Positions 1-52,232 of a stretch of 52,232 nt of DNA are shown here, one piece after another. A program made the translations under genes and the position numbers. The notes beneath the pieces were generated by a model. That model saw only the letters and a program-made list of their open reading frames with translations. It had not been told where the DNA came from and did no database searches. The stretch comes from Stenotrophomonas sp. UBA2302 (GTDB taxonomy: Bacteria; Pseudomonadota; Gammaproteobacteria; Xanthomonadales; Xanthomonadaceae). The stretch's first letter is position 1. Each line of letters opens with the position of its first letter. The stretch is taken from assembly GCA_002345545.1 (NCBI GenBank), contig DDVW01000075.1:26455-78686 (forward strand), given 5' to 3'.

Positions 1-40
1 CTAACGAGGGGAGGACGTCACATGCCAGAAAGTTCTACTT

Positions 41-163
41 ATGGGGTGTCTGCCGATCGGGGAAGCTTACGATGTGTTCTATGCGTCTGCAGGAACCGCG
101 CATGTGGCACACCCTATCGGCGAGGCCAGGATTCTAGTCGTGGAGCGCGAGGGCAGTGTCTGA
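41..163 (+). CDS. Short unrecognised frame, possible gene remnant
   Basis: A 40-residue frame opens at ATG 41 and closes with TGA at 161-163. The same frame is blocked upstream by TAA at 2-4, so no long gene enters from the left in this frame. Its sequence (MGCLPIGEAYDVF at the start, ILVVEREGSV at the end) reads like ordinary protein rather than GC-driven noise, and could be the tail of a frameshifted or truncated gene. I do not recognise a family. Confidence 0.2.
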   Translation: MGCLPIGEAYDVFYASAGTAHVAHPIGEARILVVEREGSV

Positions 164-234
164 TATTCCTTTCAAGCTGGAGCCGTTCCGGCTCTTGGCT
201 TGATTTTGACGTTAGCGACTCTGAGGGTTGAATC

Positions 235-729
235 ATGACTTTGCCAACGCACAAGCAGATCATCGGTTTCGTTGCCTGGCTCGCGGTCAGCTTCACTGCC
301 GCGGCGGTCGGTAGTGCCGCGTCCATACAGGCTGGCCCGTTCTATACGCAACTCATTCGCCCGGAGTGGGCGCCGCCGCCCGGGCTGTTCGGACCTGTGT
401 GGACAATCCTTTACACGCTGATGGGGATTGCGGCATGGCTGGTCTGGCGTGTCGGAGGGTTTCGCGCTGCACGCACAGCCCTGACTCTGTTTCTGGTGCA
501 ACTCGCAGTCAACGCGCTCTGGAGCTGGCTGTTCTTCGGGTGGCAACGCGGTGGATTGGCATTTGCGGACATCATCCTGCTTTGGGCGCTTATCGTTGCG
601 ACACTTGTTTCATTCTGGCGCATCCGGCCACTGGCATCTGCGCTGCTTATCCCGTATCTGCTTTGGGTTAGTTTCGCCTCCGCGCTCAACTATTCCGTGT
701 GGCGACTCAACCCGCAGATTCTGAGTTGA
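235..729 (+). CDS. tspO: TspO/MBR family tryptophan-rich membrane protein
   Basis: This 164-residue integral membrane protein belongs to the TspO/MBR (translocator protein, peripheral benzodiazepine receptor) family. The family signature is visible around residues 40-62 (RPEWAPPPGLFGPVW, then ILYTLMGIAAWLVW), followed by LVQLAVNALWSWLFFGW near 88-104 and a last helix with ASALNYSVWRLN. Five membrane helices and many Trp residues fit the family and its usual length of about 160. The ATG at 235 is preceded by GAGGG. Family members bind porphyrins and haem and have been linked to tetrapyrrole turnover and stress responses; the substrate here is unknown. It is a single gene with no obvious operon partner. 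Its closeness to a cluster that may handle pyrrole-derived imides is suggestive only. Confidence 0.93.
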   Translation: MTLPTHKQIIGFVAWLAVSFTAAAVGSAASIQAGPFYTQLIRPEWAPPPGLFGPVWTILYTLMGIAAWLVWRVGGFRAARTALTLFLVQLAVNALWSWLFFGWQRGGLAFADIILLWALIVATLVSFWRIRPLASALLIPYLLWVSFASALNYSVWRLNPQILS

Positions 730-1046
730 CAGGGTGTGTGCCCAACAGGTCGTCCAGGCCGATGCCGCTTCGCGGCGCGGCTTGACCCGGCAACTGTCTT
801 GAGAAGCCGTCGGCTGGTTCCTCAGCACGCAGCCCCTCTCGTCGCTGGACCTGATGAATCCTGCCGCTTGCGCCGCATGCACGCTGCGTGGCCCTGCCCG
901 CGCCCGCGCCCGCGCACGGTACGCTTCCACCAATGGATTCAGGCGGCCCGCCACCGGTGTGCTGATAGCGGGCCGCCGCCGTAACCGGTGGATCACAAGC
1001 CGGCGGAACCCGGCGTCCGCTCCTCTCCGACCTCCACAGTGACACG
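730..1046. other. Intergenic, no gene recognised
   Basis: These 317 bp separate tspO from the urea transporter gene. Open frames here are short, GC-driven and without recognisable motifs. A small GC hairpin (GCCGCTTCGCGGC, near 762-774) could be the 3' end of the tspO transcript. No clear promoter or operator was seen. Confidence 0.5.
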
Positions 1047-2033
1047 ATGAAGCCCGATATTTCTTTCCGCCCGGACACGGTTCCCGGCTCCCTGCCCACG
1101 CGGTTGCTGGAGCTGGTCAACACGCTGCTGCGCGGCATCAGCCAGATGATGTTGCAGGACAACCGCCTTGCCGGCGCGCTGTTCCTGGCCGGCATCTTCT
1201 ACAACTCGTGGCTGTTCGGTTGCGGCGTGCTGCTGGGAACCGCTGCCAGTACCACCACCGCGCGGGTGCTGGGGGCGGATCGCACGCAGGTACGCGCCGG
1301 ACTGTTCGGCTTCAATGGCGCGCTGGTCGCCATCGCGCTGCTGTACTTCCTTGAACCCGGTGCACTCACCTGGGCCTATGTGCTGTTGGCCGCGGCCTGC
1401 AGCACGGTGCTGATGGCGGCGTTGATGAACCTGCTGGCGCGCTGGAAGTTGCCGGTGCTGACCGCGCCTTTCGTGTTCATCACGCTGCTGTTCGTGCTGG
1501 CCGGCGCGCGTTTCGGCCGCTTGCAGATCACCGGCCAGTTGCCCACCGCCGGACTGCCGAAGGCGACCGTGGTGGAAGGCGTGGTCGGCTTTTCCACGAT
1601 TGCCGAGGGCCTGTTCAACGGCATCGCGCAGGTGTTCTTCCAGGGCAATGTGATCACTGGCGTGCTGTTCGCCACCGGTCTGCTGGTGGCATCGCGCAGC
1701 GCCTTCGCGGCCGCACTGGCCGGATCGCTGACTGGCGTGCTGGTGGCGTGGGGCATGGGCGCGGCGGAACCGGCGATCCGCGCCGGCGCCTTCGGCTTCA
1801 ATCCGGTGCTGACCGCCATCGCGCTGTATGGCGTGTTCTTCAGCGCCAGTGCCCGCACCGCCGCGTATGCGCTGCTGGGTACGGTCGGCACGGCGGTGGT
1901 GTATGCCGGCGTGTCGGCGGCGCTGGAGCCGCTGGGCATGCCGGCACTGACCTTGCCGTTCGTGCTGGTGACTTGGTGCTTTGTCGCTGCCGGCCCGTTG
2001 TTTCCGCGACTGCGGATGGCGCAAGGCGGCTGA
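1047..2033 (+). CDS. Urea transporter (UT family)
   Basis: This 328-residue membrane protein has the internal duplication of the urea transporter family. The signature GLFGFNGALVAIAL near residues 88-101 recurs in the second half as GAFGFNPVLTAIAL near 247-260, and each half has an LTAPFVF or LTLPFVL segment (near 138 and 302). About ten membrane helices are predicted by eye. In this family the duplicated halves form a selective urea channel in the inner membrane. No urease or urea-cycle gene is nearby, so its role here is open; it might handle urea or a small amide released by the neighbouring amidohydrolases, but that is speculation. It converges on the CoA-transferase gene ending at 2100. 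Confidence 0.88.
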   Translation: MKPDISFRPDTVPGSLPTRLLELVNTLLRGISQMMLQDNRLAGALFLAGIFYNSWLFGCGVLLGTAASTTTARVLGADRTQVRAGLFGFNGALVAIALLYFLEPGALTWAYVLLAAACSTVLMAALMNLLARWKLPVLTAPFVFITLLFVLAGARFGRLQITGQLPTAGLPKATVVEGVVGFSTIAEGLFNGIAQVFFQGNVITGVLFATGLLVASRSAFAAALAGSLTGVLVAWGMGAAEPAIRAGAFGFNPVLTAIALYGVFFSASARTAAYALLGTVGTAVVYAGVSAALEPLGMPALTLPFVLVTWCFVAAGPLFPRLRMAQGG

Positions 2034-2099
2034 GCGACGCGGGGCATAGTCGCCACCTCCACTTCCGTCCTGCGCCCGTGTACCGCGCAGGGTCGGGTA

Positions 2100-3215
2100 T
2101 TACAGCCCGAGTTCGGCCAGCACCTCGGCGGTGGATTGGCCCAGGTCGTCGATATTCGGGTTGATCCGCCCCGGCTCGTTGGCGAACTTGATCGGGATGC
2201 CCAGATGGGTACCGCCGGTTTGATCGGTCCACACCATCTCGCGGGCGCGGGTGTGCGGATCGCTGAACGCTTCGGTCAGGGTTTTCACCGGCGCCCAGCA
2301 GACATCGAGGTCGTGCAGGAACAGCGTCCACTCCACCAGCGAACGGCGCGAGAAGGTTTCGGCGAGGAAGGATTTGACCGGATCCTGTCCGGTGCCGGGC
2401 GGCAGATGGCACAGGTGGATCAGGTCCGGGCGGCCCAGTGCCATCAGCAGATTCTCGGCGAACTTGTGCTCGGCACCGCCCAGCGCGATCCAGCGGTCAT
2501 CCGAACAGCGGTACAGCTGGTACAGGGCGTTGCCGCCCCAGCTGCGCTCCTCCCGGATCACCGGGTCACGGCCCAGCGCGAACGGCGGGCCGAGCACGTT
2601 CGGCAGCCATGCCATCAGCGCATCCTGCATCGACAGGTCGATGTAGTCGCCCTCACCGGTGCGCTCGCGGCGGAACAAGGCCATCAGGATGCCGTTGAGC
2701 GCCATCAGCGAGCCGGCCATGTCGGCCACCGGCATATGCGGCATCGCCGGGGTGCCGTCGGGCGCGCGGTTGAGGCTGACCACGCCGCTGTCGGCCTGCA
2801 TCGCCAGGTCGTGGGCGGGACGGTTGACCTTGGGCCCGGTCTGGCCGAAGGCGCTGATCGAGCAGTACACCAGCTTCGGATTGATCGCCTTGCAGCGCTC
2901 GTAATCGATGCCCAGGCGCTTGGCCACGCCGGGGCGGAAGGCTTCCACCACCACGTCGGCCCATTCCACCAATTTGGCGAAGGCGGTCTTGCCGGCCTCG
3001 CTCTTGAGGTCGAGCACGATGCAGCGCTTGCCGCGATGGGTATTGCGGAACCAGGTGGAGACACCGGCCTGCTTCAGCCCGACCTCACGCACCGGCTCGC
3101 CCGTGGGCGGTTCGATCTTGATCACGTCGGCGCCGTGGTCGGCCATCACCATGGTCAGGTGCGGGCCGGGCAGGAACAGCGACAGATCGAGAACGCGTAC
3201 ACCTTCCAGTTTCAT
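2100..3215 (-). CDS. CaiB/BaiF (family III) CoA-transferase, copy 1
   Basis: This 371-residue protein is a family III CoA-transferase. It starts with the typical GVRVLDLSLFLPGPHLTMVMAD, has ADVIKIEPPTGEP near residues 29-41, and carries the acyl-CoA-accepting aspartate in the HDLAMQADSG motif (Asp136). It should move CoA between a donor such as succinyl-CoA and a carboxylic acid. It is last in the minus-strand operon, 18 bp after the second CaiB-type gene. The two proteins are paralogues of different length, so they may act on different acids, or form a heteromer as in succinyl-CoA:benzylsuccinate-type transferases. The substrate cannot be read from sequence; context suggests a C4-C6 dicarboxylate. 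ATG 3215 is preceded by GGAG. Confidence 0.92.
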   Translation of the reverse strand: MKLEGVRVLDLSLFLPGPHLTMVMADHGADVIKIEPPTGEPVREVGLKQAGVSTWFRNTHRGKRCIVLDLKSEAGKTAFAKLVEWADVVVEAFRPGVAKRLGIDYERCKAINPKLVYCSISAFGQTGPKVNRPAHDLAMQADSGVVSLNRAPDGTPAMPHMPVADMAGSLMALNGILMALFRRERTGEGDYIDLSMQDALMAWLPNVLGPPFALGRDPVIREERSWGGNALYQLYRCSDDRWIALGGAEHKFAENLLMALGRPDLIHLCHLPPGTGQDPVKSFLAETFSRRSLVEWTLFLHDLDVCWAPVKTLTEAFSDPHTRAREMVWTDQTGGTHLGIPIKFANEPGRINPNIDDLGQSTAEVLAELGL

Positions 3216-3233
3216 CGTCGTACTCCTCCGGTG

Positions 3234-4412
3234 TTACGCGCCCAGCAGTCGTGCGCAGTCTGCATCGCTGTAGCCGAGCTCGCGCAGCAGCGCACCGGCA
3301 TCGGCATTGAGCGGCGGACAGGCGTCACCGGACAGGCGCTGGCCGTCGAGCTTGATCGGGTTGCGCAGCAGGCGCTGGCTGCCTTGCGGATGGCTGACGT
3401 CCTGCAGCATGTCCACTTCGCGCACATAGGGGTTGTCCAGCGCCTGGGCGATGTCCAGCACCGGCGCGATCGGAATGCGGCCGGCGAACAGCTGCGTCCA
3501 GTAAGCGGTGGGCTGCGTGCTGAGGATGTCGTCGACCAGCACGGTGAGTTCCTCCCGCACCTTGCGGCGTTCGGCGAAGTTGGCAAAGCGCGGCTCGACG
3601 GCCCAGGCCGGATTGCCGATGCCTTCGACGAAGGTCTGCCAGAACTTCTCCAGCATGCACATCACCATCACCCAGCCATCAGCGGTCCTGTAGACCTGGC
3701 ACGGCACGGTGGACGGATGCGCACTGCGCGACAGGCGCTCGGTGCGGTGGCCTTCGTTGAGATACCAGGTGGCCGGGTAGCTGAGCTGGTGCAGGGCCAC
3801 GTCGAACAGGCTGACATCGACATCGCGGCCGATGCCGGTACGCATGGCGCCGATGATCGCGGCCAGCAGGCCCATCGACATCGTGGTGCCGGTCATGAAG
3901 TCGACCATCGACAGGCCGAAGCGCGCCGGCGGGGCGTCCGGTTCCCCGGTCAGCGCCATGAAACCGGCCTCGGCCTGCATCAGGTAGTCGTAGCCCGGCC
4001 ACGCGGCGCGCGCGTTGTCGCGGCCATAGGCGGACAGATGCGCGCAGACGATCTTCGGATTGAGTTTTGACAGCGTGGCGTAGTCCAGGCCGAGCTTGCC
4101 CGGCTGGTCGCCGCGCAGGTTGTTGAGCACCGCATCGGCGCTGGCGACGAGCTTCTCGAAGACTTCGCGGCCTTCGGCGGCCTTCAGGTCCAGCCGCAGC
4201 GAGCGCTTGTTGAGGTTGAAGGTCTGGAAGAACAGGCTGTCGCCTTCGCCCAGGAAATACGGACCGGTGGCGCGCGATACATCGCCGCCCGGCGGGGATT
4301 CGATCTTGATGACTTCGGCGCCGAGGTCGGCCAGGTGCATCGAGCCATAGGGGCCAGCACCGTACTGTTCGACGGCAAGGATGCGCAGTCCCTGCAGGGG
4401 AAGGTTTTTCAT
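3234..4412 (-). CDS. CaiB/BaiF (family III) CoA-transferase, copy 2
   Basis: This 392-residue protein is a second family III CoA-transferase. It begins MKNLPLQGLRILAVEQYGAG, has AEVIKIESPPGGDVSRATGP, and holds the catalytic aspartate in YDYLMQAEAG (Asp142). I chose ATG 4412 over a frame opening 27 bp upstream because AGAGG lies at ribosome-binding distance and the family N-terminus begins there. It precedes copy 1 by 18 bp and follows a strong terminator-like hairpin (4431-4463), so the pair may be transcribed less than the upstream acyl-CoA dehydrogenase gene, or separately. Its likely role is activation of a dicarboxylic acid to the CoA thioester for that dehydrogenase. Confidence 0.92.
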   Translation of the reverse strand: MKNLPLQGLRILAVEQYGAGPYGSMHLADLGAEVIKIESPPGGDVSRATGPYFLGEGDSLFFQTFNLNKRSLRLDLKAAEGREVFEKLVASADAVLNNLRGDQPGKLGLDYATLSKLNPKIVCAHLSAYGRDNARAAWPGYDYLMQAEAGFMALTGEPDAPPARFGLSMVDFMTGTTMSMGLLAAIIGAMRTGIGRDVDVSLFDVALHQLSYPATWYLNEGHRTERLSRSAHPSTVPCQVYRTADGWVMVMCMLEKFWQTFVEGIGNPAWAVEPRFANFAERRKVREELTVLVDDILSTQPTAYWTQLFAGRIPIAPVLDIAQALDNPYVREVDMLQDVSHPQGSQRLLRNPIKLDGQRLSGDACPPLNADAGALLRELGYSDADCARLLGA

Positions 4413-4430
4413 GTGTGGCCTCTGGTCTGT

Positions 4431-4463
4431 AAAAAACACCGCGGCTGGTTGAGGACCGCGGTG
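4431..4463 (-). terminator. Rho-independent terminator or attenuator inside the catabolic operon
   Basis: On the minus strand a perfect 8-bp stem (CACCGCGG with CCGCGGTG, arms at 4456-4463 and 4437-4444, 11-nt loop) is followed directly by six T residues (complement of 4431-4436). This is a textbook intrinsic terminator. It lies 19 bp upstream of the CoA-transferase start at 4412, so it would cut read-through from the acyl-CoA dehydrogenase gene or act as an attenuator. Confidence 0.8.
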
Positions 4464-4464
4464 A

Positions 4465-4590
4465 AGGGATGCCGCCTTCCTTCTCCCGAGGGGAAGAAGG
4501 TGCCCCGATGGGCGGGGCGAGAGCGGGCGTTACCCGTGCCGCAGGCTTCGCCCTGCCCTCACCCCTCTCCCGGCGGGAGAGGGGCTTCAA
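4465..4590. repeat. REP-like palindromic element between genes
   Basis: This stretch holds two GC-rich inverted repeats: an imperfect one at about 4476-4500 (CCTTCTCCC with GGGAAGAAGG), and a nearly perfect 23-bp one at 4562-4584 with arms CCCCTCTCCCG and CGGGAGAGGGG. Such CTCTCCC/GGGAGAG modules look like the small dispersed palindromes common between genes in Xanthomonadaceae and Pseudomonas. I see only one full copy in this window, so the repeat status is inferred from form. Confidence 0.45.
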
Positions 4591-4594
4591 GGCC

Positions 4595-5767
4595 TTAGAT
4601 CTTGTTACGCGCCACCAGCTGCTTGGCGATGATGATGCGCTGCATCTCGTTGGTGCCTTCACCGATGCACATCAGCATGGCGTCGCGGTAGAAACGCTCG
4701 ATGTCGTATTCCACCGAATAGCTGTAGCCGCCGAAGATGCGCATGCCTTCCTGCGCGCAGTACGCGCCGGTTTCGGTGGCGAAGTACTTGGCCATGCCCG
4801 CTTCCATGTCGCAGCGCTCGCCCTTGTCATAGGCGTTGGCGGCGCTTTCGATCAGCAGCTTGGAGGCCTCGACCTTGGCCGCCATCTCGCCCAGCTTGAG
4901 CTGGATGGCCTGGTGCTCGGCGATCGGCTTGCCGAAGGTCATGCGCTCCTGCGCGTAGCGTACCGACAGGCGCAGCGCGCCTTCGGCAATGCCACAGCCG
5001 CGCGCGGCGACGTTGATGCGGCCCAGCTCCAGGCCACCGACCGCGTGCTGGAAGCCCTTGCCTTCCTCTCCACCGAGCAGGCAGTCGGCCGGCACCTTGT
5101 AATCCTGGAATACCAGTTCGCAGGTATCGATGGAGCGGTAACCGGACTTCTTCAGCTTCTTGGCGACGATGAAGCCTTCGCCCTTCTCGGCGATGAACAT
5201 GCTCATGCCCTTGTGGCGCGGCTGCGCCTCCGGGTCGGTCTTGACCAGCAGCAGCACCATGTCGCCGTGCAGCGAGTTGGTGATCCAGGTCTTGGCGCCG
5301 TTGATGACGTAGTGGTCACCCTCGCGCCTGGCCACGGTGCGGATCGCCTGCAGGTCGGTGCCGGCGTTGGGCTCGGTCAGGCCCAGCGAACCGCGCAGCT
5401 CGCCGGTCGCCATGCGTGGCAGGTACCTGGCCTTCTGCTCCTCGGTGCCGCAGCGCTCGATGGCCGCGGCCATGATCAGGTGCGAGTTGAAGATGCCGGT
5501 CGGTGCCATCCATACCGCCGAGACCTTGGTGACGATCTTGGCGTAGATGCGCGCCGGCAGGCCGAGGCCGCCGTATTCGGGCGAGATGGTGGCACCGAAC
5601 AGGCCCAGGTCCTTCATCTCCTCGACGAGGTGATGCGGGTACTTGTCCTCGAGGTCGTACTCCTGCGCGATCGGCGCGACGGATTTCTCCACCCAGTTGT
5701 CGATCGAGTCGAGCAGCGCCTGCTCCTCGTCCGGGCCCCACATCTGTTCCAGTTCGGTGCTCATCAT
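4595..5767 (-). CDS. Acyl-CoA dehydrogenase
   Basis: This 390-residue flavoprotein belongs to the acyl-CoA dehydrogenase family. Its N-terminal helical domain leads to the FAD/substrate signature LRGSLGLTEPNAGTDL (residues 129-144), then WITNS in the beta domain, and the C-terminal helices contain RMTFGKPIAEHQAIQ and the catalytic base region IGEGTNEMQR (Glu370). It should oxidise an acyl-CoA to the 2,3-enoyl-CoA and pass electrons to ETF, which fits the ETF-ubiquinone oxidoreductase at 13287. Neighbours (CoA-transferases and a MaoC hydratase) suggest a dicarboxyl-CoA such as a succinyl-type or glutaryl-CoA substrate. The start at 5767 has GAGGAAG upstream; it is 8 bp after the MaoC gene. Specificity is inferred from context. 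Confidence 0.92.
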   Translation of the reverse strand: MMSTELEQMWGPDEEQALLDSIDNWVEKSVAPIAQEYDLEDKYPHHLVEEMKDLGLFGATISPEYGGLGLPARIYAKIVTKVSAVWMAPTGIFNSHLIMAAAIERCGTEEQKARYLPRMATGELRGSLGLTEPNAGTDLQAIRTVARREGDHYVINGAKTWITNSLHGDMVLLLVKTDPEAQPRHKGMSMFIAEKGEGFIVAKKLKKSGYRSIDTCELVFQDYKVPADCLLGGEEGKGFQHAVGGLELGRINVAARGCGIAEGALRLSVRYAQERMTFGKPIAEHQAIQLKLGEMAAKVEASKLLIESAANAYDKGERCDMEAGMAKYFATETGAYCAQEGMRIFGGYSYSVEYDIERFYRDAMLMCIGEGTNEMQRIIIAKQLVARNKI

Positions 5768-5775
5768 CGGCTTCC

Positions 5776-6294
5776 TCAGTAGTTGACCTTGTCTTCCACC
5801 GAGTGGCCGCGCTTGGCGATCAGCATGGTGCGGCTGAAGCTGCAGACCAGCTTGCCGTCCTGGTTGAAACCGTCGGTCTGCACGGTGACGATGCCGGCGC
5901 CCGGGCGCGATTTGGATTCACGCTTGTCCAGCACCTTGGATTCGGCCACCAGGGTGTCGCCGACAAACAGCGGATGGGTCATCTTGATGTCGCTCCAGCC
6001 GAGGTTGGCCACGGCCTTCTGGCTGACGTCGGTGACGCTCATGCCGACCATCAACGCCACGGTGAACGGCGAGCAGACGATAACCTTGCCGAACTCCGAG
6101 GCCTTGGCGTACTCCTTGTCGAAGTGCATCGGATGGGTGTTCATCGTCAGCAGGGTGAACCAGGTGTTGTCGGTTTCGGTGATGGAGCGGCCGGGGCGGT
6201 GCTCGTAGATGTCGCCGACGTTGAACTCTTCGTAGTAGCGGCCGAAGGTTTCGCGGAAGCGGTTCTCGGAGATCTGCTTGACGTTCTGGACCAT
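5776..6294 (-). CDS. MaoC-like enoyl-CoA hydratase
   Basis: This 172-residue single hot-dog protein is of the MaoC (R-specific hydratase) family. The hydratase loop is present as LTMNTHPMHFDKEYA, where the usual SGDxNPLH consensus is replaced by MNTHPMH. The same MNTHPMH-type loop is, from memory, seen in MaoC proteins beside CitE-type lyases, including mesaconyl-CoA and itaconyl-CoA hydratases. It probably hydrates the enoyl-CoA made by the dehydrogenase encoded 8 bp downstream. ATG 6294 is preceded by AAAGGA at good spacing; longer upstream extensions of the frame lack a ribosome-binding site. The substrate is inferred from neighbours. Confidence 0.88.
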   Translation of the reverse strand: MVQNVKQISENRFRETFGRYYEEFNVGDIYEHRPGRSITETDNTWFTLLTMNTHPMHFDKEYAKASEFGKVIVCSPFTVALMVGMSVTDVSQKAVANLGWSDIKMTHPLFVGDTLVAESKVLDKRESKSRPGAGIVTVQTDGFNQDGKLVCSFSRTMLIAKRGHSVEDKVNY

Positions 6295-6384
6295 GGTTGG
6301 GTGTCCTTTTCGTGTGGATGGGGCTGGCGCCGGGCGCAGCTTGGTCAAAGAGGGTGGGAAATCAGCTTTGCGGAAGCGTGGTAC

Positions 6385-7239
6385 TCAGCCGGCGCGGACG
6401 CCGAGTGCACCGAGCGCGATGGCACGCTCGGCTGCGATTTCGATGGGACGGTCCACCAGCTTGCCGTCGAGCTGGATGGCCTCGCCGCCGCTGGCCGCCA
6501 GTGCGGCCACGACGCGCTGCGCGCGGTCGTACTCGGCGGCGGTGGGCAGATAGGCGTTCTGGATGGGATCGACCTGGGCCGGATGGATCGCCGCCTTGGC
6601 GGTGAAGCCGAGGTCGATCACACGGTTGGTTTCAGCCACCAGTCCGGCTTCGTCCTTGATGTCCAGGTAAGGCACATCCATGCAGCCGACGCCGGCCTCG
6701 GCGGCAATCGTTGCCAGCTGCACACGCGGATGGAAGAAACTCTCCCAGCCGGCACGGCCGCGCAGCGCGACGATGTAGTCGAACCCCCCGAACATCAGTG
6801 CCTGCAGGCGCGGGATGGCAGTGGCAAGCGCGCGTGCATCCAGCAGCCCCTTGGGCGTTTCGATCTGGGCGATGAACACGGTGTCGATCGCCGACAGCGC
6901 GGCGTCGGCCTGCTGCAGCTCGGCCACGGTTTCTACCTTGGGCAGCATCACGAACGCGGGCTTCAGGCCGGAGGCGGCCAATGCCTTCAGGTCAGCCTGG
7001 CCCAGTTCGGTGGACAGCGGGTTGATGCGCAGGCCGATCTCGCTGCGGGTTTGCGGCAGCTCGGCAAGAAAGGCGAACAGCGAGGCGCGCGCGCTTTCCT
7101 TGTCCGCCGGGGCGACGGCGTCTTCCAGATCGATGCAGACCTGGTCGGCACCGGTGGCCACGGCCTTGGCATACCGCTCAGGGCGCGAACCCGGCACAAA
7201 CAGCAGGCAGCGGCGCGGATTGCTCGACGGCATGCTCAT
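6385..7239 (-). CDS. CitE/HpcH-family acyl-CoA lyase
   Basis: This 284-residue TIM-barrel protein has the HpcH/HpaI (CitE-like) signatures: LLFVPGSRPERY at the N-terminus, VCIDLEDAVAPADK near residues 34-47, IGLRINPL, VMLPKVETV, AQIETPKGLLDA, and AAIHPAQVDPIQNA near the C-terminus. Family members cleave 3-hydroxyacyl-CoA esters such as citramalyl-CoA, beta-methylmalyl-CoA or malyl-CoA into an acyl-CoA and a 2-oxo acid, with Mg2+ held by conserved Glu and Asp. Following a MaoC hydratase, it would cleave the hydrated intermediate. ATG 7239 overlaps the stop of the preceding amidohydrolase gene (ATGA), so translation is likely coupled. A second ATG lies at 7233. Confidence 0.9.
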   Translation of the reverse strand: MSMPSSNPRRCLLFVPGSRPERYAKAVATGADQVCIDLEDAVAPADKESARASLFAFLAELPQTRSEIGLRINPLSTELGQADLKALAASGLKPAFVMLPKVETVAELQQADAALSAIDTVFIAQIETPKGLLDARALATAIPRLQALMFGGFDYIVALRGRAGWESFFHPRVQLATIAAEAGVGCMDVPYLDIKDEAGLVAETNRVIDLGFTAKAAIHPAQVDPIQNAYLPTAAEYDRAQRVVAALAASGGEAIQLDGKLVDRPIEIAAERAIALGALGVRAG

Positions 7240-8102
7240 GGGGCGGCCACCTGCGCGGCGAAGTGCTCGGCGATCTGCCGGCGCGTCGCATACCAGGTGC
7301 CCGGCTTCTGCGCCACGTACTGCAGGAATTTCTCGAACGCGCGGATGCGGCCGGGGCGGCCGATGATGCGCAGGTGCAGGCCCAGCGACATCACCTTGGG
7401 GCTGTGCCCGCCTTCGGCATACAGGGTGTCGAAGCTGTCGATGGCGTAGTCCAGCCAGTCTTTCGGCAAGTACGACGGTGCCACCCACATCTTCATGTCG
7501 TTGGTGTCGAGCTGGTACGGCACCACGATCATCGGCTGCTCGCTGCCCTCGACCTCGCCCCAGAACGGCGCATCGGCCGAGTAGTCGTCCATGTGGTACA
7601 GGAAGCCTTCCTCCTGCAGCAGGCGACGGGTGGACGCGGTATGCAGGTAGCGCGACAGCCAGCCCACCGGACGCACGCCGGTGGTCTTCTCGATGCTGTC
7701 GGCGGCATCGCGGATGAACTGCCGTTCCTGTTCCTCGTTGAAGCGGAACTGGTGGATCCAGCGGTGCCCGTGCGAACAGGTTTCATGGCGGCTGCCACGC
7801 AGATAGGCGGCGATTTCCGGCGCCCGCTCCAGCGACACCGCCGCGGCGGTATAGGTGCTGGTGACGTTGTACTTGTCCAGCAACGTGGCCACGCGCGCAT
7901 GGCCTTCGTTGACGCCATAGCGGTAGTTGGACTCGTTGCCGTAGTTGCGCACCGGCTTGGACAGCGTCACATGCAGCTCGTCCACCGGCTCGGTGATCTT
8001 GTCCCCCTGGCCAACGTTGTATTCGGACAGCTCCTCGACATTGACCACCACCGACAGGGCCAGGCGGGCGTTGTTGGGCCAGGTGTAGGCAGGCTTGCTC
8101 AT
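7236..8102 (-). CDS. PuuE-like polysaccharide-deacetylase-fold amidohydrolase, copy 1
   Basis: This 288-residue protein has the NodB/polysaccharide deacetylase fold in its PuuE-like form. The usual metal-binding TFDD is replaced by VVVNVEELSEY near residues 18-28; YGNESNYRYGVNEG follows; the second motif is SHGHRWIHQF near 109-118. Characterised relatives (metal-independent allantoinase PuuE, and as I recall a Pseudomonas cyclic imide hydrolase) open cyclic amide or imide rings, so this is a candidate imidase. The gene sits between an SDR and a CitE-type lyase in a catabolic operon rather than beside purine genes, which argues against allantoin. Two further members of the fold lie in the opposite operon (11374 and 12306). 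Its substrate is unknown. Confidence 0.85.
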   Translation of the reverse strand: MSKPAYTWPNNARLALSVVVNVEELSEYNVGQGDKITEPVDELHVTLSKPVRNYGNESNYRYGVNEGHARVATLLDKYNVTSTYTAAAVSLERAPEIAAYLRGSRHETCSHGHRWIHQFRFNEEQERQFIRDAADSIEKTTGVRPVGWLSRYLHTASTRRLLQEEGFLYHMDDYSADAPFWGEVEGSEQPMIVVPYQLDTNDMKMWVAPSYLPKDWLDYAIDSFDTLYAEGGHSPKVMSLGLHLRIIGRPGRIRAFEKFLQYVAQKPGTWYATRRQIAEHFAAQVAAP

Positions 8103-8132
8103 TGCGTGATCTCGATGAAAAGGGAGCCGGTG

Positions 8133-8975
8133 TCAGTGGTTTTCTTCGCCACCGGAGACGTTGATCGCCTCACCGGTGATGTAGACCGCATCGTCCGAAC
8201 ACAGGAAAGCGGTGGCCGCGGCGGTATCGGAGGGCAGGCCCGGGCGCCCCAGCGGGATGCGGCCGCGCATCTCGGCCAGGTACTGCTCCACGCTCTTGCC
8301 CTGCTTGGCGGCGAAATATTCGTTCTGCCACGCGCCCAGACCGGTGGTCACATGGTTCGGGCAGACCGCGTTGACGTTGATGCCGTGCGCGCCCAGCTCC
8401 ATCGCCGCCACCCGGGTCAGGCCGACCAGACCGTGTTTGGAGGAGCAGTACGCGGCGGCATGCGGGAACGCCGACTTGGCCGCCTGCGAAGCGATGTTGA
8501 CGATGCGACCGCCGCCCTGGGCGATCATCTGCCGGCCGGCGTGCTTGATGGTCAGGAACGCGCCACGCAGGTTCACGCCGAGCACGGCGTCCCATTCGTT
8601 GGCGTCGATATCGACCAGCGACTTCATCAGGTAGCCGATGCCGGCGTTGTTGACCAGGATGTCGAGCCGGCCGAAACGCTCGACGGTGGCCTTGACCACG
8701 GCTTCGACCTGCGACTCCTCCAGCACGTCCAGCGCCATCGCCACGCATTGCCCGCCGGTGCTGGCGGCCAGCTCGGCGGCGACCTGCGCCATTTCCTCAT
8801 CGGTGCCCACGGCGGTGACCGGCATCTCGGCGCCACGCACGGTGCCGATGTCGGTCAGCACCACCTTGCAACCTTCCTCGAGCAGGCGGCGGGCAATGCC
8901 CTCGCCCAGCCCGGCACGGCGACCGGCGCCGGTGATGAGGGCGACCTTGCCCTGCAGTTCGGGGAATCGAGCCAT
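8133..8975 (-). CDS. Short-chain dehydrogenase/reductase
   Basis: This 280-residue SDR has the cofactor motif ITGAGRRAGLGEG near residues 13-25, the structural NNAG in LVNNAGIGYL, a serine in NIASQAAK and the catalytic YCSSK tetrad element, then PNHVTTG and a C-terminal ITGEAINVSGG. It oxidises or reduces a hydroxyl/keto group with NAD(P). ATG 8975 is preceded by AAGGAA; an in-frame TTG six bases upstream is less likely. It follows the RedY-like gene by 20 bp and precedes the amidohydrolase by 30 bp. An asparagine replaces the usual proline-glycine after the YxxxK helix (CPNHV instead of CPG). Confidence 0.88.
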   Translation of the reverse strand: MARFPELQGKVALITGAGRRAGLGEGIARRLLEEGCKVVLTDIGTVRGAEMPVTAVGTDEEMAQVAAELAASTGGQCVAMALDVLEESQVEAVVKATVERFGRLDILVNNAGIGYLMKSLVDIDANEWDAVLGVNLRGAFLTIKHAGRQMIAQGGGRIVNIASQAAKSAFPHAAAYCSSKHGLVGLTRVAAMELGAHGINVNAVCPNHVTTGLGAWQNEYFAAKQGKSVEQYLAEMRGRIPLGRPGLPSDTAAATAFLCSDDAVYITGEAINVSGGEENH

Positions 8976-8995
8976 GACCAAAGTTCCTTGTGCGT

Positions 8996-9304
8996 TTACA
9001 GCGCGCTGGTGAGGATGAACAGCGGATTGTCGGCGTACTGCTGGAACTGCGCCGCCCCGGCCTGCACCGTCGGGTCGGACAGGTCCTTGCCGAACGCGGC
9101 CATGTCAGGAACACGGATGAGCTCGATGTACTCGTACGGCGGGTTGCCCTCGCCCATCAGCAGGCCACTGGCCTTGAGCACCTCGAACCGGTCCACCGAC
9201 GGCAGCGCGTTGACTATCGGCAGGTCGCTGGCGCGCGCCCAGGCCTCGTATTCCTCACGGCTGACACCGGCTTTGAGGTTGAACAGGACGACGACGGTTT
9301 GCAT
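8996..9304 (-). CDS. RedY/HapK-like small alpha-beta barrel protein
   Basis: This 102-residue protein resembles the REDY-like (HapK) family of dimeric ferredoxin-like barrels: VVVLFNLKAGVSREEYEAW at the start, DLPIVNALPSVDRFEV in the middle, and YEYIELIRVPDMAAFGKDL near residues 58-76. The family is named from prodiginine (tripyrrole) gene clusters, where a pyrrole-handling role has been proposed; related barrels include EthD and Dabb proteins. It is the first gene of the minus-strand operon, 28 bp downstream of a 22-bp operator palindrome. I am fairly confident of the fold, less of the exact family, and the biochemical role is unknown. Confidence 0.65.
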   Translation of the reverse strand: MQTVVVLFNLKAGVSREEYEAWARASDLPIVNALPSVDRFEVLKASGLLMGEGNPPYEYIELIRVPDMAAFGKDLSDPTVQAGAAQFQQYADNPLFILTSAL

Positions 9305-9332
9305 GGCTTCCTCCCGGGTAAAAGACTGTGGC

Positions 9333-9354
9333 ACACTTTGTCCGGACAAAGTGT
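9333..9354. promoter_or_regulatory. 22-bp perfect operator palindrome (TGTCCGGACA class)
   Basis: A perfect dyad of 22 bp with core CTTTGTCCGGACAAAG and outer ACA/TGT. It lies between the divergent RedY-like gene (start 9304) and MFS gene (start 9445), well placed to control both operons. GTCCGGAC matches the GT-N4-AC layout bound by HutC-type GntR regulators, two of which are encoded in this window. The same core occurs before four other units. Confidence 0.8.
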
Positions 9355-9444
9355 AGGCATGCCATCCGTCCCCGGTCAACGCCGGCGGCGAAATCCCCCA
9401 CCGGCGTATCTACCTGCCATAACCCAAACAAGCGAGGTCTCTGG

Positions 9445-10671
9445 ATGAAGCGTTATTACCCGTGGTTGATGGCGGTGATGGGGATGCTGGTGTTGCTGGT
9501 CTCCAACGGCCTGATCGTGACCGGCCTGACCGCCTTCGACGAATCGCTGCTCAAGGAATTCGGTTGGACCCGCAGCGAGCTCAAGCTGCGCGACCTCATC
9601 ACCCTGGTGCTGGCCGGCTGGCTGGCGCCGTTCCTGGGCGTGGTGATCGACAAGGTCGGCCCGCGCAAGCTGATCCTGGCCGGTGTCGCGCTGCTGGCCG
9701 CGCTGTACTACGCCTATGCGCACGTGCATTCGCTGGCGCACCTGTACCTGATCCATGTCGGCTTTGCCGCGGTGCTGGTCGCCGCCGGCCTGAATGTGGC
9801 GGTGATCTTCGTCTCGCAGTGGTTCGTCACCCAGCGCGGCACCGCCATCGGCATCGCCCTGGTGGGCACCAGCCTGAGCGGCATGTTGTTCCCCAAGCTG
9901 GGCGTGCAGCTGATGCAGAGCATGGACTGGCGTGCGGCGTTCCTGTGGGAAACCGCGATTCCGGTGGTGTTCCTGGTGCTGGCCTTCCTGTTCATGCGCA
10001 GCCCGCGTGCCGGCGGCATCCAGCCATGGGGTGCCGACAAGCTGGCTGCACAGGCGGCCGGCGGCAACGCCGCGGCAGCCAGCCACGGCGACCTGAGCTA
10101 CGCCCAGGCCCTGCGCACGCGCACCTTCTGGGCGCTGGCGGTGGTGGCGATGACCACCTTCTTCTCGATCATGGCGGCCTCGGCCAACCTGTTCCTGCAC
10201 ATGCGCGATCTCGGCTTCGAGCCCGCCCAGGCCGGCAATGGGCTGGGGCTGATGTTCGGCCTGGCGATGGTCGGCAAGTTCGTGTTCGGCCTGCTCGCCG
10301 ACCTGTTCCAGGCCAAGTACGTGTTCCTGTTCAACATCGCGCTGATGGCGGCCGGCGGCTTCTGCATGACCACCATGAACGCGGAACTGATCTGGTTCGC
10401 GCTGATCCTGTTCGGACTGGGTTGGGGCGGCCTGTACACCATGGTCCAGCTGCTGGCGGTCAATGCTTTCGGCCTGACCTCAGCCGGCAAGATCCTCGGC
10501 ACCATCACCCTGCTCGATGCCACCACCGCCGGCCTGGGCGTGTGGCTGGCCGCCAAGATCTCGGACCTGACCGGCAGCTACGCCCCGGCCTTCCAGCTGA
10601 TCTGCGCACTGCTGCTGGTCGCCCTGGTCGCGGCCTGCTTTGTGCGCGACGAACGCCGCGTCGCGGCCTGA
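9445..10671 (+). CDS. MFS transporter, copy 1
   Basis: This 408-residue protein is a 12-helix major facilitator. It begins MKRYYPWLMAVMGMLVLLVS, has the loop 2-3 motif GVVIDKVGPRKL near residues 66-77, and ends FVRDERRVAA. It is clearly paralogous to the MFS protein at 34704-35987 (same MKRxYPWL start, same EFGWxR and ALRTRTFWAL segments, same FVRDERR end). It probably imports an acidic catabolic intermediate across the inner membrane; monocarboxylate or oxalate/formate-type carriers look most similar in style. It opens the plus-strand amidohydrolase operon behind the 9333-9354 palindrome. ATG 9445 was chosen because the paralogue begins at the same residue. Confidence 0.9.
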   Translation: MKRYYPWLMAVMGMLVLLVSNGLIVTGLTAFDESLLKEFGWTRSELKLRDLITLVLAGWLAPFLGVVIDKVGPRKLILAGVALLAALYYAYAHVHSLAHLYLIHVGFAAVLVAAGLNVAVIFVSQWFVTQRGTAIGIALVGTSLSGMLFPKLGVQLMQSMDWRAAFLWETAIPVVFLVLAFLFMRSPRAGGIQPWGADKLAAQAAGGNAAAASHGDLSYAQALRTRTFWALAVVAMTTFFSIMAASANLFLHMRDLGFEPAQAGNGLGLMFGLAMVGKFVFGLLADLFQAKYVFLFNIALMAAGGFCMTTMNAELIWFALILFGLGWGGLYTMVQLLAVNAFGLTSAGKILGTITLLDATTAGLGVWLAAKISDLTGSYAPAFQLICALLLVALVAACFVRDERRVAA

Positions 10672-10702
10672 CTTCCACCTTCTGCCAGACGGAACAACCC
10701 TC

Positions 10703-11377
10703 ATGCCTGTGATGGAAACCTCCAATCTCACCGCCCGCCAGTACTGGGAACAGGTCAAGGCCAACCCGAACCGCGCCAAATTCGGTTTCGGCACGCGCCC
10801 GGCCATCGTCAACATCGACGTGCAGCGCGCCTATACCGACCTGGCCGCGTTCAAGACCGCCTATGAGACCGACCCGCGCCAGATCGAACACATCAATGCG
10901 CTGTCGGCGCAGGTGCGTGCGCTCGGCCTGCCGGTGGTGTGGACCTATGTGGCCTATCTGGAATCGGGCGAGGACGCCGGTACCTGGGGCACCCGCACCA
11001 ACACCCCGGACTCGCTGCAGAACATCAAGCACGGCTCCGCGCGGGCCCAGCTCGACCCGCGCGCCGATGTGCAGCCCGGCGACATCGTCATGCACAAGCG
11101 CATGGCCAGCCCGTTCTTCGAAACCAACCTGTGGTCGCTGCTGACCTTCCACAGGATCGACACGCTGATCATCACCGGCGGCTCCACCTCCGGCTGCGTG
11201 CGCGCCTGCGCCATCGACAGCCTCTCGCGCGGCTACCGCAGCATCGTTCCGGAAGAGTGTGTGGCCGACAAGCACGAGATCCCGCACTTCGCCAACCTTG
11301 CCGACATCATGCTCAAGTACGGTGACGTGGAATCCGTCGATTACGTGGCCGCGCAGTTGCAGGCGCTGCGCGCATGA
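10703..11377 (+). CDS. Isochorismatase-fold amidohydrolase (maleamate amidase / N-carbamoylsarcosine amidase-like)
   Basis: This 224-residue cysteine hydrolase shows the complete triad of the family: Asp39 in VNIDVQRAY, Lys132 in MHKRMASPFF and Cys165 in GGSTSGCVRACAID. The STSGCVRA motif is typical of N-carbamoylsarcosine amidase and of NicF, which hydrolyses maleamate to maleate and ammonia in nicotinate degradation. Placed between a transporter and two PuuE-like ring-opening enzymes, it is well suited to deamidate the half-amide produced by imide ring opening. Its stop overlaps the next start (ATGA at 11374), implying translational coupling. The substrate is inferred. Confidence 0.9.
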   Translation: MPVMETSNLTARQYWEQVKANPNRAKFGFGTRPAIVNIDVQRAYTDLAAFKTAYETDPRQIEHINALSAQVRALGLPVVWTYVAYLESGEDAGTWGTRTNTPDSLQNIKHGSARAQLDPRADVQPGDIVMHKRMASPFFETNLWSLLTFHRIDTLIITGGSTSGCVRACAIDSLSRGYRSIVPEECVADKHEIPHFANLADIMLKYGDVESVDYVAAQLQALRA

Positions 11378-12309
11378 GTACCGCCAGCAAGTCCGATCCG
11401 GGCCTGTTCGACTACTGGCCCTACGACAGCCGGCCGAAGATCCAGTGGCCCGGCGGTGCCCGCGTGGCGCTGTGGATCGCGCCCAATATCGAGTTCTACG
11501 AGTACGCGCCGCCGGCCAACCCGGCGCGCAAGCCGTGGCCGCGGCCGCTGCCCGACGTCCTCGGCTACGGCACCCGTGACTACGGCAACCGCGTCGGCCA
11601 CCAGCGCATGATGCGGGTGCTGGACCAGTACGGCCTGCGCGGCTCGGTGTCGCTGTCCACGGCGATGCTCGAGCACCATCCGGAAGTGATCCAGATGGCG
11701 GCCGAGCGCGACTGGGAATTCTTCAGCCACGGCATCTACAACACCCGCTACACCTACGGTCTGGACGAGGCGCAGGAGCGGGAGATGATCGAGCACTCGA
11801 TGGCGCTGATCGCGCAGCACACCGGCCAGCACTGCGACGGCTACCTGGCGCCGGCGCTGTCGCATTCGGAGGCCACCATCGACCTGTTCGCCGAGGCCGG
11901 CGGCCTGTACACCTGCGACCTGTTCCACGACGACCAGCCAACGCCGGTGAAGACCCGCTCCGGCAAGCGTTTCGTGTCGGTGCCGTACTCGCTGGAACTC
12001 AACGACACCATCGTCTACGTCACCAACAAGATCGAGCCGCGCCGCTACGGGCAGATGATCAAGGACGCCTTCGACCGCCTGTACGCCGAGGGCGAGCACT
12101 CCGGCACGGTGATGTGCGTGCCGCTGCACGCCTACCAGGTCAGCCACCCGCACCGGCTGGCGGCTTTCCACGACGCGATGGACTACATCTGCAGCCACGA
12201 CAAGGTGTGGAAGGCCACCGGCCGCGAGATCGCCCGGCACTATCTGGACAACCATTACGACGACGCGCTGGCTTCGATGGCGGCGGTCAACGCGGAGGAC
12301 GCCGCATGA
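11374..12309 (+). CDS. PuuE-like polysaccharide-deacetylase-fold amidohydrolase, copy 2
   Basis: This 311-residue member of the PuuE-like branch has VALWIAPNIEFYEYAPP near residues 31-47, YGTRDYGNRVGHQRMM near 68-83, FFSHGIYNTRYTYG near 111-124, and APALSHSEATIDLFAEAG. The canonical metal-binding DD of NodB enzymes is absent (PNIEFYEY in its place), as in metal-independent allantoinase. It overlaps by 4 bp both the amidase gene before it and the third family copy after it, so the three are very likely co-translated. It may cleave a cyclic imide or lactam. It is divergent from copy 1 at 7236, so a distinct substrate or a heteromer with copy 3 is possible. Confidence 0.85.
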   Translation: MSTASKSDPGLFDYWPYDSRPKIQWPGGARVALWIAPNIEFYEYAPPANPARKPWPRPLPDVLGYGTRDYGNRVGHQRMMRVLDQYGLRGSVSLSTAMLEHHPEVIQMAAERDWEFFSHGIYNTRYTYGLDEAQEREMIEHSMALIAQHTGQHCDGYLAPALSHSEATIDLFAEAGGLYTCDLFHDDQPTPVKTRSGKRFVSVPYSLELNDTIVYVTNKIEPRRYGQMIKDAFDRLYAEGEHSGTVMCVPLHAYQVSHPHRLAAFHDAMDYICSHDKVWKATGREIARHYLDNHYDDALASMAAVNAEDAA

Positions 12310-13226
12310 GCCTGGACCGCAGCTTCCTGGAATACCCGTACCTGCGCCACGGCATGGACCATGACCGCTATGCGTGGTCGATGCTGGCGCAGCGCCCGGC
12401 CGTGCACTGGCCCGACGGCAAGCCGCTGGCGTTGTGGATCAACCTGACGCTGGAGCATTTCCCGCTCAACCCGGCCGGCGAGGGCTTCAAGCCGCACGGT
12501 TCGATGGTGATGCCCTACCCGGACCTGCGCCATTACACCCTGCGCGACTACGGCAACCGCGTGGGCGTGTTCCGCGTGCTTGATGCGCTGGAAAAGTACG
12601 GGCTGCGTGCCAGCACCGCGGTCAATGGCGAACTGGCGCAGCGCTACCCGGCGCTGCTGCGGCGGCTGAAGGCACGCAGCGCCGAGCTGGTGGCGCACGG
12701 CTGGAACATGGACAGCGTTCACCATGGCGGGCTGTCGCCGGAGCGCGAAAGCGACTACATCCAGCGCACCCTCGATGCACTGGCGCCGTACGCGGAAGGT
12801 CCGATCCAGGGCTGGCTGTCACCGGCCCGCTCGCAGTCGGAAAACACCCCGGAACTGCTGCGGCAGAAGGGTCTTGCGTGGTTTGCCGACTGGGTCAACG
12901 ACGAGCTGCCCTACCCGTTCCAGACCGCGCACGGCCCGCTGACCGCGCTGCCGCTGTCGCTGGAATTGGAAGATCGCTTCATCGTCGGCGAAAATCTGCA
13001 CGCCGAGGCCGAGTATGCGGACCAGATGGTCGATGCCTGCGAATTCCTGCTGGAGGAAGCGCAGCGCAGCGGACACGGTCGCCTGCTCGCGCTCAACATC
13101 CATCCGTGGGTGATGGGCCAGCCGCACCGCATCAGGCATCTGGGACGCGTGTTCGCCCACCTGGCCGGCCGCGCCGGGCTGATCTGGAACGCGGCGCCTT
13201 CGCAGATCATCGCCGCCTCGTGTTGA
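12306..13226 (+). CDS. PuuE-like polysaccharide-deacetylase-fold amidohydrolase, copy 3
   Basis: This 306-residue protein is the third member of the fold. Recognisable parts are KPLALWINLTLEHFPL near residues 40-55, LRDYGNRVGVFRVLDALEKYG, LVAHGWNMDSVHHGG near 130-144, and LSPARSQSENTPELL. As in copy 2 the metal-binding aspartates of classical deacetylases are missing. It overlaps copy 2 by ATGA at 12306 and is followed after 60 bp by the ETF-ubiquinone oxidoreductase gene. The shared DYGNRVG segment shows copies 2 and 3 are closer to each other than to copy 1. The reaction is unknown; ring opening of a cyclic amide is the best guess. Confidence 0.85.
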   Translation: MSLDRSFLEYPYLRHGMDHDRYAWSMLAQRPAVHWPDGKPLALWINLTLEHFPLNPAGEGFKPHGSMVMPYPDLRHYTLRDYGNRVGVFRVLDALEKYGLRASTAVNGELAQRYPALLRRLKARSAELVAHGWNMDSVHHGGLSPERESDYIQRTLDALAPYAEGPIQGWLSPARSQSENTPELLRQKGLAWFADWVNDELPYPFQTAHGPLTALPLSLELEDRFIVGENLHAEAEYADQMVDACEFLLEEAQRSGHGRLLALNIHPWVMGQPHRIRHLGRVFAHLAGRAGLIWNAAPSQIIAASC

Positions 13227-13286
13227 GGTGGCGGTTCCAGGCAACCGTCGTCGCGCCCGCGCCGACCTTCACCCAAGAGCCCTTGC

Positions 13287-14966
13287 ATGAACACTGAAGC
13301 CAATACCGCCCTGCCGCCGCGCGAAGCGATGGAGTTCGACGTCGTCATCGTCGGTGCCGGCCCCGCCGGCCTGGCCACCGCCATCCGCCTGCGCCAGCTG
13401 GCCGTGGAGAAGGGCCAGGAGCTGAGTGTGTGCGTGCTGGAGAAAGGCTCCGAGCCGGGCGCGCACATCCTCTCCGGCGCGATCATGGATCCGCGTGCGC
13501 TCACCGAGCTGTTCCCGGACTGGGCGCAGCGCGGCGCGCCGCTGAAGCAGGCCGTCACCCGCGACGAATTCCTGTTCCTGGACGAGACCGGCGCCAAGGC
13601 CACCCCGCACGCGCTGTTGCCGGAGTGCTTCCACAACGACGGCAACTACATCGTCTCGCTGGGCGAGGTGACGCGCTGGCTGGCGCAGCAGGCCGAGGCG
13701 CTGGAGGTGGCGATCTTCCCGGGCTTTGCCGCCGCCGAAGTGCTGTACGACGACACCGGCGCGGTGATGGGCGTGGCCACCGGCGACATGGGCATCCGCA
13801 AGGACGGCTCGCACGGTCCCAACTACGAACGCGGCATGGAACTGCACGCCAAGTACACCGTGTTCGCCGAAGGCTCGCGCGGGCATCTGGGCCGCCAGCT
13901 GATCAGCCGCTTCAAGCTGGATGAAGGCAAGGACCCGCAGTCCTACGGCATCGGCATCAAGGAACTGTGGCAGATCGATCCGGCCAAGCATGAGCCGGGC
14001 CTGGTAGTGCATGCCGCCGGCTGGCCGCTGGACAGCGACACCTATGGCGGTGCGTTCCTGTATCACGCCGACGGCGGCAAGGTGTCGATCGGCTACGTGG
14101 TCGGGCTGGACTACAAGAACCCGTGGCTGAGCCCGTTCGAGGAGTTCCAGCGCTTCAAGACCCATCCGGCGATCCGCAAGCATCTGGAAGGCGGCAAGCG
14201 CATCGCCTACGGCGCGCGGGCGCTGACCGCCGGCGGCATCCTGTCGCTGCCCAAGACCGTGTTCCCGGGCGGCGCGCTGGTCGGCTGCGAAGCCGGCTAC
14301 CTCAATGCCAGCCGCATCAAGGGCAGCCACGCCGCGATCAAGACCGGCATGCTCGCCGCCGAAGCGGCGTTCGATGCGCTGGTCGCCGGCCGTTCGCGCG
14401 ATGAGCTGACGGCCTATCCGGAAGCCTTCGAGGCCAGCTGGCTGAAGACCGAGCTGCTGCAGTCGAAGAACTTCAAGCAGTGGTTCAAGAAGGGCCGCAC
14501 CCTGGCCACGCTGATGACCGGCATCGAACAGTGGCTGCTGCCCAAGCTGGGCATCCGCAATGCGCCGTGGACGATCCACCGCACCAAGGCCGACCACGAA
14601 TGTCTGGAGCCGGCCGCCCAGCACGCGAAGATCGACTACCCGAAGCCGGACAACGTGCTGACCTTCGACCGGCTGAGCTCGGTGTTCCTGTCCTCGACCA
14701 ATCACGAGGAAGACCAGCCCAGCCATCTGACGCTGAAGGATGCATCGATCCCGGTGAGCGTGAACCTGGCCGAATACGCTGGGCCGGAAGCACGCTACTG
14801 CCCGGCCGGGGTGTACGAGTTTGTCGGCGAAGGCGCCGACACGCGCCTGCAGATCAACGCGCAGAACTGCGTGCACTGCAAGACCTGCGACATCAAGGAC
14901 CCGACCCAGAACATCGTGTGGGTGACGCCGCAAGGTGGTGGCGGACCCAATTACCCGGCGATGTGA
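13287..14966 (+). CDS. Electron transfer flavoprotein-ubiquinone oxidoreductase
   Basis: This 559-residue protein carries electrons from reduced ETF to ubiquinone at the inner membrane. The N-terminal FAD motif is [21 protein letters not shown] near residues 16-36, followed by [14 protein letters not shown]; the C-terminal 4Fe-4S ferredoxin module is visible as [19 protein letters not shown]. The length matches the family (about 550). It links acyl-CoA dehydrogenases to respiration, so its presence inside the catabolic region supports a role for the acyl-CoA dehydrogenase at 4595. It could also be the only housekeeping copy in the genome; no etfA or etfB is present here. Confidence 0.95.
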
Positions 14967-14994
14967 GCATCGCCTTCAACCTGTAGGAGTTTCG

Positions 14995-15879
14995 ATGAGC
15001 ATTGCCAGTCCAGGCGCCCGCTTCCGCGCGGCGCTGAAGGAAGAACGTCCGCTGCAGATCCCGGGCGCGATCAACGCCAACCACGCACTGCTGGCCAAGC
15101 GTGCCGGCTTCCGCGCCATCTACCTGTCCGGTGGCGGCGTCTCCGCCGGCTCGCTGGGGCTGCCGGATCTGGGCCTGCTGACCATGGATGACGTGCTCAC
15201 CGATATCCGCCGCATCACCGATGTCTGCGATCTGCCGCTGATCTCGGACATCGATACCGGCTTCGGGCCGAGCGCGTTCAACATCAGCCGCACCATCAGG
15301 TCGCTGATCAAGGCGGGCGCGGCCGGCTGTCACATCGAGGACCAGGTCGGCGCCAAGCGCTGCGGCCACCGCCCTAACAAGGAAATCGTGTCGCAGGGCG
15401 AGATGGTGGACCGGGTCAAGGCCGCTGCCGATGGCAAGACCGATCCGGATTTCTTCCTGATCGCGCGTACCGATGCCATCGCCGTGGACGGCGTGGATGC
15501 GGCGATCGAGCGCGCCATCGCCTGCGTGGAAGCCGGTGCCGATGCGATCTTCGCCGAGGCCTCCTACGACCTGGCCACCTACCAGCGCTTCCGCGATGCG
15601 GTCGATGTGCCGCTGCTGGCCAACCTGACCGAGTTCGGCCAGACCCCGCTGTTCTCCACCGAGGAGCTGGCCTCGGTCGGCGTGGACATGTGCATCTATC
15701 CGCTGTCGGCGTTCCGGGCGATGAACAAGGCCGCCGAAGCCGTGTTCACCGCGATCCGCCGCGACGGCCACCAGCGCAACGTGGTGGACACCATGCAGAC
15801 CCGCGAGGAACTGTACGAGCGCATCGGTTACCACACCTTCGAGCAGAGCCTGGACAGGACGTTCGCGGCGAAGAAGTAA
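14995..15879 (+). CDS. prpB: PrpB-type 2-methylisocitrate lyase family enzyme, orphan copy
   Basis: This 294-residue enzyme is very similar along its whole length to methylisocitrate lyase Prp[20 protein letters not shown] near residues 42-60, [13 protein letters not shown], the [12 protein letters not shown] metal site, and the catalytic loop [15 protein letters not shown] with Cys123. PrpB cleaves 2-methylisocitrate to pyruvate and succinate; close relatives cleave 2,3-dimethylmalate. No methylcitrate synthase, AcnD/PrpF or prpR is nearby, so this is not a standard propionate operon. Ending an operon of amidohydrolases, and with a LeuCD-type hydratase elsewhere in the region, it may cleave a methylisocitrate homologue. 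ATG 14995 follows TAGGAG. Confidence 0.93.
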
Positions 15880-15880
15880 C

Positions 15881-15909
15881 CGCGCAGGTGACCCGGTCAC
15901 GTCTGCGCG
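15881..15909 (+). terminator. Hairpin after prpB, possible terminator
   Basis: Immediately after the prpB stop, a two-part stem forms: outer CGCGCAG with CTGCGCG (7 bp) and inner GTGAC with GTCAC around a CCG loop. No T tract follows, so it may be a Rho-dependent end or an mRNA-stabilising structure. Confidence 0.4.
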
Positions 15910-15958
15910 ACAGGCGTGACCGTACTGCCGGACAGGCCGGGCGCGTGACGCAACAGGC

Positions 15959-16309
15959 TCAGCCCTTCCGTCCGTCACGCAGCAGCCGCGCCGTGGCCTG
16001 CGCACGCCAGACGCCCAGCACGGCGACCGCGAACAGCAGCGCCTGGGCCGGCAGCGGCAGGCGGTAGAGCCCGAACAACGCCGGCATGATCAGCCCCAGT
16101 GCCGCAAACGGCAGCAGCAGCCAGCGCGAATTGGCAGCGGTACTGGCCACCCGGCCATCACAGTGCGGACACGCCAGTGCCGCGGCGGGGGTAAGCTGGT
16201 ACCAGCGCATCGGCGCACGCGCTGGAACACGCAGAAGATCCCCCTGGCGCAATGGCAACGCACACCACGGGCAACGCTGCCGCAACCTGCCGTCGTGACG
16301 ATGCCGCAT
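15959..16309 (-). CDS. Zinc-ribbon membrane protein, uncharacterised
   Basis: This 116-residue protein has two CxxC knuckles (CPWC at residues 13-16 and CPHC at 47-50) expected to bind one zinc, followed by two hydrophobic helices (WLLLPFAALGLIMPALFGLY and LLFAVAVLGVW) and a basic tail. Small zinc-ribbon-plus-two-helix proteins are common and mostly uncharacterised. The start at 16309 is the first ATG before the zinc knuckle; the much longer upstream frame is antisense to the cytochrome c gene and is not supported. It is convergent with prpB and divergent from the cytochrome gene. Confidence 0.65.
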   Translation of the reverse strand: MRHRHDGRLRQRCPWCALPLRQGDLLRVPARAPMRWYQLTPAAALACPHCDGRVASTAANSRWLLLPFAALGLIMPALFGLYRLPLPAQALLFAVAVLGVWRAQATARLLRDGRKG

Positions 16310-16411
16310 CCGCTTCTCCCTGGAATCCCGGCCGGCGAGCATACCCTGCGACCGGGCCAGGATTCCGCGGCGATGCGTTCTTCCTTCTTCCTCCGCCCGC
16401 TGTTCCCGACC

Positions 16412-16807
16412 ATGCCGTACCGCTTCATCCTGCTGTCCAGCCTTGCCCTGCTCACCGCCTGTGGCCAGCGCGACGCGTTCAACCACAACGCCGATGCCAG
16501 CCCGCACCAGCGCGAGCTGGAACGCGCCTTCGCCATCTGTGCCGGTTGCCACGACACCCGTCCCGGCCTCGGCCACCGCGTCGGTCCCAACCTGCACGGG
16601 GTGATCGGCCGCAAGGCCGGCACCGCACCGGGCTATCACTACTCCGAGGCGATGAAAAACAGCGGCATCGTCTGGGATGCGCAGACGCTGGACGCCTTCA
16701 TCAAATCACCGACCCGGCAGGTGCCCTCCAGCAAGATGGTCAACGCCACCGCCGACCCGGCCCGCCGCCAGGCGGTGATCGAATACCTGTCCACGCTGCC
16801 TGACTGA
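16412..16807 (+). CDS. Cytochrome c lipoprotein, copy 1
   Basis: This 131-residue protein starts with a lipoprotein signal (MPYRFILLSSLALLTAC, lipobox LTAC) and contains one haem c motif, CAGCH, and a later Met ligand candidate in SSKM. GPNLHGVIGRKAG is the class I cytochrome c2-type segment. It should be a membrane-anchored periplasmic electron carrier. It is paralogous to the cytochrome at 18303-18743 (shared GPNLHxVxGRKAG and DPARRQAxIEYLS). An in-frame ATG at 16373 would add 13 residues, but the lipoprotein signal begins at 16412. It stands alone, 566 bp before the DNA element at 17556 and separated from the flavoprotein operon by a pseudogene. Confidence 0.9.
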   Translation: MPYRFILLSSLALLTACGQRDAFNHNADASPHQRELERAFAICAGCHDTRPGLGHRVGPNLHGVIGRKAGTAPGYHYSEAMKNSGIVWDAQTLDAFIKSPTRQVPSSKMVNATADPARRQAVIEYLSTLPD

Positions 16808-16814
16808 ACCTGCA

Positions 16815-17374
16815 TCAATCCAGTGCCTGCACACCGCTATCGTTGAGCAAGGTCTGTCCGCTGACCCAGCTGTATATCCATGCCGCGAACCATCGCATCG
16901 CATCGCATCGGCAATATGCTCGGCCTCGCCACGCGTTTGACCAGCATATGCAGCAGCATCCGTACCTCGATCTCCGGCACGAAAACTGTCGCCAACGGGT
17001 CCTTGTTGATCGTGCTCGTCTACGACATGTGATGATCGAGCCGTAAACCACCTTCTACATGTGCAGCGCGTACAGCTTTGGCAAGCACGATGCACTGGAT
17101 GCATTGACCTGGCGCGGCTACTAGAACTGCGCAAAGCTGATGGCGCACAGACTCTCATCGCTGGCACCGTCGCCGGTACTTTGACCAGAATGTGGTGCCA
17201 CCAAGCTCATCGACCATGCGCTCCACCACCCGCATCAGATCCTCGGCCTTCATCTCGTTGCACAGCGCCGCCGGCCTTGCCGCCAGCATCAGCGATGCTC
17301 ACGCAACCGTTGCCACCACCACTGGTAACGATGGCCACGTTTCAAGCCAGGTCGAAATACGCCTGCTGGTTCAT
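16815..17374 (-). pseudogene. Decayed short-chain dehydrogenase gene
   Basis: On the minus strand the segment opens at 17374 with MNQQAYFDLA, an in-frame TGA, then NVAIVTSGGGNG, the normal start and cofactor motif of an SDR with its lysine or glycine codon lost. Further pieces follow in shifting frames: EDLMRVVERMVDELGGTT, INKDPLATVFVPEIEVRMLL, HMLVKRVA, AEHIADAMR, and the C-terminus YSWVSGQTLLNDSGVQALD ending in TGA at 16815. At least three frameshifts and stops are needed to join them, and about 560 bp remain of the usual 750, so there are internal deletions. One frame change falls at a tandem GCATC repeat near 16897-16915. It is a dead relative of the intact SDR genes in the region. Confidence 0.75.
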
Positions 17375-17555
17375 GACAGAGTTTCTGCGGAGCCGATATC
17401 CGTCTGGTGCTCACCTGCACAGGCGACGCCGAAATGAAGATGCGCTACGGATAGGTCCTGCCGAATCCGCCTCCTTGCCAGAACCATGAAGAATTAGGTT
17501 GAGACCACACGATGCAACCTTGCAGCTTTTCTTATGGCGTCCGTTCTGATATTCC
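17375..17555. other. Gene-free stretch upstream of the flavoprotein operon
   Basis: Together with the pseudogene this makes an 800-bp stretch without an intact gene (16808-17607). Frames here are short, with rare codons and no recognisable motif. It may be more debris from the event that destroyed the SDR gene. A TGATATTC half-site lies at about 17547, just before the TGTCCGGACA palindrome. Confidence 0.4.
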
Positions 17556-17569
17556 TTTGTCCGGACAAA
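17556..17569. promoter_or_regulatory. 14-bp operator palindrome (TGTCCGGACA class)
   Basis: Perfect dyad TTTGTCCGGACAAA, 38 bp upstream of the GTG start at 17608. It shares its whole length with the centre of the 22-bp palindrome at 9333-9354, so the flavoprotein/cytochrome operon is probably under the same regulator. Confidence 0.75.
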
Positions 17570-17607
17570 CATAGGCGCCACCATGCGGGCGAGGGACGGG
17601 ACGGAAC

Positions 17608-18282
17608 GTGGCTGCACTGCAGTATCCAATCCTGGTGTTCGGGCACCTGCTGCTGTTCGTGCTGTGGCTGGGCGCCGATGTCGGTGTATTCCTGCTTGGG
17701 CAGCACTTCCGCCGTCGCCAGGCCTACTCGCTGGAGCAGCGTATCGCGCTGCTGAAGCTGCTGGTTGAAGTGGACATGGTGCCACGCAGTGCCTGGGCGC
17801 TGATGGTGCCGGTGAGTCTGAGCGTGGTGCATATGGGCGGCTACTGGACGCTGCCGGGCTGGTCTTTGCTGCTGGCGTGGCTGGTCGGCGCGTTGTGGCT
17901 GTGGCTGGTATGGGACGCACATCGGCACGACCAGACTCCACGGGCAGCCCGCAACCGCCGCATCGAATCCGTACTGCGCTGGCTGTTGGCCCTGTTCTAC
18001 CTGTGGTTGGGGCTTGCCTCGCTGCTGCAGGGCGCCCCTCTGGCCCCACTGTGGTTGGCCAGCAAGGCGCTGATGTTCGGCGTGATCTTTGCCGCCGCCA
18101 TCATGATCGACATCACCTTCAAGCCGGTGGGTGTGCAACTGGGCGCGCTGCTAAGGCAAGGCAGCAGCGACACCACCGAGCTGCCGTTGCTGCGCACCAT
18201 GAACCGCACCCGCATCTGGGTGTGGCTTGTCTATCTGATGTTGCTGACCACGGCCTTCCTCGGCGTGGTCAAGCCCTTCTGA
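17608..18282 (+). CDS. Membrane protein of the four-copy local family, member A
   Basis: This 224-residue protein has about six hydrophobic helices and is one of four related proteins in the window. Shared landmarks are a histidine in the first helix (VFGHLLLFVLWLGADVGVF), DMVPRS near residues 55-60 and a C-terminal VVKPF. The layout recalls CopD/DUF2269-like membrane proteins, but I cannot assign a function. It leads an operon with a cytochrome c (20 bp downstream), so a role in quinone- or haem-linked electron transfer is plausible. The start is GTG at 17608 with a GA-rich stretch upstream; there is no ATG that keeps the first helix. Confidence 0.8.
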   Translation: MAALQYPILVFGHLLLFVLWLGADVGVFLLGQHFRRRQAYSLEQRIALLKLLVEVDMVPRSAWALMVPVSLSVVHMGGYWTLPGWSLLLAWLVGALWLWLVWDAHRHDQTPRAARNRRIESVLRWLLALFYLWLGLASLLQGAPLAPLWLASKALMFGVIFAAAIMIDITFKPVGVQLGALLRQGSSDTTELPLLRTMNRTRIWVWLVYLMLLTTAFLGVVKPF

Positions 18283-18302
18283 TACTCCACCAGAGACCTG
18301 TC

Positions 18303-18743
18303 ATGCGCTCTTTGTCGATCATTGCGGTTTCACTGCTGGCCGCAGCCTGCAGCCAGCAGTCCGACCCGCTCCCCGCCGTTGCCGGTGCCGCTACCGCCTC
18401 GACCCCGGCAGCACCTGTCGCTACGGCACAGGCTGCAGCCCCAGGGCCAAAGGTCAGCGGCGAGCAGGCCTTCACCATGTGTGTGGCCTGCCACAGTCGC
18501 GATGCCGGTGGACCACAACGCATGGGCCCCAACCTTCACGACGTTGTTGGCCGCAAGGCTGGCAGCAATCCCGGCTTTAACTACTCTCCGGCCTTGAAGG
18601 CCAGCAACATCACCTGGGATGCCGCACAGCTGGACGCCTATCTGGCCGCGCCAGCCAAGCACGTCCCCGGCACCCGCATGGTGATCGCGGTACCCGACCC
18701 GGCAAGACGCCAGGCACTGATCGAGTACCTGTCGGCACCCTGA
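18303..18743 (+). CDS. Cytochrome c lipoprotein, copy 2
   Basis: This 146-residue lipoprotein has signal MRSLSIIAVSLLAAAC (lipobox), an Ala/Pro-rich linker to about residue 48, and a class I cytochrome c domain with haem motif CVACH, GPNLHDVVGRKAG and the Met ligand candidate in GTRM. It is a paralogue of the cytochrome at 16412. It lies between membrane protein A and a VOC gene in an operon ending in an FAD-linked oxidase, so it is the likely electron acceptor for that flavoprotein, as in flavocytochrome p-cresol methylhydroxylase. Confidence 0.92.
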   Translation: MRSLSIIAVSLLAAACSQQSDPLPAVAGAATASTPAAPVATAQAAAPGPKVSGEQAFTMCVACHSRDAGGPQRMGPNLHDVVGRKAGSNPGFNYSPALKASNITWDAAQLDAYLAAPAKHVPGTRMVIAVPDPARRQALIEYLSAP

Positions 18744-18814
18744 TCTTTCTCTCCATGGCAGTGCGGCTGCGGATATCGCTGCCGTTGCCGCCTACTGCGT
18801 CAACGAGGAGTGGC

Positions 18815-19306
18815 ATGGAACTGCAGTTCGAGCGTTTCACCCTGTTCTGTCGTGACCTTGAGGCATCGTTGCGGTTCTACCGCGACGCCCTGGGTCTTGT
18901 GGTGGTGGAAGAAAAAACCCTGGAAGGCGCAATGGCCGGCGGACTGCTGCAGCTGCCGGCCTGCCGCATGCGCATCGCACTGTTGGCTGCCGGCGCGGAT
19001 GCGCCGGTCATCCTGGGCCTGTTCGAGATCAGCCAGACCGTGCTGGAGACGCTCGCGCCACCGCTGGACAAGCCTGCCTACGGGCAGAGCGCGCTGGTCC
19101 TGTCCACCCGACGGTTCGATGCCCTGCACAGCGCCTTGCAAGCCGCCGGCCATCGTTTCCTGACCCCACCGCTGGCCTACCCGAAGCGTACCGCCAGTGC
19201 GCGCTCACCGGTCGGCCTGTACCGCGAAATGATCGTCTACGATCCGGACAACGTGCCGGTGAGCATCCTGCAGATCGACCCGCTTCCCGAGGAGACCACG
19301 GCATGA
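18815..19306 (+). CDS. VOC (glyoxalase/dioxygenase fold) family protein
   Basis: This 163-residue protein has the paired beta-alpha-beta-beta-beta modules of the VOC superfamily: FTLFCRDLEASLRFYRDALGLVV at the start and a second half ending EMIVYDPDNVPVSILQID. The usual metal-binding His at the first strand is absent (FTLFCRD). I chose ATG 18815 because GAGGAG lies just upstream; longer in-frame starts lack a ribosome-binding site. Its stop overlaps the next gene (ATGA). It is one of three VOC genes in the region; the reaction is unknown. Confidence 0.75.
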   Translation: MELQFERFTLFCRDLEASLRFYRDALGLVVVEEKTLEGAMAGGLLQLPACRMRIALLAAGADAPVILGLFEISQTVLETLAPPLDKPAYGQSALVLSTRRFDALHSALQAAGHRFLTPPLAYPKRTASARSPVGLYREMIVYDPDNVPVSILQIDPLPEETTA

Positions 19307-20022
19307 CCGGCATCACCCGTTCCATCACCGGCAGCATCCAGTACACCAGCAAGCAGAGTCACCGTATGGATGCAGAGCGTGGCCGCGAGAGCTTCCGGCT
19401 GGATGTGCACCGAGACGGCTCGCGGGTATTGGCCGCGCATTGCGAGATCGATGACGCGCCGGCTGTGGTCCGCGACGTCAACCTGCGCTTGGACGCAAAC
19501 AACCTGCCACAGGAGTGCTTCGTGCGGATCGCCGTAGGTGGGCAGTTCCGTGGTTCGGGTTGGTTCGTCTTCAATGCCAACGAAGCCCAGTGCGAATCCA
19601 CCACCACGGTGGAAGGCCGCGTGTCGCAGCGCTTCCCGCTGCAGGCACCGCTGCTGGCCTTCGGCAACCACGCCATCATCAACGACGCTTACGCGATGTC
19701 GCTGTACGACCTGGCCCAGGGGCCCGGCAAGCAGACTTTTTCCATGCTGCTGTCCTCGCCGGATCACCGTGGCGCCACCGGGCCGATGATCTTCCCGGTG
19801 CAGTTGGCCATCGAGTACGTGGGCGAGGAGGACATCGAGGTCATTGCGGGGCGCTTCAAGGCCCGCCACTTCCGCATCCTCGACGTCGGTATGCCCGAGG
19901 AACACCCCGACTACGACCTGTGGGTCACCGCCGACGAGCACTACATCCTGCTGCGCGCTGCGGTCACCGGCTACATGCAGACCGCCTACGAGTTGAGCAG
20001 CTACAACGTGGTGGAGCACTGA
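19303..20022 (+). CDS. Uncharacterised beta-rich protein
   Basis: This 239-residue protein has no signal peptide or membrane helix. It is rich in alternating strands; notable segments are VNLRLDANNLPQECFVRIAV, GSGWFVFNANEAQCESTTT, the region AGRFKARHFRIL, and DYDLWVTADEHYILLRAA near the C-terminus. The last parts resemble the pattern of DUF3108-like or lipocalin-like ligand-binding proteins, but I do not recognise a specific family. It overlaps the VOC gene by 4 bp and is followed by membrane protein B after 1 bp, so it is a core member of the flavoprotein operon. Confidence 0.7.
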   Translation: MTGITRSITGSIQYTSKQSHRMDAERGRESFRLDVHRDGSRVLAAHCEIDDAPAVVRDVNLRLDANNLPQECFVRIAVGGQFRGSGWFVFNANEAQCESTTTVEGRVSQRFPLQAPLLAFGNHAIINDAYAMSLYDLAQGPGKQTFSMLLSSPDHRGATGPMIFPVQLAIEYVGEEDIEVIAGRFKARHFRILDVGMPEEHPDYDLWVTADEHYILLRAAVTGYMQTAYELSSYNVVEH

Positions 20023-20023
20023 G

Positions 20024-20686
20024 ATGCTGCTGCAGATGCTGTTGGTGGCACATATCGCCGTGCTGGGCTACTGGCTGGGCTCGGAACTGGTTATCAACAG
20101 CACCTACCGCTATGTCTCCTACGGCAGCCACATCCCCTTCGCCGAGCGCAGCCGGTTGATGGAACACGTCATGCACGTGGACCAACATGTGCGCTATGCG
20201 CTGGTGCTGCAGGCCGGGTTGGGCTTCTCGCTGGCCGCGCTGTACGGCCTGATCCCCGGTGCCGAAACCACAGCGATGGTCGCCGGCGTGTTGTGCGTGC
20301 TGTGGCTGGCCTTTGTCGAAGCCGTGCACCGGCTGCGCCACAGCCGCATCGGCGCCACCCTGGGCGCGATTGATCGTGGCTCGCGCTATGTCTTCATGGC
20401 GTTGCTGCTCGCGCTGGCGACCGGCCTGCTTGGCGGCAGCTGGGAGATGCCGCTGTGGCTGCGCCTGAAGCTGGCGCTGTACGCAGGCGTGATGGCCTCC
20501 GGTGTCGGCATCCGCCTGGCACTGATCAGCCACTTCCGCACCTGGAAGATGATGGCCCAGGAAGGACCGAACGAAGTCACCAACGACATCATCCGCCGGA
20601 CCTATGTGAAGGCAACCTCTGTTCTGGGTGTGCTGTGGCTGTTCATTGCGGCGATCGTTGTCGTCAGCGTCTTCAAGCCGACATGA
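20024..20686 (+). CDS. Membrane protein of the four-copy local family, member B
   Basis: This 220-residue protein has about six hydrophobic helices. It shares with members A, C and D the first-helix pattern (LLVAHIAVLGYWLGSELVI), a charged segment containing HVDQHVRY where the others have DMVPRT, and the C-terminus VFKPT. It is the most divergent of the four, with extra histidines (HVMHVDQHVR) that could be haem or metal ligands. Its stop overlaps the start of the FAD-linked oxidase gene (ATGA at 20683), suggesting the two products work together, perhaps as membrane anchor or quinone/haem module for the oxidase. Confidence 0.78.
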   Translation: MLLQMLLVAHIAVLGYWLGSELVINSTYRYVSYGSHIPFAERSRLMEHVMHVDQHVRYALVLQAGLGFSLAALYGLIPGAETTAMVAGVLCVLWLAFVEAVHRLRHSRIGATLGAIDRGSRYVFMALLLALATGLLGGSWEMPLWLRLKLALYAGVMASGVGIRLALISHFRTWKMMAQEGPNEVTNDIIRRTYVKATSVLGVLWLFIAAIVVVSVFKPT

Positions 20687-22266
20687 GCATGACCGATCAC
20701 GCCACACTGCTGGCCGATCTTCGTGCAGTACTGGGCGAAGACGCGGTACTGCGCGATGCAGCCACCCTGCGGCTGATGGCCGGTGATCTTTACAGCAGTG
20801 GACCACTGCCAGTTGCGGTCATCCGTCCCGGCGACAGCGCCGCGCTGGCACAGGCGGTCGCACGGATCACCGTTGCCGGCCTGTCGGTGGTGCCGCGCGG
20901 CGGTGGCCTGAGCTATACCGGCGGCTACCTGTGCGAAGACAACGGCAGCGTGCTGGTTGACCTGTCCGCGCTGAACCGCATCGAGCACATCAGCACCGAG
21001 GACATGTACGTGGTAGCCCAGGCCGGGGTGACCTGGAAACAGCTGCATGACGCACTCACGCCGCTGGGCCTGCGCCTGCCCTACTTCGGGACCTTCTCCG
21101 GTGCCGGTGCCAGCATCGGTGGAGGGCTCAGTCATGGGGCATTGTTCTTTGGCAGCGCGCGTTACGGCTCGGCTGCCGACAACGTGCTGGGTGTCGAGCT
21201 CGTCACCGCAGATGGCAGACTGCTGCGTACCGGGCAATGGGCCTTGAAGGTGGAGGCCGAGCCGGTCTTCCGCAATTTCGGACCGGACACTACCGGCTTG
21301 TTCATGCATGACGGCGGCGCCTTTGGCATCAAGACCCGCGCCGCCTTCCGCCTGATTCCCCTGCCGGCACACAATGGCTATGCCTCATTCGCCTTTGCCG
21401 ATTTCGAGCGCGCCGCATTGGCCTTGTCGGCAATTGCACGTACAGGCATCGCCGAAGAAGCCTATGTACTGGATGCCGGTGCCGTGGCTGCCAATGTCGA
21501 ACGCGATCGCAGCCTGGGCGCTGCACTGCGTGCGGTGCGCCAGGTGCTGCACACGGCTACCGGCATCGGCGGCAAATGCCGAGCCCTGCTGGGGATGGCG
21601 CGGGCCGGACGCCAGGTGGTGCCAGCCGATGCATTCACCCTGCATCTTGTGGCGGCGGGCAACAGCCAGGCTGCGGTGGCACATGACCTGGCCAGCGCAC
21701 AGCGACTTGCCAGTGAGCACGGCGGTATTGCCATTGCCGCCACGGTGCCCCGCATCGCGCGTGCAGATCCTTTCCCCGGGCTCAATGCGGTACTGGGTGC
21801 CACCGGCAGTCGCTGGGCGGCGTTGAACGTGAAAGTGGCGCACTCACGCGCCAGCGCGCTGATCCGCGCGCACCAGCAGCTGATCGCAGCACAACGCGCC
21901 GCAATGGAGGCCTGCGGCGTGCGGGTGACCTACCTGTGTTCGGCACTGTGCAACTACAGCTTCAGCTTCGAAGCGGTCTTTCATTGGCAGGACAACTGGC
22001 AACCACTGCATGCCGCCAAGGTGGCGCCGGAAGTAGCGGCGAAGCTGGCCTGCGGCCCGGACAATCCCGCCGCGCGTGTGCTGGTGGCGGACCTGCGGCA
22101 ACAGACCTGCAACTTGTTCGTGCAACTGGGCGGCGCCTCCAACCAGATTGGCCGCACCTATCCTTTTCTTTCAGTGATGGACGATGCGCCGAGCACACTG
22201 CTGCGCGGCATCAAGCAGCAGTTGGACCCGCAGGCAAAGATGAACCCAGGCGTTTTGGGGTTTTGA
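20683..22266 (+). CDS. FAD-linked oxidase (PCMH/GlcD-type dehydrogenase)
   Basis: This 527-residue flavoprotein has the FAD-binding PCMH-type domain: VVPRGGGLSYTGGYL near residues 65-79, VLVDLSALNRIEHI, VAQAGVTWKQLHDAL and GAGASIGGGLSHGALFFGS. The C-terminal half is the substrate-cap domain, ending LDPQAKMNPGVLGF as in glycolate/lactate oxidase relatives. The size matches vanillyl-alcohol oxidase and p-cresol methylhydroxylase flavoproteins. With a cytochrome c and two membrane proteins in the same operon it probably feeds electrons into the respiratory chain. No Tat or Sec signal is evident, so a cytoplasmic-side or co-transported location is open. The substrate is unknown. Confidence 0.9.
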   Translation: MSMTDHATLLADLRAVLGEDAVLRDAATLRLMAGDLYSSGPLPVAVIRPGDSAALAQAVARITVAGLSVVPRGGGLSYTGGYLCEDNGSVLVDLSALNRIEHISTEDMYVVAQAGVTWKQLHDALTPLGLRLPYFGTFSGAGASIGGGLSHGALFFGSARYGSAADNVLGVELVTADGRLLRTGQWALKVEAEPVFRNFGPDTTGLFMHDGGAFGIKTRAAFRLIPLPAHNGYASFAFADFERAALALSAIARTGIAEEAYVLDAGAVAANVERDRSLGAALRAVRQVLHTATGIGGKCRALLGMARAGRQVVPADAFTLHLVAAGNSQAAVAHDLASAQRLASEHGGIAIAATVPRIARADPFPGLNAVLGATGSRWAALNVKVAHSRASALIRAHQQLIAAQRAAMEACGVRVTYLCSALCNYSFSFEAVFHWQDNWQPLHAAKVAPEVAAKLACGPDNPAARVLVADLRQQTCNLFVQLGGASNQIGRTYPFLSVMDDAPSTLLRGIKQQLDPQAKMNPGVLGF

Positions 22267-22570
22267 CACAGAAGTTGCGGCAGGTTCCGCTTCCGGCGTC
22301 TCTTGTGAAAGAGCCGTCTTGACGCTGTATCACTCGGCACCTGTTTGCCACCGGGCTCTACGTACTGTCACCGTCAGCGCTGGCCATGGCTCAATGCCCG
22401 GAAGAGTCCGAGCTGAAATCCTCGGTGGCTTGGTGCTGTCATTCCTGACGTTCCGCATCATCCGCGTGGCCGCGCACGGCCACACCGGGAGCTGCGCATC
22501 GTCAGCATCCCGGCGATATGACTGCTTGGTGCCAACATTTTTCGGCCAGTTCATGCTGGCCTGCTGAGCC
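22267..22570. other. Intergenic, no gene recognised
   Basis: These 304 bp lie between the convergent FAD-oxidase and aldehyde dehydrogenase genes. Frames are open in places on both strands but have no motif, ribosome-binding site or typical codon pattern. No strong terminator hairpin with a T tract was seen. Confidence 0.45.
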
Positions 22571-23989
22571 TCAGGCCGCCGGAAACCACCAGGGTGAAGC
22601 GATGCCGGTGTTGATCAGCAGCGCGCGGGCGCGCACGAAGCGGCGGATCGAGGCGGTGCCCATGCGCGAGCCACCCATGCCCGACAGCTTGAAGCTCTGC
22701 TTCTCGGCGGTCTGCACCATGCCGGTCAGGCAGGCATCGTTGATGGAGATGCCACCGGCCTGCAGCTGGCGCGCCACGCGTTGCGCGCGCTCCGGGCTCT
22801 GCGTGAACACGGCCGCGGACAAACCGAATTCGGTGGCGTTGGCGCGGGCGATGGCCTCGGCCTCGTCGGCCACTACCATCACCGGCAGCACGCTGGCAAA
22901 GCTTTCCTCGGCGACCACCGCCATGTCGTCGGTGACATCGACCAGCACCGTCGGCGGGCACCAGACGCCGCCGTGGTCGACCAGCTCGCCACCGGTCAGC
23001 GCGCGCGCGCCCTTGGCCTTGGCATCGGCCAGCTGGGCACGTACCAGTTCCACCTGCGAGGCGGCGATCACCGGCCCGATCTGGCCCTGCTTCGGGTCCG
23101 GCCAGGCCAGTTCCAGTGCGGAAGCTTCCTCCACCAGGGCGGCGATGAAGGCCTCGGCCACCGGCGCCTCCACGTAGACGCGTTCGATCGACATGCAGCT
23201 CTGGCCGCCGTTGACAAAGCTGCCCCAGGCCAGTGCACGCGCGGCATGTTCGATGTTGGCGTCGGACAGCACCAGCGCCGGGTCCTTGCCGCCCAGTTCC
23301 AGCGAGGCCGGAATGAAGCGGCGCGCACAGGCCTCGCCGACCTTGCGACCGGTGGCCACCGAGCCGGTGAAGCAGATCTGGTCGGACGCCTCGATCACTG
23401 CCTGGCCGGTGGCACCGGCGCCGGTGACCAGCTTGAACACCTCGCCCAGGCCGGCCGTGTCCAGCGCTTCACGCAGCAGCGGCACGAAGCGCGAGGTGAC
23501 CTCGCTGGGCTTGGCCAGGATCGTGCAGCCGGCGGCCAGTGCCGGCACCGCATCGATCAGGGTCAGCATCAGCGGAAAGTTCCACGGGCTGATCACGCCC
23601 ACCACCGCGTACGGCACCCAGGTCTGCTGGCTGTGGATGAAGGTAATGGCCTCCTCCACCGGCGCGGCATCCTCCAGGCAGGCCGGCGCCTGCTGTGCCC
23701 AGCGGCGGATCGCGCCAATGGTGCCGTCCACTTCGATCACCGATTCATGCCAACGGCCGGTATCGGCCAGCAACGCATCGAGGAACCGGTCGCGACGGGC
23801 GGCCAGCGCATCGGCCAGTGCATCCAGGCGCGTGCAGCGTTCCTCGATACTGCGTTCGGCCCAAGTCGATTGAGCCTGGCGCAAGCCCGCGCCGAGCGCG
23901 GCGACCTCGGCGGCGGCGGTGATCGGCAGCTGCCCGTCGGATTGGCCGGTGCGCGGGTTGCGCAGCGGCAGCGTGGTGGCGTCAGTCAT
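22571..23989 (-). CDS. NAD(P)-dependent aldehyde dehydrogenase
   Basis: This 472-residue enzyme has all main aldehyde dehydrogenase elements: the PWNFPLML segment after VVGVISP, the cofactor stretch FTGSVATGRKVG, general base Glu231 in LELGGKDP, catalytic Cys265 in NGGQSCMSIERVYV, and EESFASVLPV. It oxidises an aldehyde to a carboxylic acid. It is last in the minus-strand operon echA-DUF1330-nitrilase-aldh and overlaps the nitrilase-fold gene by 8 bp. The C-terminus (RARALLINTGIASPWWFPAA) is of normal length. Substrate not predictable. Confidence 0.93.
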   Translation of the reverse strand: MTDATTLPLRNPRTGQSDGQLPITAAAEVAALGAGLRQAQSTWAERSIEERCTRLDALADALAARRDRFLDALLADTGRWHESVIEVDGTIGAIRRWAQQAPACLEDAAPVEEAITFIHSQQTWVPYAVVGVISPWNFPLMLTLIDAVPALAAGCTILAKPSEVTSRFVPLLREALDTAGLGEVFKLVTGAGATGQAVIEASDQICFTGSVATGRKVGEACARRFIPASLELGGKDPALVLSDANIEHAARALAWGSFVNGGQSCMSIERVYVEAPVAEAFIAALVEEASALELAWPDPKQGQIGPVIAASQVELVRAQLADAKAKGARALTGGELVDHGGVWCPPTVLVDVTDDMAVVAEESFASVLPVMVVADEAEAIARANATEFGLSAAVFTQSPERAQRVARQLQAGGISINDACLTGMVQTAEKQSFKLSGMGGSRMGTASIRRFVRARALLINTGIASPWWFPAA

Positions 23990-25025
23990 TGCCCAGTACT
24001 CCGGCGCCCAGCAGCGCGGCGATGGTGGTTTGTTGGCGGGCGGCGAAATCGGCCCGCTGCGGGATCTTCACGCTGTCGCCGTCGAGCAGCGCATTGGGCG
24101 TGAGCGCGGCACCGGACAGCCCGGCGGCGATGGCCGCCTGCGGCAGCCGCGACAGGAAGTTGCCCATGCCCGGGCGCAGCCGGCGACGGCGCAGGCCGGC
24201 GATGTCCAGGTCGGCGTAGGCGGCCATCGACTCACCGGCGCCAGCAGCGGCCAGCACCCGGCCCTGATCGTCGACGATCTTGCTCATGCCATCGGCGCTG
24301 CCCAGCGGGATATCCACGCCACTGATGCCCGCCGTATTGGCCGAGACCACATAGGCCATGTTCTCCAGCGCACGGGCACGCTTGGCGATGTCCTTGGGCG
24401 TGAGTTCCGGACTGCCGACTTCGCTGGTCGAGTGCAGGATCACCTCGGCGCCGCGCAGGCCCAGCGCGCGGGCGATTTCCGGATAGAGGATCTCCTCCGA
24501 GGCGATGCAGGCCAGCCGCCCGATCGGCGTGCGCGCGACCGGGAACACGCCATCGATGCCGTACACATCGAGGTACTTGTCCCACACGTCGTGCGGGCTG
24601 GGCGCGTACAGCGAGATCAGCCGGCGGTAGCGCAGGATCTGGTTGCCGCTGTCATCCAGGATCACCGAGGACTGGAAGTACAGCCCGGGGAAATTCGGGT
24701 CACGCTCATAGGCGTTGGCGCACAGGTACACGCCGTTGTCCTGGGCGATGCGGCCCAGCTGTTCGTACTCGGCACCGTCCATCGCAAAGCAGCCCTTGGC
24801 CGCCCAGCCGGGGATGGTGTCGCCCAGCGGGTAGCTGGTGGCGAAGTATTCCGGCAGCACCACCAGCTTCAGGTCGGCGCCGATGAACGCCTTGGACGCG
24901 CGGATCTGGCGGCCGATGCGGGTGATGTTGTCGGCCACCGCGGCGGCGGCGTCTTCGGGAGTGGCGCAGCTGTTGACCGCGCGGCAGGTGGTCTGCAGCG
25001 CAAGCGCGCGATAGGACTCGATCAT
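23982..25025 (-). CDS. Nitrilase-superfamily amidase-like protein with altered catalytic lysine
   Basis: This 347-residue protein has the carbon-nitrogen hydrolase fold. The catalytic Glu59 (VVLPEYFATSYP) and Cys173 (LACIASEEILYPEIAR) are present at the spacing seen in aliphatic amidases, but the YRK motif reads LRYRRLISLY, so the third catalytic residue is Arg135 instead of Lys. It may be an amidase for a half-amide, a divergent enzyme, or inactive. The start at 25025 overlaps the DUF1330 stop (ATGA); the longer upstream frame is antisense-type sequence. Its operon also encodes a hydratase-family protein and an aldehyde dehydrogenase. Confidence 0.85.
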   Translation of the reverse strand: MIESYRALALQTTCRAVNSCATPEDAAAAVADNITRIGRQIRASKAFIGADLKLVVLPEYFATSYPLGDTIPGWAAKGCFAMDGAEYEQLGRIAQDNGVYLCANAYERDPNFPGLYFQSSVILDDSGNQILRYRRLISLYAPSPHDVWDKYLDVYGIDGVFPVARTPIGRLACIASEEILYPEIARALGLRGAEVILHSTSEVGSPELTPKDIAKRARALENMAYVVSANTAGISGVDIPLGSADGMSKIVDDQGRVLAAAGAGESMAAYADLDIAGLRRRRLRPGMGNFLSRLPQAAIAAGLSGAALTPNALLDGDSVKIPQRADFAARQQTTIAALLGAGVLGND

Positions 25026-25339
25026 GGGTCGTCGCCTCCGGTGGCGGTATCGGTGAGCGGATGGGTGGTCACGCCGTCGGCCAGCAGCACGCGGAAGCTG
25101 CCGGTGCCGTCGCGCAACGGTTTGAGTGCCGCATATTCGGGCGACTGCCAGAACGCCAGCGCGGCGGCGCGATCCGGCCATTGGGAAATCACGGTGCGGG
25201 CCGGGGCGTGCTCGCCCTCCAGGCTATGTTGCTCGCCGCCCATCACCAGGTAGCGGCCCACTTCGGGCGTTGCCCGAGCATAGGTGGCAAATCGCCGCGG
25301 ATCGGTGATGTGGGCTTCGATGATCAGATAGGCGGACAT
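25022..25339 (-). CDS. DUF1330-family small protein
   Basis: This 105-residue protein begins MSAYLIIEAHITDPRRFATYAR and contains FWQSPEYAALKPLRDG, the two conserved parts of the DUF1330 ferredoxin-like barrel family. Members are dimeric and often occur in catabolic operons without known activity. It is 7 bp after the hydratase-family gene and overlaps the nitrilase-fold gene by 4 bp. A C-terminal extension (ADGVTTHPLTDTATGGDDP) is probably disordered. Confidence 0.82.
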   Translation of the reverse strand: MSAYLIIEAHITDPRRFATYARATPEVGRYLVMGGEQHSLEGEHAPARTVISQWPDRAAALAFWQSPEYAALKPLRDGTGSFRVLLADGVTTHPLTDTATGGDDP

Positions 25340-25346
25340 CACGGCC

Positions 25347-26126
25347 TCAGCAGAAGCGCGGCGCGCGTTTTTCGAGGAAGGCGGCGGCACCTTCGACAAA
25401 GTCGCTGCTGTGGAAGGCATTGTTGAAGGCGGCATCGGCCTGCGCCACGCTGATGCCGGCATCGCCGCCGAGATAGCCGAGCACGGTCTTGATCGCCCGG
25501 CGGGCCTGTCCGGAGGTCCCCAGCAGCTGCTGCACCTGTGCCTGCGCCAGTGCCTCCAGCCCGTCTTCGGCGACCAGCTGGTTGACCAGCCCCCAGTCCA
25601 GCGCGGTGGCCGCATCCAGCAGGCGGCCTGTCATCAGCATCTCGCGGGCGCGGGCCATGCCCACGGCATTTATCAATCGGCGACTGTCATCGGCGCTGTA
25701 GACTAGGCCGAGTTTGGCCGGGGTGATGGCGAAACGGCTGCGGGCACTGGCCAGGCGCAGGTCGCAGGCCAACGCCAGACCCAGTCCGCCGCCGACACAG
25801 ACACCGTCGATTACGGCCAGCGTGGTCTGTGGCAGGCGTTGCAGTTTCAGCTGGGTGCGCTGTACCTGGGCGTTGTTGGCGGCAAAGGCGTCCGGTGCGG
25901 TGAGCAGCTGCCCCAACTCGTCGATGTCGGCGCCGGCGCTGAATGCCCCGGGCACCCCGGAAACCACCACGATCTGCGCTTCACTGGCGGCGATGGCATC
26001 CAGTGCGGTTTCGATCGCGGCCCAGTGGGCGGTGGCCAGCGCGTTGCGCTTGTCCGGACGGTGGATGCCGATGCGGGCGAGCGCGCCGTCGCGGCGCCAG
26101 GAAACTACAGTGTCGTCAGTGCTCAT
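25347..26126 (-). CDS. Enoyl-CoA hydratase/isomerase (crotonase) family protein
   Basis: This 259-residue crotonase-fold protein has the oxyanion-hole segments GAFSAGADIDEL near residues 62-73 and GVCVGGGLGLALACDLRLAS near 108-127. The two catalytic glutamates of classical hydratases are not both conserved: the second site reads AKLGLVYSADDSRRL. It may therefore be an isomerase, lyase or hydrolase of the superfamily rather than a simple hydratase. I chose ATG 26126, preceded by GGGG; an in-frame ATG 12 bp upstream is possible. It is first in its operon and divergent from the GntR gene at 26184. Confidence 0.88.
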   Translation of the reverse strand: MSTDDTVVSWRRDGALARIGIHRPDKRNALATAHWAAIETALDAIAASEAQIVVVSGVPGAFSAGADIDELGQLLTAPDAFAANNAQVQRTQLKLQRLPQTTLAVIDGVCVGGGLGLALACDLRLASARSRFAITPAKLGLVYSADDSRRLINAVGMARAREMLMTGRLLDAATALDWGLVNQLVAEDGLEALAQAQVQQLLGTSGQARRAIKTVLGYLGGDAGISVAQADAAFNNAFHSSDFVEGAAAFLEKRAPRFC

Positions 26127-26142
26127 GTTCTGCCCCATTTGT

Positions 26143-26163
26143 TCTATCGTTATAGCATTAAGC
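26143..26163. promoter_or_regulatory. Probable operator/promoter between echA-like gene and GntR gene
   Basis: The 57-bp divergent gap contains the imperfect dyad CTATCGTTATAG followed by CATTAAG. The sequence TARCATTAAG also occurs in front of the second GntR gene (36124-36133). It is AT-rich compared with its surroundings and would suit autoregulation. Confidence 0.4.
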
Positions 26164-26183
26164 CAAAAAAGGGTGAAGCGACC

Positions 26184-26972
26184 ATGTCCGAGGACACACT
26201 TGCCACACTGCTGAGTGCCAACGCGCACAAACTGCTGCGCAACGATCTGCCGACGCCGCTTTACCACCAGATGTTCAGCCTGCTGCGCGACCGCATCCTC
26301 AATGGCGAGATCCCGCGCGGGGCGCGCATACCGACCGAGTTCGACCTGGCCGACGGCTTCGGCGTCTCGCGCATCACCGCCAAGCGAGCGCTGGACGAGC
26401 TGGCCGCCGAGGGCCTGGTCGAGCGCCGCCGCGGCAAGGGCACCCACGTCATCCACCGCTCGCGGCCCAAGCCGCTGCACAGCCCGCTGACCGGGCTGCT
26501 GGAAAGCCTGGAAGTGCTGGCCGAGCATACCCGCGTGCAGTTGCTGCAGTTCCGCCGCGCGGTACCGCCGGAGCCGATCCGCGCCCTGTTCGATACCGGC
26601 CCGCGCGACCAGCTGGCCCACGCGATCCGCCTGCGCCTGCGCGGCGAAACCCCGTTCGGCCACTACAACAGCTGGACCCTCACCGACCACCAGGAGTTCA
26701 ACGAGGCGCGGCTGGCCAGCACTTCGCGCTTGAAGCTGTTCCAGGCCATCGGCATCCAGATCCGCCAGGTCGAGCAGGTGCTGTCGGCGGTCAATGCCGA
26801 CGCCATCGCCGCGATGCACCTGAAGGTGGAGCCCGGCACCGCGCTGCTGGCACTGGAGCGCCGCTCCTACGACGGCGCCGGCCAGCTGGTGGACCTGTTG
26901 CAGGTGCAGTACCGCCCGGACCAGTTCACCTACCAGATGACGCTGGACGTGGACGCCAGCGGGCACGACTGA
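26184..26972 (+). CDS. GntR-family transcriptional regulator, HutC subfamily, copy 1
   Basis: This 262-residue regulator has an N-terminal winged helix (TPLYHQMFSLLRDRILNGEIP, then PTEFDLADGFGVSRITAKRAL, then GLVERRRGKGTHV) and a C-terminal UTRA ligand-binding domain. It shares the VPPEPIR boundary, the FGxYxSWT segment and the LLxLLxxQYRPDQ strand with the second regulator at 36159, so the two are paralogues. HutC proteins usually repress catabolic genes and release DNA on binding a pathway intermediate. It is divergent from the echA-like operon and 126 bp ahead of a VOC gene; a palindrome lies in that gap. Confidence 0.93.
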   Translation: MSEDTLATLLSANAHKLLRNDLPTPLYHQMFSLLRDRILNGEIPRGARIPTEFDLADGFGVSRITAKRALDELAAEGLVERRRGKGTHVIHRSRPKPLHSPLTGLLESLEVLAEHTRVQLLQFRRAVPPEPIRALFDTGPRDQLAHAIRLRLRGETPFGHYNSWTLTDHQEFNEARLASTSRLKLFQAIGIQIRQVEQVLSAVNADAIAAMHLKVEPGTALLALERRSYDGAGQLVDLLQVQYRPDQFTYQMTLDVDASGHD

Positions 26973-27027
26973 TCGATCGTGCCCGCCCGGCACGATGCGT
27001 GCCCCGCGGACGACCAGGACGGCTGGA

Positions 27028-27047
27028 CAATATGTCCGGACATATTG
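27028..27047. promoter_or_regulatory. 20-bp perfect operator palindrome (TGTCCGGACA class)
   Basis: Perfect 20-bp dyad CAATATGTCCGGACATATTG, 51 bp upstream of the VOC gene start at 27099 and 55 bp after the GntR stop. The core is identical to that at 9333, 17556, 31494 and 36038. It suggests that the VOC gene has its own regulated promoter. Confidence 0.78.
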
Positions 27048-27098
27048 CAGGATCGGGACAGGCAAGACCTTTCCACGATCCTGCAACGGGAGCCCGGC

Positions 27099-28037
27099 AT
27101 GTTGTCCGAAGTGAAAGCAGTCACCCTTGGCGTCAGCGACCTGCAACGCGCGTGCGCCTTCTACCAGAACGCCCTTGGCTACCGCATACAATCCCAGGGC
27201 GCGCTGTCACCGGCGTTGGCGCCGCTTTGGCGTTTTGATCCATCGATGCAAGGCCATTACGCGATGCTGGCACCCGATGATTCGGGCCTGGGCCGCATCC
27301 GTCTGGTCGCCTTCGACACACCCGGCCAGCGCCTGTGGAATGCCGACAATCTGTACAACGGCATCGGCTTCTATGCATTGAACTTCCGCTGCCGCGATGC
27401 CCTGGCCACCATGCAGGCGATCACCGCCGCCGGCGGCAGTAGCGCACATGAGCCCAGCTACTGGGAAGTGAGCGAACAAGTGGCGGTACGCGATTCGATC
27501 AACGACGACCCCGACGGCATCCGCCTGGACGTGTTCTCCTACGAAAAGGGCGGTGAACTGCGCGGGCCGTTGGACACCGACGTCAGCGTGGTACAGACCA
27601 TCGCCATCGCCACCCGCGACGTGCCGCGTTCGGTGGCGTTCTACAAGGCGCTGGGTTTCCAGGTTCTGTTCGACCGCGTGCTGGACTTCCCCGAACTGCA
27701 AACCCTGCTTGGCACCGACCGGCCGGTCAAGATCCACAACGTCAACCTGATCAAGGACGGCCACATCGTGCCGGGCCGCGTGGAGATGTTTGCTTATCTG
27801 GAAATGGAGCACCTGCCCGATGCGCCGCTGCGCGATGTCGCCGTACCGCCGAACATTGGAATCCTCTCCGCATCGCTTGCCAGTACCGACTTGGATGCCG
27901 ACGTGACTGCGCTCATCGCATTGGGCGGCCAGCTGATCGCACGCGACACGCTGGAGCTGCCGGGTTTCGGCCGCAGCACCGTGGCCACCCTGTTCGGCCC
28001 CGATGGTGAGCAGTTGGAGCTGTTCCAGCCGCATTGA
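27099..28037 (+). CDS. Two-domain VOC family protein (dioxygenase/glyoxalase fold)
   Basis: This 312-residue protein has two VOC domains, as in extradiol dioxygenases and 4-hydroxyphenylpyruvate dioxygenase. Domain 1 begins VTLGVSDLQRACAFYQNALGY and domain 2 begins IAIATRDVPRSVAFYKALGF near residue 168; it ends GPDGEQLELFQPH, where the Glu could be a metal ligand. The first-strand metal His of typical dioxygenases is not evident (AVTLGV, TIAIAT), so metal dependence is uncertain. ATG 27099 has GGGAG upstream. It is a single gene behind its own palindrome and converges on the alpha/beta-hydrolase gene. Confidence 0.82.
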   Translation: MLSEVKAVTLGVSDLQRACAFYQNALGYRIQSQGALSPALAPLWRFDPSMQGHYAMLAPDDSGLGRIRLVAFDTPGQRLWNADNLYNGIGFYALNFRCRDALATMQAITAAGGSSAHEPSYWEVSEQVAVRDSINDDPDGIRLDVFSYEKGGELRGPLDTDVSVVQTIAIATRDVPRSVAFYKALGFQVLFDRVLDFPELQTLLGTDRPVKIHNVNLIKDGHIVPGRVEMFAYLEMEHLPDAPLRDVAVPPNIGILSASLASTDLDADVTALIALGGQLIARDTLELPGFGRSTVATLFGPDGEQLELFQPH

Positions 28038-28060
28038 GTCCCACGCGCCGGCGCATGTAC

Positions 28061-29644
28061 CTACTCAGATAAACGGCTGCGCAACGCTGCGATACGGCCG
28101 TCGTAGTCCTCGCTTTCATCTGCGACCAAGGTCACCGGCACGCCCATCGCCTCGATGCGTTCGGCCAGATCCGGCAGCAGCGCCGCGGCGAACATCGGCG
28201 GCATGCGCGCGCCCAGACGCAGCAGCTCCACCACGTTGGCATGCACCTGTGCGGTATCCGGCCCGGCCACCAGGCGCCGCGCCTGTGCGCTGGGCGACAA
28301 CCACGGCCACAACAGGTGGCGCTCGCGCTCCCACTGCCAAGCCTCGGCCAAGTGCCCACCGGCGGCATGCACCTTCGGGTCGGGCAGCTGCTGCATGAAG
28401 GTGTCGCATTCGGATGGCTGCAATAGCCACGGACGGTGCAGTACCACCTGCCGCACATACTCACCCAGGGCTTGTGCCAGCGCTGGCACATAACCGCAGG
28501 CGGCATCGTGCGCGTGGATCTCCACGGACAACCCAGCCGCCAGTTGCTCGCATACCGCCTGCAACGCGGCCTGCATCACGCCACCATCGAGTACCGCCGC
28601 CAGCTCGGAAGATGCACCGTGGCCCGGCAGTTCGATGGCGATATGCAGCCGCGCATCATCCAGCGCAATCTGCGGGCATCGCGACTGTTGGCCCGGGGCA
28701 TGTACATGCAGCACCGCCGCATCGCGGCCTGGCTTCAACCAGACCGCGACCTCACCAACCGGCGTGGCCAGCATGCGCCGTGACCAGCCTTCAACATTAC
28801 GCGCACCCAGCGGTGGTGGCGCCTCCGCATCGACGGTGATCTGCTGCAGGATCGCATCCATGCGGCGGTGCAGGCCGTCCACGCCATCGGGTTCTTCCAC
28901 GCTGAGTATGTTGTCCGGCAACACCGGCAGGCGCTGCCGATGCGCCAGCAGCACATCGTCATGGCGGTAGATCAACCATGCCGGGCAGCGCAATTCGGCC
29001 ACCCGCTCGCGCTGTGTGTAACGGAACGCAGCACCGTAACCACTGCGGTAGTTGTCGCCGACATCAAGGATGTCCATCGCCGCATCGTGCGTACCCTGCG
29101 CGGTATACGGCGGCAGGCGGATGGCGCACTCGGCCGAAGGATCGCACCACGGGAAGAAGTACAGCTGCTCACGCATACGCGACCACAGCCAACGCAGGTG
29201 GCCACCGTCCCAGCTCGGTACGAAAGGGGGCAGGTAGCGGTCGGTATAGCGCGCACGTTCGGCGTCATTGAACAGCGCATAGCCGTCCACGATCAGGCCA
29301 TGCAGCCGTTCCGGTGCGGACCAGGCCAAGTGCATGCCGATCAGGCCACCGGTGTGCATGCCGAACAAGGCGAACCGACCGATACCCAGCGCATCGGCAA
29401 ACTCCAGCGTGGCGGCGGCAAAGCGGTCGATGCCTGGCGCTTCTTCGGGCAGCAGGTCCGAGTAGCCGAAGCCGGGCGTGTCCGGCGCGATGACGGTGTA
29501 ACGATCGGCGAAGCGCTCGATCATCGACAGCCACATGCGCGAATTCTGCGGCGATTGATGCAGCAGCATCAGCACCGGTCCGCTGCCCGCGTACCGGTAA
29601 TGCACATGACGATTGCCGATACGGACGAACTGACGCTGGATCAT
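28061..29644 (-). CDS. Alpha/beta-hydrolase with His at the nucleophile position and a second hydrolase-like domain
   Basis: This 527-residue protein is twice the normal alpha/beta-hydrolase length. Residues 1-280 form a clear domain: LMLLHQSPQNSRMW (oxyanion region), APDTPGFGYSD, and the nucleophile elbow FGMHTGGLIG, where the usual G-x-S-x-G serine is His97. The C-terminal half also looks like a hydrolase-type core (LHIAIELPGHGASSE near residues 340-354, QVVLHRPWLLQP, VTLVADESEDYDGR) without a catalytic elbow. It may be a C-C or ester hydrolase, a cofactor-free oxygenase relative, or a binding protein. It is divergent from membrane protein C with a 22-bp palindrome between them. Confidence 0.85.
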   Translation of the reverse strand: MIQRQFVRIGNRHVHYRYAGSGPVLMLLHQSPQNSRMWLSMIERFADRYTVIAPDTPGFGYSDLLPEEAPGIDRFAAATLEFADALGIGRFALFGMHTGGLIGMHLAWSAPERLHGLIVDGYALFNDAERARYTDRYLPPFVPSWDGGHLRWLWSRMREQLYFFPWCDPSAECAIRLPPYTAQGTHDAAMDILDVGDNYRSGYGAAFRYTQRERVAELRCPAWLIYRHDDVLLAHRQRLPVLPDNILSVEEPDGVDGLHRRMDAILQQITVDAEAPPPLGARNVEGWSRRMLATPVGEVAVWLKPGRDAAVLHVHAPGQQSRCPQIALDDARLHIAIELPGHGASSELAAVLDGGVMQAALQAVCEQLAAGLSVEIHAHDAACGYVPALAQALGEYVRQVVLHRPWLLQPSECDTFMQQLPDPKVHAAGGHLAEAWQWERERHLLWPWLSPSAQARRLVAGPDTAQVHANVVELLRLGARMPPMFAAALLPDLAERIEAMGVPVTLVADESEDYDGRIAALRSRLSE

Positions 29645-29683
29645 GGGTTCTCCGGGGTACAGGGCAGGTAGCAGGCCCGCTTT

Positions 29684-29705
29684 GCATATTGATATATCAA
29701 TATGC
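29684..29705. promoter_or_regulatory. 22-bp perfect operator palindrome (TGATATATCA class)
   Basis: A perfect 22-bp dyad with centre ATTGATATATCAAT and outer GCAT/ATGC. It lies between the divergent alpha/beta-hydrolase (start 29644) and membrane protein C (start 29785) genes. Close relatives of its core occur before the TonB receptor gene (31531) and the second GntR gene (36106). Confidence 0.78.
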
Positions 29706-29784
29706 TATCTAAGGCTCAAGGCCCACATGTTCGCTTGTCACCCCGATGGGCCGCCCGCACACCTCCCGAAGGAGCAATGGCCCA

Positions 29785-30450
29785 ATGGCTTCGCATATCT
29801 ACCTAGTGTTCGTCCATGTCCTGCTGTTCGCATACTGGCTGGCACCGGACTGGGGCGTATACGTCAATTCAGCATACGTGGCGCGTGCCGACCTGCCGGT
29901 CACCGAACGACGGCGCTTCCTGCAGGCCGCGTTGCGCATCGATCTGCTGCCTCGCTCGTGCCTGATCCTGCTGCTGCCAGTGGGCCTGCAGCTGGCTCGC
30001 AACCTGGGACTGCTGCAGTTGCCCACCCCGGCGATGGTGGCCATATGGGCCGCCGGTATTGCGTGGCTGCTGCTGTCGTGGTCGGTATACCGCACCCAAG
30101 CGATGAACATCGGCCGGCGACTGCGCAACATTGACCATGCCATCCGCATTGTGCTGGCAGTGTTGCTGCTAGCCCTGTCCATCTACGCGCTGGCAACCGG
30201 CGAGCTGTTCGCAGCGCGCTGGCTGGCGGTGAAGGTAGGTGGTTTTGGCCTTCTGCTGACGCTCGGTCTGATGCTGCGCAAGGTGATGGGCGGCTGGGCA
30301 GAAGGTTTCCACCGGCTGGAAGTGGAAGGTTCCTCGCCAGCCACGGAAGCCGTGTTTGCAACGGGGCTGCGCCGCGCCCGCCCCATCGTCTTCGTGTTCT
30401 GGACCACCAGTGCACTGATGGCCTTCCTCGGCCTGGTCAAACCCTTCTAA
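29785..30450 (+). CDS. Membrane protein of the four-copy local family, member C
   Basis: This 221-residue protein has about six hydrophobic helices. It begins MASHIYLVFVHVLLFAYWLAPDWGVYV, matching the first helix of members A and D including the histidine; IDLLPRS replaces DMVPRT, and the C-terminus is GLVKPF. AAGGAG lies 10 bp upstream of ATG 29785. The SDR gene follows after 19 bp. The pairing of each family member with a redox enzyme or a receptor gene suggests a role near the membrane in substrate or electron handling, but this is inference. Confidence 0.8.
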   Translation: MASHIYLVFVHVLLFAYWLAPDWGVYVNSAYVARADLPVTERRRFLQAALRIDLLPRSCLILLLPVGLQLARNLGLLQLPTPAMVAIWAAGIAWLLLSWSVYRTQAMNIGRRLRNIDHAIRIVLAVLLLALSIYALATGELFAARWLAVKVGGFGLLLTLGLMLRKVMGGWAEGFHRLEVEGSSPATEAVFATGLRRARPIVFVFWTTSALMAFLGLVKPF

Positions 30451-30469
30451 CACCATTACGGAGCCCGGC

Positions 30470-31258
30470 ATGAACCCCCTGACTGATTGCGTCGTCCGTC
30501 TTCCTGCTGCACGCATCGCGCTGGTGGTAGGCGGTTGTGGAGGCATCGGCCTTGCCATCGTCACTGCCCTGCATGCGCAGGGGCTGCGCGTAGTGGTGAT
30601 GGACCTGGCCAGCTCGCTGCAGGCGCGGCCCCTGCCCGATGGCGTGGCACGCATTGCCGTCGACCTGCGCGAAGAGTTTTCCGTCATCGCTGCATTCAAG
30701 GCGTTGGCTGCCGAACACCCGCACCTCGACTATCTGGTCAACGTCGCCGGCTACACCAGTGCATTGCAACCAGTGGAAGAATTAGGAACGGCGACATTCG
30801 ACGATATCCATGCCGGCAACCTCCGTGGCATGCTGCTGTGCTGCAAGCATGCATTGCCGCTGCTGCGTGCCGGCAACGACGCGGCCATCGTCAATGTATC
30901 CACCGGCATAGCCAACATTGGTGCCGCCGGCTATGCCGCCTATGCCACTGCCAAGGCCGGCGTGAACGCACTCACCCGCGTGCTCGCTGCCGAGGCCGCG
31001 CCCACCGTGCGGGTCAATGCCATCGCCCCTGGAGGCGTGGATACCGCCTTCCTGCGCGGCGGCTATGGACGCGGTGGCGCCGATGACGGCCCACCGCTGC
31101 GCGTGAACATCGACGACTACGCCAGGCGCGTACCGCTGGGCCGCATAGGTGTTACGACCGACATGGTCGGCCCGGTGCTGTTCCTGCTGTCATCAGCGGC
31201 GGCCTATGTCAGTGGGCAGGTCCTGCACGTCAATGGCGGCGCACTGATGCGCGACTGA
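30470..31258 (+). CDS. Short-chain dehydrogenase/reductase
   Basis: This 262-residue SDR has the cofactor motif VVGGCGGIGLAIV near residues 18-30 (first Gly of TGxxxGxG replaced by VG), the NVAGY structural motif, Ser in VNVSTGIAN, catalytic YAAYATAKAG and a C-terminal VSGQVLHVNGGALM. It probably oxidises a hydroxylated intermediate with NAD(P). It is in one operon with membrane protein C, behind the TGATATATCA-class palindrome, and 343 bp ahead of the TonB receptor gene. It is not closely similar to the SDR at 8133 in its loops. Confidence 0.9.
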   Translation: MNPLTDCVVRLPAARIALVVGGCGGIGLAIVTALHAQGLRVVVMDLASSLQARPLPDGVARIAVDLREEFSVIAAFKALAAEHPHLDYLVNVAGYTSALQPVEELGTATFDDIHAGNLRGMLLCCKHALPLLRAGNDAAIVNVSTGIANIGAAGYAAYATAKAGVNALTRVLAAEAAPTVRVNAIAPGGVDTAFLRGGYGRGGADDGPPLRVNIDDYARRVPLGRIGVTTDMVGPVLFLLSSAAAYVSGQVLHVNGGALMRD

Positions 31259-31493
31259 AACCTGGATGCAAATCCATGCCGTGATCGCCCGCACGTTGTC
31301 GCTTGAAGGAAGCCGGGCTGCGTGCGCAGCGTGGCGATAAGTTTGTCCTACTTATAAAACCTATAGATCATTTTTATCCGGAGAAATTCTGCAATCCCTC
31401 TCTAAATTTCAATAAATATTTATTATTATCAATGGTTTACTTTGTGAATGGGCGAAACCAAATTCAACGGAAAAATTCGTGAAAGTCTGGTTG

Positions 31494-31507
31494 ATTGTCC
31501 GGACAAT
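31494..31507. promoter_or_regulatory. 14-bp operator palindrome (TGTCCGGACA class)
   Basis: Perfect dyad ATTGTCCGGACAAT, 93 bp upstream of the TonB receptor start and 23 bp before the second-class operator. The receptor promoter is thus the one place where a good copy of each operator type occurs together. Confidence 0.75.
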
Positions 31508-31530
31508 TGGGACAATACTCGAAAGGAAGC

Positions 31531-31544
31531 ATTGATATATCTAT
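31531..31544. promoter_or_regulatory. Near-palindromic operator (TGATATATCA class)
   Basis: ATTGATATATCTAT is the same as the centre of the 22-bp palindrome at 29684 except at one position (T for A), leaving one mismatched pair in the dyad. It lies 56 bp upstream of the TonB receptor start. Confidence 0.6.
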
Positions 31545-31600
31545 ATGTCGATGCGGTTTCCGTACCACCTGTTTCTTCCATCCACGCTACGAGGCGAGTC

Positions 31601-33721
31601 ATGAAAGAAGTTGTGTACCGGAGTGCATTGGCGGTTGCGATCGTGGCTGCCTTGAGTTGTGGAGAACTCCACGCCCAGAACCCCCCCCCTGCTGAAGACA
31701 CTGTGCAGCTGGACCAAGTCAGCGTGACTGCCCAGCGACGCGAAGAACAGCTCCAGAAAACACCGCTCAGCATGAGCGTGATCAGCGGGCCGGCCTTGGA
31801 CCGCATGCAGATCCAGCGCGTGGACGACGTCAAGTTCACCACGCCCAACATCATTATCGAGCAGAACACCGGCACCAGCTCGAACGCCAAGATCATCATG
31901 CGCGGCGTCGGCGCCGATGAGTCGATGTTCACCAACGACCCGGCCGTGGCGCTGTATATCGACGACGTGTACATCGCGCGCCAGAACGGCGCCATGCTCG
32001 ACCTCTACGACGTCGACCGCATCGAAGTACTGCGAGGGCCGCAGGGCACCCTGTACGGTCGCAATGCCACCGGCGGCGCCATCCGCTACATCTCCAAGAA
32101 ACCGACCGGCGAAGACAAGCTGGCCTTCGACGCCAGCGTCGGCAACCTCGGCCGGCTGGATGGCCGCGCCATGTTCGCCACCCGCATCGGCGAAACCCTG
32201 GACATGTCGGCGGCAGTGCTCAGCCGCAACCGCGACGGCATCATGAAGGACCTCACCCACGACCGCATGGTCAACGACCAGAAGGTACTGGCTGGTCGCC
32301 TGGCATTCGCCAGCACCTGGGGCGAGGCTTCCTATGCCACCTTGAGCATCGACCGCCTGCGCGAACGCTCCACGCCAGCCTGGGGCACCCCGGTGGCGCG
32401 AGACCCGAGCACTGACAAGGTCACGCCCAAGCTGGGCAGCTTCTACCGGACGCAGACCGACACCCTCGGCATCAACGATCTGGACCAGTTCGGCCTCGCC
32501 CTGACCAACGAAACCGACTTTGGCGCGTTCTCGTGGCGCAGCATCCTGCACTACCGCGAGCTGCAGCATCACTTCTACATGGACGTGGATGGCACCGAGC
32601 AGATGCGTTACCACCTGGAACAGGATCAGAAGCAGAACCAGCGTGGATACGAGGCCCAGTTCACCTCGCAGACCGAAGGCCCCTTCAGCTGGGTGGCCGG
32701 CGCGTTCGCGTTCAAGGAACATAACAACCAGCCCACCCGCAATGACATCTTCACCCGCGGCGGTACCAACTACGTCAAGCAGGACACCACCGCCTACGCG
32801 CTGTACGCACAAGGCGACTACAAGTTCACCGACAAGCTGACCTTCACCCTGGGCGGCCGCTACAGCTATGAGAACAAGGACTTCTCGGTGCGCTCGGTGA
32901 AGGCCAACGGTGATCCGAACTACAGCAAGGAACTGGAGAAGAGCTGGAACCGCCCTGATTGGAAGGTGTTGCTGTCCTATGACTTCAGCGACAACGTGAT
33001 GGGCTATGCCAGCGTCACCACCGGCTTCAAGAGCGGTGGCTTCAACGGCCGCGGCACCACCTATGAGACGGTCACCCCTGTTGATGCCGAGACCCTGCGC
33101 GCCTACGAGGTAGGCGTGAAGTCCACGCTGTGGGACAACCGCCTGCGTCTGAACGCTGACTACTACCGCCTGGAGTACGACGGCATCCAGCTGACGGCGG
33201 TGAACTCCGATGGCGTGTTCGTGATGACCAACGCCACCGGTGCGCTGATCCAGGGCTTCGAGGTGGACGCCCAGGCGCAGCTGACCAGCAAGCTGCGCCT
33301 GGATGCGAGCATCGGCACCATTGATGGTGAGTACAAGGACTATGCAGCCGTCAACGCGGCCTACTTCAAGGGCCTCTCGATGAAGAGCTCGCCGGACATG
33401 CAGTGGACCCTGGCAGCCACCTACGTGCAGCCGGTCGGCAACGCCGACCTGGTGTTCAGTGGCCAGGCCCGCCATACCGATGAGTATTACCAGAACCAGG
33501 ACACCTCGCGGCTGATCATGACCCGCGCCAATACCGAGTACAACGCACGCATCTCCTACGAGCCGCGTGACGCCAACTGGTCGGTGGCTGCGTGGGGCAA
33601 GAATCTGAGCAACGAGTTCGCCTCCGCCGGTGGCTTCGACATCGCCGGCCTGGGCATCGGTGTGATCTACCCCAACGTGCCGCGTACCTACGGCCTCGAG
33701 TTCAAGTACCGCTTCTGGTAA
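31601..33721 (+). CDS. TonB-dependent outer-membrane receptor
   Basis: This 706-residue protein has a signal peptide (MKEVVYRSALAVAIVAALSC, cleavage after ELHA), a TonB-box-like LDQVSVTAQRREE near residues 38-50, a plug domain (NIIIEQNTGTSSNAKIIMRG, DDVYIAR, then VLRGPQGTLYGRNATGG near 142-158) and a beta-barrel ending GLEFKYRFW with the terminal aromatic. It belongs to the short sphingomonad/xanthomonad type without a signalling extension. It should import the substrate of this region with energy from TonB. ATG 31601 has GAGG upstream; earlier in-frame starts lack the signal peptide. A nine-C run lies just after the signal cleavage site. Confidence 0.93.
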   Translation: MKEVVYRSALAVAIVAALSCGELHAQNPPPAEDTVQLDQVSVTAQRREEQLQKTPLSMSVISGPALDRMQIQRVDDVKFTTPNIIIEQNTGTSSNAKIIMRGVGADESMFTNDPAVALYIDDVYIARQNGAMLDLYDVDRIEVLRGPQGTLYGRNATGGAIRYISKKPTGEDKLAFDASVGNLGRLDGRAMFATRIGETLDMSAAVLSRNRDGIMKDLTHDRMVNDQKVLAGRLAFASTWGEASYATLSIDRLRERSTPAWGTPVARDPSTDKVTPKLGSFYRTQTDTLGINDLDQFGLALTNETDFGAFSWRSILHYRELQHHFYMDVDGTEQMRYHLEQDQKQNQRGYEAQFTSQTEGPFSWVAGAFAFKEHNNQPTRNDIFTRGGTNYVKQDTTAYALYAQGDYKFTDKLTFTLGGRYSYENKDFSVRSVKANGDPNYSKELEKSWNRPDWKVLLSYDFSDNVMGYASVTTGFKSGGFNGRGTTYETVTPVDAETLRAYEVGVKSTLWDNRLRLNADYYRLEYDGIQLTAVNSDGVFVMTNATGALIQGFEVDAQAQLTSKLRLDASIGTIDGEYKDYAAVNAAYFKGLSMKSSPDMQWTLAATYVQPVGNADLVFSGQARHTDEYYQNQDTSRLIMTRANTEYNARISYEPRDANWSVAAWGKNLSNEFASAGGFDIAGLGIGVIYPNVPRTYGLEFKYRFW
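31681..31689 (+). repeat. Nine-base poly-C tract in the TonB receptor gene
   Basis: Nine consecutive C residues encode the Asn-Pro-Pro-Pro stretch just after the predicted signal cleavage site (codons 27-30). Gain or loss of one base would shift the frame early in the gene, so slipped-strand on/off switching is possible. The frame is intact here. Confidence 0.7.
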
Positions 33722-33741
33722 GCACCGCCACATTGCCACAC

Positions 33742-33772
33742 ACATCGCTCCCGCACGGGAGCGATGTCTTTT
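33742..33772 (+). terminator. Terminator hairpin after the TonB receptor gene
   Basis: A perfect 11-bp stem (ACATCGCTCCC with GGGAGCGATGT, loop GCAC) is followed by CTTTT. It lies between the receptor gene and membrane protein D. The ribosome-binding GGAG of the latter comes directly after, so it may be a partial terminator that lowers expression of the downstream gene. Confidence 0.75.
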
Positions 33773-33782
33773 GGAGACCACG

Positions 33783-34445
33783 ATGGATTACCAATTGCTG
33801 TTGTTGTTGCACCTGTTGATCGGCGGCTACTGGCTGGGCGGTGACCTGGGTGTGTTCTACATCGCCGGCAAGATCGCCGACCCGGCGCAGCCGCTGCCGG
33901 TGCGCCTGTTCTCGGCCAAGGCGATGATGCTGTTGGACATGGTTCCGCGCACCTGCCTGATCATGGCACTTGGCACCGGCCTGACCGTGGCCACGCAGGC
34001 CGGCCTGCTGCCGCTGAAGGGCTGGCTGTGGCTGGTATGGCTGGGCACGCTGGCTTGGCTCGGCCTCGCTTGGGCAGCCTTCCTGAAGGAACACTCGGCT
34101 GCCGGCCTGCGCATCGCGCGTGTGGATTTCTACCTGCGCCTGCTGGTGCTGGTGGGCTGCGTGGCCGCCGGCATCGACGCGCTGGGCGACGGCGGCTATG
34201 TGCTGCAGAGCCGTTGGCTGGGTGCCAAGCTGATCCTGCTGGCCGGCATCATCAGCATGGGGCTGCTGGTACGCATCCAGCTGCGTCCGTTTGGCCCGCT
34301 GTTCGGCAAGGTGGTCACCGGCACCGCCAGCGATGCCGACCAGCAGGCGCTCAAGCAGCTGATAGCGCGGGTGAAGATCCCGGTGCTGTGCATCTGGTTG
34401 ATCATCCTGACCATCATGGTGCTGGGCAAGCTCAAGCCGTTCTGA
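33783..34445 (+). CDS. Membrane protein of the four-copy local family, member D
   Basis: This 220-residue protein has about six hydrophobic helices and the clearest family pattern: LLLLHLLIGGYWLGGDLGVFYI at the start, LLDMVPRTCLIMALGTGL near residues 49-66, and GKLKPF at the C-terminus. It follows the TonB receptor gene by 61 bp across a terminator-like hairpin. GGAG lies 7 bp before ATG 33783. Function unknown; the conserved His of helix 1 and the DMVPR loop suggest a bound cofactor or metal. Confidence 0.8.
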   Translation: MDYQLLLLLHLLIGGYWLGGDLGVFYIAGKIADPAQPLPVRLFSAKAMMLLDMVPRTCLIMALGTGLTVATQAGLLPLKGWLWLVWLGTLAWLGLAWAAFLKEHSAAGLRIARVDFYLRLLVLVGCVAAGIDALGDGGYVLQSRWLGAKLILLAGIISMGLLVRIQLRPFGPLFGKVVTGTASDADQQALKQLIARVKIPVLCIWLIILTIMVLGKLKPF

Positions 34446-34462
34446 ATCCTGCACGGTGGCGT

Positions 34463-34500
34463 ATACGACGAAGGCCCGCGCAAACGGGCCTTCGTCGTAT
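34463..34500. terminator. Strong hairpin after membrane protein D
   Basis: A perfect 16-bp stem (ATACGACGAAGGCCCG with its complement) around a 6-nt loop, 18 bp after the stop of member D. There is no long T tract, but the stem strength and place between convergent genes suggest transcription termination. Confidence 0.6.
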
Positions 34501-34518
34501 CAACTCTCCACCCAATGC

Positions 34519-34698
34519 TCAGGCCTTCATAGCCCGGGCCAGTGCAGAGTACCCGGCAGCATTGGCTGCCTTCGCAGAAACGGCGAAAGCCACAAGACAG
34601 GCGTCATCATCAGATGGCAGGACTACCATCACGCCGGCACCATCGGCTTCGCGGTTTGCTCCGCCCGTGCCGGCGTGAATGATGGCTGCCGCCTGCAA
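34519..34698 (-). CDS. Short frame resembling a GlcG/HbpS (haem-binding) family protein, possibly a remnant
   Basis: A 59-residue frame from TTG 34698 reads AAIIHAGTGGANREADG, MVVLPSDDDACLVAFAV, then SAKAANAAGYSALARAM before TGA at 34519. The pattern (AAxII, A..G, V-D-D..LVAFA, AKAA) recalls the GlcG/HbpS family, whose members are about 130-160 residues and include haem-binding proteins. There is no ribosome-binding site and the start is weak, so it may be a truncated gene tail or a small protein translated with the MFS gene ending 6 bp upstream. The similarity is judged by eye and is weak. Confidence 0.3.
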   Translation of the reverse strand: MQAAAIIHAGTGGANREADGAGVMVVLPSDDDACLVAFAVSAKAANAAGYSALARAMKA

Positions 34699-34703
34699 AC
34701 GGC

Positions 34704-35987
34704 TCAGGCCACGCCGCGTACCGCCGCCGAATCCACGCCCGGCTGGCCTCCCTCGCCTGCCGTCGTCGCAAACGCCAAGCGCCGCTCATCACGGACGAAG
34801 AACGAAGCCAGCAGACCAATCGCTACCAGCACCGCGATCACCGTGAATGCCAGATGGTAGTTGCCAAAGTGATCAAACATCACCGCCGTCAGCCAGATGC
34901 CCAAGCCCGCCGAGGTGGCATCCAACAGCGAGATAGTGCCAAGGATCTTGCCCGCCGCGCTGAGCCCGAAGGCTTCGACAATCTGCAGCTGCAAGATCGC
35001 GTACAGCCCGCCCCAGCCCAAACCCATCACGATCAGGCCAGTCCACAAAAGGCTGGCCTGCTGCAGCGCGATGATCACCGCACCCACCGCCATCAGCGCC
35101 ACATTGCAGACAAATACCTTCTTGGATGTGGTCACATCGGCCAGAAAGCCGAACAGGAACTTGCCGGCCATGCCCAGCCCGAACAGCAGGAACATGCCAT
35201 CGGCCGCCTGCTTGCCGCTGAAACCCAGATCCTTCATGTTGAGGATCAGGTGCGACGACAGCGACATGATTCCCCAGAACGTGGTCACCGCTACCAACGC
35301 CAACGCCCAGAAGGTGCGCGTGCGCAGGGCCTGGCGGTAACTCAGGTCAGGCAGCAGGCTGCAGCGCCCCGGGCTGCTGGTGGCCACGGTTTGGCCCTCG
35401 CCCCAACGCCTCAGGCCCTTGCCATCGGGCGAACGCACCAGTGCCAGGCACAGCACGAACAGTGCCATCGGGATCACCGCCATCAGCAGGAAACTGCCGC
35501 GCCAGCCATGCTCGGGTAACAAGGCGACGATGATCTTCGGCACCAGCATGCCGCCCAGGCTGCTGCCCACCAGCGCGATGCCCAGCGCGGTACCACGGCG
35601 GGTCTGGAACCACTGCGAGACCATGATCACCGCAACGCTCAGGCCGCTGCTCACGACCACCGCGGCAAAGCCAACATGGATCAGGTAGACATGGGCGATG
35701 GAGTGCACCTGCGAGTAGGCCGCGTACAGAACCGCCAGCAGCACACTGCCGAACAGGGCCAGGCTGCGTACCCCGATGCGATCGATCAGGGCGCCGACGA
35801 ACGGCGACATCAGCGCAGCCAGCAGCAGGTTGAACATGTCGCGGAACTTTAGCTGGCCTCGGCTCCAGCCGAACTCTTCCAGCAGCGAGGGATCGAAGGC
35901 GGTGATCCCGGTCATGGTCATGCCATTGGAAATCGCCAGCATCAGCATGGCCACGATGCAGATCAGCCACGGGTAGAAACGTTTCAT
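34704..35987 (-). CDS. MFS transporter, copy 2
   Basis: This 427-residue 12-helix major facilitator begins MKRFYPWLICIVAMLMLAIS, carries GALIDRIGVRSL in loop 2-3 and ends in an extra soluble tail after FVRDERR. It is paralogous to the MFS protein at 9445 along its full length. The start at 35987 corresponds exactly to that of copy 1; the much longer open frame upstream overlaps the regulatory region and GntR gene and is not supported. A TGTCCGGACA core lies 50 bp upstream. It probably imports a pathway intermediate that differs from that of copy 1. Confidence 0.9.
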   Translation of the reverse strand: MKRFYPWLICIVAMLMLAISNGMTMTGITAFDPSLLEEFGWSRGQLKFRDMFNLLLAALMSPFVGALIDRIGVRSLALFGSVLLAVLYAAYSQVHSIAHVYLIHVGFAAVVVSSGLSVAVIMVSQWFQTRRGTALGIALVGSSLGGMLVPKIIVALLPEHGWRGSFLLMAVIPMALFVLCLALVRSPDGKGLRRWGEGQTVATSSPGRCSLLPDLSYRQALRTRTFWALALVAVTTFWGIMSLSSHLILNMKDLGFSGKQAADGMFLLFGLGMAGKFLFGFLADVTTSKKVFVCNVALMAVGAVIIALQQASLLWTGLIVMGLGWGGLYAILQLQIVEAFGLSAAGKILGTISLLDATSAGLGIWLTAVMFDHFGNYHLAFTVIAVLVAIGLLASFFVRDERRLAFATTAGEGGQPGVDSAAVRGVA

Positions 35988-36037
35988 CGGCACACCTGTT
36001 GCGAAAGGGTGAACGGGAACGCATGCCACTACAACAA

Positions 36038-36047
36038 TGTCCGGACA
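36038..36047. promoter_or_regulatory. Operator core (TGTCCGGACA class)
   Basis: The 10-bp core TGTCCGGACA, without the longer flanking dyad seen at other sites (AA before, AA after). It lies in the 171-bp gap between the divergent MFS (start 35987) and GntR (start 36159) genes. Confidence 0.6.
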
Positions 36048-36105
36048 AAGAATGGCACAGAGCGGATGCCGGATGTAGCCCACAGCGATGATTGCAGTGC
36101 CGGTC

Positions 36106-36127
36106 AAATATAGATATATAGATATAA
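36106..36127. promoter_or_regulatory. AT-rich element before the second GntR gene (TGATATATCA class)
   Basis: The sequence TATAGATA occurs twice in tandem, giving ATAGATATATAGATAT, related to the arms of the 29684 palindrome but arranged as direct repeats. It is followed by TAACATTAAG, also found before the first GntR gene. It lies about 32-53 bp upstream of the GTG start and could hold the promoter -10 region and an autoregulatory site. Confidence 0.5.
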
Positions 36128-36158
36128 CATTAAGATCAAAGGTCTGGCCGACACCATC

Positions 36159-36953
36159 GTGAATCCGTTCACCACCCAATCCCTGGAGGGCATCCTCCGC
36201 CGCGACGTGCACACGCCGCTCTATCACCAGCTGCAGGGCTTCCTGCGCGGACTGATCGAGCGCGGCGAGGTCGCCGATGGCGAGCAGCTGCCGCGTGAGG
36301 AGGAGCTGGCCCGGCGCCTGCGCATCTCGCGGGTGACGGTGCGTCAGGCCCTGCAGATCCTGGCCGACGACGGCCTGCTGGTGCGCCAGCGGGGCCGCGG
36401 CACCCGCGTGGTCGGTGGCAAGGGACGCAGTTCGGCGATCCCGATGCCGCTGAAGACGCCGCTGGGCGAGCTGATCCACAGCCTCGACACGCTGGCCGGC
36501 AATACCCAGGTGCGCCTGCTCGGCTGGGAGCGTGTTGTGCCGCCGGAACCGGTCCGCGTGCAGTTCGGCAGCGGCCCGGACGAGCCGCTGGTGCGCTGCG
36601 TGCGCGTGCGTTCGCGTCATGGCCATCCGTTCGGCTACTACGCCAGCTGGACCCGCACTGCGCATCCGGACTTCAACGCCGAGAACCTGGCCTATGGCTC
36701 GCGGATCGCGCTGTTCCGCCGCTGCGGCATCCGCTTCGTCCAGGTCCGGCAGACCGTGTCGGCGTTGCGGGTGGGCGCGCTGACCGCGCTGCACCTGCAG
36801 ATGTCACCCGGACAGGCGGTGATGACGCTGGAACGCCGCTCCTACGGCGATGAGCAGCAACTGCTGGACCTGCTGGAAATCCAGTACCGCCCCGACCAGC
36901 TGCGCTACCAGATGCGCCTGGACTATGAAGCCAACCCGGAGACTTCTGTTTGA
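36159..36953 (+). CDS. GntR-family transcriptional regulator, HutC subfamily, copy 2
   Basis: This 264-residue regulator has the winged helix (TPLYHQLQGFLRGLIERGEV, PREEELARRLRISRVTVRQAL, GLLVRQRGRGTRVV) and a UTRA domain (VVPPEPVRVQF, FGYYASWTRT, LLDLLEIQYRPDQ). It is a paralogue of the regulator at 26184. The start is GTG 36159; no ATG precedes the helix-turn-helix. The stop TGA is shared with the TTG start of the LeuC-type gene, so regulator and enzyme are co-translated. Its ligand is probably a substrate or product of the hydratase encoded behind it. Confidence 0.92.
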   Translation: MNPFTTQSLEGILRRDVHTPLYHQLQGFLRGLIERGEVADGEQLPREEELARRLRISRVTVRQALQILADDGLLVRQRGRGTRVVGGKGRSSAIPMPLKTPLGELIHSLDTLAGNTQVRLLGWERVVPPEPVRVQFGSGPDEPLVRCVRVRSRHGHPFGYYASWTRTAHPDFNAENLAYGSRIALFRRCGIRFVQVRQTVSALRVGALTALHLQMSPGQAVMTLERRSYGDEQQLLDLLEIQYRPDQLRYQMRLDYEANPETSV

Positions 36954-38221
36954 GCGCAACACTTGCCGAAAAGATCCTCGCCCGCGCCTGCGGACGTGAA
37001 GCCGTGCGCGCCGGTGAGATCCTCACCGCGAAACTCGACCTGCTGATGATGCATGACTCCGGTGGGCCGCGGCGGGTGGCGTCACGGCTGGAAAAGCTCG
37101 GCGCCAGGGTGTGGGATCCGGACAAGGTGGTGGTGGTCTCGGACCACTTCGTGCCCGCGGTGGATATGGAAAGCGCGGACATCCTGGCGCTCACCCGCCG
37201 CTGGGCGCAGGCCCATGGCATCACCCATTACGACATGCTCGGCATCTGCCACGTGGTGCTGCAGGAACACGGCCACGTGCAGCCGGGCATGTTCTGCGTC
37301 GGTGGTGATTCGCACTCGCCCAGCGGTGGCGCGTTCGGCGCGTTCATGGTCGGCATGGGCGCCACCGACATCACCGGCGCACTGGTCACCGGCGAAGTCT
37401 GGCTGCGCGTGCCGCAGACCACCCGCGTGCAGCTGGACGGCACCCTCGCCACCGGCGTCAGCGCCAAGGACGTGATGTTGATGCTGTGCGCCGCGCACGG
37501 CATGGGCAACGAAGGCCAGGTGTTCGAGTACGGCGGCAGCGCGGTGCAGGCCATGCCGATGCACGAGCGCCTGACCCTGTGCAACATGGCTGCCGAACTG
37601 GGCGCGGAAACCGGCATCGTCGAGCCGGATGCGACAACGCTGGCGGCACTGGAGGCGGCCGGCAAGCCGTTCCACGGCGATCTGGCGCACTGGCGCAGCG
37701 ATACCGACGCCCGTTACCTGCATCACTACCGCTACGACGCCGCGCACATCGCGCCGCACGTGGCCGCCCCGCACAGCCCGGCCAACAGCCGGCCGGTCGA
37801 TGAGCACGGCAAGGTCCACATCGATCAGGCCTATATCGGCGCCTGCACCGGCGCCAAGCTGACCGACCTGCGCATGGCCGCCGAAGTGCTCAAGGGCCGC
37901 AAGGTCGCCAAGGGCACGCGCCTGCTGATCGCCCCGGCCTCGGTGGCGATGACCGCGCAGGCCGCCGCCGAAGGCACGCTGGCCACGCTGACCGAGGCCG
38001 GTGCCATCCTGCTGCCGTCTGGCTGCGGCGCCTGCGCCGGCATGGGCGCGGGCATGCTCAGCAGCGGCGAGGTGTGCATGTCCACCACGGCGCGCAACTT
38101 CAAGGGCCGCATGGGCTCGGCCGAGGCGCAGGTCTATCTCGGCTCGCCGTACTCGGTGGCCGCCGCGGCGGTGAAGGGCGAAATCTGCGATCCGCGCGAA
38201 CTGCTGGGAGAAAGCGCATGA
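36950..38221 (+). CDS. LeuC/homoaconitase-type hydro-lyase, large subunit
   Basis: This 423-residue protein is the large subunit of an aconitase-superfamily hydro-lyase. The 4Fe-4S cysteines are visible: Cys299 in IGACTGAK, Cys359 and Cys362 in SGCGACAGMG. Other family parts are VVVVSDHFVPAVD, FCVGGDSHSPSGGAFG and ATDITGALVTGEVW. Relatives include isopropylmalate isomerase, homoaconitase and 2,3-dimethylmalate dehydratase. No leuA or leuB is near, and it is controlled with a GntR gene, so a catabolic role hydrating a substituted maleate is likely. The start is TTG 36950, overlapping the GntR stop; the next ATG is well inside the protein. The stop overlaps the small-subunit start. Confidence 0.92.
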   Translation: MSATLAEKILARACGREAVRAGEILTAKLDLLMMHDSGGPRRVASRLEKLGARVWDPDKVVVVSDHFVPAVDMESADILALTRRWAQAHGITHYDMLGICHVVLQEHGHVQPGMFCVGGDSHSPSGGAFGAFMVGMGATDITGALVTGEVWLRVPQTTRVQLDGTLATGVSAKDVMLMLCAAHGMGNEGQVFEYGGSAVQAMPMHERLTLCNMAAELGAETGIVEPDATTLAALEAAGKPFHGDLAHWRSDTDARYLHHYRYDAAHIAPHVAAPHSPANSRPVDEHGKVHIDQAYIGACTGAKLTDLRMAAEVLKGRKVAKGTRLLIAPASVAMTAQAAAEGTLATLTEAGAILLPSGCGACAGMGAGMLSSGEVCMSTTARNFKGRMGSAEAQVYLGSPYSVAAAAVKGEICDPRELLGESA

Positions 38222-38715
38222 ATGTCCGTGGCAAGGCCTTCGTCTTCGGCGACCGCATCGATACCGATGTGCTCGCGCCCGGCCCGTACATGCGCGAACC
38301 GCTGTCCGTGCTGGCCAGCCACTGCCTGGAAGCGGTCGACCCGCACTTCGCCGGGGAAGTGCGGCGCGGTGATATCGTCGTCGGCGGCGAGTCGTTCGGC
38401 ATCGGCTCCTCGCGCGAGCAGGCGGTGCAGGCGCTGGCCGAACTGGGCGTCGGCGCCATCGTCGCGCGCTCGTTCGCGCGCATCTTCTATCGCAACGCGC
38501 TCAACCTCGGCGTACCGGCACTGGTCTGTACGGATCTGGAAGTGTCGCGCGGCGATGCGCTGGAAGTGCGACCGGTCGAAGGCCGCATCCTCAACCACAG
38601 TACCGGCCGCGAATTTTCCTGCGAGAAGATCCCCGCCGAACTGATGGACATCGTCGCCGGCGGCGGGCTGATGCCATGGCTGGAACGCAAACTCGCCGCG
38701 GAAAGACGCCCATGA
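38218..38715 (+). CDS. LeuD/homoaconitase-type hydro-lyase, small subunit
   Basis: This 165-residue swivelling-domain subunit begins MNVRGKAFVFGDRIDTDVLAPGPYM and has the conserved FGIGSSREQAVQAL (residues 60-73) that binds substrate carboxylates. Length and motifs fit archaeal-type homoaconitase/LeuD and dimethylmalate dehydratase small subunits. The YMREPLSVLASHCLEAVDP loop, which sets specificity in this superfamily, differs from the YLK/R-type loops of standard LeuD. It overlaps the large-subunit gene and the following VOC gene by ATGA on both sides, so all three are co-translated. Confidence 0.92.
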   Translation: MNVRGKAFVFGDRIDTDVLAPGPYMREPLSVLASHCLEAVDPHFAGEVRRGDIVVGGESFGIGSSREQAVQALAELGVGAIVARSFARIFYRNALNLGVPALVCTDLEVSRGDALEVRPVEGRILNHSTGREFSCEKIPAELMDIVAGGGLMPWLERKLAAERRP

Positions 38716-39554
38716 AATCCGGAATTCTCCACGCCACCCTGATCGCCCCGCAGCTGCCGCCGGTGGTCGAGGCCTATGCCGCGCAGCTGTCGATGCGCGA
38801 GCACGCCCGCGGCAGCCTCGCTGCCGACGATGCCGCCGCGCTGGACCTGCCCGAGCTGGCCGGTGCCCCGTTCGTGTGGCTGGCCAACAGCGTCGGCGAA
38901 CCGGTGCTGCGCGTCATCGAGGACCCGCAGGCGGTGATCGGCGAACCGATGTTCCGCCACGGCTGGCTATCGCTGGAAGTGCTGGTCGGTGATGTCGACG
39001 CGTTGGCCGCCGGCCTGCAACCGCCGTTCACCGTGCTCGGCCCCGCCGCCAACCTCGAGCTCAGCGACGCCATCCGCGCCGCGCAGGTACTCGGTCCCTG
39101 CGGCGAGCTGCTCTACCTCACCCAGATCAAGGCACCGGTACCGCCGTTCGACCTGCCGATGACCGACGCCACCGTCGCGACCACCTTCATCGGGGTGATG
39201 ACCACACCCGATCGCGACGCCTCGCAACGCGCCTGGTCGGCATTGCTCGGTGCCCCGGGCTGGGCCTTCGACACCAAGATCACCGTACTCAACCGCGCCT
39301 ACGGCCGGCCGCTGGAAGGCAGCTACCCGGTGGCGGTGGTGCCGATGCCCGGGCAGTGCATGGTCGAGATCGACCAGGTGGAACTGCCAGCGGCCCCCGC
39401 CCGGCGCGCGGCTGGCACGCACAGCCTGTGCCTGCGCCTGCCGGCGGTGGACGACGCCGTCCTGCGTGCGGCCGGCTGGCAGGTGGCCGCCATCGGCAAT
39501 CGCCGCAGCTTGCGCGGCCCGGCCGGCGAGCATGTGGAACTGCTCGGCGCGTAA
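38712..39554 (+). CDS. VOC-like protein co-translated with the hydro-lyase
   Basis: This 280-residue protein has two related halves of VOC type: one with RHGWLSLEVLVGDVDALAAGL near residues 80-100, and a C-terminal part ending RSLRGPAGEHVELLGA, where the Glu could be a metal ligand. The N-terminus (KSGILHATLIAPQLPPVVEAY) has a His at the usual first metal position. It may be an isomerase, epimerase or lyase acting on the hydratase product. It is the last gene of the GntR-hydratase operon. The assignment is to fold level only. Confidence 0.65.
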   Translation: MKSGILHATLIAPQLPPVVEAYAAQLSMREHARGSLAADDAAALDLPELAGAPFVWLANSVGEPVLRVIEDPQAVIGEPMFRHGWLSLEVLVGDVDALAAGLQPPFTVLGPAANLELSDAIRAAQVLGPCGELLYLTQIKAPVPPFDLPMTDATVATTFIGVMTTPDRDASQRAWSALLGAPGWAFDTKITVLNRAYGRPLEGSYPVAVVPMPGQCMVEIDQVELPAAPARRAAGTHSLCLRLPAVDDAVLRAAGWQVAAIGNRRSLRGPAGEHVELLGA

Positions 39555-39604
39555 CCGCCGGTTGCCCGCGCTCCGCTATCGCCCGGAGCGCGGGGCGTTC
39601 GCAT

Positions 39605-40654
39605 TCAGCCGCCCAACGTGGTGGTGTCGATGACGAAACGGTATTTCACATCGCCCTTGAGCATGCGCTCGTAGGCATCGTTGATGCCGTCGGCGCGGAT
39701 CAGCTCGATATCGGCCACCACACCGTGTTCGGCGCAGAAATCCAGCATTTCCTGGGTTTCCGGAATACCGCCGATCAGCGAGCCGGCCAGCGTCCGGCGC
39801 TTCATGATCAGGTTGAACACCGCCGGTGACGGATGCGGCGTGGCCGGCGCGCCGACCAGCACCATCGCCCCATCGCGCTTGAGCAGCTGCAGGAACGCAT
39901 CCAGGTTGTGCGGCGCCGCCACGGTGTTGAGGATCAGATCGAAACTGGCGCCATGGGCGGCCATTTCCGCGGCGTTGCGGGATACCACCACCTCGTCGGC
40001 CCCCAGCGCCAGCGCCGCCTCGCGCTTGGAATCGGAGGTGGTGAAGGCCACCACATGCGCACCCAGCGCATGGGCCAGCTTCACCCCCATGTGCCCCAAC
40101 CCGCCGATGCCGACCACGCCCACCTTCTTGCCCGGCCCGGCCTTCCAGTGGCGCAGCGGTGACCAGGTGGTGATGCCGGCACACAGCAGCGGCGCCACCG
40201 CGGCCAGCTGCGTCTCGTCGTGGCGCACCCGCAGCACGTAGCGCTGGTCGACCACGATCTGTTGCGAATAGCCGCCCAGCGTGTGACCCGGTGCATCGGC
40301 GGTCGGTCCGTTGTAGGTGCCGACCATGCCGTCGCAGTAGTTCTCCAGCCCCTCATCGCACTCGGCGCACTGGCGGCAGCTGTCGACGATGCAGCCGACC
40401 CCGACCAGATCACCCGGCTGGAAGCCGCTGACCTCGGCCCCGACCGCCGCCACCTTGCCGACGATCTCGTGCCCGGGAACGCATGGAAACCGGGTGCCCG
40501 CCCATTCGGCACGCACCTGGTGGAGGTCGGAATGGCACACGCCGCAATAACTGATGGCGATCTGCACGTCGCGCGGGCCGGGCGTGCGGCGCTGGATCTG
40601 CATTGCCACCAGCGGCTGGTCGCCGGCATGGGCGCCGTAGGCATGGACAGTCAT
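39605..40654 (-). CDS. Zinc-dependent alcohol dehydrogenase (NADP-type, YahK/CAD-like)
   Basis: This 349-residue medium-chain dehydrogenase has the catalytic zinc site YCGVCHSDLHQVR with PGHEIVGKV, the structural zinc cysteines CRQCAECDEGLENYC, and the cofactor motif VGIGGLGHMGVKLA. It resembles the broad-range aldehyde reductases YahK and AdhC of the cinnamyl-alcohol-dehydrogenase branch. It is a single gene, convergent with the VOC-like gene and preceded by a 15-bp dyad. Whether it belongs to the catabolic region or is a general detoxifying enzyme is open; it lacks both palindrome classes. Confidence 0.93.
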   Translation of the reverse strand: MTVHAYGAHAGDQPLVAMQIQRRTPGPRDVQIAISYCGVCHSDLHQVRAEWAGTRFPCVPGHEIVGKVAAVGAEVSGFQPGDLVGVGCIVDSCRQCAECDEGLENYCDGMVGTYNGPTADAPGHTLGGYSQQIVVDQRYVLRVRHDETQLAAVAPLLCAGITTWSPLRHWKAGPGKKVGVVGIGGLGHMGVKLAHALGAHVVAFTTSDSKREAALALGADEVVVSRNAAEMAAHGASFDLILNTVAAPHNLDAFLQLLKRDGAMVLVGAPATPHPSPAVFNLIMKRRTLAGSLIGGIPETQEMLDFCAEHGVVADIELIRADGINDAYERMLKGDVKYRFVIDTTTLGG

Positions 40655-40918
40655 GGGAGGGTTCCTCGACGGATGGGATCATCCCATTGTCCCGCACCGC
40701 CGTGACCTGCGCGCACCCGCCCCGCATTTCGGCGCAATTGACCCTCATCACAGGACCGTCAAATAGCAAGCCGGGAAGTTCCCGCGACCCACCTCTAATT
40801 CATGTACTGGTTAGTTTGATATTCAGGGCAGGTTGCATCGGCTAACGGATAATTCACATCAGTCGACCGGCAGACGATTCGCGCCAGGCCGATCAAACCA
40901 ATAAAAAGGATCACTGTT
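40655..40918. promoter_or_regulatory. Divergent regulatory region between adh and ax21, with a 15-bp dyad
   Basis: Just upstream of the dehydrogenase gene the dyad ATGGGATCATCCCAT (40673-40687; 7-bp arms around one base) looks like an operator. The part near ax21 holds AT-rich stretches (about 40795-40856) and an AAGGAT ribosome-binding site before ATG 40919. No gene is seen in the gap. Confidence 0.5.
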
Positions 40919-41491
40919 ATGAAGACCTCCCTGATCACCCTGGGCCTGCTGGCCGCCCTGCCGTTCGCCGCCTCGGCCACCGACGGCCTGTCCTACAACT
41001 ACGTGGAAGGTGGTTACGTGAACACCGACGCCAAGGGTGGCGATGCCGATGGCTGGGCACTGAAGGGCTCGGTGGCCGTGCATCCGAACTTCCATGTCTT
41101 CGCCGACTACAGCGCGCAGGAAACCGACAAGCACAAGGTCGACGTCGACCAGTGGCGTCTGGGCGTGGGCTACAACTACGGCATTGCCCCGAACACCGAC
41201 CTGGTGGCCCGTCTGGCCTACCAGAAGTTCGACCCGCAGTACGGCGGCGACTTCAACGGCTACAGCACCGAAGTCGGCGTGCGCACCGCGTTCACTCCGA
41301 TGGTCGAAGGCTACGCGCTGGCCGGCTATGAGGATTACAGCAAGAAGCACGGCATCAACCCGGACGGCGAGTTCTACGGCCGTGTCGGCGCCACCGCCAA
41401 GTTCACCCCGAACTGGGGCCTGAGCGGCGAAGTGAAGCTGGCCAAGGCCGGTGACCGCGAGTGGTTCGTCGGTCCGCGCTTCACCTGGTAA
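40919..41491 (+). CDS. ax21: Ax21-family outer-membrane protein
   Basis: This 190-residue protein has a Sec signal (MKTSLITLGLLAALPFAASA) and an eight-strand-type beta-barrel with DGLSYNYVEGGYVNTDAKGG at the mature start and a terminal FVGPRFTW. This is the Ax21 family of Xanthomonas and Stenotrophomonas, once proposed as a secreted signal and now regarded as an outer-membrane protein. The ribosome-binding AAGGAT is clear, and a terminator follows. Its place next to gpsA-secB fits Stenotrophomonas. The catabolic region ends before this gene. Confidence 0.88.
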   Translation: MKTSLITLGLLAALPFAASATDGLSYNYVEGGYVNTDAKGGDADGWALKGSVAVHPNFHVFADYSAQETDKHKVDVDQWRLGVGYNYGIAPNTDLVARLAYQKFDPQYGGDFNGYSTEVGVRTAFTPMVEGYALAGYEDYSKKHGINPDGEFYGRVGATAKFTPNWGLSGEVKLAKAGDREWFVGPRFTW

Positions 41492-41543
41492 GCAATCGCA
41501 ACACCGTTTCAAAGGCGCGTGCTCTCTCTCCCCCGCGCCCCGG

Positions 41544-41570
41544 AGCCCGGTCTCACGACCGGGCTTTTTT
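41544..41570 (+). terminator. Rho-independent terminator of ax21
   Basis: Stem AGCCCGGT with ACCGGGCT (8 bp, 6-nt loop) followed by six T residues, 53 bp after the ax21 stop. Confidence 0.88.
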
Positions 41571-41713
41571 CTTGTCCGGGCCCCGGCCTCCCCGATTTGC
41601 GGTCATCCGCTCCGATCGGGCCCCCGTACTTTGGAGGTGTCGGCGGCATCCAAGGCTGGCTGGCAGTCCCGCCGCACTGCACGGGCGCATCCTGCCGGGC
41701 GGAATCATGCATG

Positions 41714-41740
41714 AAAAAGCCCGGCATCGCCGGGCTTTTT
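41714..41740. terminator. Bidirectional Rho-independent terminator, ax21/gpsA
   Basis: AAAAAGCCCGGC, loop ATC, GCCGGGCTTTTT: an 8-bp GC stem with an A run on one side and a T run on the other, so it can act on both strands. It lies 20 bp after the gpsA stop and mainly serves that minus-strand operon. Confidence 0.88.
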
Positions 41741-41759
41741 CTTGGAACGTCTTCGATAG

Positions 41760-42788
41760 TTACTTGAACAGCGTGTCGGGGTATTCCGGCTTTTGCTCAC
41801 GCGCCAGCAGCTGCTGCAGGCCATCACGCGGGCTCAGCTCGCCATGCAATACCGACTGCACCGCCTTGGAGATCGGCAGATCGATGCCGTGGCGGTCGGC
41901 CTGGCGCATGACTTCATCGGCGGTCTGCACCGATTCCACCACCTGGCCGATTTCCTTGACCGCATCGGCCAGACTCTGGCCCCGACCCAGCGCCAGACCC
42001 AGCCGCCGGTTGCGCGACAGGTCACCGGTGCTGGTCAGCACCAGATCGCCGAGACCGGCCAGGCCCATCAGGGTCTCGGGTTTCCCGCCGATCGCCGCGG
42101 CCAGCCGCAGCATCTCGTTCAGGCCGCGGGTGATCAGGCCGGCGCGGGCGTTCAAACCCAGCTGCATGCCATCGGCCACGCCGGTGGCCACCGCCAGCAC
42201 GTTCTTCATCGCCCCGCCCAGTTCGGCGCCGACCATGTCGTCACCGGTATAGGCACGGAACGCCGGGCCGTGCATGGCATCGGCGACCTGTTGGGCGAAG
42301 CCCTCGTCATCACCGTGCACGGTGATCGCGGTGGGCAGGCCCAGGGTCACTTCCTTGGCGAAGGACGGGCCGGTGACCACCGCCAGCGGCACGTCCGGGC
42401 CAAGCACTTCACGTGCGACTTCGTGCAGGAAACGGCCCGAGCCGGGCTGGAAACCCTTGGTCGCCCAGGCCACGCCGGCCCCGGCCGGACGCAGCGGCGC
42501 CAGCGCGCGCACGGTTTCGGCGAAGGCATGCGAGGGCACCACCACCAGGATCCACGACGCACCGTCGACGGTGGCCGCCAGATCGGTGCTGGCACGCAGT
42601 GATCCGGGCAAGGGAATCCCCGGCAGATACCGGGGATTCTCATGACGCTGGTCGATAGCCTCCACGATAGCGGCATCACGTCCCCACAGCACGGTCGGCT
42701 GACCGTGCCGGGCCAGCAGGGTGGCCAGCGCGGTACCCCAGGAGCCCGCGCCGAGGACGGCGATCTTGTTCGCGTCGGTCGTACTCAT
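41760..42788 (-). CDS. gpsA: Glycerol-3-phosphate dehydrogenase [NAD(P)+]
   Basis: This 342-residue enzyme makes sn-glycerol 3-phosphate from dihydroxyacetone phosphate for phospholipid synthesis. The NAD(P) motif [16 protein letters not shown] is at residues 11-26; [10 protein letters not shown], the catalytic Lys in [13 protein letters not shown] and the substrate site [14 protein letters not shown] are all present. It follows secB by 19 bp, the usual gammaproteobacterial secB-gpsA arrangement. Confidence 0.97.
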
Positions 42789-42807
42789 ACGCTACTGCGG
42801 ACGCCGA

Positions 42808-43323
42808 TCAGGCGTTGCCGGCCGGCTCGGAATCGGCCAGCGAGGCGCCTTCGGCCTGCTGCTGACGCTGGCGCAGGGTTTCGGCATACAGGCCTTCGAA
42901 GTTGATCGGCTGCAGGTAGAACGGCGGGAAGCCGCCGGCCTGGATCAGGTCCGACACCATCGAGCGCACGTACGGGAACAGGATGTTCGGGCACTGGGTG
43001 CCGAGCAGCACGTCGATCGCCTGCGGCTCCAGGCCCATCAGGCCGAACACGCCGGCCTGCTCCACTTCGGCCACATAGGCGGTCTTGTCGCCGGCCTTGC
43101 AGGTCAGGGTCACGCCCAGCACCACCTCGAACGCGGTGTCGGACAGGCGCTGCACCTTCTGGTTCAGGTTCAGCTGCAGGTCCGGCTGCACGTTCTCGTT
43201 GAAGATAGTCGGCGAGTTCGGGGATTCGAAAGAAACGTCCTTGACGTAGATCTTCTCGATGGTGAACGCCGGGCCATTGTTGGCTTCAGCCGGGACGACG
43301 CCGTTGCTGTTCTCTTCGGACAT
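42808..43323 (-). CDS. secB: Protein-export chaperone SecB
   Basis: This 171-residue cytosolic chaperone keeps preproteins unfolded and hands them to SecA. The [19 protein letters not shown] segment near residues 20-38 and [23 protein letters not shown] near 120-142 are classical. The acidic N-terminus and a C-terminal tail are normal for the family. It lies between the rhodanese gene and gpsA; no grxC gene is present between rhodanese and secB, unlike the Escherichia coli order. Confidence 0.97.
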
Positions 43324-43427
43324 TTCTCAAGACTCCAGAACTGTTTGTTCGATAAATGGGATTGATACCAGACCAGCGATGGGGGCGCTCGCCCCCGTGC
43401 ACAAGGCCTTGACGCGAAATCGACGGT

Positions 43428-43865
43428 TCAGCCGCGGCCCTTGACCAGCGGCAGATCGGCCGCCTGCCACGCCGGGATGCCACCGTCGAGCACGAAAACC
43501 TGCTCGTAACCGGCCTTCTTCAGCGTTTTGGCGACGCTGCCCGCGGTATTGCCGGTGCGGCACACCAGCACCACCGGGGTCTGTTGGGCCGAGGCCAGCA
43601 GCTTGTGTGCGGGCGTCACCTGCGAGGCCTGCACATTGCGGCTGCCGGTGATGTGGCCCTTCTCGAAGTCGCTGCTGGTGGACAGGTCGATCACCACGGC
43701 ATCACCGGCGTTGATCATGCGGGTCAGCTCGGCCGGCTTGAGCGACTTGTAACCGCGGAACAGGCGCGCGATCTCGGTGGCGATGATGGCCACGGTCAGG
43801 CCGACCAGGGCCAGCGACAGCATCGGATTTCGGCCGGCGAAGGCCAGCAACTCTTCGTAGTTCAC
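43428..43865 (-). CDS. Membrane-anchored rhodanese-like protein (YibN type)
   Basis: This 145-residue protein has an N-terminal membrane helix (MLSLALVGLTVAIIATEIA) and one rhodanese domain with the active-site loop VCRTGNTAGS containing the catalytic Cys. A cytoplasmic domain bound to the inner membrane is expected. YibN-type proteins accompany secB in many gammaproteobacteria; their sulfur transfer partner is not settled. The gene precedes secB by 104 bp, with a short GC hairpin in the gap. Confidence 0.92.
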   Translation of the reverse strand: MNYEELLAFAGRNPMLSLALVGLTVAIIATEIARLFRGYKSLKPAELTRMINAGDAVVIDLSTSSDFEKGHITGSRNVQASQVTPAHKLLASAQQTPVVLVCRTGNTAGSVAKTLKKAGYEQVFVLDGGIPAWQAADLPLVKGRG

Positions 43866-43931
43866 TCAGGTCACAGGTCGTTTAAGCGGGCGGGGATTGT
43901 CGCATATGCCGGTCACGCGGCGCTGGCCGCG

Positions 43932-44363
43932 CTACTGGCCCTGCCACAGGTCCGGCAGGCCTTCGACCTGCCACCAGCGCTTGGCCTGCGGGTCCCAGCG
44001 CCAGCGTTCGGTCAGGGTGAGGGTGCGCTCGGCCTGGGTGTTGCGGTTGACCACGCCCATTTCCACCCGCCGCTCGATGCTGCCATCGGCGGCCATGCTG
44101 CTGCCGCGCTCGCGGTAGCTGGACACCTGCAGCTGCCGGTAGCGCTCGCGCTGCAGGTCGCTGAGCGGGTGGACGGCCAGATATGCCGGATCGATGAAGC
44201 CCTCGGCCGCTTCGAAATCACTCCAGCGGATCGCCGCCACGTAGGCATCCTGGGTCGGCAACAGCTTGGCGCGCTGGCTGCGGCTGGGGCCGTCGCCGGC
44301 CTGGACGCTGGCGGCAACCAGCAGCAACAGCATCAATGTGGACTGCAGGAGTCGTCGGTACAT
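43932..44363 (-). CDS. Small secreted or periplasmic protein, uncharacterised
   Basis: This 143-residue protein has a signal peptide (MYRRLLQSTLMLLLLVAASV, cleavage after QAG or VQA). The mature part is mixed alpha/beta, with WSDFEAAEGFIDPAYLAVHP and TLTERWRWDPQAKRWWQVEGLPDLW near the end; the overall pattern is like an NTF2/SnoaL-type small barrel, which is only an impression. It is followed after a 66-bp gap by the rhodanese gene to its left and lies 25 bp after the thioesterase gene. Confidence 0.75.
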   Translation of the reverse strand: MYRRLLQSTLMLLLLVAASVQAGDGPSRSQRAKLLPTQDAYVAAIRWSDFEAAEGFIDPAYLAVHPLSDLQRERYRQLQVSSYRERGSSMAADGSIERRVEMGVVNRNTQAERTLTLTERWRWDPQAKRWWQVEGLPDLWQGQ

Positions 44364-44388
44364 GGGGTTCCCTCGCTGGAGGCCCATC

Positions 44389-44847
44389 CTAGCCTTTGCC
44401 GAGCGCGACGTAGCGCCCTTCCAGCTCCGCCGCACCCCCCTCCATCTGTACGCTCACCGTGGTCCGTGCGCGTCCACGCTTGCCGAACTGCGCCAGGAAC
44501 GTGTCCCAGTCCTGCTCCGGCGCCAGCCGTGCGGCGGCCAGCAGGTCGCCATAGACCGGCGCGCGGTAACGGATGCTGCTGTCGGCGACATAGACCTCGG
44601 CCTCGTACCCGGCCAACGCCAATCGCAGGCTGACCAGCGCCCAGCCCGCCAGCGTCATCACCGAGGCCAGGCTGCCACCGAAGGCGTTGCCCTTGTCATT
44701 GACGTTGGCCGGCAACGGCGCCTGCATGCGCAGCACGCCGTTGTCGTAACCGGCGATACGGATACCCATCGCCGCCACCGGCGGCATCGCATCGAGGGTG
44801 GACTGCAGCCGGGCCAGCAGCAGGGAACTGTCGGAAGATTCAGGCAT
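44389..44847 (-). CDS. YiiD-C-type hot-dog thioesterase
   Basis: This 152-residue protein matches the thioesterase domain found at the C-terminus of YiiD: IRIAGYDNGVLRMQAPLPAN, DKGNAFGGSLASVMTLAGWALV near residues 55-76, and VADSSIRYRAPVYGD. It probably hydrolyses acyl-CoA or acyl-ACP esters. The start is uncertain: ATG 44847 (MPESSDSS) or ATG 44856 (MIVMPESS); neither has a clear ribosome-binding site. It is divergent from hemD with about 40 bp between them. Confidence 0.82.
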   Translation of the reverse strand: MPESSDSSLLLARLQSTLDAMPPVAAMGIRIAGYDNGVLRMQAPLPANVNDKGNAFGGSLASVMTLAGWALVSLRLALAGYEAEVYVADSSIRYRAPVYGDLLAAARLAPEQDWDTFLAQFGKRGRARTTVSVQMEGGAAELEGRYVALGKG

Positions 44848-44889
44848 GACGATCATCGTGGAGCGGATAGCGCCCGCATAATGCATGCC

Positions 44890-45675
44890 ATGAACCTCGA
44901 CGCCTATGTGCCGGGCGACACCCCCTGGCACCTGATCTCACTGCGCCCGCAGGGACAACACGATCCGCTGCGCCGTGCCGCCGCGCGTTTTGGCGCCCGC
45001 ACCGTCGCGCTTTCGCCCTGGCGCCTGCGCCTGCGTACCGATGCCGCCAGTCGCGCCTTGCTGGCCCAGGCGCTGGACTGCGACCGGATCGTGTTCACCA
45101 GTCCGGCCGCGGTGGATGCCGCCGCGCGCCTGCTGCCACTGCAGCACATCCCCACCGGAGTCGCGGTCACCGTCGGTGAAGGCACCGCGCGCACCCTGCA
45201 CCGCCACGGCGTGACGGACGTGCAGGCACCCTCGCGCATGGACAGCGAAGGCCTGCTGGCATTGCCGGCGATGCAGCGGCTGCAGGGCAAGCGCGTGGCG
45301 CTGGTCACCGCGCCGGGCGGACGCGGCATGATCGCCGCACAGGTGCAGGCGATGGGTGCACAGCTGTTGCGCGCCGATGTCTACGACCGCGTGCCGCTTG
45401 CCATCAGCCCGGCCACGCTTGCGCGGCTGCAGGCGTTGCCGGGGCCGACGGTACTGGCGGTCAGCAGCGGTGAGGCCTTGGAGCTGATCCTGCCGCAGCT
45501 GCCGGACACGCTGCTGCAGCGCTGGCGCCATGCTCCGCTGGTCACCGCCAGCGAACGGCTGGCGCAACTGGCGACGGCGCAGGGCTTCGTACAGACCCGC
45601 GTGGCCGCCGGGCCGATGCCGGCGCAACTGGCCGCAGCCGCCCACGCCGCACTGTTTCCCATCCCCGCTGCGTAG
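44890..45675 (+). CDS. hemD: Uroporphyrinogen-III synthase
   Basis: This 261-residue enzyme closes hydroxymethylbilane to uroporphyrinogen III, the branch point of tetrapyrrole synthesis. Two-lobed HemD pattern: DRIVFTSPAAVDAAARLL near residues 64-81, VAVTVGEGTARTL, GKRVALVTAPGGRGMIA, and LAVSSGEALELILPQL. HemD is poorly conserved, but the order hemD-hemX-hemY strongly supports the call. In-frame ATGs exist at 44881 and 44890; neither has a strong ribosome-binding site, and I chose the second. Confidence 0.92.
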   Translation: MNLDAYVPGDTPWHLISLRPQGQHDPLRRAAARFGARTVALSPWRLRLRTDAASRALLAQALDCDRIVFTSPAAVDAAARLLPLQHIPTGVAVTVGEGTARTLHRHGVTDVQAPSRMDSEGLLALPAMQRLQGKRVALVTAPGGRGMIAAQVQAMGAQLLRADVYDRVPLAISPATLARLQALPGPTVLAVSSGEALELILPQLPDTLLQRWRHAPLVTASERLAQLATAQGFVQTRVAAGPMPAQLAAAAHAALFPIPAA

Positions 45676-45785
45676 CGGTATGCCGGCGGCTTGCGGCCCG
45701 CCCGCCCCGCCGCCATGCTTGCCTGGCATCCCTGTCGCCGTACCGCCACTGGCGGCAGCATGCCTGCCAAGGACGCTGTGCCCCC

Positions 45786-46769
45786 ATGAATGAAGTCTCC
45801 ACTCCTCCATCGTCCCGGCGCCTGCCGCGCTGGCTGGCCGTTGTCGCCGTACTGGTCGCCATGGCCGTCACCGCGTGGTTCGGCTACCGGCACTCGCAGG
45901 CCCGGCTGTTGCAGGCCGACCAGACCCGGCTGACGACCCTCAACCAGCTGGCCGCGCTGGAGCAGAGCGTGGAAGCGCTGCGCCGCGACCAGCGCGCCAA
46001 CGCCCGCAGCATCCAGGACGCCGCCGCCACCAACCGCGTGCTGCGCGACGAGGTGCTCGGCCTCGGCCAGCGCAACGCGCTGCTGGAAGAGAACCTCGCC
46101 CGTTTCCTCGCCGACAGTGCCCAGAACGGTGTGCAGGCCGCGCGCCGGGAGGAGGCCGAGCTGCTGCTCAGCCAGGCCCAGCAGCGCATGCTCTATGCCG
46201 GCGACCTGGAGGCCGCGCGCCACCTCTACGGTCTGGCCGCCGGCGTGCTGGAACAGCTCGACAGCCCCGATTACCTCAACCTGCGCCAGGCGCTGCTCCA
46301 GGAGCGTGCCGCCATCGACGCCCTCGGCCCGGGCATCCGTGCACAGGCCGCGCAACAGCTGACGCAGTGGGTCGATGCCCTGGACACCCTGCCCGAACAG
46401 TCGCCGCCGGCCGCGGACACCGCCGCACCGTGGTGGCAGCAGCTGCTGTCGCCGCTGGTGGAAATCCGTCCCGCCGATGCCACCGTGCTGATCGCACGCT
46501 CCGAGCGCATGGATGCCAGCGATGCACTGCAGATCGAACTGAGCCTGGCCCGTGCCGCACTGGAGCGCGGCGACAGCCAGGCCTGGACACAGGCGCTGCA
46601 GCGGGTGGACACCTGGCTGCAACGGCTGTGGCCCGATTCGCCAGCGCGCCAGGCCCTGCGTGACCAGTTGCAGCAGCTGCAGGCCATCGACCTGCGCCCC
46701 ACCCTGCCGGAACTGGGCAGCACCCTGCAGCAGCTGCGCAGCCTGCGCGCGGCCAAGGAGTCGCCATGA
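45786..46769 (+). CDS. hemX: HemX-like membrane protein
   Basis: This 327-residue protein has a short cytoplasmic N-terminus, one membrane helix (WLAVVAVLVAMAVTAWFGY near residues 16-34) and a long helical, partly coiled-coil periplasmic part rich in Leu, Gln and Ala, with QQRMLYAGDLEAARHLYGLA. It is annotated as uroporphyrin-III C-methyltransferase-like in related genomes, but it has no SAM-binding domain and its role in the haem operon is unproven. It overlaps hemY by 4 bp. Confidence 0.88.
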   Translation: MNEVSTPPSSRRLPRWLAVVAVLVAMAVTAWFGYRHSQARLLQADQTRLTTLNQLAALEQSVEALRRDQRANARSIQDAAATNRVLRDEVLGLGQRNALLEENLARFLADSAQNGVQAARREEAELLLSQAQQRMLYAGDLEAARHLYGLAAGVLEQLDSPDYLNLRQALLQERAAIDALGPGIRAQAAQQLTQWVDALDTLPEQSPPAADTAAPWWQQLLSPLVEIRPADATVLIARSERMDASDALQIELSLARAALERGDSQAWTQALQRVDTWLQRLWPDSPARQALRDQLQQLQAIDLRPTLPELGSTLQQLRSLRAAKESP

Positions 46770-48028
46770 AAGCCTTCCGCTCCCTGTTGATCACCCTGCT
46801 GGTGGCCGCCGCCGGCATCCTCGGCGCGCAATGGCTGGGGCAGGAATCCCTGCGTGACCTCGGCGAAGTGGTAGTACGCGCCGGCGGCAACGACTACATC
46901 GCCACGCTGCCCCAGGCGCTGCTGGCCGCGCTGATCGCCGCGCTGCTGCTGTGGCTGCTGTGGCGGCTGCTGAGCATGCCGTTCCAGGCCTGGCACCGCT
47001 ATCGGCGCCGGCAGGGGCGTGCGCGCCTGCTCGACGGACTGCATGCGCTTGATCGCGGGCAATGGCAACGCGCGGAAAAACTGCTGCAAAGCGCGGCCGC
47101 CGAACCCGAGGTCCGCGCGATCGCCCTGGTCGCGGCGATGCGTGCAGCCGAAGCGCGCGGCGACGCCACCAGCGCCGGCCAGCACCTGCAGCAGCTGGGT
47201 GAAAACGAGCCGACCCTGCACGCGTTGCACAGTGCCGAACGCTGGCTGCAACGGGACAAGCCACACGAGGCGCTGGAGGCACTGGACCTGCCCGCGATCC
47301 AGCCGCTGCCACCACGCGGCCTGTGGTTGCGCAGCGAGGCGCTGGCCCGTGCCGGCCGCGCCGAAGACGCGTTCGGCCAGCTCGGTGCGCTGCGGCAGAC
47401 CCAGGTGATGCCGGCCGAGACGCTGGCCACGCTGGAAACCACGCTGGCCCTGCAGATGCTCGACGAAGCCAACGACGTCAACACGCTGGCCGCGCACTGG
47501 GAGGTGCTGCCCAAGACGGTGCGGAGCCAGCCCGCCGCAGTGGCCCACTACGCCCGCCGCGCGGTGGCGCTGGGCTGGGTCGACGCGGCCCTGCGCAGCA
47601 TCGAGCAGACGCTGGACAGCCACTGGGACGAATCGCTGCTCAGGCTCTATGCCGAGCTGCCGGTGGACAAGATCGATTCACGCCGCGCCAGTGCCCAGCG
47701 CTGGCTGCAGGCCCATCCGGCCAGCCCGGCACTGCTGCTGGCGCTGGCCCGCTTCGCCAGCGCGCAGCAGCAGTGGTCGCAGGCCGAAGACTTCCTGCAC
47801 CGCGCCATCGCCCAGGACGCCGGTGCGGAAGCCTGGGAGATGCTGGGCGAATGTTTCGCCGCACAGGGGGAAGATGCGTTGGCCCGGCAGTGCCTGCTCA
47901 ACGCGGTGCAGCAGCGGCGTGGACAGCTCCCGCAGCCGCTGCAGCGGCGCAACCTGCGCGAGCAGATCCAGGACCAGGCGGTGGCCGAGGAGCGTGATGA
48001 ACACGGCTTCCCACGCCTGCCCGGCTGA
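46766..48028 (+). CDS. hemY: HemY TPR-containing membrane protein
   Basis: This 420-residue protein has two N-terminal membrane helices (LLITLLVAAAGILGAQWLG and LLAALIAALLLWLLWRLL) with LGEVVVRAGGNDYIATLPQA between them, and a periplasmic or cytoplasmic TPR-rich domain, as in the HemY N-terminal family of proteobacteria. It is not related to the Bacillus protoporphyrinogen oxidase of the same name. It acts in the haem pathway by an unclear mechanism and is co-translated with hemX. Confidence 0.9.
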   Translation: MKAFRSLLITLLVAAAGILGAQWLGQESLRDLGEVVVRAGGNDYIATLPQALLAALIAALLLWLLWRLLSMPFQAWHRYRRRQGRARLLDGLHALDRGQWQRAEKLLQSAAAEPEVRAIALVAAMRAAEARGDATSAGQHLQQLGENEPTLHALHSAERWLQRDKPHEALEALDLPAIQPLPPRGLWLRSEALARAGRAEDAFGQLGALRQTQVMPAETLATLETTLALQMLDEANDVNTLAAHWEVLPKTVRSQPAAVAHYARRAVALGWVDAALRSIEQTLDSHWDESLLRLYAELPVDKIDSRRASAQRWLQAHPASPALLLALARFASAQQQWSQAEDFLHRAIAQDAGAEAWEMLGECFAAQGEDALARQCLLNAVQQRRGQLPQPLQRRNLREQIQDQAVAEERDEHGFPRLPG

Positions 48029-48067
48029 GCCCGTAGAATCCAGCGCCCCGCTACCGCCCCCGCCGCA

Positions 48068-48511
48068 ATGAAAATACCTGCCGACATCCACCAGCGCGTC
48101 GTCGAGCTGACCGACGCGATCCTCGCCGCCGGCCAGTCCGGTGATGCCGGGCTGGCCGGATCCCGCTATCAGGCGCTGCTCGCCTATTGCCAGGCCACGG
48201 CCGCCGCAGGCCGCGACCATCCGTTCCTGTGGGAAACGCTGGCCGACTTCACCGGCGATGACCATCTCGCCATCGGCCACTACCGGCACGCGCTGGCGCT
48301 GGCGCTGGCCGGGGCCGACGCCGCCGCCGATTACGCAGCCTCGATCTGCCTGGCTCTGGCCGAGCGGCACACCAATCTGGACGAATCCAGCACCGCCCAC
48401 GCGTACGCACTGCAGGCCGAAGAGCACGCACGCGGCAGCGACGACCTGCCGCTGCACCAGGCCATCCACCAGTTCCTGCTGGAGCACCCATCGGCTGCGG
48501 GTCCGCACTGA
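48068..48511 (+). CDS. Small helical protein, uncharacterised
   Basis: This 147-residue soluble protein is nearly all helical and Ala-rich (VVELTDAILAAGQSGDAGLAG; DHLAIGHYRHALALALAG; AHAYALQAEEHA), a TPR- or SEL1-like pattern without a clear repeat consensus. It follows hemY by 39 bp and may share its transcript. I do not recognise a named family; similar proteins occur beside hemY in xanthomonads. Confidence 0.7.
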   Translation: MKIPADIHQRVVELTDAILAAGQSGDAGLAGSRYQALLAYCQATAAAGRDHPFLWETLADFTGDDHLAIGHYRHALALALAGADAAADYAASICLALAERHTNLDESSTAHAYALQAEEHARGSDDLPLHQAIHQFLLEHPSAAGPH

Positions 48512-48670
48512 GCACCTGAAGGGGCTTTTCCGGCTGGATAGCGCACACGCCGCAGGAAAACCACCGCCACGCCAGCCCGCATCGCGGCGGGCAGTGTCCC
48601 GCCGCCGCACCCGGGAAGGGCGCTACACGCCCTCTTCGATCAGCTCCCCGCCCGTACACCGGCGCGGTGA

Positions 48671-49951
48671 TCAACGCTCGACGATCGCCACCACACCCAT
48701 GCCGCCAGCCGTGCAGATCGACACCAGCGCGCGGCCACCGCCACGTTCGGCCAGCTGCTTGGCAGCCGTGGCGATCACCCGCGCGCCAGTGGCGGCGAAC
48801 GGGTGGCCGGTGGCCAGCGACGAGCCCAGCGGATTGATCTTGTCCGGATCGATCATGCCCAGCGGCGCGTCCAGGCCGAGGCGGTTGCGGCAATAGTCCT
48901 CGCTCTCCCACGCCCGCAGCGTGCACAGCACCTGCGCGGCGAAGGCCTCGTGGATTTCGTAGATATCGAAATCCTGCAGGGTCAGGCCGTTGCGCCTGAG
49001 CATTTCCGGCACCGCCACGGTCGGGGCCATCAGCAGGCCTTCGCCGTGCACGAAGTCCACTGCCGCCACCTGCGAATCGCGCAGGTAGGCCAGCGGTTCG
49101 TGGCCGTGCGCGCGCGCCCACTCCTCGCTGGCCAGCAGCACCGCCGCGGCGCCGTCGGTGAGCGGGGTCGAGTTGGCGGCGGTCAGGGTGCCGCGGCCGG
49201 AGGCCTTGTCGAACGCCGGCTTGAGCGTGGCCAGCTTTTCCAGCGAGGTGTCCGGGCGCAGGATGTTGTCACGCTCCACGCCGCGGAACGGCGCGATCAG
49301 GTCGTCGAAGAAACCGCGCTCGTAGGCGGCGGCCAGCTTCTTGTGCGAGGACACCGCCCACGCGTCCTGCGAATCGCGCGAGATATTCCACTCCTTGGCC
49401 ATGTCCTCGCAGTGGTCGCCCATGCTCTTGCCGGTGCGCGGCTCGGCCACGCCGGGGAACTCGGGCTTGAGCTCGGCGAACTTGAAACCGGAAGTCAGCG
49501 CGCGGAACTTGTCGCCGGTGCTTTTGGCACGGTTGGCCGCCAGCAGCCGCGCGCGCAGCTTCTTGCCGTAGACGATCGGCACGTCCGAGGTGGTGTCCGA
49601 CCCGCCACCGATGCCGGATTCGATCTGCCCCAGCGCGATCTTGTTGGCCACGGTGATGAGGGTGTCCAGCGAGGTGCCACAGGCGCGCTGCAGGGTGATG
49701 CCCGGGGTCAGCGGCGACAGGCCCGAGGACAGTGCCGCCTCGCGGCCGAGGTTCCAGTCGCTGGGATGCTTGATCACCGCGCCCATCGCCACTTCGCCCA
49801 GCTGCTGGCCATGCAGGCCGAAACGCTCCACCAGCGCCCCCAGCGTGCGCACCGACATGCCGAGATTGCCGACATCCGAATAGGCGGTGTTCTGGCGACA
49901 GAACGGAATGCGGACACCACCGAGAATGGCGACGGGACGGGCGCTGGACAT
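48671..49951 (-). CDS. fadI: Acetyl-CoA C-acyltransferase (thiolase, FadI-like)
   Basis: This 426-residue thiolase has the acyl-accepting Cys in LQRACGTSLDTL, the EIHEAFAAQVL His loop, NPLGSSLATGHPFAATGAR and the second catalytic Cys in SICTAGGMG. The length and N-terminus (VAILGGVRIPFCRQNTAYS) fit the FadI/trifunctional-beta subgroup of fatty acid beta-oxidation. ATG 49951 was chosen; an in-frame ATG 15 bp upstream is possible. No fadJ gene is adjacent in the window. It could serve the CoA-ester branch of the catabolic region, but nothing links them directly. Confidence 0.92.
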   Translation of the reverse strand: MSSARPVAILGGVRIPFCRQNTAYSDVGNLGMSVRTLGALVERFGLHGQQLGEVAMGAVIKHPSDWNLGREAALSSGLSPLTPGITLQRACGTSLDTLITVANKIALGQIESGIGGGSDTTSDVPIVYGKKLRARLLAANRAKSTGDKFRALTSGFKFAELKPEFPGVAEPRTGKSMGDHCEDMAKEWNISRDSQDAWAVSSHKKLAAAYERGFFDDLIAPFRGVERDNILRPDTSLEKLATLKPAFDKASGRGTLTAANSTPLTDGAAAVLLASEEWARAHGHEPLAYLRDSQVAAVDFVHGEGLLMAPTVAVPEMLRRNGLTLQDFDIYEIHEAFAAQVLCTLRAWESEDYCRNRLGLDAPLGMIDPDKINPLGSSLATGHPFAATGARVIATAAKQLAERGGGRALVSICTAGGMGVVAIVER

Positions 49952-50059
49952 GCGGGTACCTGACATGGGAATGGGGAATGCGACATGGCCTGCTCGTGAT
50001 AGCAGGCATAATGGGATTTCGAGTGTAGCTTCGAGCCCGTGACGGGCCAACCGCGGATC

Positions 50060-50947
50060 ATGAGCAATTCCAACCCTGAGATGAATGCACTGGGCGTTGT
50101 CGCGCTGGAGCTGGCCGGTGGCCAGCAACCCGCCCATCCGGCCTTGCGCTCCGGGCAGGCCGGCGAACTGGCCGCGCTGATCGGCCGCGACCTGGCCAAA
50201 CTGGTGCCGCAGGTCAGCGCGCTGGACCTGGTCTTCGCCGCCGCGCATTTCGACCCGGCCGAAGTACTGCGTCCGGGTTGGCCGATCCACCGCCGCCTGG
50301 AAGAACTGCAGATGCGCGCCCCCGGCCGCAATGCCGGCCCGCGCCTGCTGGCCTTCGGCGCCGATGCCAACGGCGATATTCCATTGCCACTGCAGGCCGA
50401 TCCGGCGCTGACCGGTGGCGGCCTGCGGGTGCTGCCGTTCGTGCTGACCGGCGAGGATGCCGGCGTGCTGGGCGAGTGCCGCCAGGCACTGGAGGAGGTG
50501 CTGCTGGCCAACGGCATGGCGCAGCCGGATACCGCGCTGCTGGCGCAGAACGCCTTTGGCGCGCAGATCGAGCACGCCCGCTATTTCACCGTAAACGACC
50601 TGGCCGCGATGATGGCCATGCAGTACGACAACCAGGGGCTGGCCGACCTGTGGCCGCTGCTGGAAACGGCGATGTTTGCTCCCTCGGAGGAGTGCTGGCT
50701 GGAGACACCGCCGGAACCGCTGCTGCGCTATGCCGGTGGCGAGGCACGGATGGCGCTGTTCGATCCGGCCGGCTGGTGCGCGCACTATGCGCACGACAAG
50801 AACGACTGCGAGCGCCTGCAGCGCGTCTATGACCAGTACCTGATGCGCCAGCGGCAGATGGCCGCAGTGCTCGAGGCCCACGGCATCGACGTGCTGTATG
50901 TGCACGTGCACGCCGGCCAGGACGCCAGGGCGCTGCTGGCGCACTGA
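50060..50947 (+). CDS. Conserved protein of unknown function
   Basis: This 295-residue soluble protein has no recognised domain. It starts MSNSNPEMNALGVVALELAGG, contains RYFTVNDLAAMMAMQYDNQGL near residues 174-194 and a Cys/His-containing C-terminal part (GWCAHYAHDKNDCERLQRV, VLYVHVHAGQDARALL). Its codon use is that of the neighbouring housekeeping genes. I chose ATG 50060; a GTG 21 bp upstream is also in frame. It is divergent from the thiolase gene and ends at a strong terminator. Confidence 0.8.
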   Translation: MSNSNPEMNALGVVALELAGGQQPAHPALRSGQAGELAALIGRDLAKLVPQVSALDLVFAAAHFDPAEVLRPGWPIHRRLEELQMRAPGRNAGPRLLAFGADANGDIPLPLQADPALTGGGLRVLPFVLTGEDAGVLGECRQALEEVLLANGMAQPDTALLAQNAFGAQIEHARYFTVNDLAAMMAMQYDNQGLADLWPLLETAMFAPSEECWLETPPEPLLRYAGGEARMALFDPAGWCAHYAHDKNDCERLQRVYDQYLMRQRQMAAVLEAHGIDVLYVHVHAGQDARALLAH

Positions 50948-50963
50948 GACAGGCGATGCAACC

Positions 50964-50993
50964 GGAAAAGGGCTGCGCAGGCAGCCCTTTTCC
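50964..50993. terminator. Bidirectional terminator between convergent genes
   Basis: A perfect 13-bp stem (GGAAAAGGGCTGC with GCAGCCCTTTTCC, 4-nt loop). The A and T runs inside the stem let it work on both strands, ending the unknown gene (50947) and the sodC genes (51051). Confidence 0.82.
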
Positions 50994-51050
50994 TTGCTCG
51001 ACCGGCCCTGTGTGCGTGGCCGGGGATTGCAGCGTCGCTGCGCTCCCGCC

Positions 51051-51635
51051 TTATTCGGCCTTGACGATCACCGCGCAGGCCAGCCGTGCGCCGGCGTTGC
51101 CGGTGGGCTGGCTCTGGTAGTCATCGGCGTCGGCGTGGACGATCAGGCCGCGACCGATGATGTCGAACGCATCACCCTTGCCCACGTTGACGCTGCTCGC
51201 CACCGGGCCGTCGACATGGGCGTTGCCCTGTGCGTCGGCGACGATGTTGGGCATGTCGCCACCGTGGTGCGCGCTGGCGGCGATGCTGCCGTGCTCGGCA
51301 TTGCCCGGATTGAAATGGCCACCGGCGCTGGTGCCGTCCGGTGCGCTGCAATCGCCCTTCTCGTGGATGTGGAAGCCGTGCTCGCTGCCCGGCTTCAGCC
51401 CGCTGATATCACCGCTGGCGCGCAGCAGGCCATCGACCAGGCTGAAGCTGATGGTGCCGGCGACGCTGCTGCCCTCGGTCGGCTGCAGCTGGGCGGTGGC
51501 CAGCGGGGTGGCCATGGCCGGCGGCGCGGCCGGATCGGCCGCCGGAGCCGCGGTATCGGCAGGCGTGGCCGCAGGCTGGCAGGCGCTCAGCGCCAGCGCG
51601 CTGGCGAGGAACAGGGTGCCGTGGATCAGTCGCAT
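51051..51635 (-). CDS. sodC: Cu/Zn superoxide dismutase lipoprotein, copy 1
   Basis: This 194-residue protein has a lipoprotein signal (MRLIHGTLFLASALALSAC), an Ala/Pro/Thr-rich linker to about residue 47 and a Cu/Zn-SOD domain. Metal ligands and the disulfide Cys are visible in HGFHIHEKGDCSAPDG, SAGGHFNPG, EHGSIAASAHHGGDMPN and GRGLIVHADADDY, with the partner Cys in RLACAVI. It disposes of superoxide in the periplasm, tethered to the outer membrane. It lies 39 bp downstream of a second sodC gene, a tandem pair found in several xanthomonads. Confidence 0.95.
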   Translation of the reverse strand: MRLIHGTLFLASALALSACQPAATPADTAAPAADPAAPPAMATPLATAQLQPTEGSSVAGTISFSLVDGLLRASGDISGLKPGSEHGFHIHEKGDCSAPDGTSAGGHFNPGNAEHGSIAASAHHGGDMPNIVADAQGNAHVDGPVASSVNVGKGDAFDIIGRGLIVHADADDYQSQPTGNAGARLACAVIVKAE

Positions 51636-51674
51636 GGGTTACTCCTTACAGGTTGCAAACAGGACGCGGTGCAT

Positions 51675-52232
51675 TCAACGCACCACGCGGATCACCGCGC
51701 AGGCCACGCGGGCGCCGGCCTTGCCGGCCGGCTGGCTGTGATAGTCGTCGGCATCGGCATGCACGATCAGTGCACGTCCGGCGATGTCATTGGCAGCGCC
51801 GCCGCCAAGGGTAACGCCGCGCAGGTGGATATCCACATTCACCTGTCCGGCGCCATCGGCCTGCAGGTTGTCCATGTCGCCGGCGTGATGCGCGCCATGA
51901 CCGCTGCGGCCGTGCGGCTGCGCGCCGGGGTTGAAGTGGCCACCGGCGCTGCTGGCATCGGCCGCACTGCAGTCGCCGGTTTCATGGACGTGGAAGGCGG
52001 CCGGGCGGTTGCGCGGCAGGCCACCGATCAGCCCGCTGATATGCACCCCACCGGGTTCCGGCACCAGCGCCAGGCGGCCGCTGACCAGACTGGCCGAGGC
52101 CGGCGCCAGGTTGGCTTCGGCCAGCTGTGCGGTGCTGATGGCCGCGACCGGTGGCGGAGCCTCCGGACGCGGCGCCGGACCGCTGCCGCAGCCGGCCAGC
52201 AGGACGCCGGCGGCAACGGCCATCAGGGGAAA
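51675..52232 (-). CDS. sodC: Cu/Zn superoxide dismutase lipoprotein, copy 2 (start possibly beyond the window)
   Basis: At least 182 residues of a second lipoprotein SOD are present. The lipobox LLAGC lies at residues 8-12 if ATG 52223 is used, which leaves almost no signal n-region; the frame stays open to the window edge, so the true start is probably upstream of 52232. SOD motifs are FHVHETGDCSAADASSAGGHFNPG, HGAHHAGDMDN and GRALIVHADADDY with Cys in RVACAVI. It differs from copy 1 mainly in the linker and loops. Periplasmic superoxide defence is expected. Confidence 0.93.
   Translation of the reverse strand, partial: FPLMAVAAGVLLAGCGSGPAPRPEAPPPVAAISTAQLAEANLAPASASLVSGRLALVPEPGGVHISGLIGGLPRNRPAAFHVHETGDCSAADASSAGGHFNPGAQPHGRSGHGAHHAGDMDNLQADGAGQVNVDIHLRGVTLGGGAANDIAGRALIVHADADDYHSQPAGKAGARVACAVIRVVR

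Follow-up and report, generated by a model that had tools for sequence, protein, structure and literature searches.

A candidate island for the catabolism of tetrapyrrole-derived cyclic imides in Stenotrophomonas sp. UBA2302

Which compounds would be broken down by a bacterial gene region in which three PuuE-like proteins lie together with hydratases, C-C lyases and a TonB receptor? The region occupies positions 2100-39554 of a 52,232-nucleotide stretch of a Stenotrophomonas sp. UBA2302 contig (the window), and the initial annotation had read it as a catabolic system for cyclic imides, possibly of pyrrole or tetrapyrrole origin. This reading is supported by the precedent of HxnM within the PuuE fold, by co-occurrence and co-localisation with red-chlorophyll-catabolite reductase (RCCR), and by glutaryl-CoA dehydrogenase (GCDH) near the module. 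The island probably catabolises cyclic imides from oxidised tetrapyrrole pigments, with maleimides passing through LeuCD and PrpB and succinimides through CaiB, acyl-CoA dehydrogenase (ACAD), MaoC and CitE. If so, nitrogen rings left from haem- or chlorophyll-type pigments would be opened and the pieces fed to ordinary metabolism. No genes for such a route are described among the open-access literature matches listed, and within that scope it is a candidate for a route undescribed in genes.

Pfam scans recovered every gene family named in the initial annotation except GlcG/HbpS, no match to which turned up in three additional ORFs from the 15.9-17.5 kb gap (Table 1). The families comprised CoA_transf_3 (two), acyl-CoA dehydrogenase, MaoC, HpcH/HpaI (CitE), Polysacc_deac_1 (PuuE-like, three), HapK, MFS_1 (two), isochorismatase, ETF-QO, PEP_mutase/PrpB, a FAD_binding_4 flavoprotein, Cytochrom_C (two), aconitase large and small subunits, a TonB receptor and two GntR-UTRA regulators. 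The RedY/HapK-like gene reported earlier is present, at 41.9 bits against a PF11639 cut-off of 25. The proposed shared operators were borne out as well: one palindrome, WTGTCCGGACAW, occurs five times in the window, against 0.38 copies expected and with none of 100 shuffles reaching five. Its sites precede HapK/MFS1, Mem1, VOC2, TonB and the divergent MFS2/GntR1 pair. Of 207 loci compared, 18 had an exact match to the pattern; it also lies directly upstream of HapK in L012, L015, L075, L157 and G540, and in L080 between LeuCD and GCDH-isochorismatase-PuuE2-PuuE3. Judged from these sequence patterns, the region is a candidate co-regulated island.

Table 1 Genes and operator sites of the region, in window coordinates.
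Feature	Position	Strand	Evidence
CaiB1, family III CoA transferase	2100..3215	-	PF02515 E 1.7e-107
CaiB2, family III CoA transferase	3234..4439	-	PF02515 E 1.1e-111
ACAD	4595..5767	-	Pfam; best PDB match 4iv6 E 9e-127
MaoC-type hydratase, mesaconyl-CoA-hydratase-like	5776..6294	-	PF19315 7.8e-26, PF01575 1.4e-20
CitE-type lyase, RipC-like	6385..7233 (7239 possible alternative start)	-	PF03328 1.6e-38
PuuE1, candidate ring-opening amidohydrolase of the CaiB-CitE branch	7236..8102	-	TIGR03212 234 bits, under cut-off; PuuE 3cl6 E 3.1e-62
SDR1, short-chain dehydrogenase	8133..8981	-	PF13561 8.8e-61
HapK/RedY-like small protein	8996..9304	-	PF11639 1.6e-10
Operator TTGTCCGGACAA, between HapK and MFS1	9338..9349		conserved in relatives
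MFS1 carrier	9445..10671	+	PF07690 1.7e-36; 56% to MFS2
Isochorismatase-family amidase, half-amidase candidate	10703..11377	+	PF00857 8.1e-29; PuuE2 neighbour in mapped loci
PuuE2, cyclic imidase candidate	11374..12309	+	PF01522; 3cl6 E 2e-30
PuuE3, constant partner of PuuE2	12306..13226	+	PF01522; 3s6o E 3.9e-19
ETF-quinone oxidoreductase	13287..14966	+	PF05187 5.4e-50, PF21162 3e-44
PrpB, 2-methylisocitrate-lyase type	14995..15879	+	TIGR02317 413.6 bits, cut-off 354.4
Cytochrome c 1, start uncertain	16373..16807	+	PF00034 1.8e-5
Operator TTGTCCGGACAA, upstream of Mem1	17557..17568		pattern count
Mem1, membrane protein	17608..18282	+	Pfam scan, no match
Cytochrome c 2	18303..18743	+	PF00034 8.6e-6
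VOC1, glyoxalase-fold protein	18755..19306	+	PF00903 7.5e-11
DUF3108-like protein	19303..20022	+	PF11306 0.0055, under cut-off; homologues in 34/119 loci
Mem2, membrane protein	20024..20686	+	Pfam scan, no match
FAD-linked oxidase (FAD_binding_4)	20683..22266	+	PF01565 2.7e-31
Aldehyde dehydrogenase	22571..23989	-	PF00171 7.2e-112
Nitrilase-superfamily amidase	23982..25025	-	PF00795 4.9e-29
Enoyl-CoA hydratase	25347..26138	-	PF00378 4.7e-46
GntR2, GntR-UTRA regulator	26184..26972	+	PF07702 1.3e-19, PF00392 1.6e-18
Operator ATGTCCGGACAT, upstream of VOC2	27032..27043		pattern count
VOC2, tandem glyoxalase-fold protein	27099..28037	+	PF00903 3.5e-12
Alpha/beta hydrolase	28061..29644	-	PF00561 5.8e-16
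Mem3, membrane protein	29785..30450	+	Pfam scan, no match
SDR2, short-chain dehydrogenase	30470..31258	+	PF13561 8.7e-48
Operator TTGTCCGGACAA, upstream of TonB	31495..31506		pattern count
TonB-dependent receptor	31601..33721	+	PF00593 1.1e-37, PF07715 4.3e-19
Mem4, membrane protein	33771..34445	+	Pfam scan, no match; structure model
MFS2 carrier	34704..35987	-	PF07690 1.5e-45
Operator ATGTCCGGACAA, between MFS2 and GntR1	36037..36048		pattern count
GntR1, GntR-UTRA regulator	36159..36953	+	PF07702 5.5e-19; 47% identity to GntR2
LeuC-like hydratase large subunit, homoaconitase-family	36950..38221	+	PF00330 5.3e-89; TIGR01343 458.9 bits, cut-off 385.7
LeuD/DmdB-like hydratase small subunit	38218..38715	+	PF00694 1.2e-15; TIGR02087 160.5 bits, cut-off 108.95
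VOC3, weakly glyoxalase-like	38712..39554	+	PF13669 0.013, under cut-off

In Blastobacter and Pseudomonas, cyclic imides reportedly pass through an imidase and a half-amidase to a dicarboxylate. Genes for an isochorismatase-type amidase and PuuE3 were present in all 122 loci selected by PuuE2; of 119 distinct loci, 116 had all three genes adjacent and in the same orientation. PuuE2 and PuuE3 would open a substituted maleimide ring, and the amidase would then remove ammonia. PuuE3 is less well conserved than PuuE1 and PuuE2 at the positions those two share with PuuE, which counts against this reading. According to PMC9304392, HxnM of Aspergillus nidulans is a PuuE-fold cyclic imidase that shares 64% identity with a cyclic imide hydrolase homologue from P. 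putida. The window resembles the microbial cyclic-imide pathway and HxnM/HxnN in placing an ammonia-releasing amidase after a PuuE-related imidase, whereas its amidase is of the isochorismatase type and accompanies two PuuE-like proteins, a hydratase, a C-C lyase and TonB import, and its relatives add an association with bilin-type reductases. In many loci the triplet adjoins other tails (HMGL plus CaiB, oxoprolinases, AMP-binding plus ACAD) and thus is not specific to haematinic acid. In Salipiger and Acidiphilium the triplet has oxoprolinase/hydantoinase genes as neighbours, and in Comamonas AMP-binding/ACAD genes, which would suit a general island for cyclic imides or ureides (succinimide, glutarimide, methylmaleimide, hydantoins) used chiefly as a nitrogen source; its tie to tetrapyrrole reductases would then be a coincidence arising in large marine catabolic islands. 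PuuE-fold cyclic imidases accept simple imides (PMC9304392); such substrates, however, would presumably need no TonB receptor, LeuCD, PrpB or GCDH.

If the imide is tetrapyrrole-derived, haematinic acid, with methyl plus propionate side chains, would give methyl-homoaconitate. LeuCD, of the homoaconitase family, may hydrate this to methyl-homoisocitrate, one CH2 longer than the normal PrpB substrate, and PrpB would cleave it to pyruvate and glutarate, which would leave through a CoA transferase and then GCDH. PrpB and LeuC score above their respective cut-offs, as expected for the end step of the methylcitrate cycle and for homoaconitase-family hydratases; the window differs in its longer predicted substrate and in an acid that would come from an imide, and no citrate-synthase family was found among its Pfam families. 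PrpB had been called an orphan: its identity held, with the qualification that four of 11 related genomes (G001, G002, G003, G007) carry a second copy (78-82% identity) elsewhere. At several related loci a VOC3 homologue is the neighbour of LeuCD or PrpB.

GCDH near the module, expected if a haematinic-acid-type maleimide yields pyruvate plus glutarate, was found in 13 of 119 distinct loci, a small share that also counts against the reading; the prediction predated this test but followed the observation of an unassigned ACAD and a CaiB at the B. plantarii locus. That locus holds GCDH (E 1.8e-220) and a SUGCT-like CaiB, a CoA transferase of succinyl-CoA:glutarate type (E 1.6e-107), with the triplet, LeuCD and PrpB. 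A GCDH-like gene stands elsewhere in the genome in 10 of 11 near relatives, at just 48-51% identity to that of B. plantarii. The window ACAD was rejected as a GCDH (28% identity to the B. plantarii enzyme). Nicotinate fermentation passes through dimethylmaleate, and a nicotinate- or pyridine-type pathway by that route would employ the LeuD/DmdB-type small subunit, which is over its cut-off, and a PrpB-superfamily lyase; the fungal nicotinate route also uses a PuuE-related imidase (PMC9304392). Yet no molybdenum hydroxylase or methyleneglutarate-mutase-type gene appeared among the window Pfam families, and the GCDH and RCCR pairing would go unexplained, leaving such a pathway scarcely credible.

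Saturated rings are expected from chlorophyll ring D or, in reduced bilins, from the outer rings. Succinimide-type rings of this kind may be handled at the CoA-thioester level by the parallel operon of PuuE1, CaiB1/2, ACAD, MaoC and CitE (with SDR1 and HapK): the ring would be opened, and its product activated with CoA, desaturated, hydrated and finally cleaved to pyruvate and an acyl-CoA. The CoA transferase, ACAD, hydratase and CitE lyase leading to pyruvate and acyl-CoA match the logic of a pseudomonadal itaconate/methylsuccinate cluster, in which a CoA transferase and methylsuccinyl-CoA dehydrogenase are followed by a hydratase and citramalyl-CoA lyase (PMC12290011), and the window CitE is RipC-like, so that the branch might be such a cluster beside an unrelated imide module. 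The window differs from that cluster in its two CaiB proteins. The alternative is improbable: the operon also holds PuuE1, an SDR and HapK, CitE is paired with PuuE1 in 19 of 119 loci and the entire operon recurs in some related loci, CitE scores 220 bits against the RipC cut-off of 375, no MmgE/PrpD isomerase was found among the window Pfam families, and the operator is common to this branch and the rest of the window.

Upstream of ring opening, TonB and MFS proteins may take up a pyrrolic pigment or fragment, which the FAD oxidase would oxidise, with electrons probably passing to the cytochromes c. The best solved relatives of this oxidase are D-lactate dehydrogenase, an oxidoreductase and glycolate oxidase. 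More distant relatives are p-cresol methylhydroxylase and eugenol oxidase, cytochromes c are encoded nearby, and the VOC superfamily also includes dioxygenases (Pfam description), all of which would fit a 4-alkylphenol flavocytochrome in alkylphenol or lignin-derived aromatic catabolism. Against this very unlikely alternative stand the closer relatives, the lack of any specific aromatic ring-cleavage family in the window Pfam scans, and imidases and a homoaconitase-type hydratase that would be superfluous in aromatic routes. The tetrapyrrole-imide reading leaves the membrane proteins, the VOC proteins and DUF3108 unaccounted for, which counts against it.

RCCR (PF06405; 48.3 bits against a cut-off of 24.9, with plant RCCR the top match in sequence and fold) was found in 10 of 293 genomes in the order of G019, all of which belong to the 21 that have PuuE2 (P 3.2e-13, kinship uncorrected). 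Eight of 246 genomes in the G045 family had RCCR; seven of these were among the 26 with PuuE2, and the remaining one (L046) carries the module in a broken frame; these counts too are raw, uncorrected for relatedness. The only control family, PF02979, had no such link (16 of 293, overlap 2, P 0.32). In 15 of 18 genomes the distance from RCCR to PuuE2 was at most 75 kb, a limit chosen after the distances were known. One such island, a 78 kb stretch of G540, shares 20 of the 36 window gene families (MaoC 84%, LeuC 64% identical). RCCR is absent from 28 of 50 module genomes, and likewise from 11 of 21 in the order of G019 and 19 of 26 in the family of G045, which counts against the tetrapyrrole reading and would agree with a general imide island; the latter is nevertheless unlikely, since all or nearly all RCCR carriers in two groups carry the module, whereas the control family shows no such link.

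The window itself gave no RCCR (tblastn, two RCCR queries, E 1), nor did the 12 nearest genomes examined for it (G001-G011, G013), and the reading therefore fixes no upstream pigment for the window. Plant chlorophyll breakdown employs pheophorbide a oxygenase (PaO) plus RCCR and stops at phyllobilins. Related bacterial islands likewise carry RCCR-family proteins and in several cases a Rieske oxygenase with VanA_C/KshA_C domains, a putative PaO counterpart, but add imide-opening and cleavage genes; the window differs from the plant system in having neither an RCCR nor a Rieske oxygenase gene. As a separate observation, Mem1-Mem4 are four divergent copies of one membrane protein, and the predicted structure of Mem4 is a helical bundle (pLDDT 91).

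The window is high-GC proteobacterial DNA, and ORF, codon and Pfam evidence together called 36 genes within the island. Its PuuE2, one of three PuuE-like amidohydrolase candidates (PuuE1 to PuuE3), is closest to those of Stenotrophomonas terrae, Stenotrophomonas sp. SY1 and S. humi (94-95% identity; GTDB genome scan, best 80 loci). On the same combined evidence, every enzyme family named in the initial annotation, which had proposed an undescribed catabolic system for cyclic imides, possibly pyrrole- or tetrapyrrole-derived, was recovered; the GlcG/HbpS remnant was not found in the window. The shared operators it described proved to be a 12-base palindrome, WTGTCCGGACAW, which occurs five times in the window against 0.38 expected and sits in gaps 5' of operons. 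The palindrome was present in 18 of 207 loci and lay directly 5' of HapK in L012, L015, L075 (Rubrivivax), L157 and G540. Because it is repeated before operons and kept before HapK in relatives, the region is probably one regulon, for which two GntR-UTRA proteins sharing 47% identity, GntR1 and GntR2, are the obvious candidate regulators. A second, AT-rich palindrome, ATATTGATATATCAATAT, lies 5' of the membrane protein gene Mem3 and recurs in partial form ahead of the TonB gene; it is a possible site for another regulator. Pfam matches to the alpha/beta hydrolase end near residue 239, so that its C-terminal half has no family assignment, and the urea transporter gene adjoining the island (PF03253, E 1.2e-86) is perhaps a nitrogen-related link or a mere flank.

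Positions of features in the window and in comparison loci
Feature	Source	Positions	Length
Urea transporter	window	1047-2033	
Island	window	2100-39554	
Membrane protein Mem1	window	17608-18282	
Membrane protein Mem2	window	20024-20686	
Alpha/beta hydrolase	window	28061-29644	527 aa
Palindrome ATATTGATATATCAATAT	window	29686-29703	
Membrane protein Mem3	window	29785-30450	
Partial copy of ATATTGATATATCAATAT	window	~31531	
Membrane protein Mem4	window	33771-34445	
Protein without Pfam or NCBIfam match	L152	12635-13618	327 aa
Protein without Pfam or NCBIfam match	L152	16924-17505	193 aa
Third RCCR/bilin-reductase-like protein	L198	2539-3288	

The most constant element was a triplet composed of an isochorismatase-type amidase, PuuE2 and PuuE3. 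The best 80 loci of the GTDB scan, 5 plasmid loci and 37 loci from further genomes gave 122 loci, or 119 distinct ones after accounting for three duplicate pairs. The loci were selected by PuuE2, so its presence is by construction; the informative part is its constant company, as the isochorismatase and PuuE3 accompanied it in 122 of 122 loci. The three genes were adjacent on the same strand, with gaps below 400 bases, in 116 of the 119 distinct loci, the exceptions being L027, L035 and L081. All three PuuE-like proteins scored below the allantoinase model TIGR03212 (234, 137.4 and 70 bits for PuuE1, PuuE2 and PuuE3 against a cut-off of 424.6). They belong to the PuuE-fold superfamily by Polysacc_deac_1 (34.3, 35.8 and 44.3 bits against 23.1) and by matches to the PuuE structure 3cl6. 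Among 20-21 sampled sequences per group, PuuE1 and PuuE2 retained at 100% the putatively catalytic polar residues E, H, ND and H that they have in common with PuuE, and PuuE3 kept the first H in 81% with the N mostly replaced by E. Since PuuE3 is looser at these positions, it may serve as a partner subunit or have a different ring as its substrate. Cyclic imidases have been described within the PuuE fold: according to the consulted portion of PMC9304392, HxnM acts as an opener of a cyclic imide and shares 64% identity with a P. putida cyclic imide hydrolase homologue (the YZ-26 imidase is reference 33 there), and its structure is close to that of a protein for which PuuE is the nearest characterised relative. 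The candidate half-amidase of the window carries an isochorismatase domain (PF00857, 101.4 bits) and fell short of the equivalog models for both RutB and biuret hydrolase.

Haematinic acid and methyl-, methylethyl- and methylvinyl-maleimides arise when chlorophyll or haem is oxidised. Ring opening and deamidation of haematinic acid, a propionate-bearing maleimide, would give methyl-homoaconitate, which could pass through methyl-homoisocitrate to pyruvate and glutarate. Haematinic acid has been detected in leaves, where maleimides were not detectable, and earlier reports of the two in senescent leaves and in lake sediments are cited there (PMC7318184, consulted in part). The large subunit of the aconitase-family pair, LeuC, scored within the homoaconitase/IPMI family (TIGR01343, 458.9 against 385.7 bits; TIGR02086, 444.2 against 410.15 bits), and the small subunit within the DmdB/LeuD family (TIGR02087, 160.5 against 108.95). 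Assignment of LeuC as a true homoaconitase or a leucine-pathway enzyme was not supported by HacA_Meth (393.8 against 550) and LEU2 (385 against 610.65). PrpB scores as a true 2-methylisocitrate lyase (TIGR02317, 413.6 against 354.4; NF008455, 511.7 against 353). A second PrpB copy with 78-82% identity is kept elsewhere in 4 of 11 related genomes, a finding consistent with a duplicate turned to a new use.

The predicted product glutarate found a counterpart in the Burkholderia plantarii plasmid cluster, whose acyl-CoA dehydrogenase is a glutaryl-CoA dehydrogenase (GCDH; E 1.8e-220) and whose CaiB has human SUGCT as its nearest named PDB enzyme (E 1.6e-107); glutarate was predicted before the GCDH test but after an unnamed acyl-CoA dehydrogenase and a CaiB had been spotted there. 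GCDH lay near the triplet in 13 of 119 loci, from Burkholderia, Rhodocyclaceae, the family of G045 (nine) and the order of Halioglobus japonicus (two), and was commoner with the window type of LeuC (6/10) than with the other type (2/24; P 0.0034). In one Rhodocyclaceae locus (L080), WTGTCCGGACAW stands between LeuCD and a GCDH-isochorismatase-PuuE2-PuuE3 array. No GCDH was found in the window, whose own acyl-CoA dehydrogenase is closest to 4iv6 and 28% identical to GCDH; a GCDH-like gene with 48-51% identity occurs elsewhere in 10 of 11 near relatives.

Saturated rings occur in chlorophyll (ring D) and in reduced bilins (the outer rings). A dehydrogenase is required only for a saturated ring, and from the occurrence of such rings in chlorophyll and reduced bilins we infer that branch b, the operon of CaiB1, CaiB2, acyl-CoA dehydrogenase (ACAD), MaoC and CitE, is a succinimide route, through which saturated succinimides would enter a methylsuccinate-like CoA pathway. 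Its CaiB, ACAD, MaoC and CitE follow the same logic by which Pseudomonas and Cupriavidus use methylsuccinate (PMC12290011, consulted in part), but PuuE1, SDR1 and HapK share one operon with it, unlike the known route. CitE and PuuE1 occurred together in 19 of 119 loci. CitE did not qualify as the itaconate-degradation lyase RipC (NF038242, 220.4 bits against 375). The flavoprotein, the cytochromes and the four membrane proteins could form a putative alternative oxidising front end. These membrane proteins, predicted to be helical, are paralogues that have diverged widely (21-32% identity where BLAST gave an alignment), with no Pfam match for the four copies and no NCBIfam match for the one copy searched. 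The family has invariant residues H14, R45, D56, R60, R123 and K153 (Mem4 numbering), which, judging by conservation, might bind a cofactor or substrate.

A link to tetrapyrroles came from red chlorophyll catabolite reductase (RCCR). De novo ORF clustering placed this family in five loci, and its representative scored 48.3 bits with PF06405 against a cut-off of 24.9. Plant RCCR was its top PDB sequence match (E 4.8e-7), and Foldseek with its model (pLDDT 84.5) returned plant RCCR for the top nine, followed by bilin reductases. Two of the five loci are from Microbulbifer, and both also hold the window's branch-b operon in full. PF06405 was present in 22 of 50 triplet-bearing genomes drawn from the best 80 loci of the GTDB scan versus 0 of 14 control genomes, which leaves 28 of the 50 carriers without RCCR. 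Because of these carriers and of varied downstream partners elsewhere, e.g. oxoprolinase or AMP-ligase, the triplet is best seen, on gene content, as a putative general opener of substituted imides, serving several pathways. In the order of H. japonicus (G019, L033), RCCR occurred in 10 and PuuE2 in 21 of 293 genomes, and all 10 were among the 21 (P 3e-13, kinship among genomes ignored). Nitrile hydratase, used as a control family there, occurred in 16 of 293 genomes and overlapped with PuuE2 in only 2. In the family of G045 (L073, Alteromonadaceae bacterium), 8 of 246 genomes had RCCR, seven of them among the 26 with PuuE2 and the eighth with the triplet in a broken frame. RCCR lay less than 75 kb from PuuE2 in 15 of 18 genomes, a limit chosen after the distances were known, with a chance figure that assumes two RCCR genes per 4.3 Mb genome and with the G029 position taken from the contig range of the match, its reading frame being broken; the two were ~460-900 kb apart in G118, G205 and G221.

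No RCCR match was obtained in the window by tblastn with two RCCR queries at E 1, and none in the 12 closest genomes tested (Stenotrophomonas, Lysobacter/Lysobacteraceae, Xanthomonadales, Wenzhouxiangella, Steroidobacteraceae and one untyped proteobacterium). For this reason, the window group must either use a different pigment or receive it in a different form: as a bilin, a phyllobilin, prodigiosin or directly as the imides.

The initial annotation had suggested a search for the same gene set in other genomes, and the comparison of 55-78 kb around the triplet in four G045-family genomes (G450, G423, G542 and G540) and G276 recovered 21 of the 36 window families in G276, 20 in G540 and only 10 in G450. 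Among the matches listed, the content common to these islands includes 2-3 RCCR-family genes, a flavin reductase, a rubredoxin-reductase fusion, a FAD_binding_3 monooxygenase, a nitrilase, a second isochorismatase, aldehyde dehydrogenases, TonB receptors, CaiB with HMG-CoA-lyase-like genes, PrpB, MFS and GntR. LeuCD and the window membrane protein family were each found in at least four of the five; a Rieske oxygenase was found in all four G045-family islands and was not labelled in G276 among the matches listed. The G276 RCCR is 82% identical to that of Microbulbifer. Between G540 and the window, identities were 61% for CaiB1, 67% for CaiB2, 69% for ACAD, 84% for MaoC, 70% for PuuE1, 61% for SDR1 and HapK, 64% for LeuC and 62% for LeuD. 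Judged from these common gene families, the window matches the lower section of islands that elsewhere hold predicted linear-tetrapyrrole reductases.

There is about an even chance that the genes of the window and its relatives supply the lower half that has been missing from bacterial tetrapyrrole mineralisation. Marine islands would then add the upper half, giving a whole pathway from pigment to central metabolism. Linear tetrapyrroles of chlorophyll, bilin or haem origin would be broken to monopyrrole imides, with RCCR-family reductases, often accompanied by a Rieske oxygenase in the same island, as the putative upper half in marine relatives. Every step has a known enzymatic precedent. Among the open-access papers listed in literature searches, no title or abstract opening describes such a gene set. 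Bacteria are reported to break sedimentary porphyrins to products with 1-3 pyrrole rings, for which general oxygenases and dehydrogenases are listed, and the consulted portion of that source names no gene cluster of this kind (PMC8669743). Some 10^12 kg of chlorophyll is synthesised and degraded yearly (PMC7318184, consulted in part), and genes processing its small pyrrolic products further are apparently undescribed in the literature searched. If proved, the tetrapyrrole reading would represent a new pathway class and offer a directly testable enzyme set for which specific intermediates and end products are predicted, and the isochorismatase-PuuE2-PuuE3 triplet, RCCR homologues and GCDH-linked LeuCD/PrpB would serve as markers for tracing pigment recycling in soils and seas.

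In the RCCR islands, the two unmatched L152 proteins are conserved in the neighbourhood of the Rieske oxygenase and rubredoxin-reductase genes. The L198 protein is a weaker RCCR-like match (Fe_bilin_red 9.3e-5, below cut-off), conserved beside a nitrilase and an acyl-CoA-dehydrogenase-like flavoprotein. Furthermore, two plasmids of conjugative type, Burkholderia plantarii p1 (L002) and an Acidiphilium plasmid (L005), carry the imide cluster close to IS elements, and the pathway is thus probably mobile.
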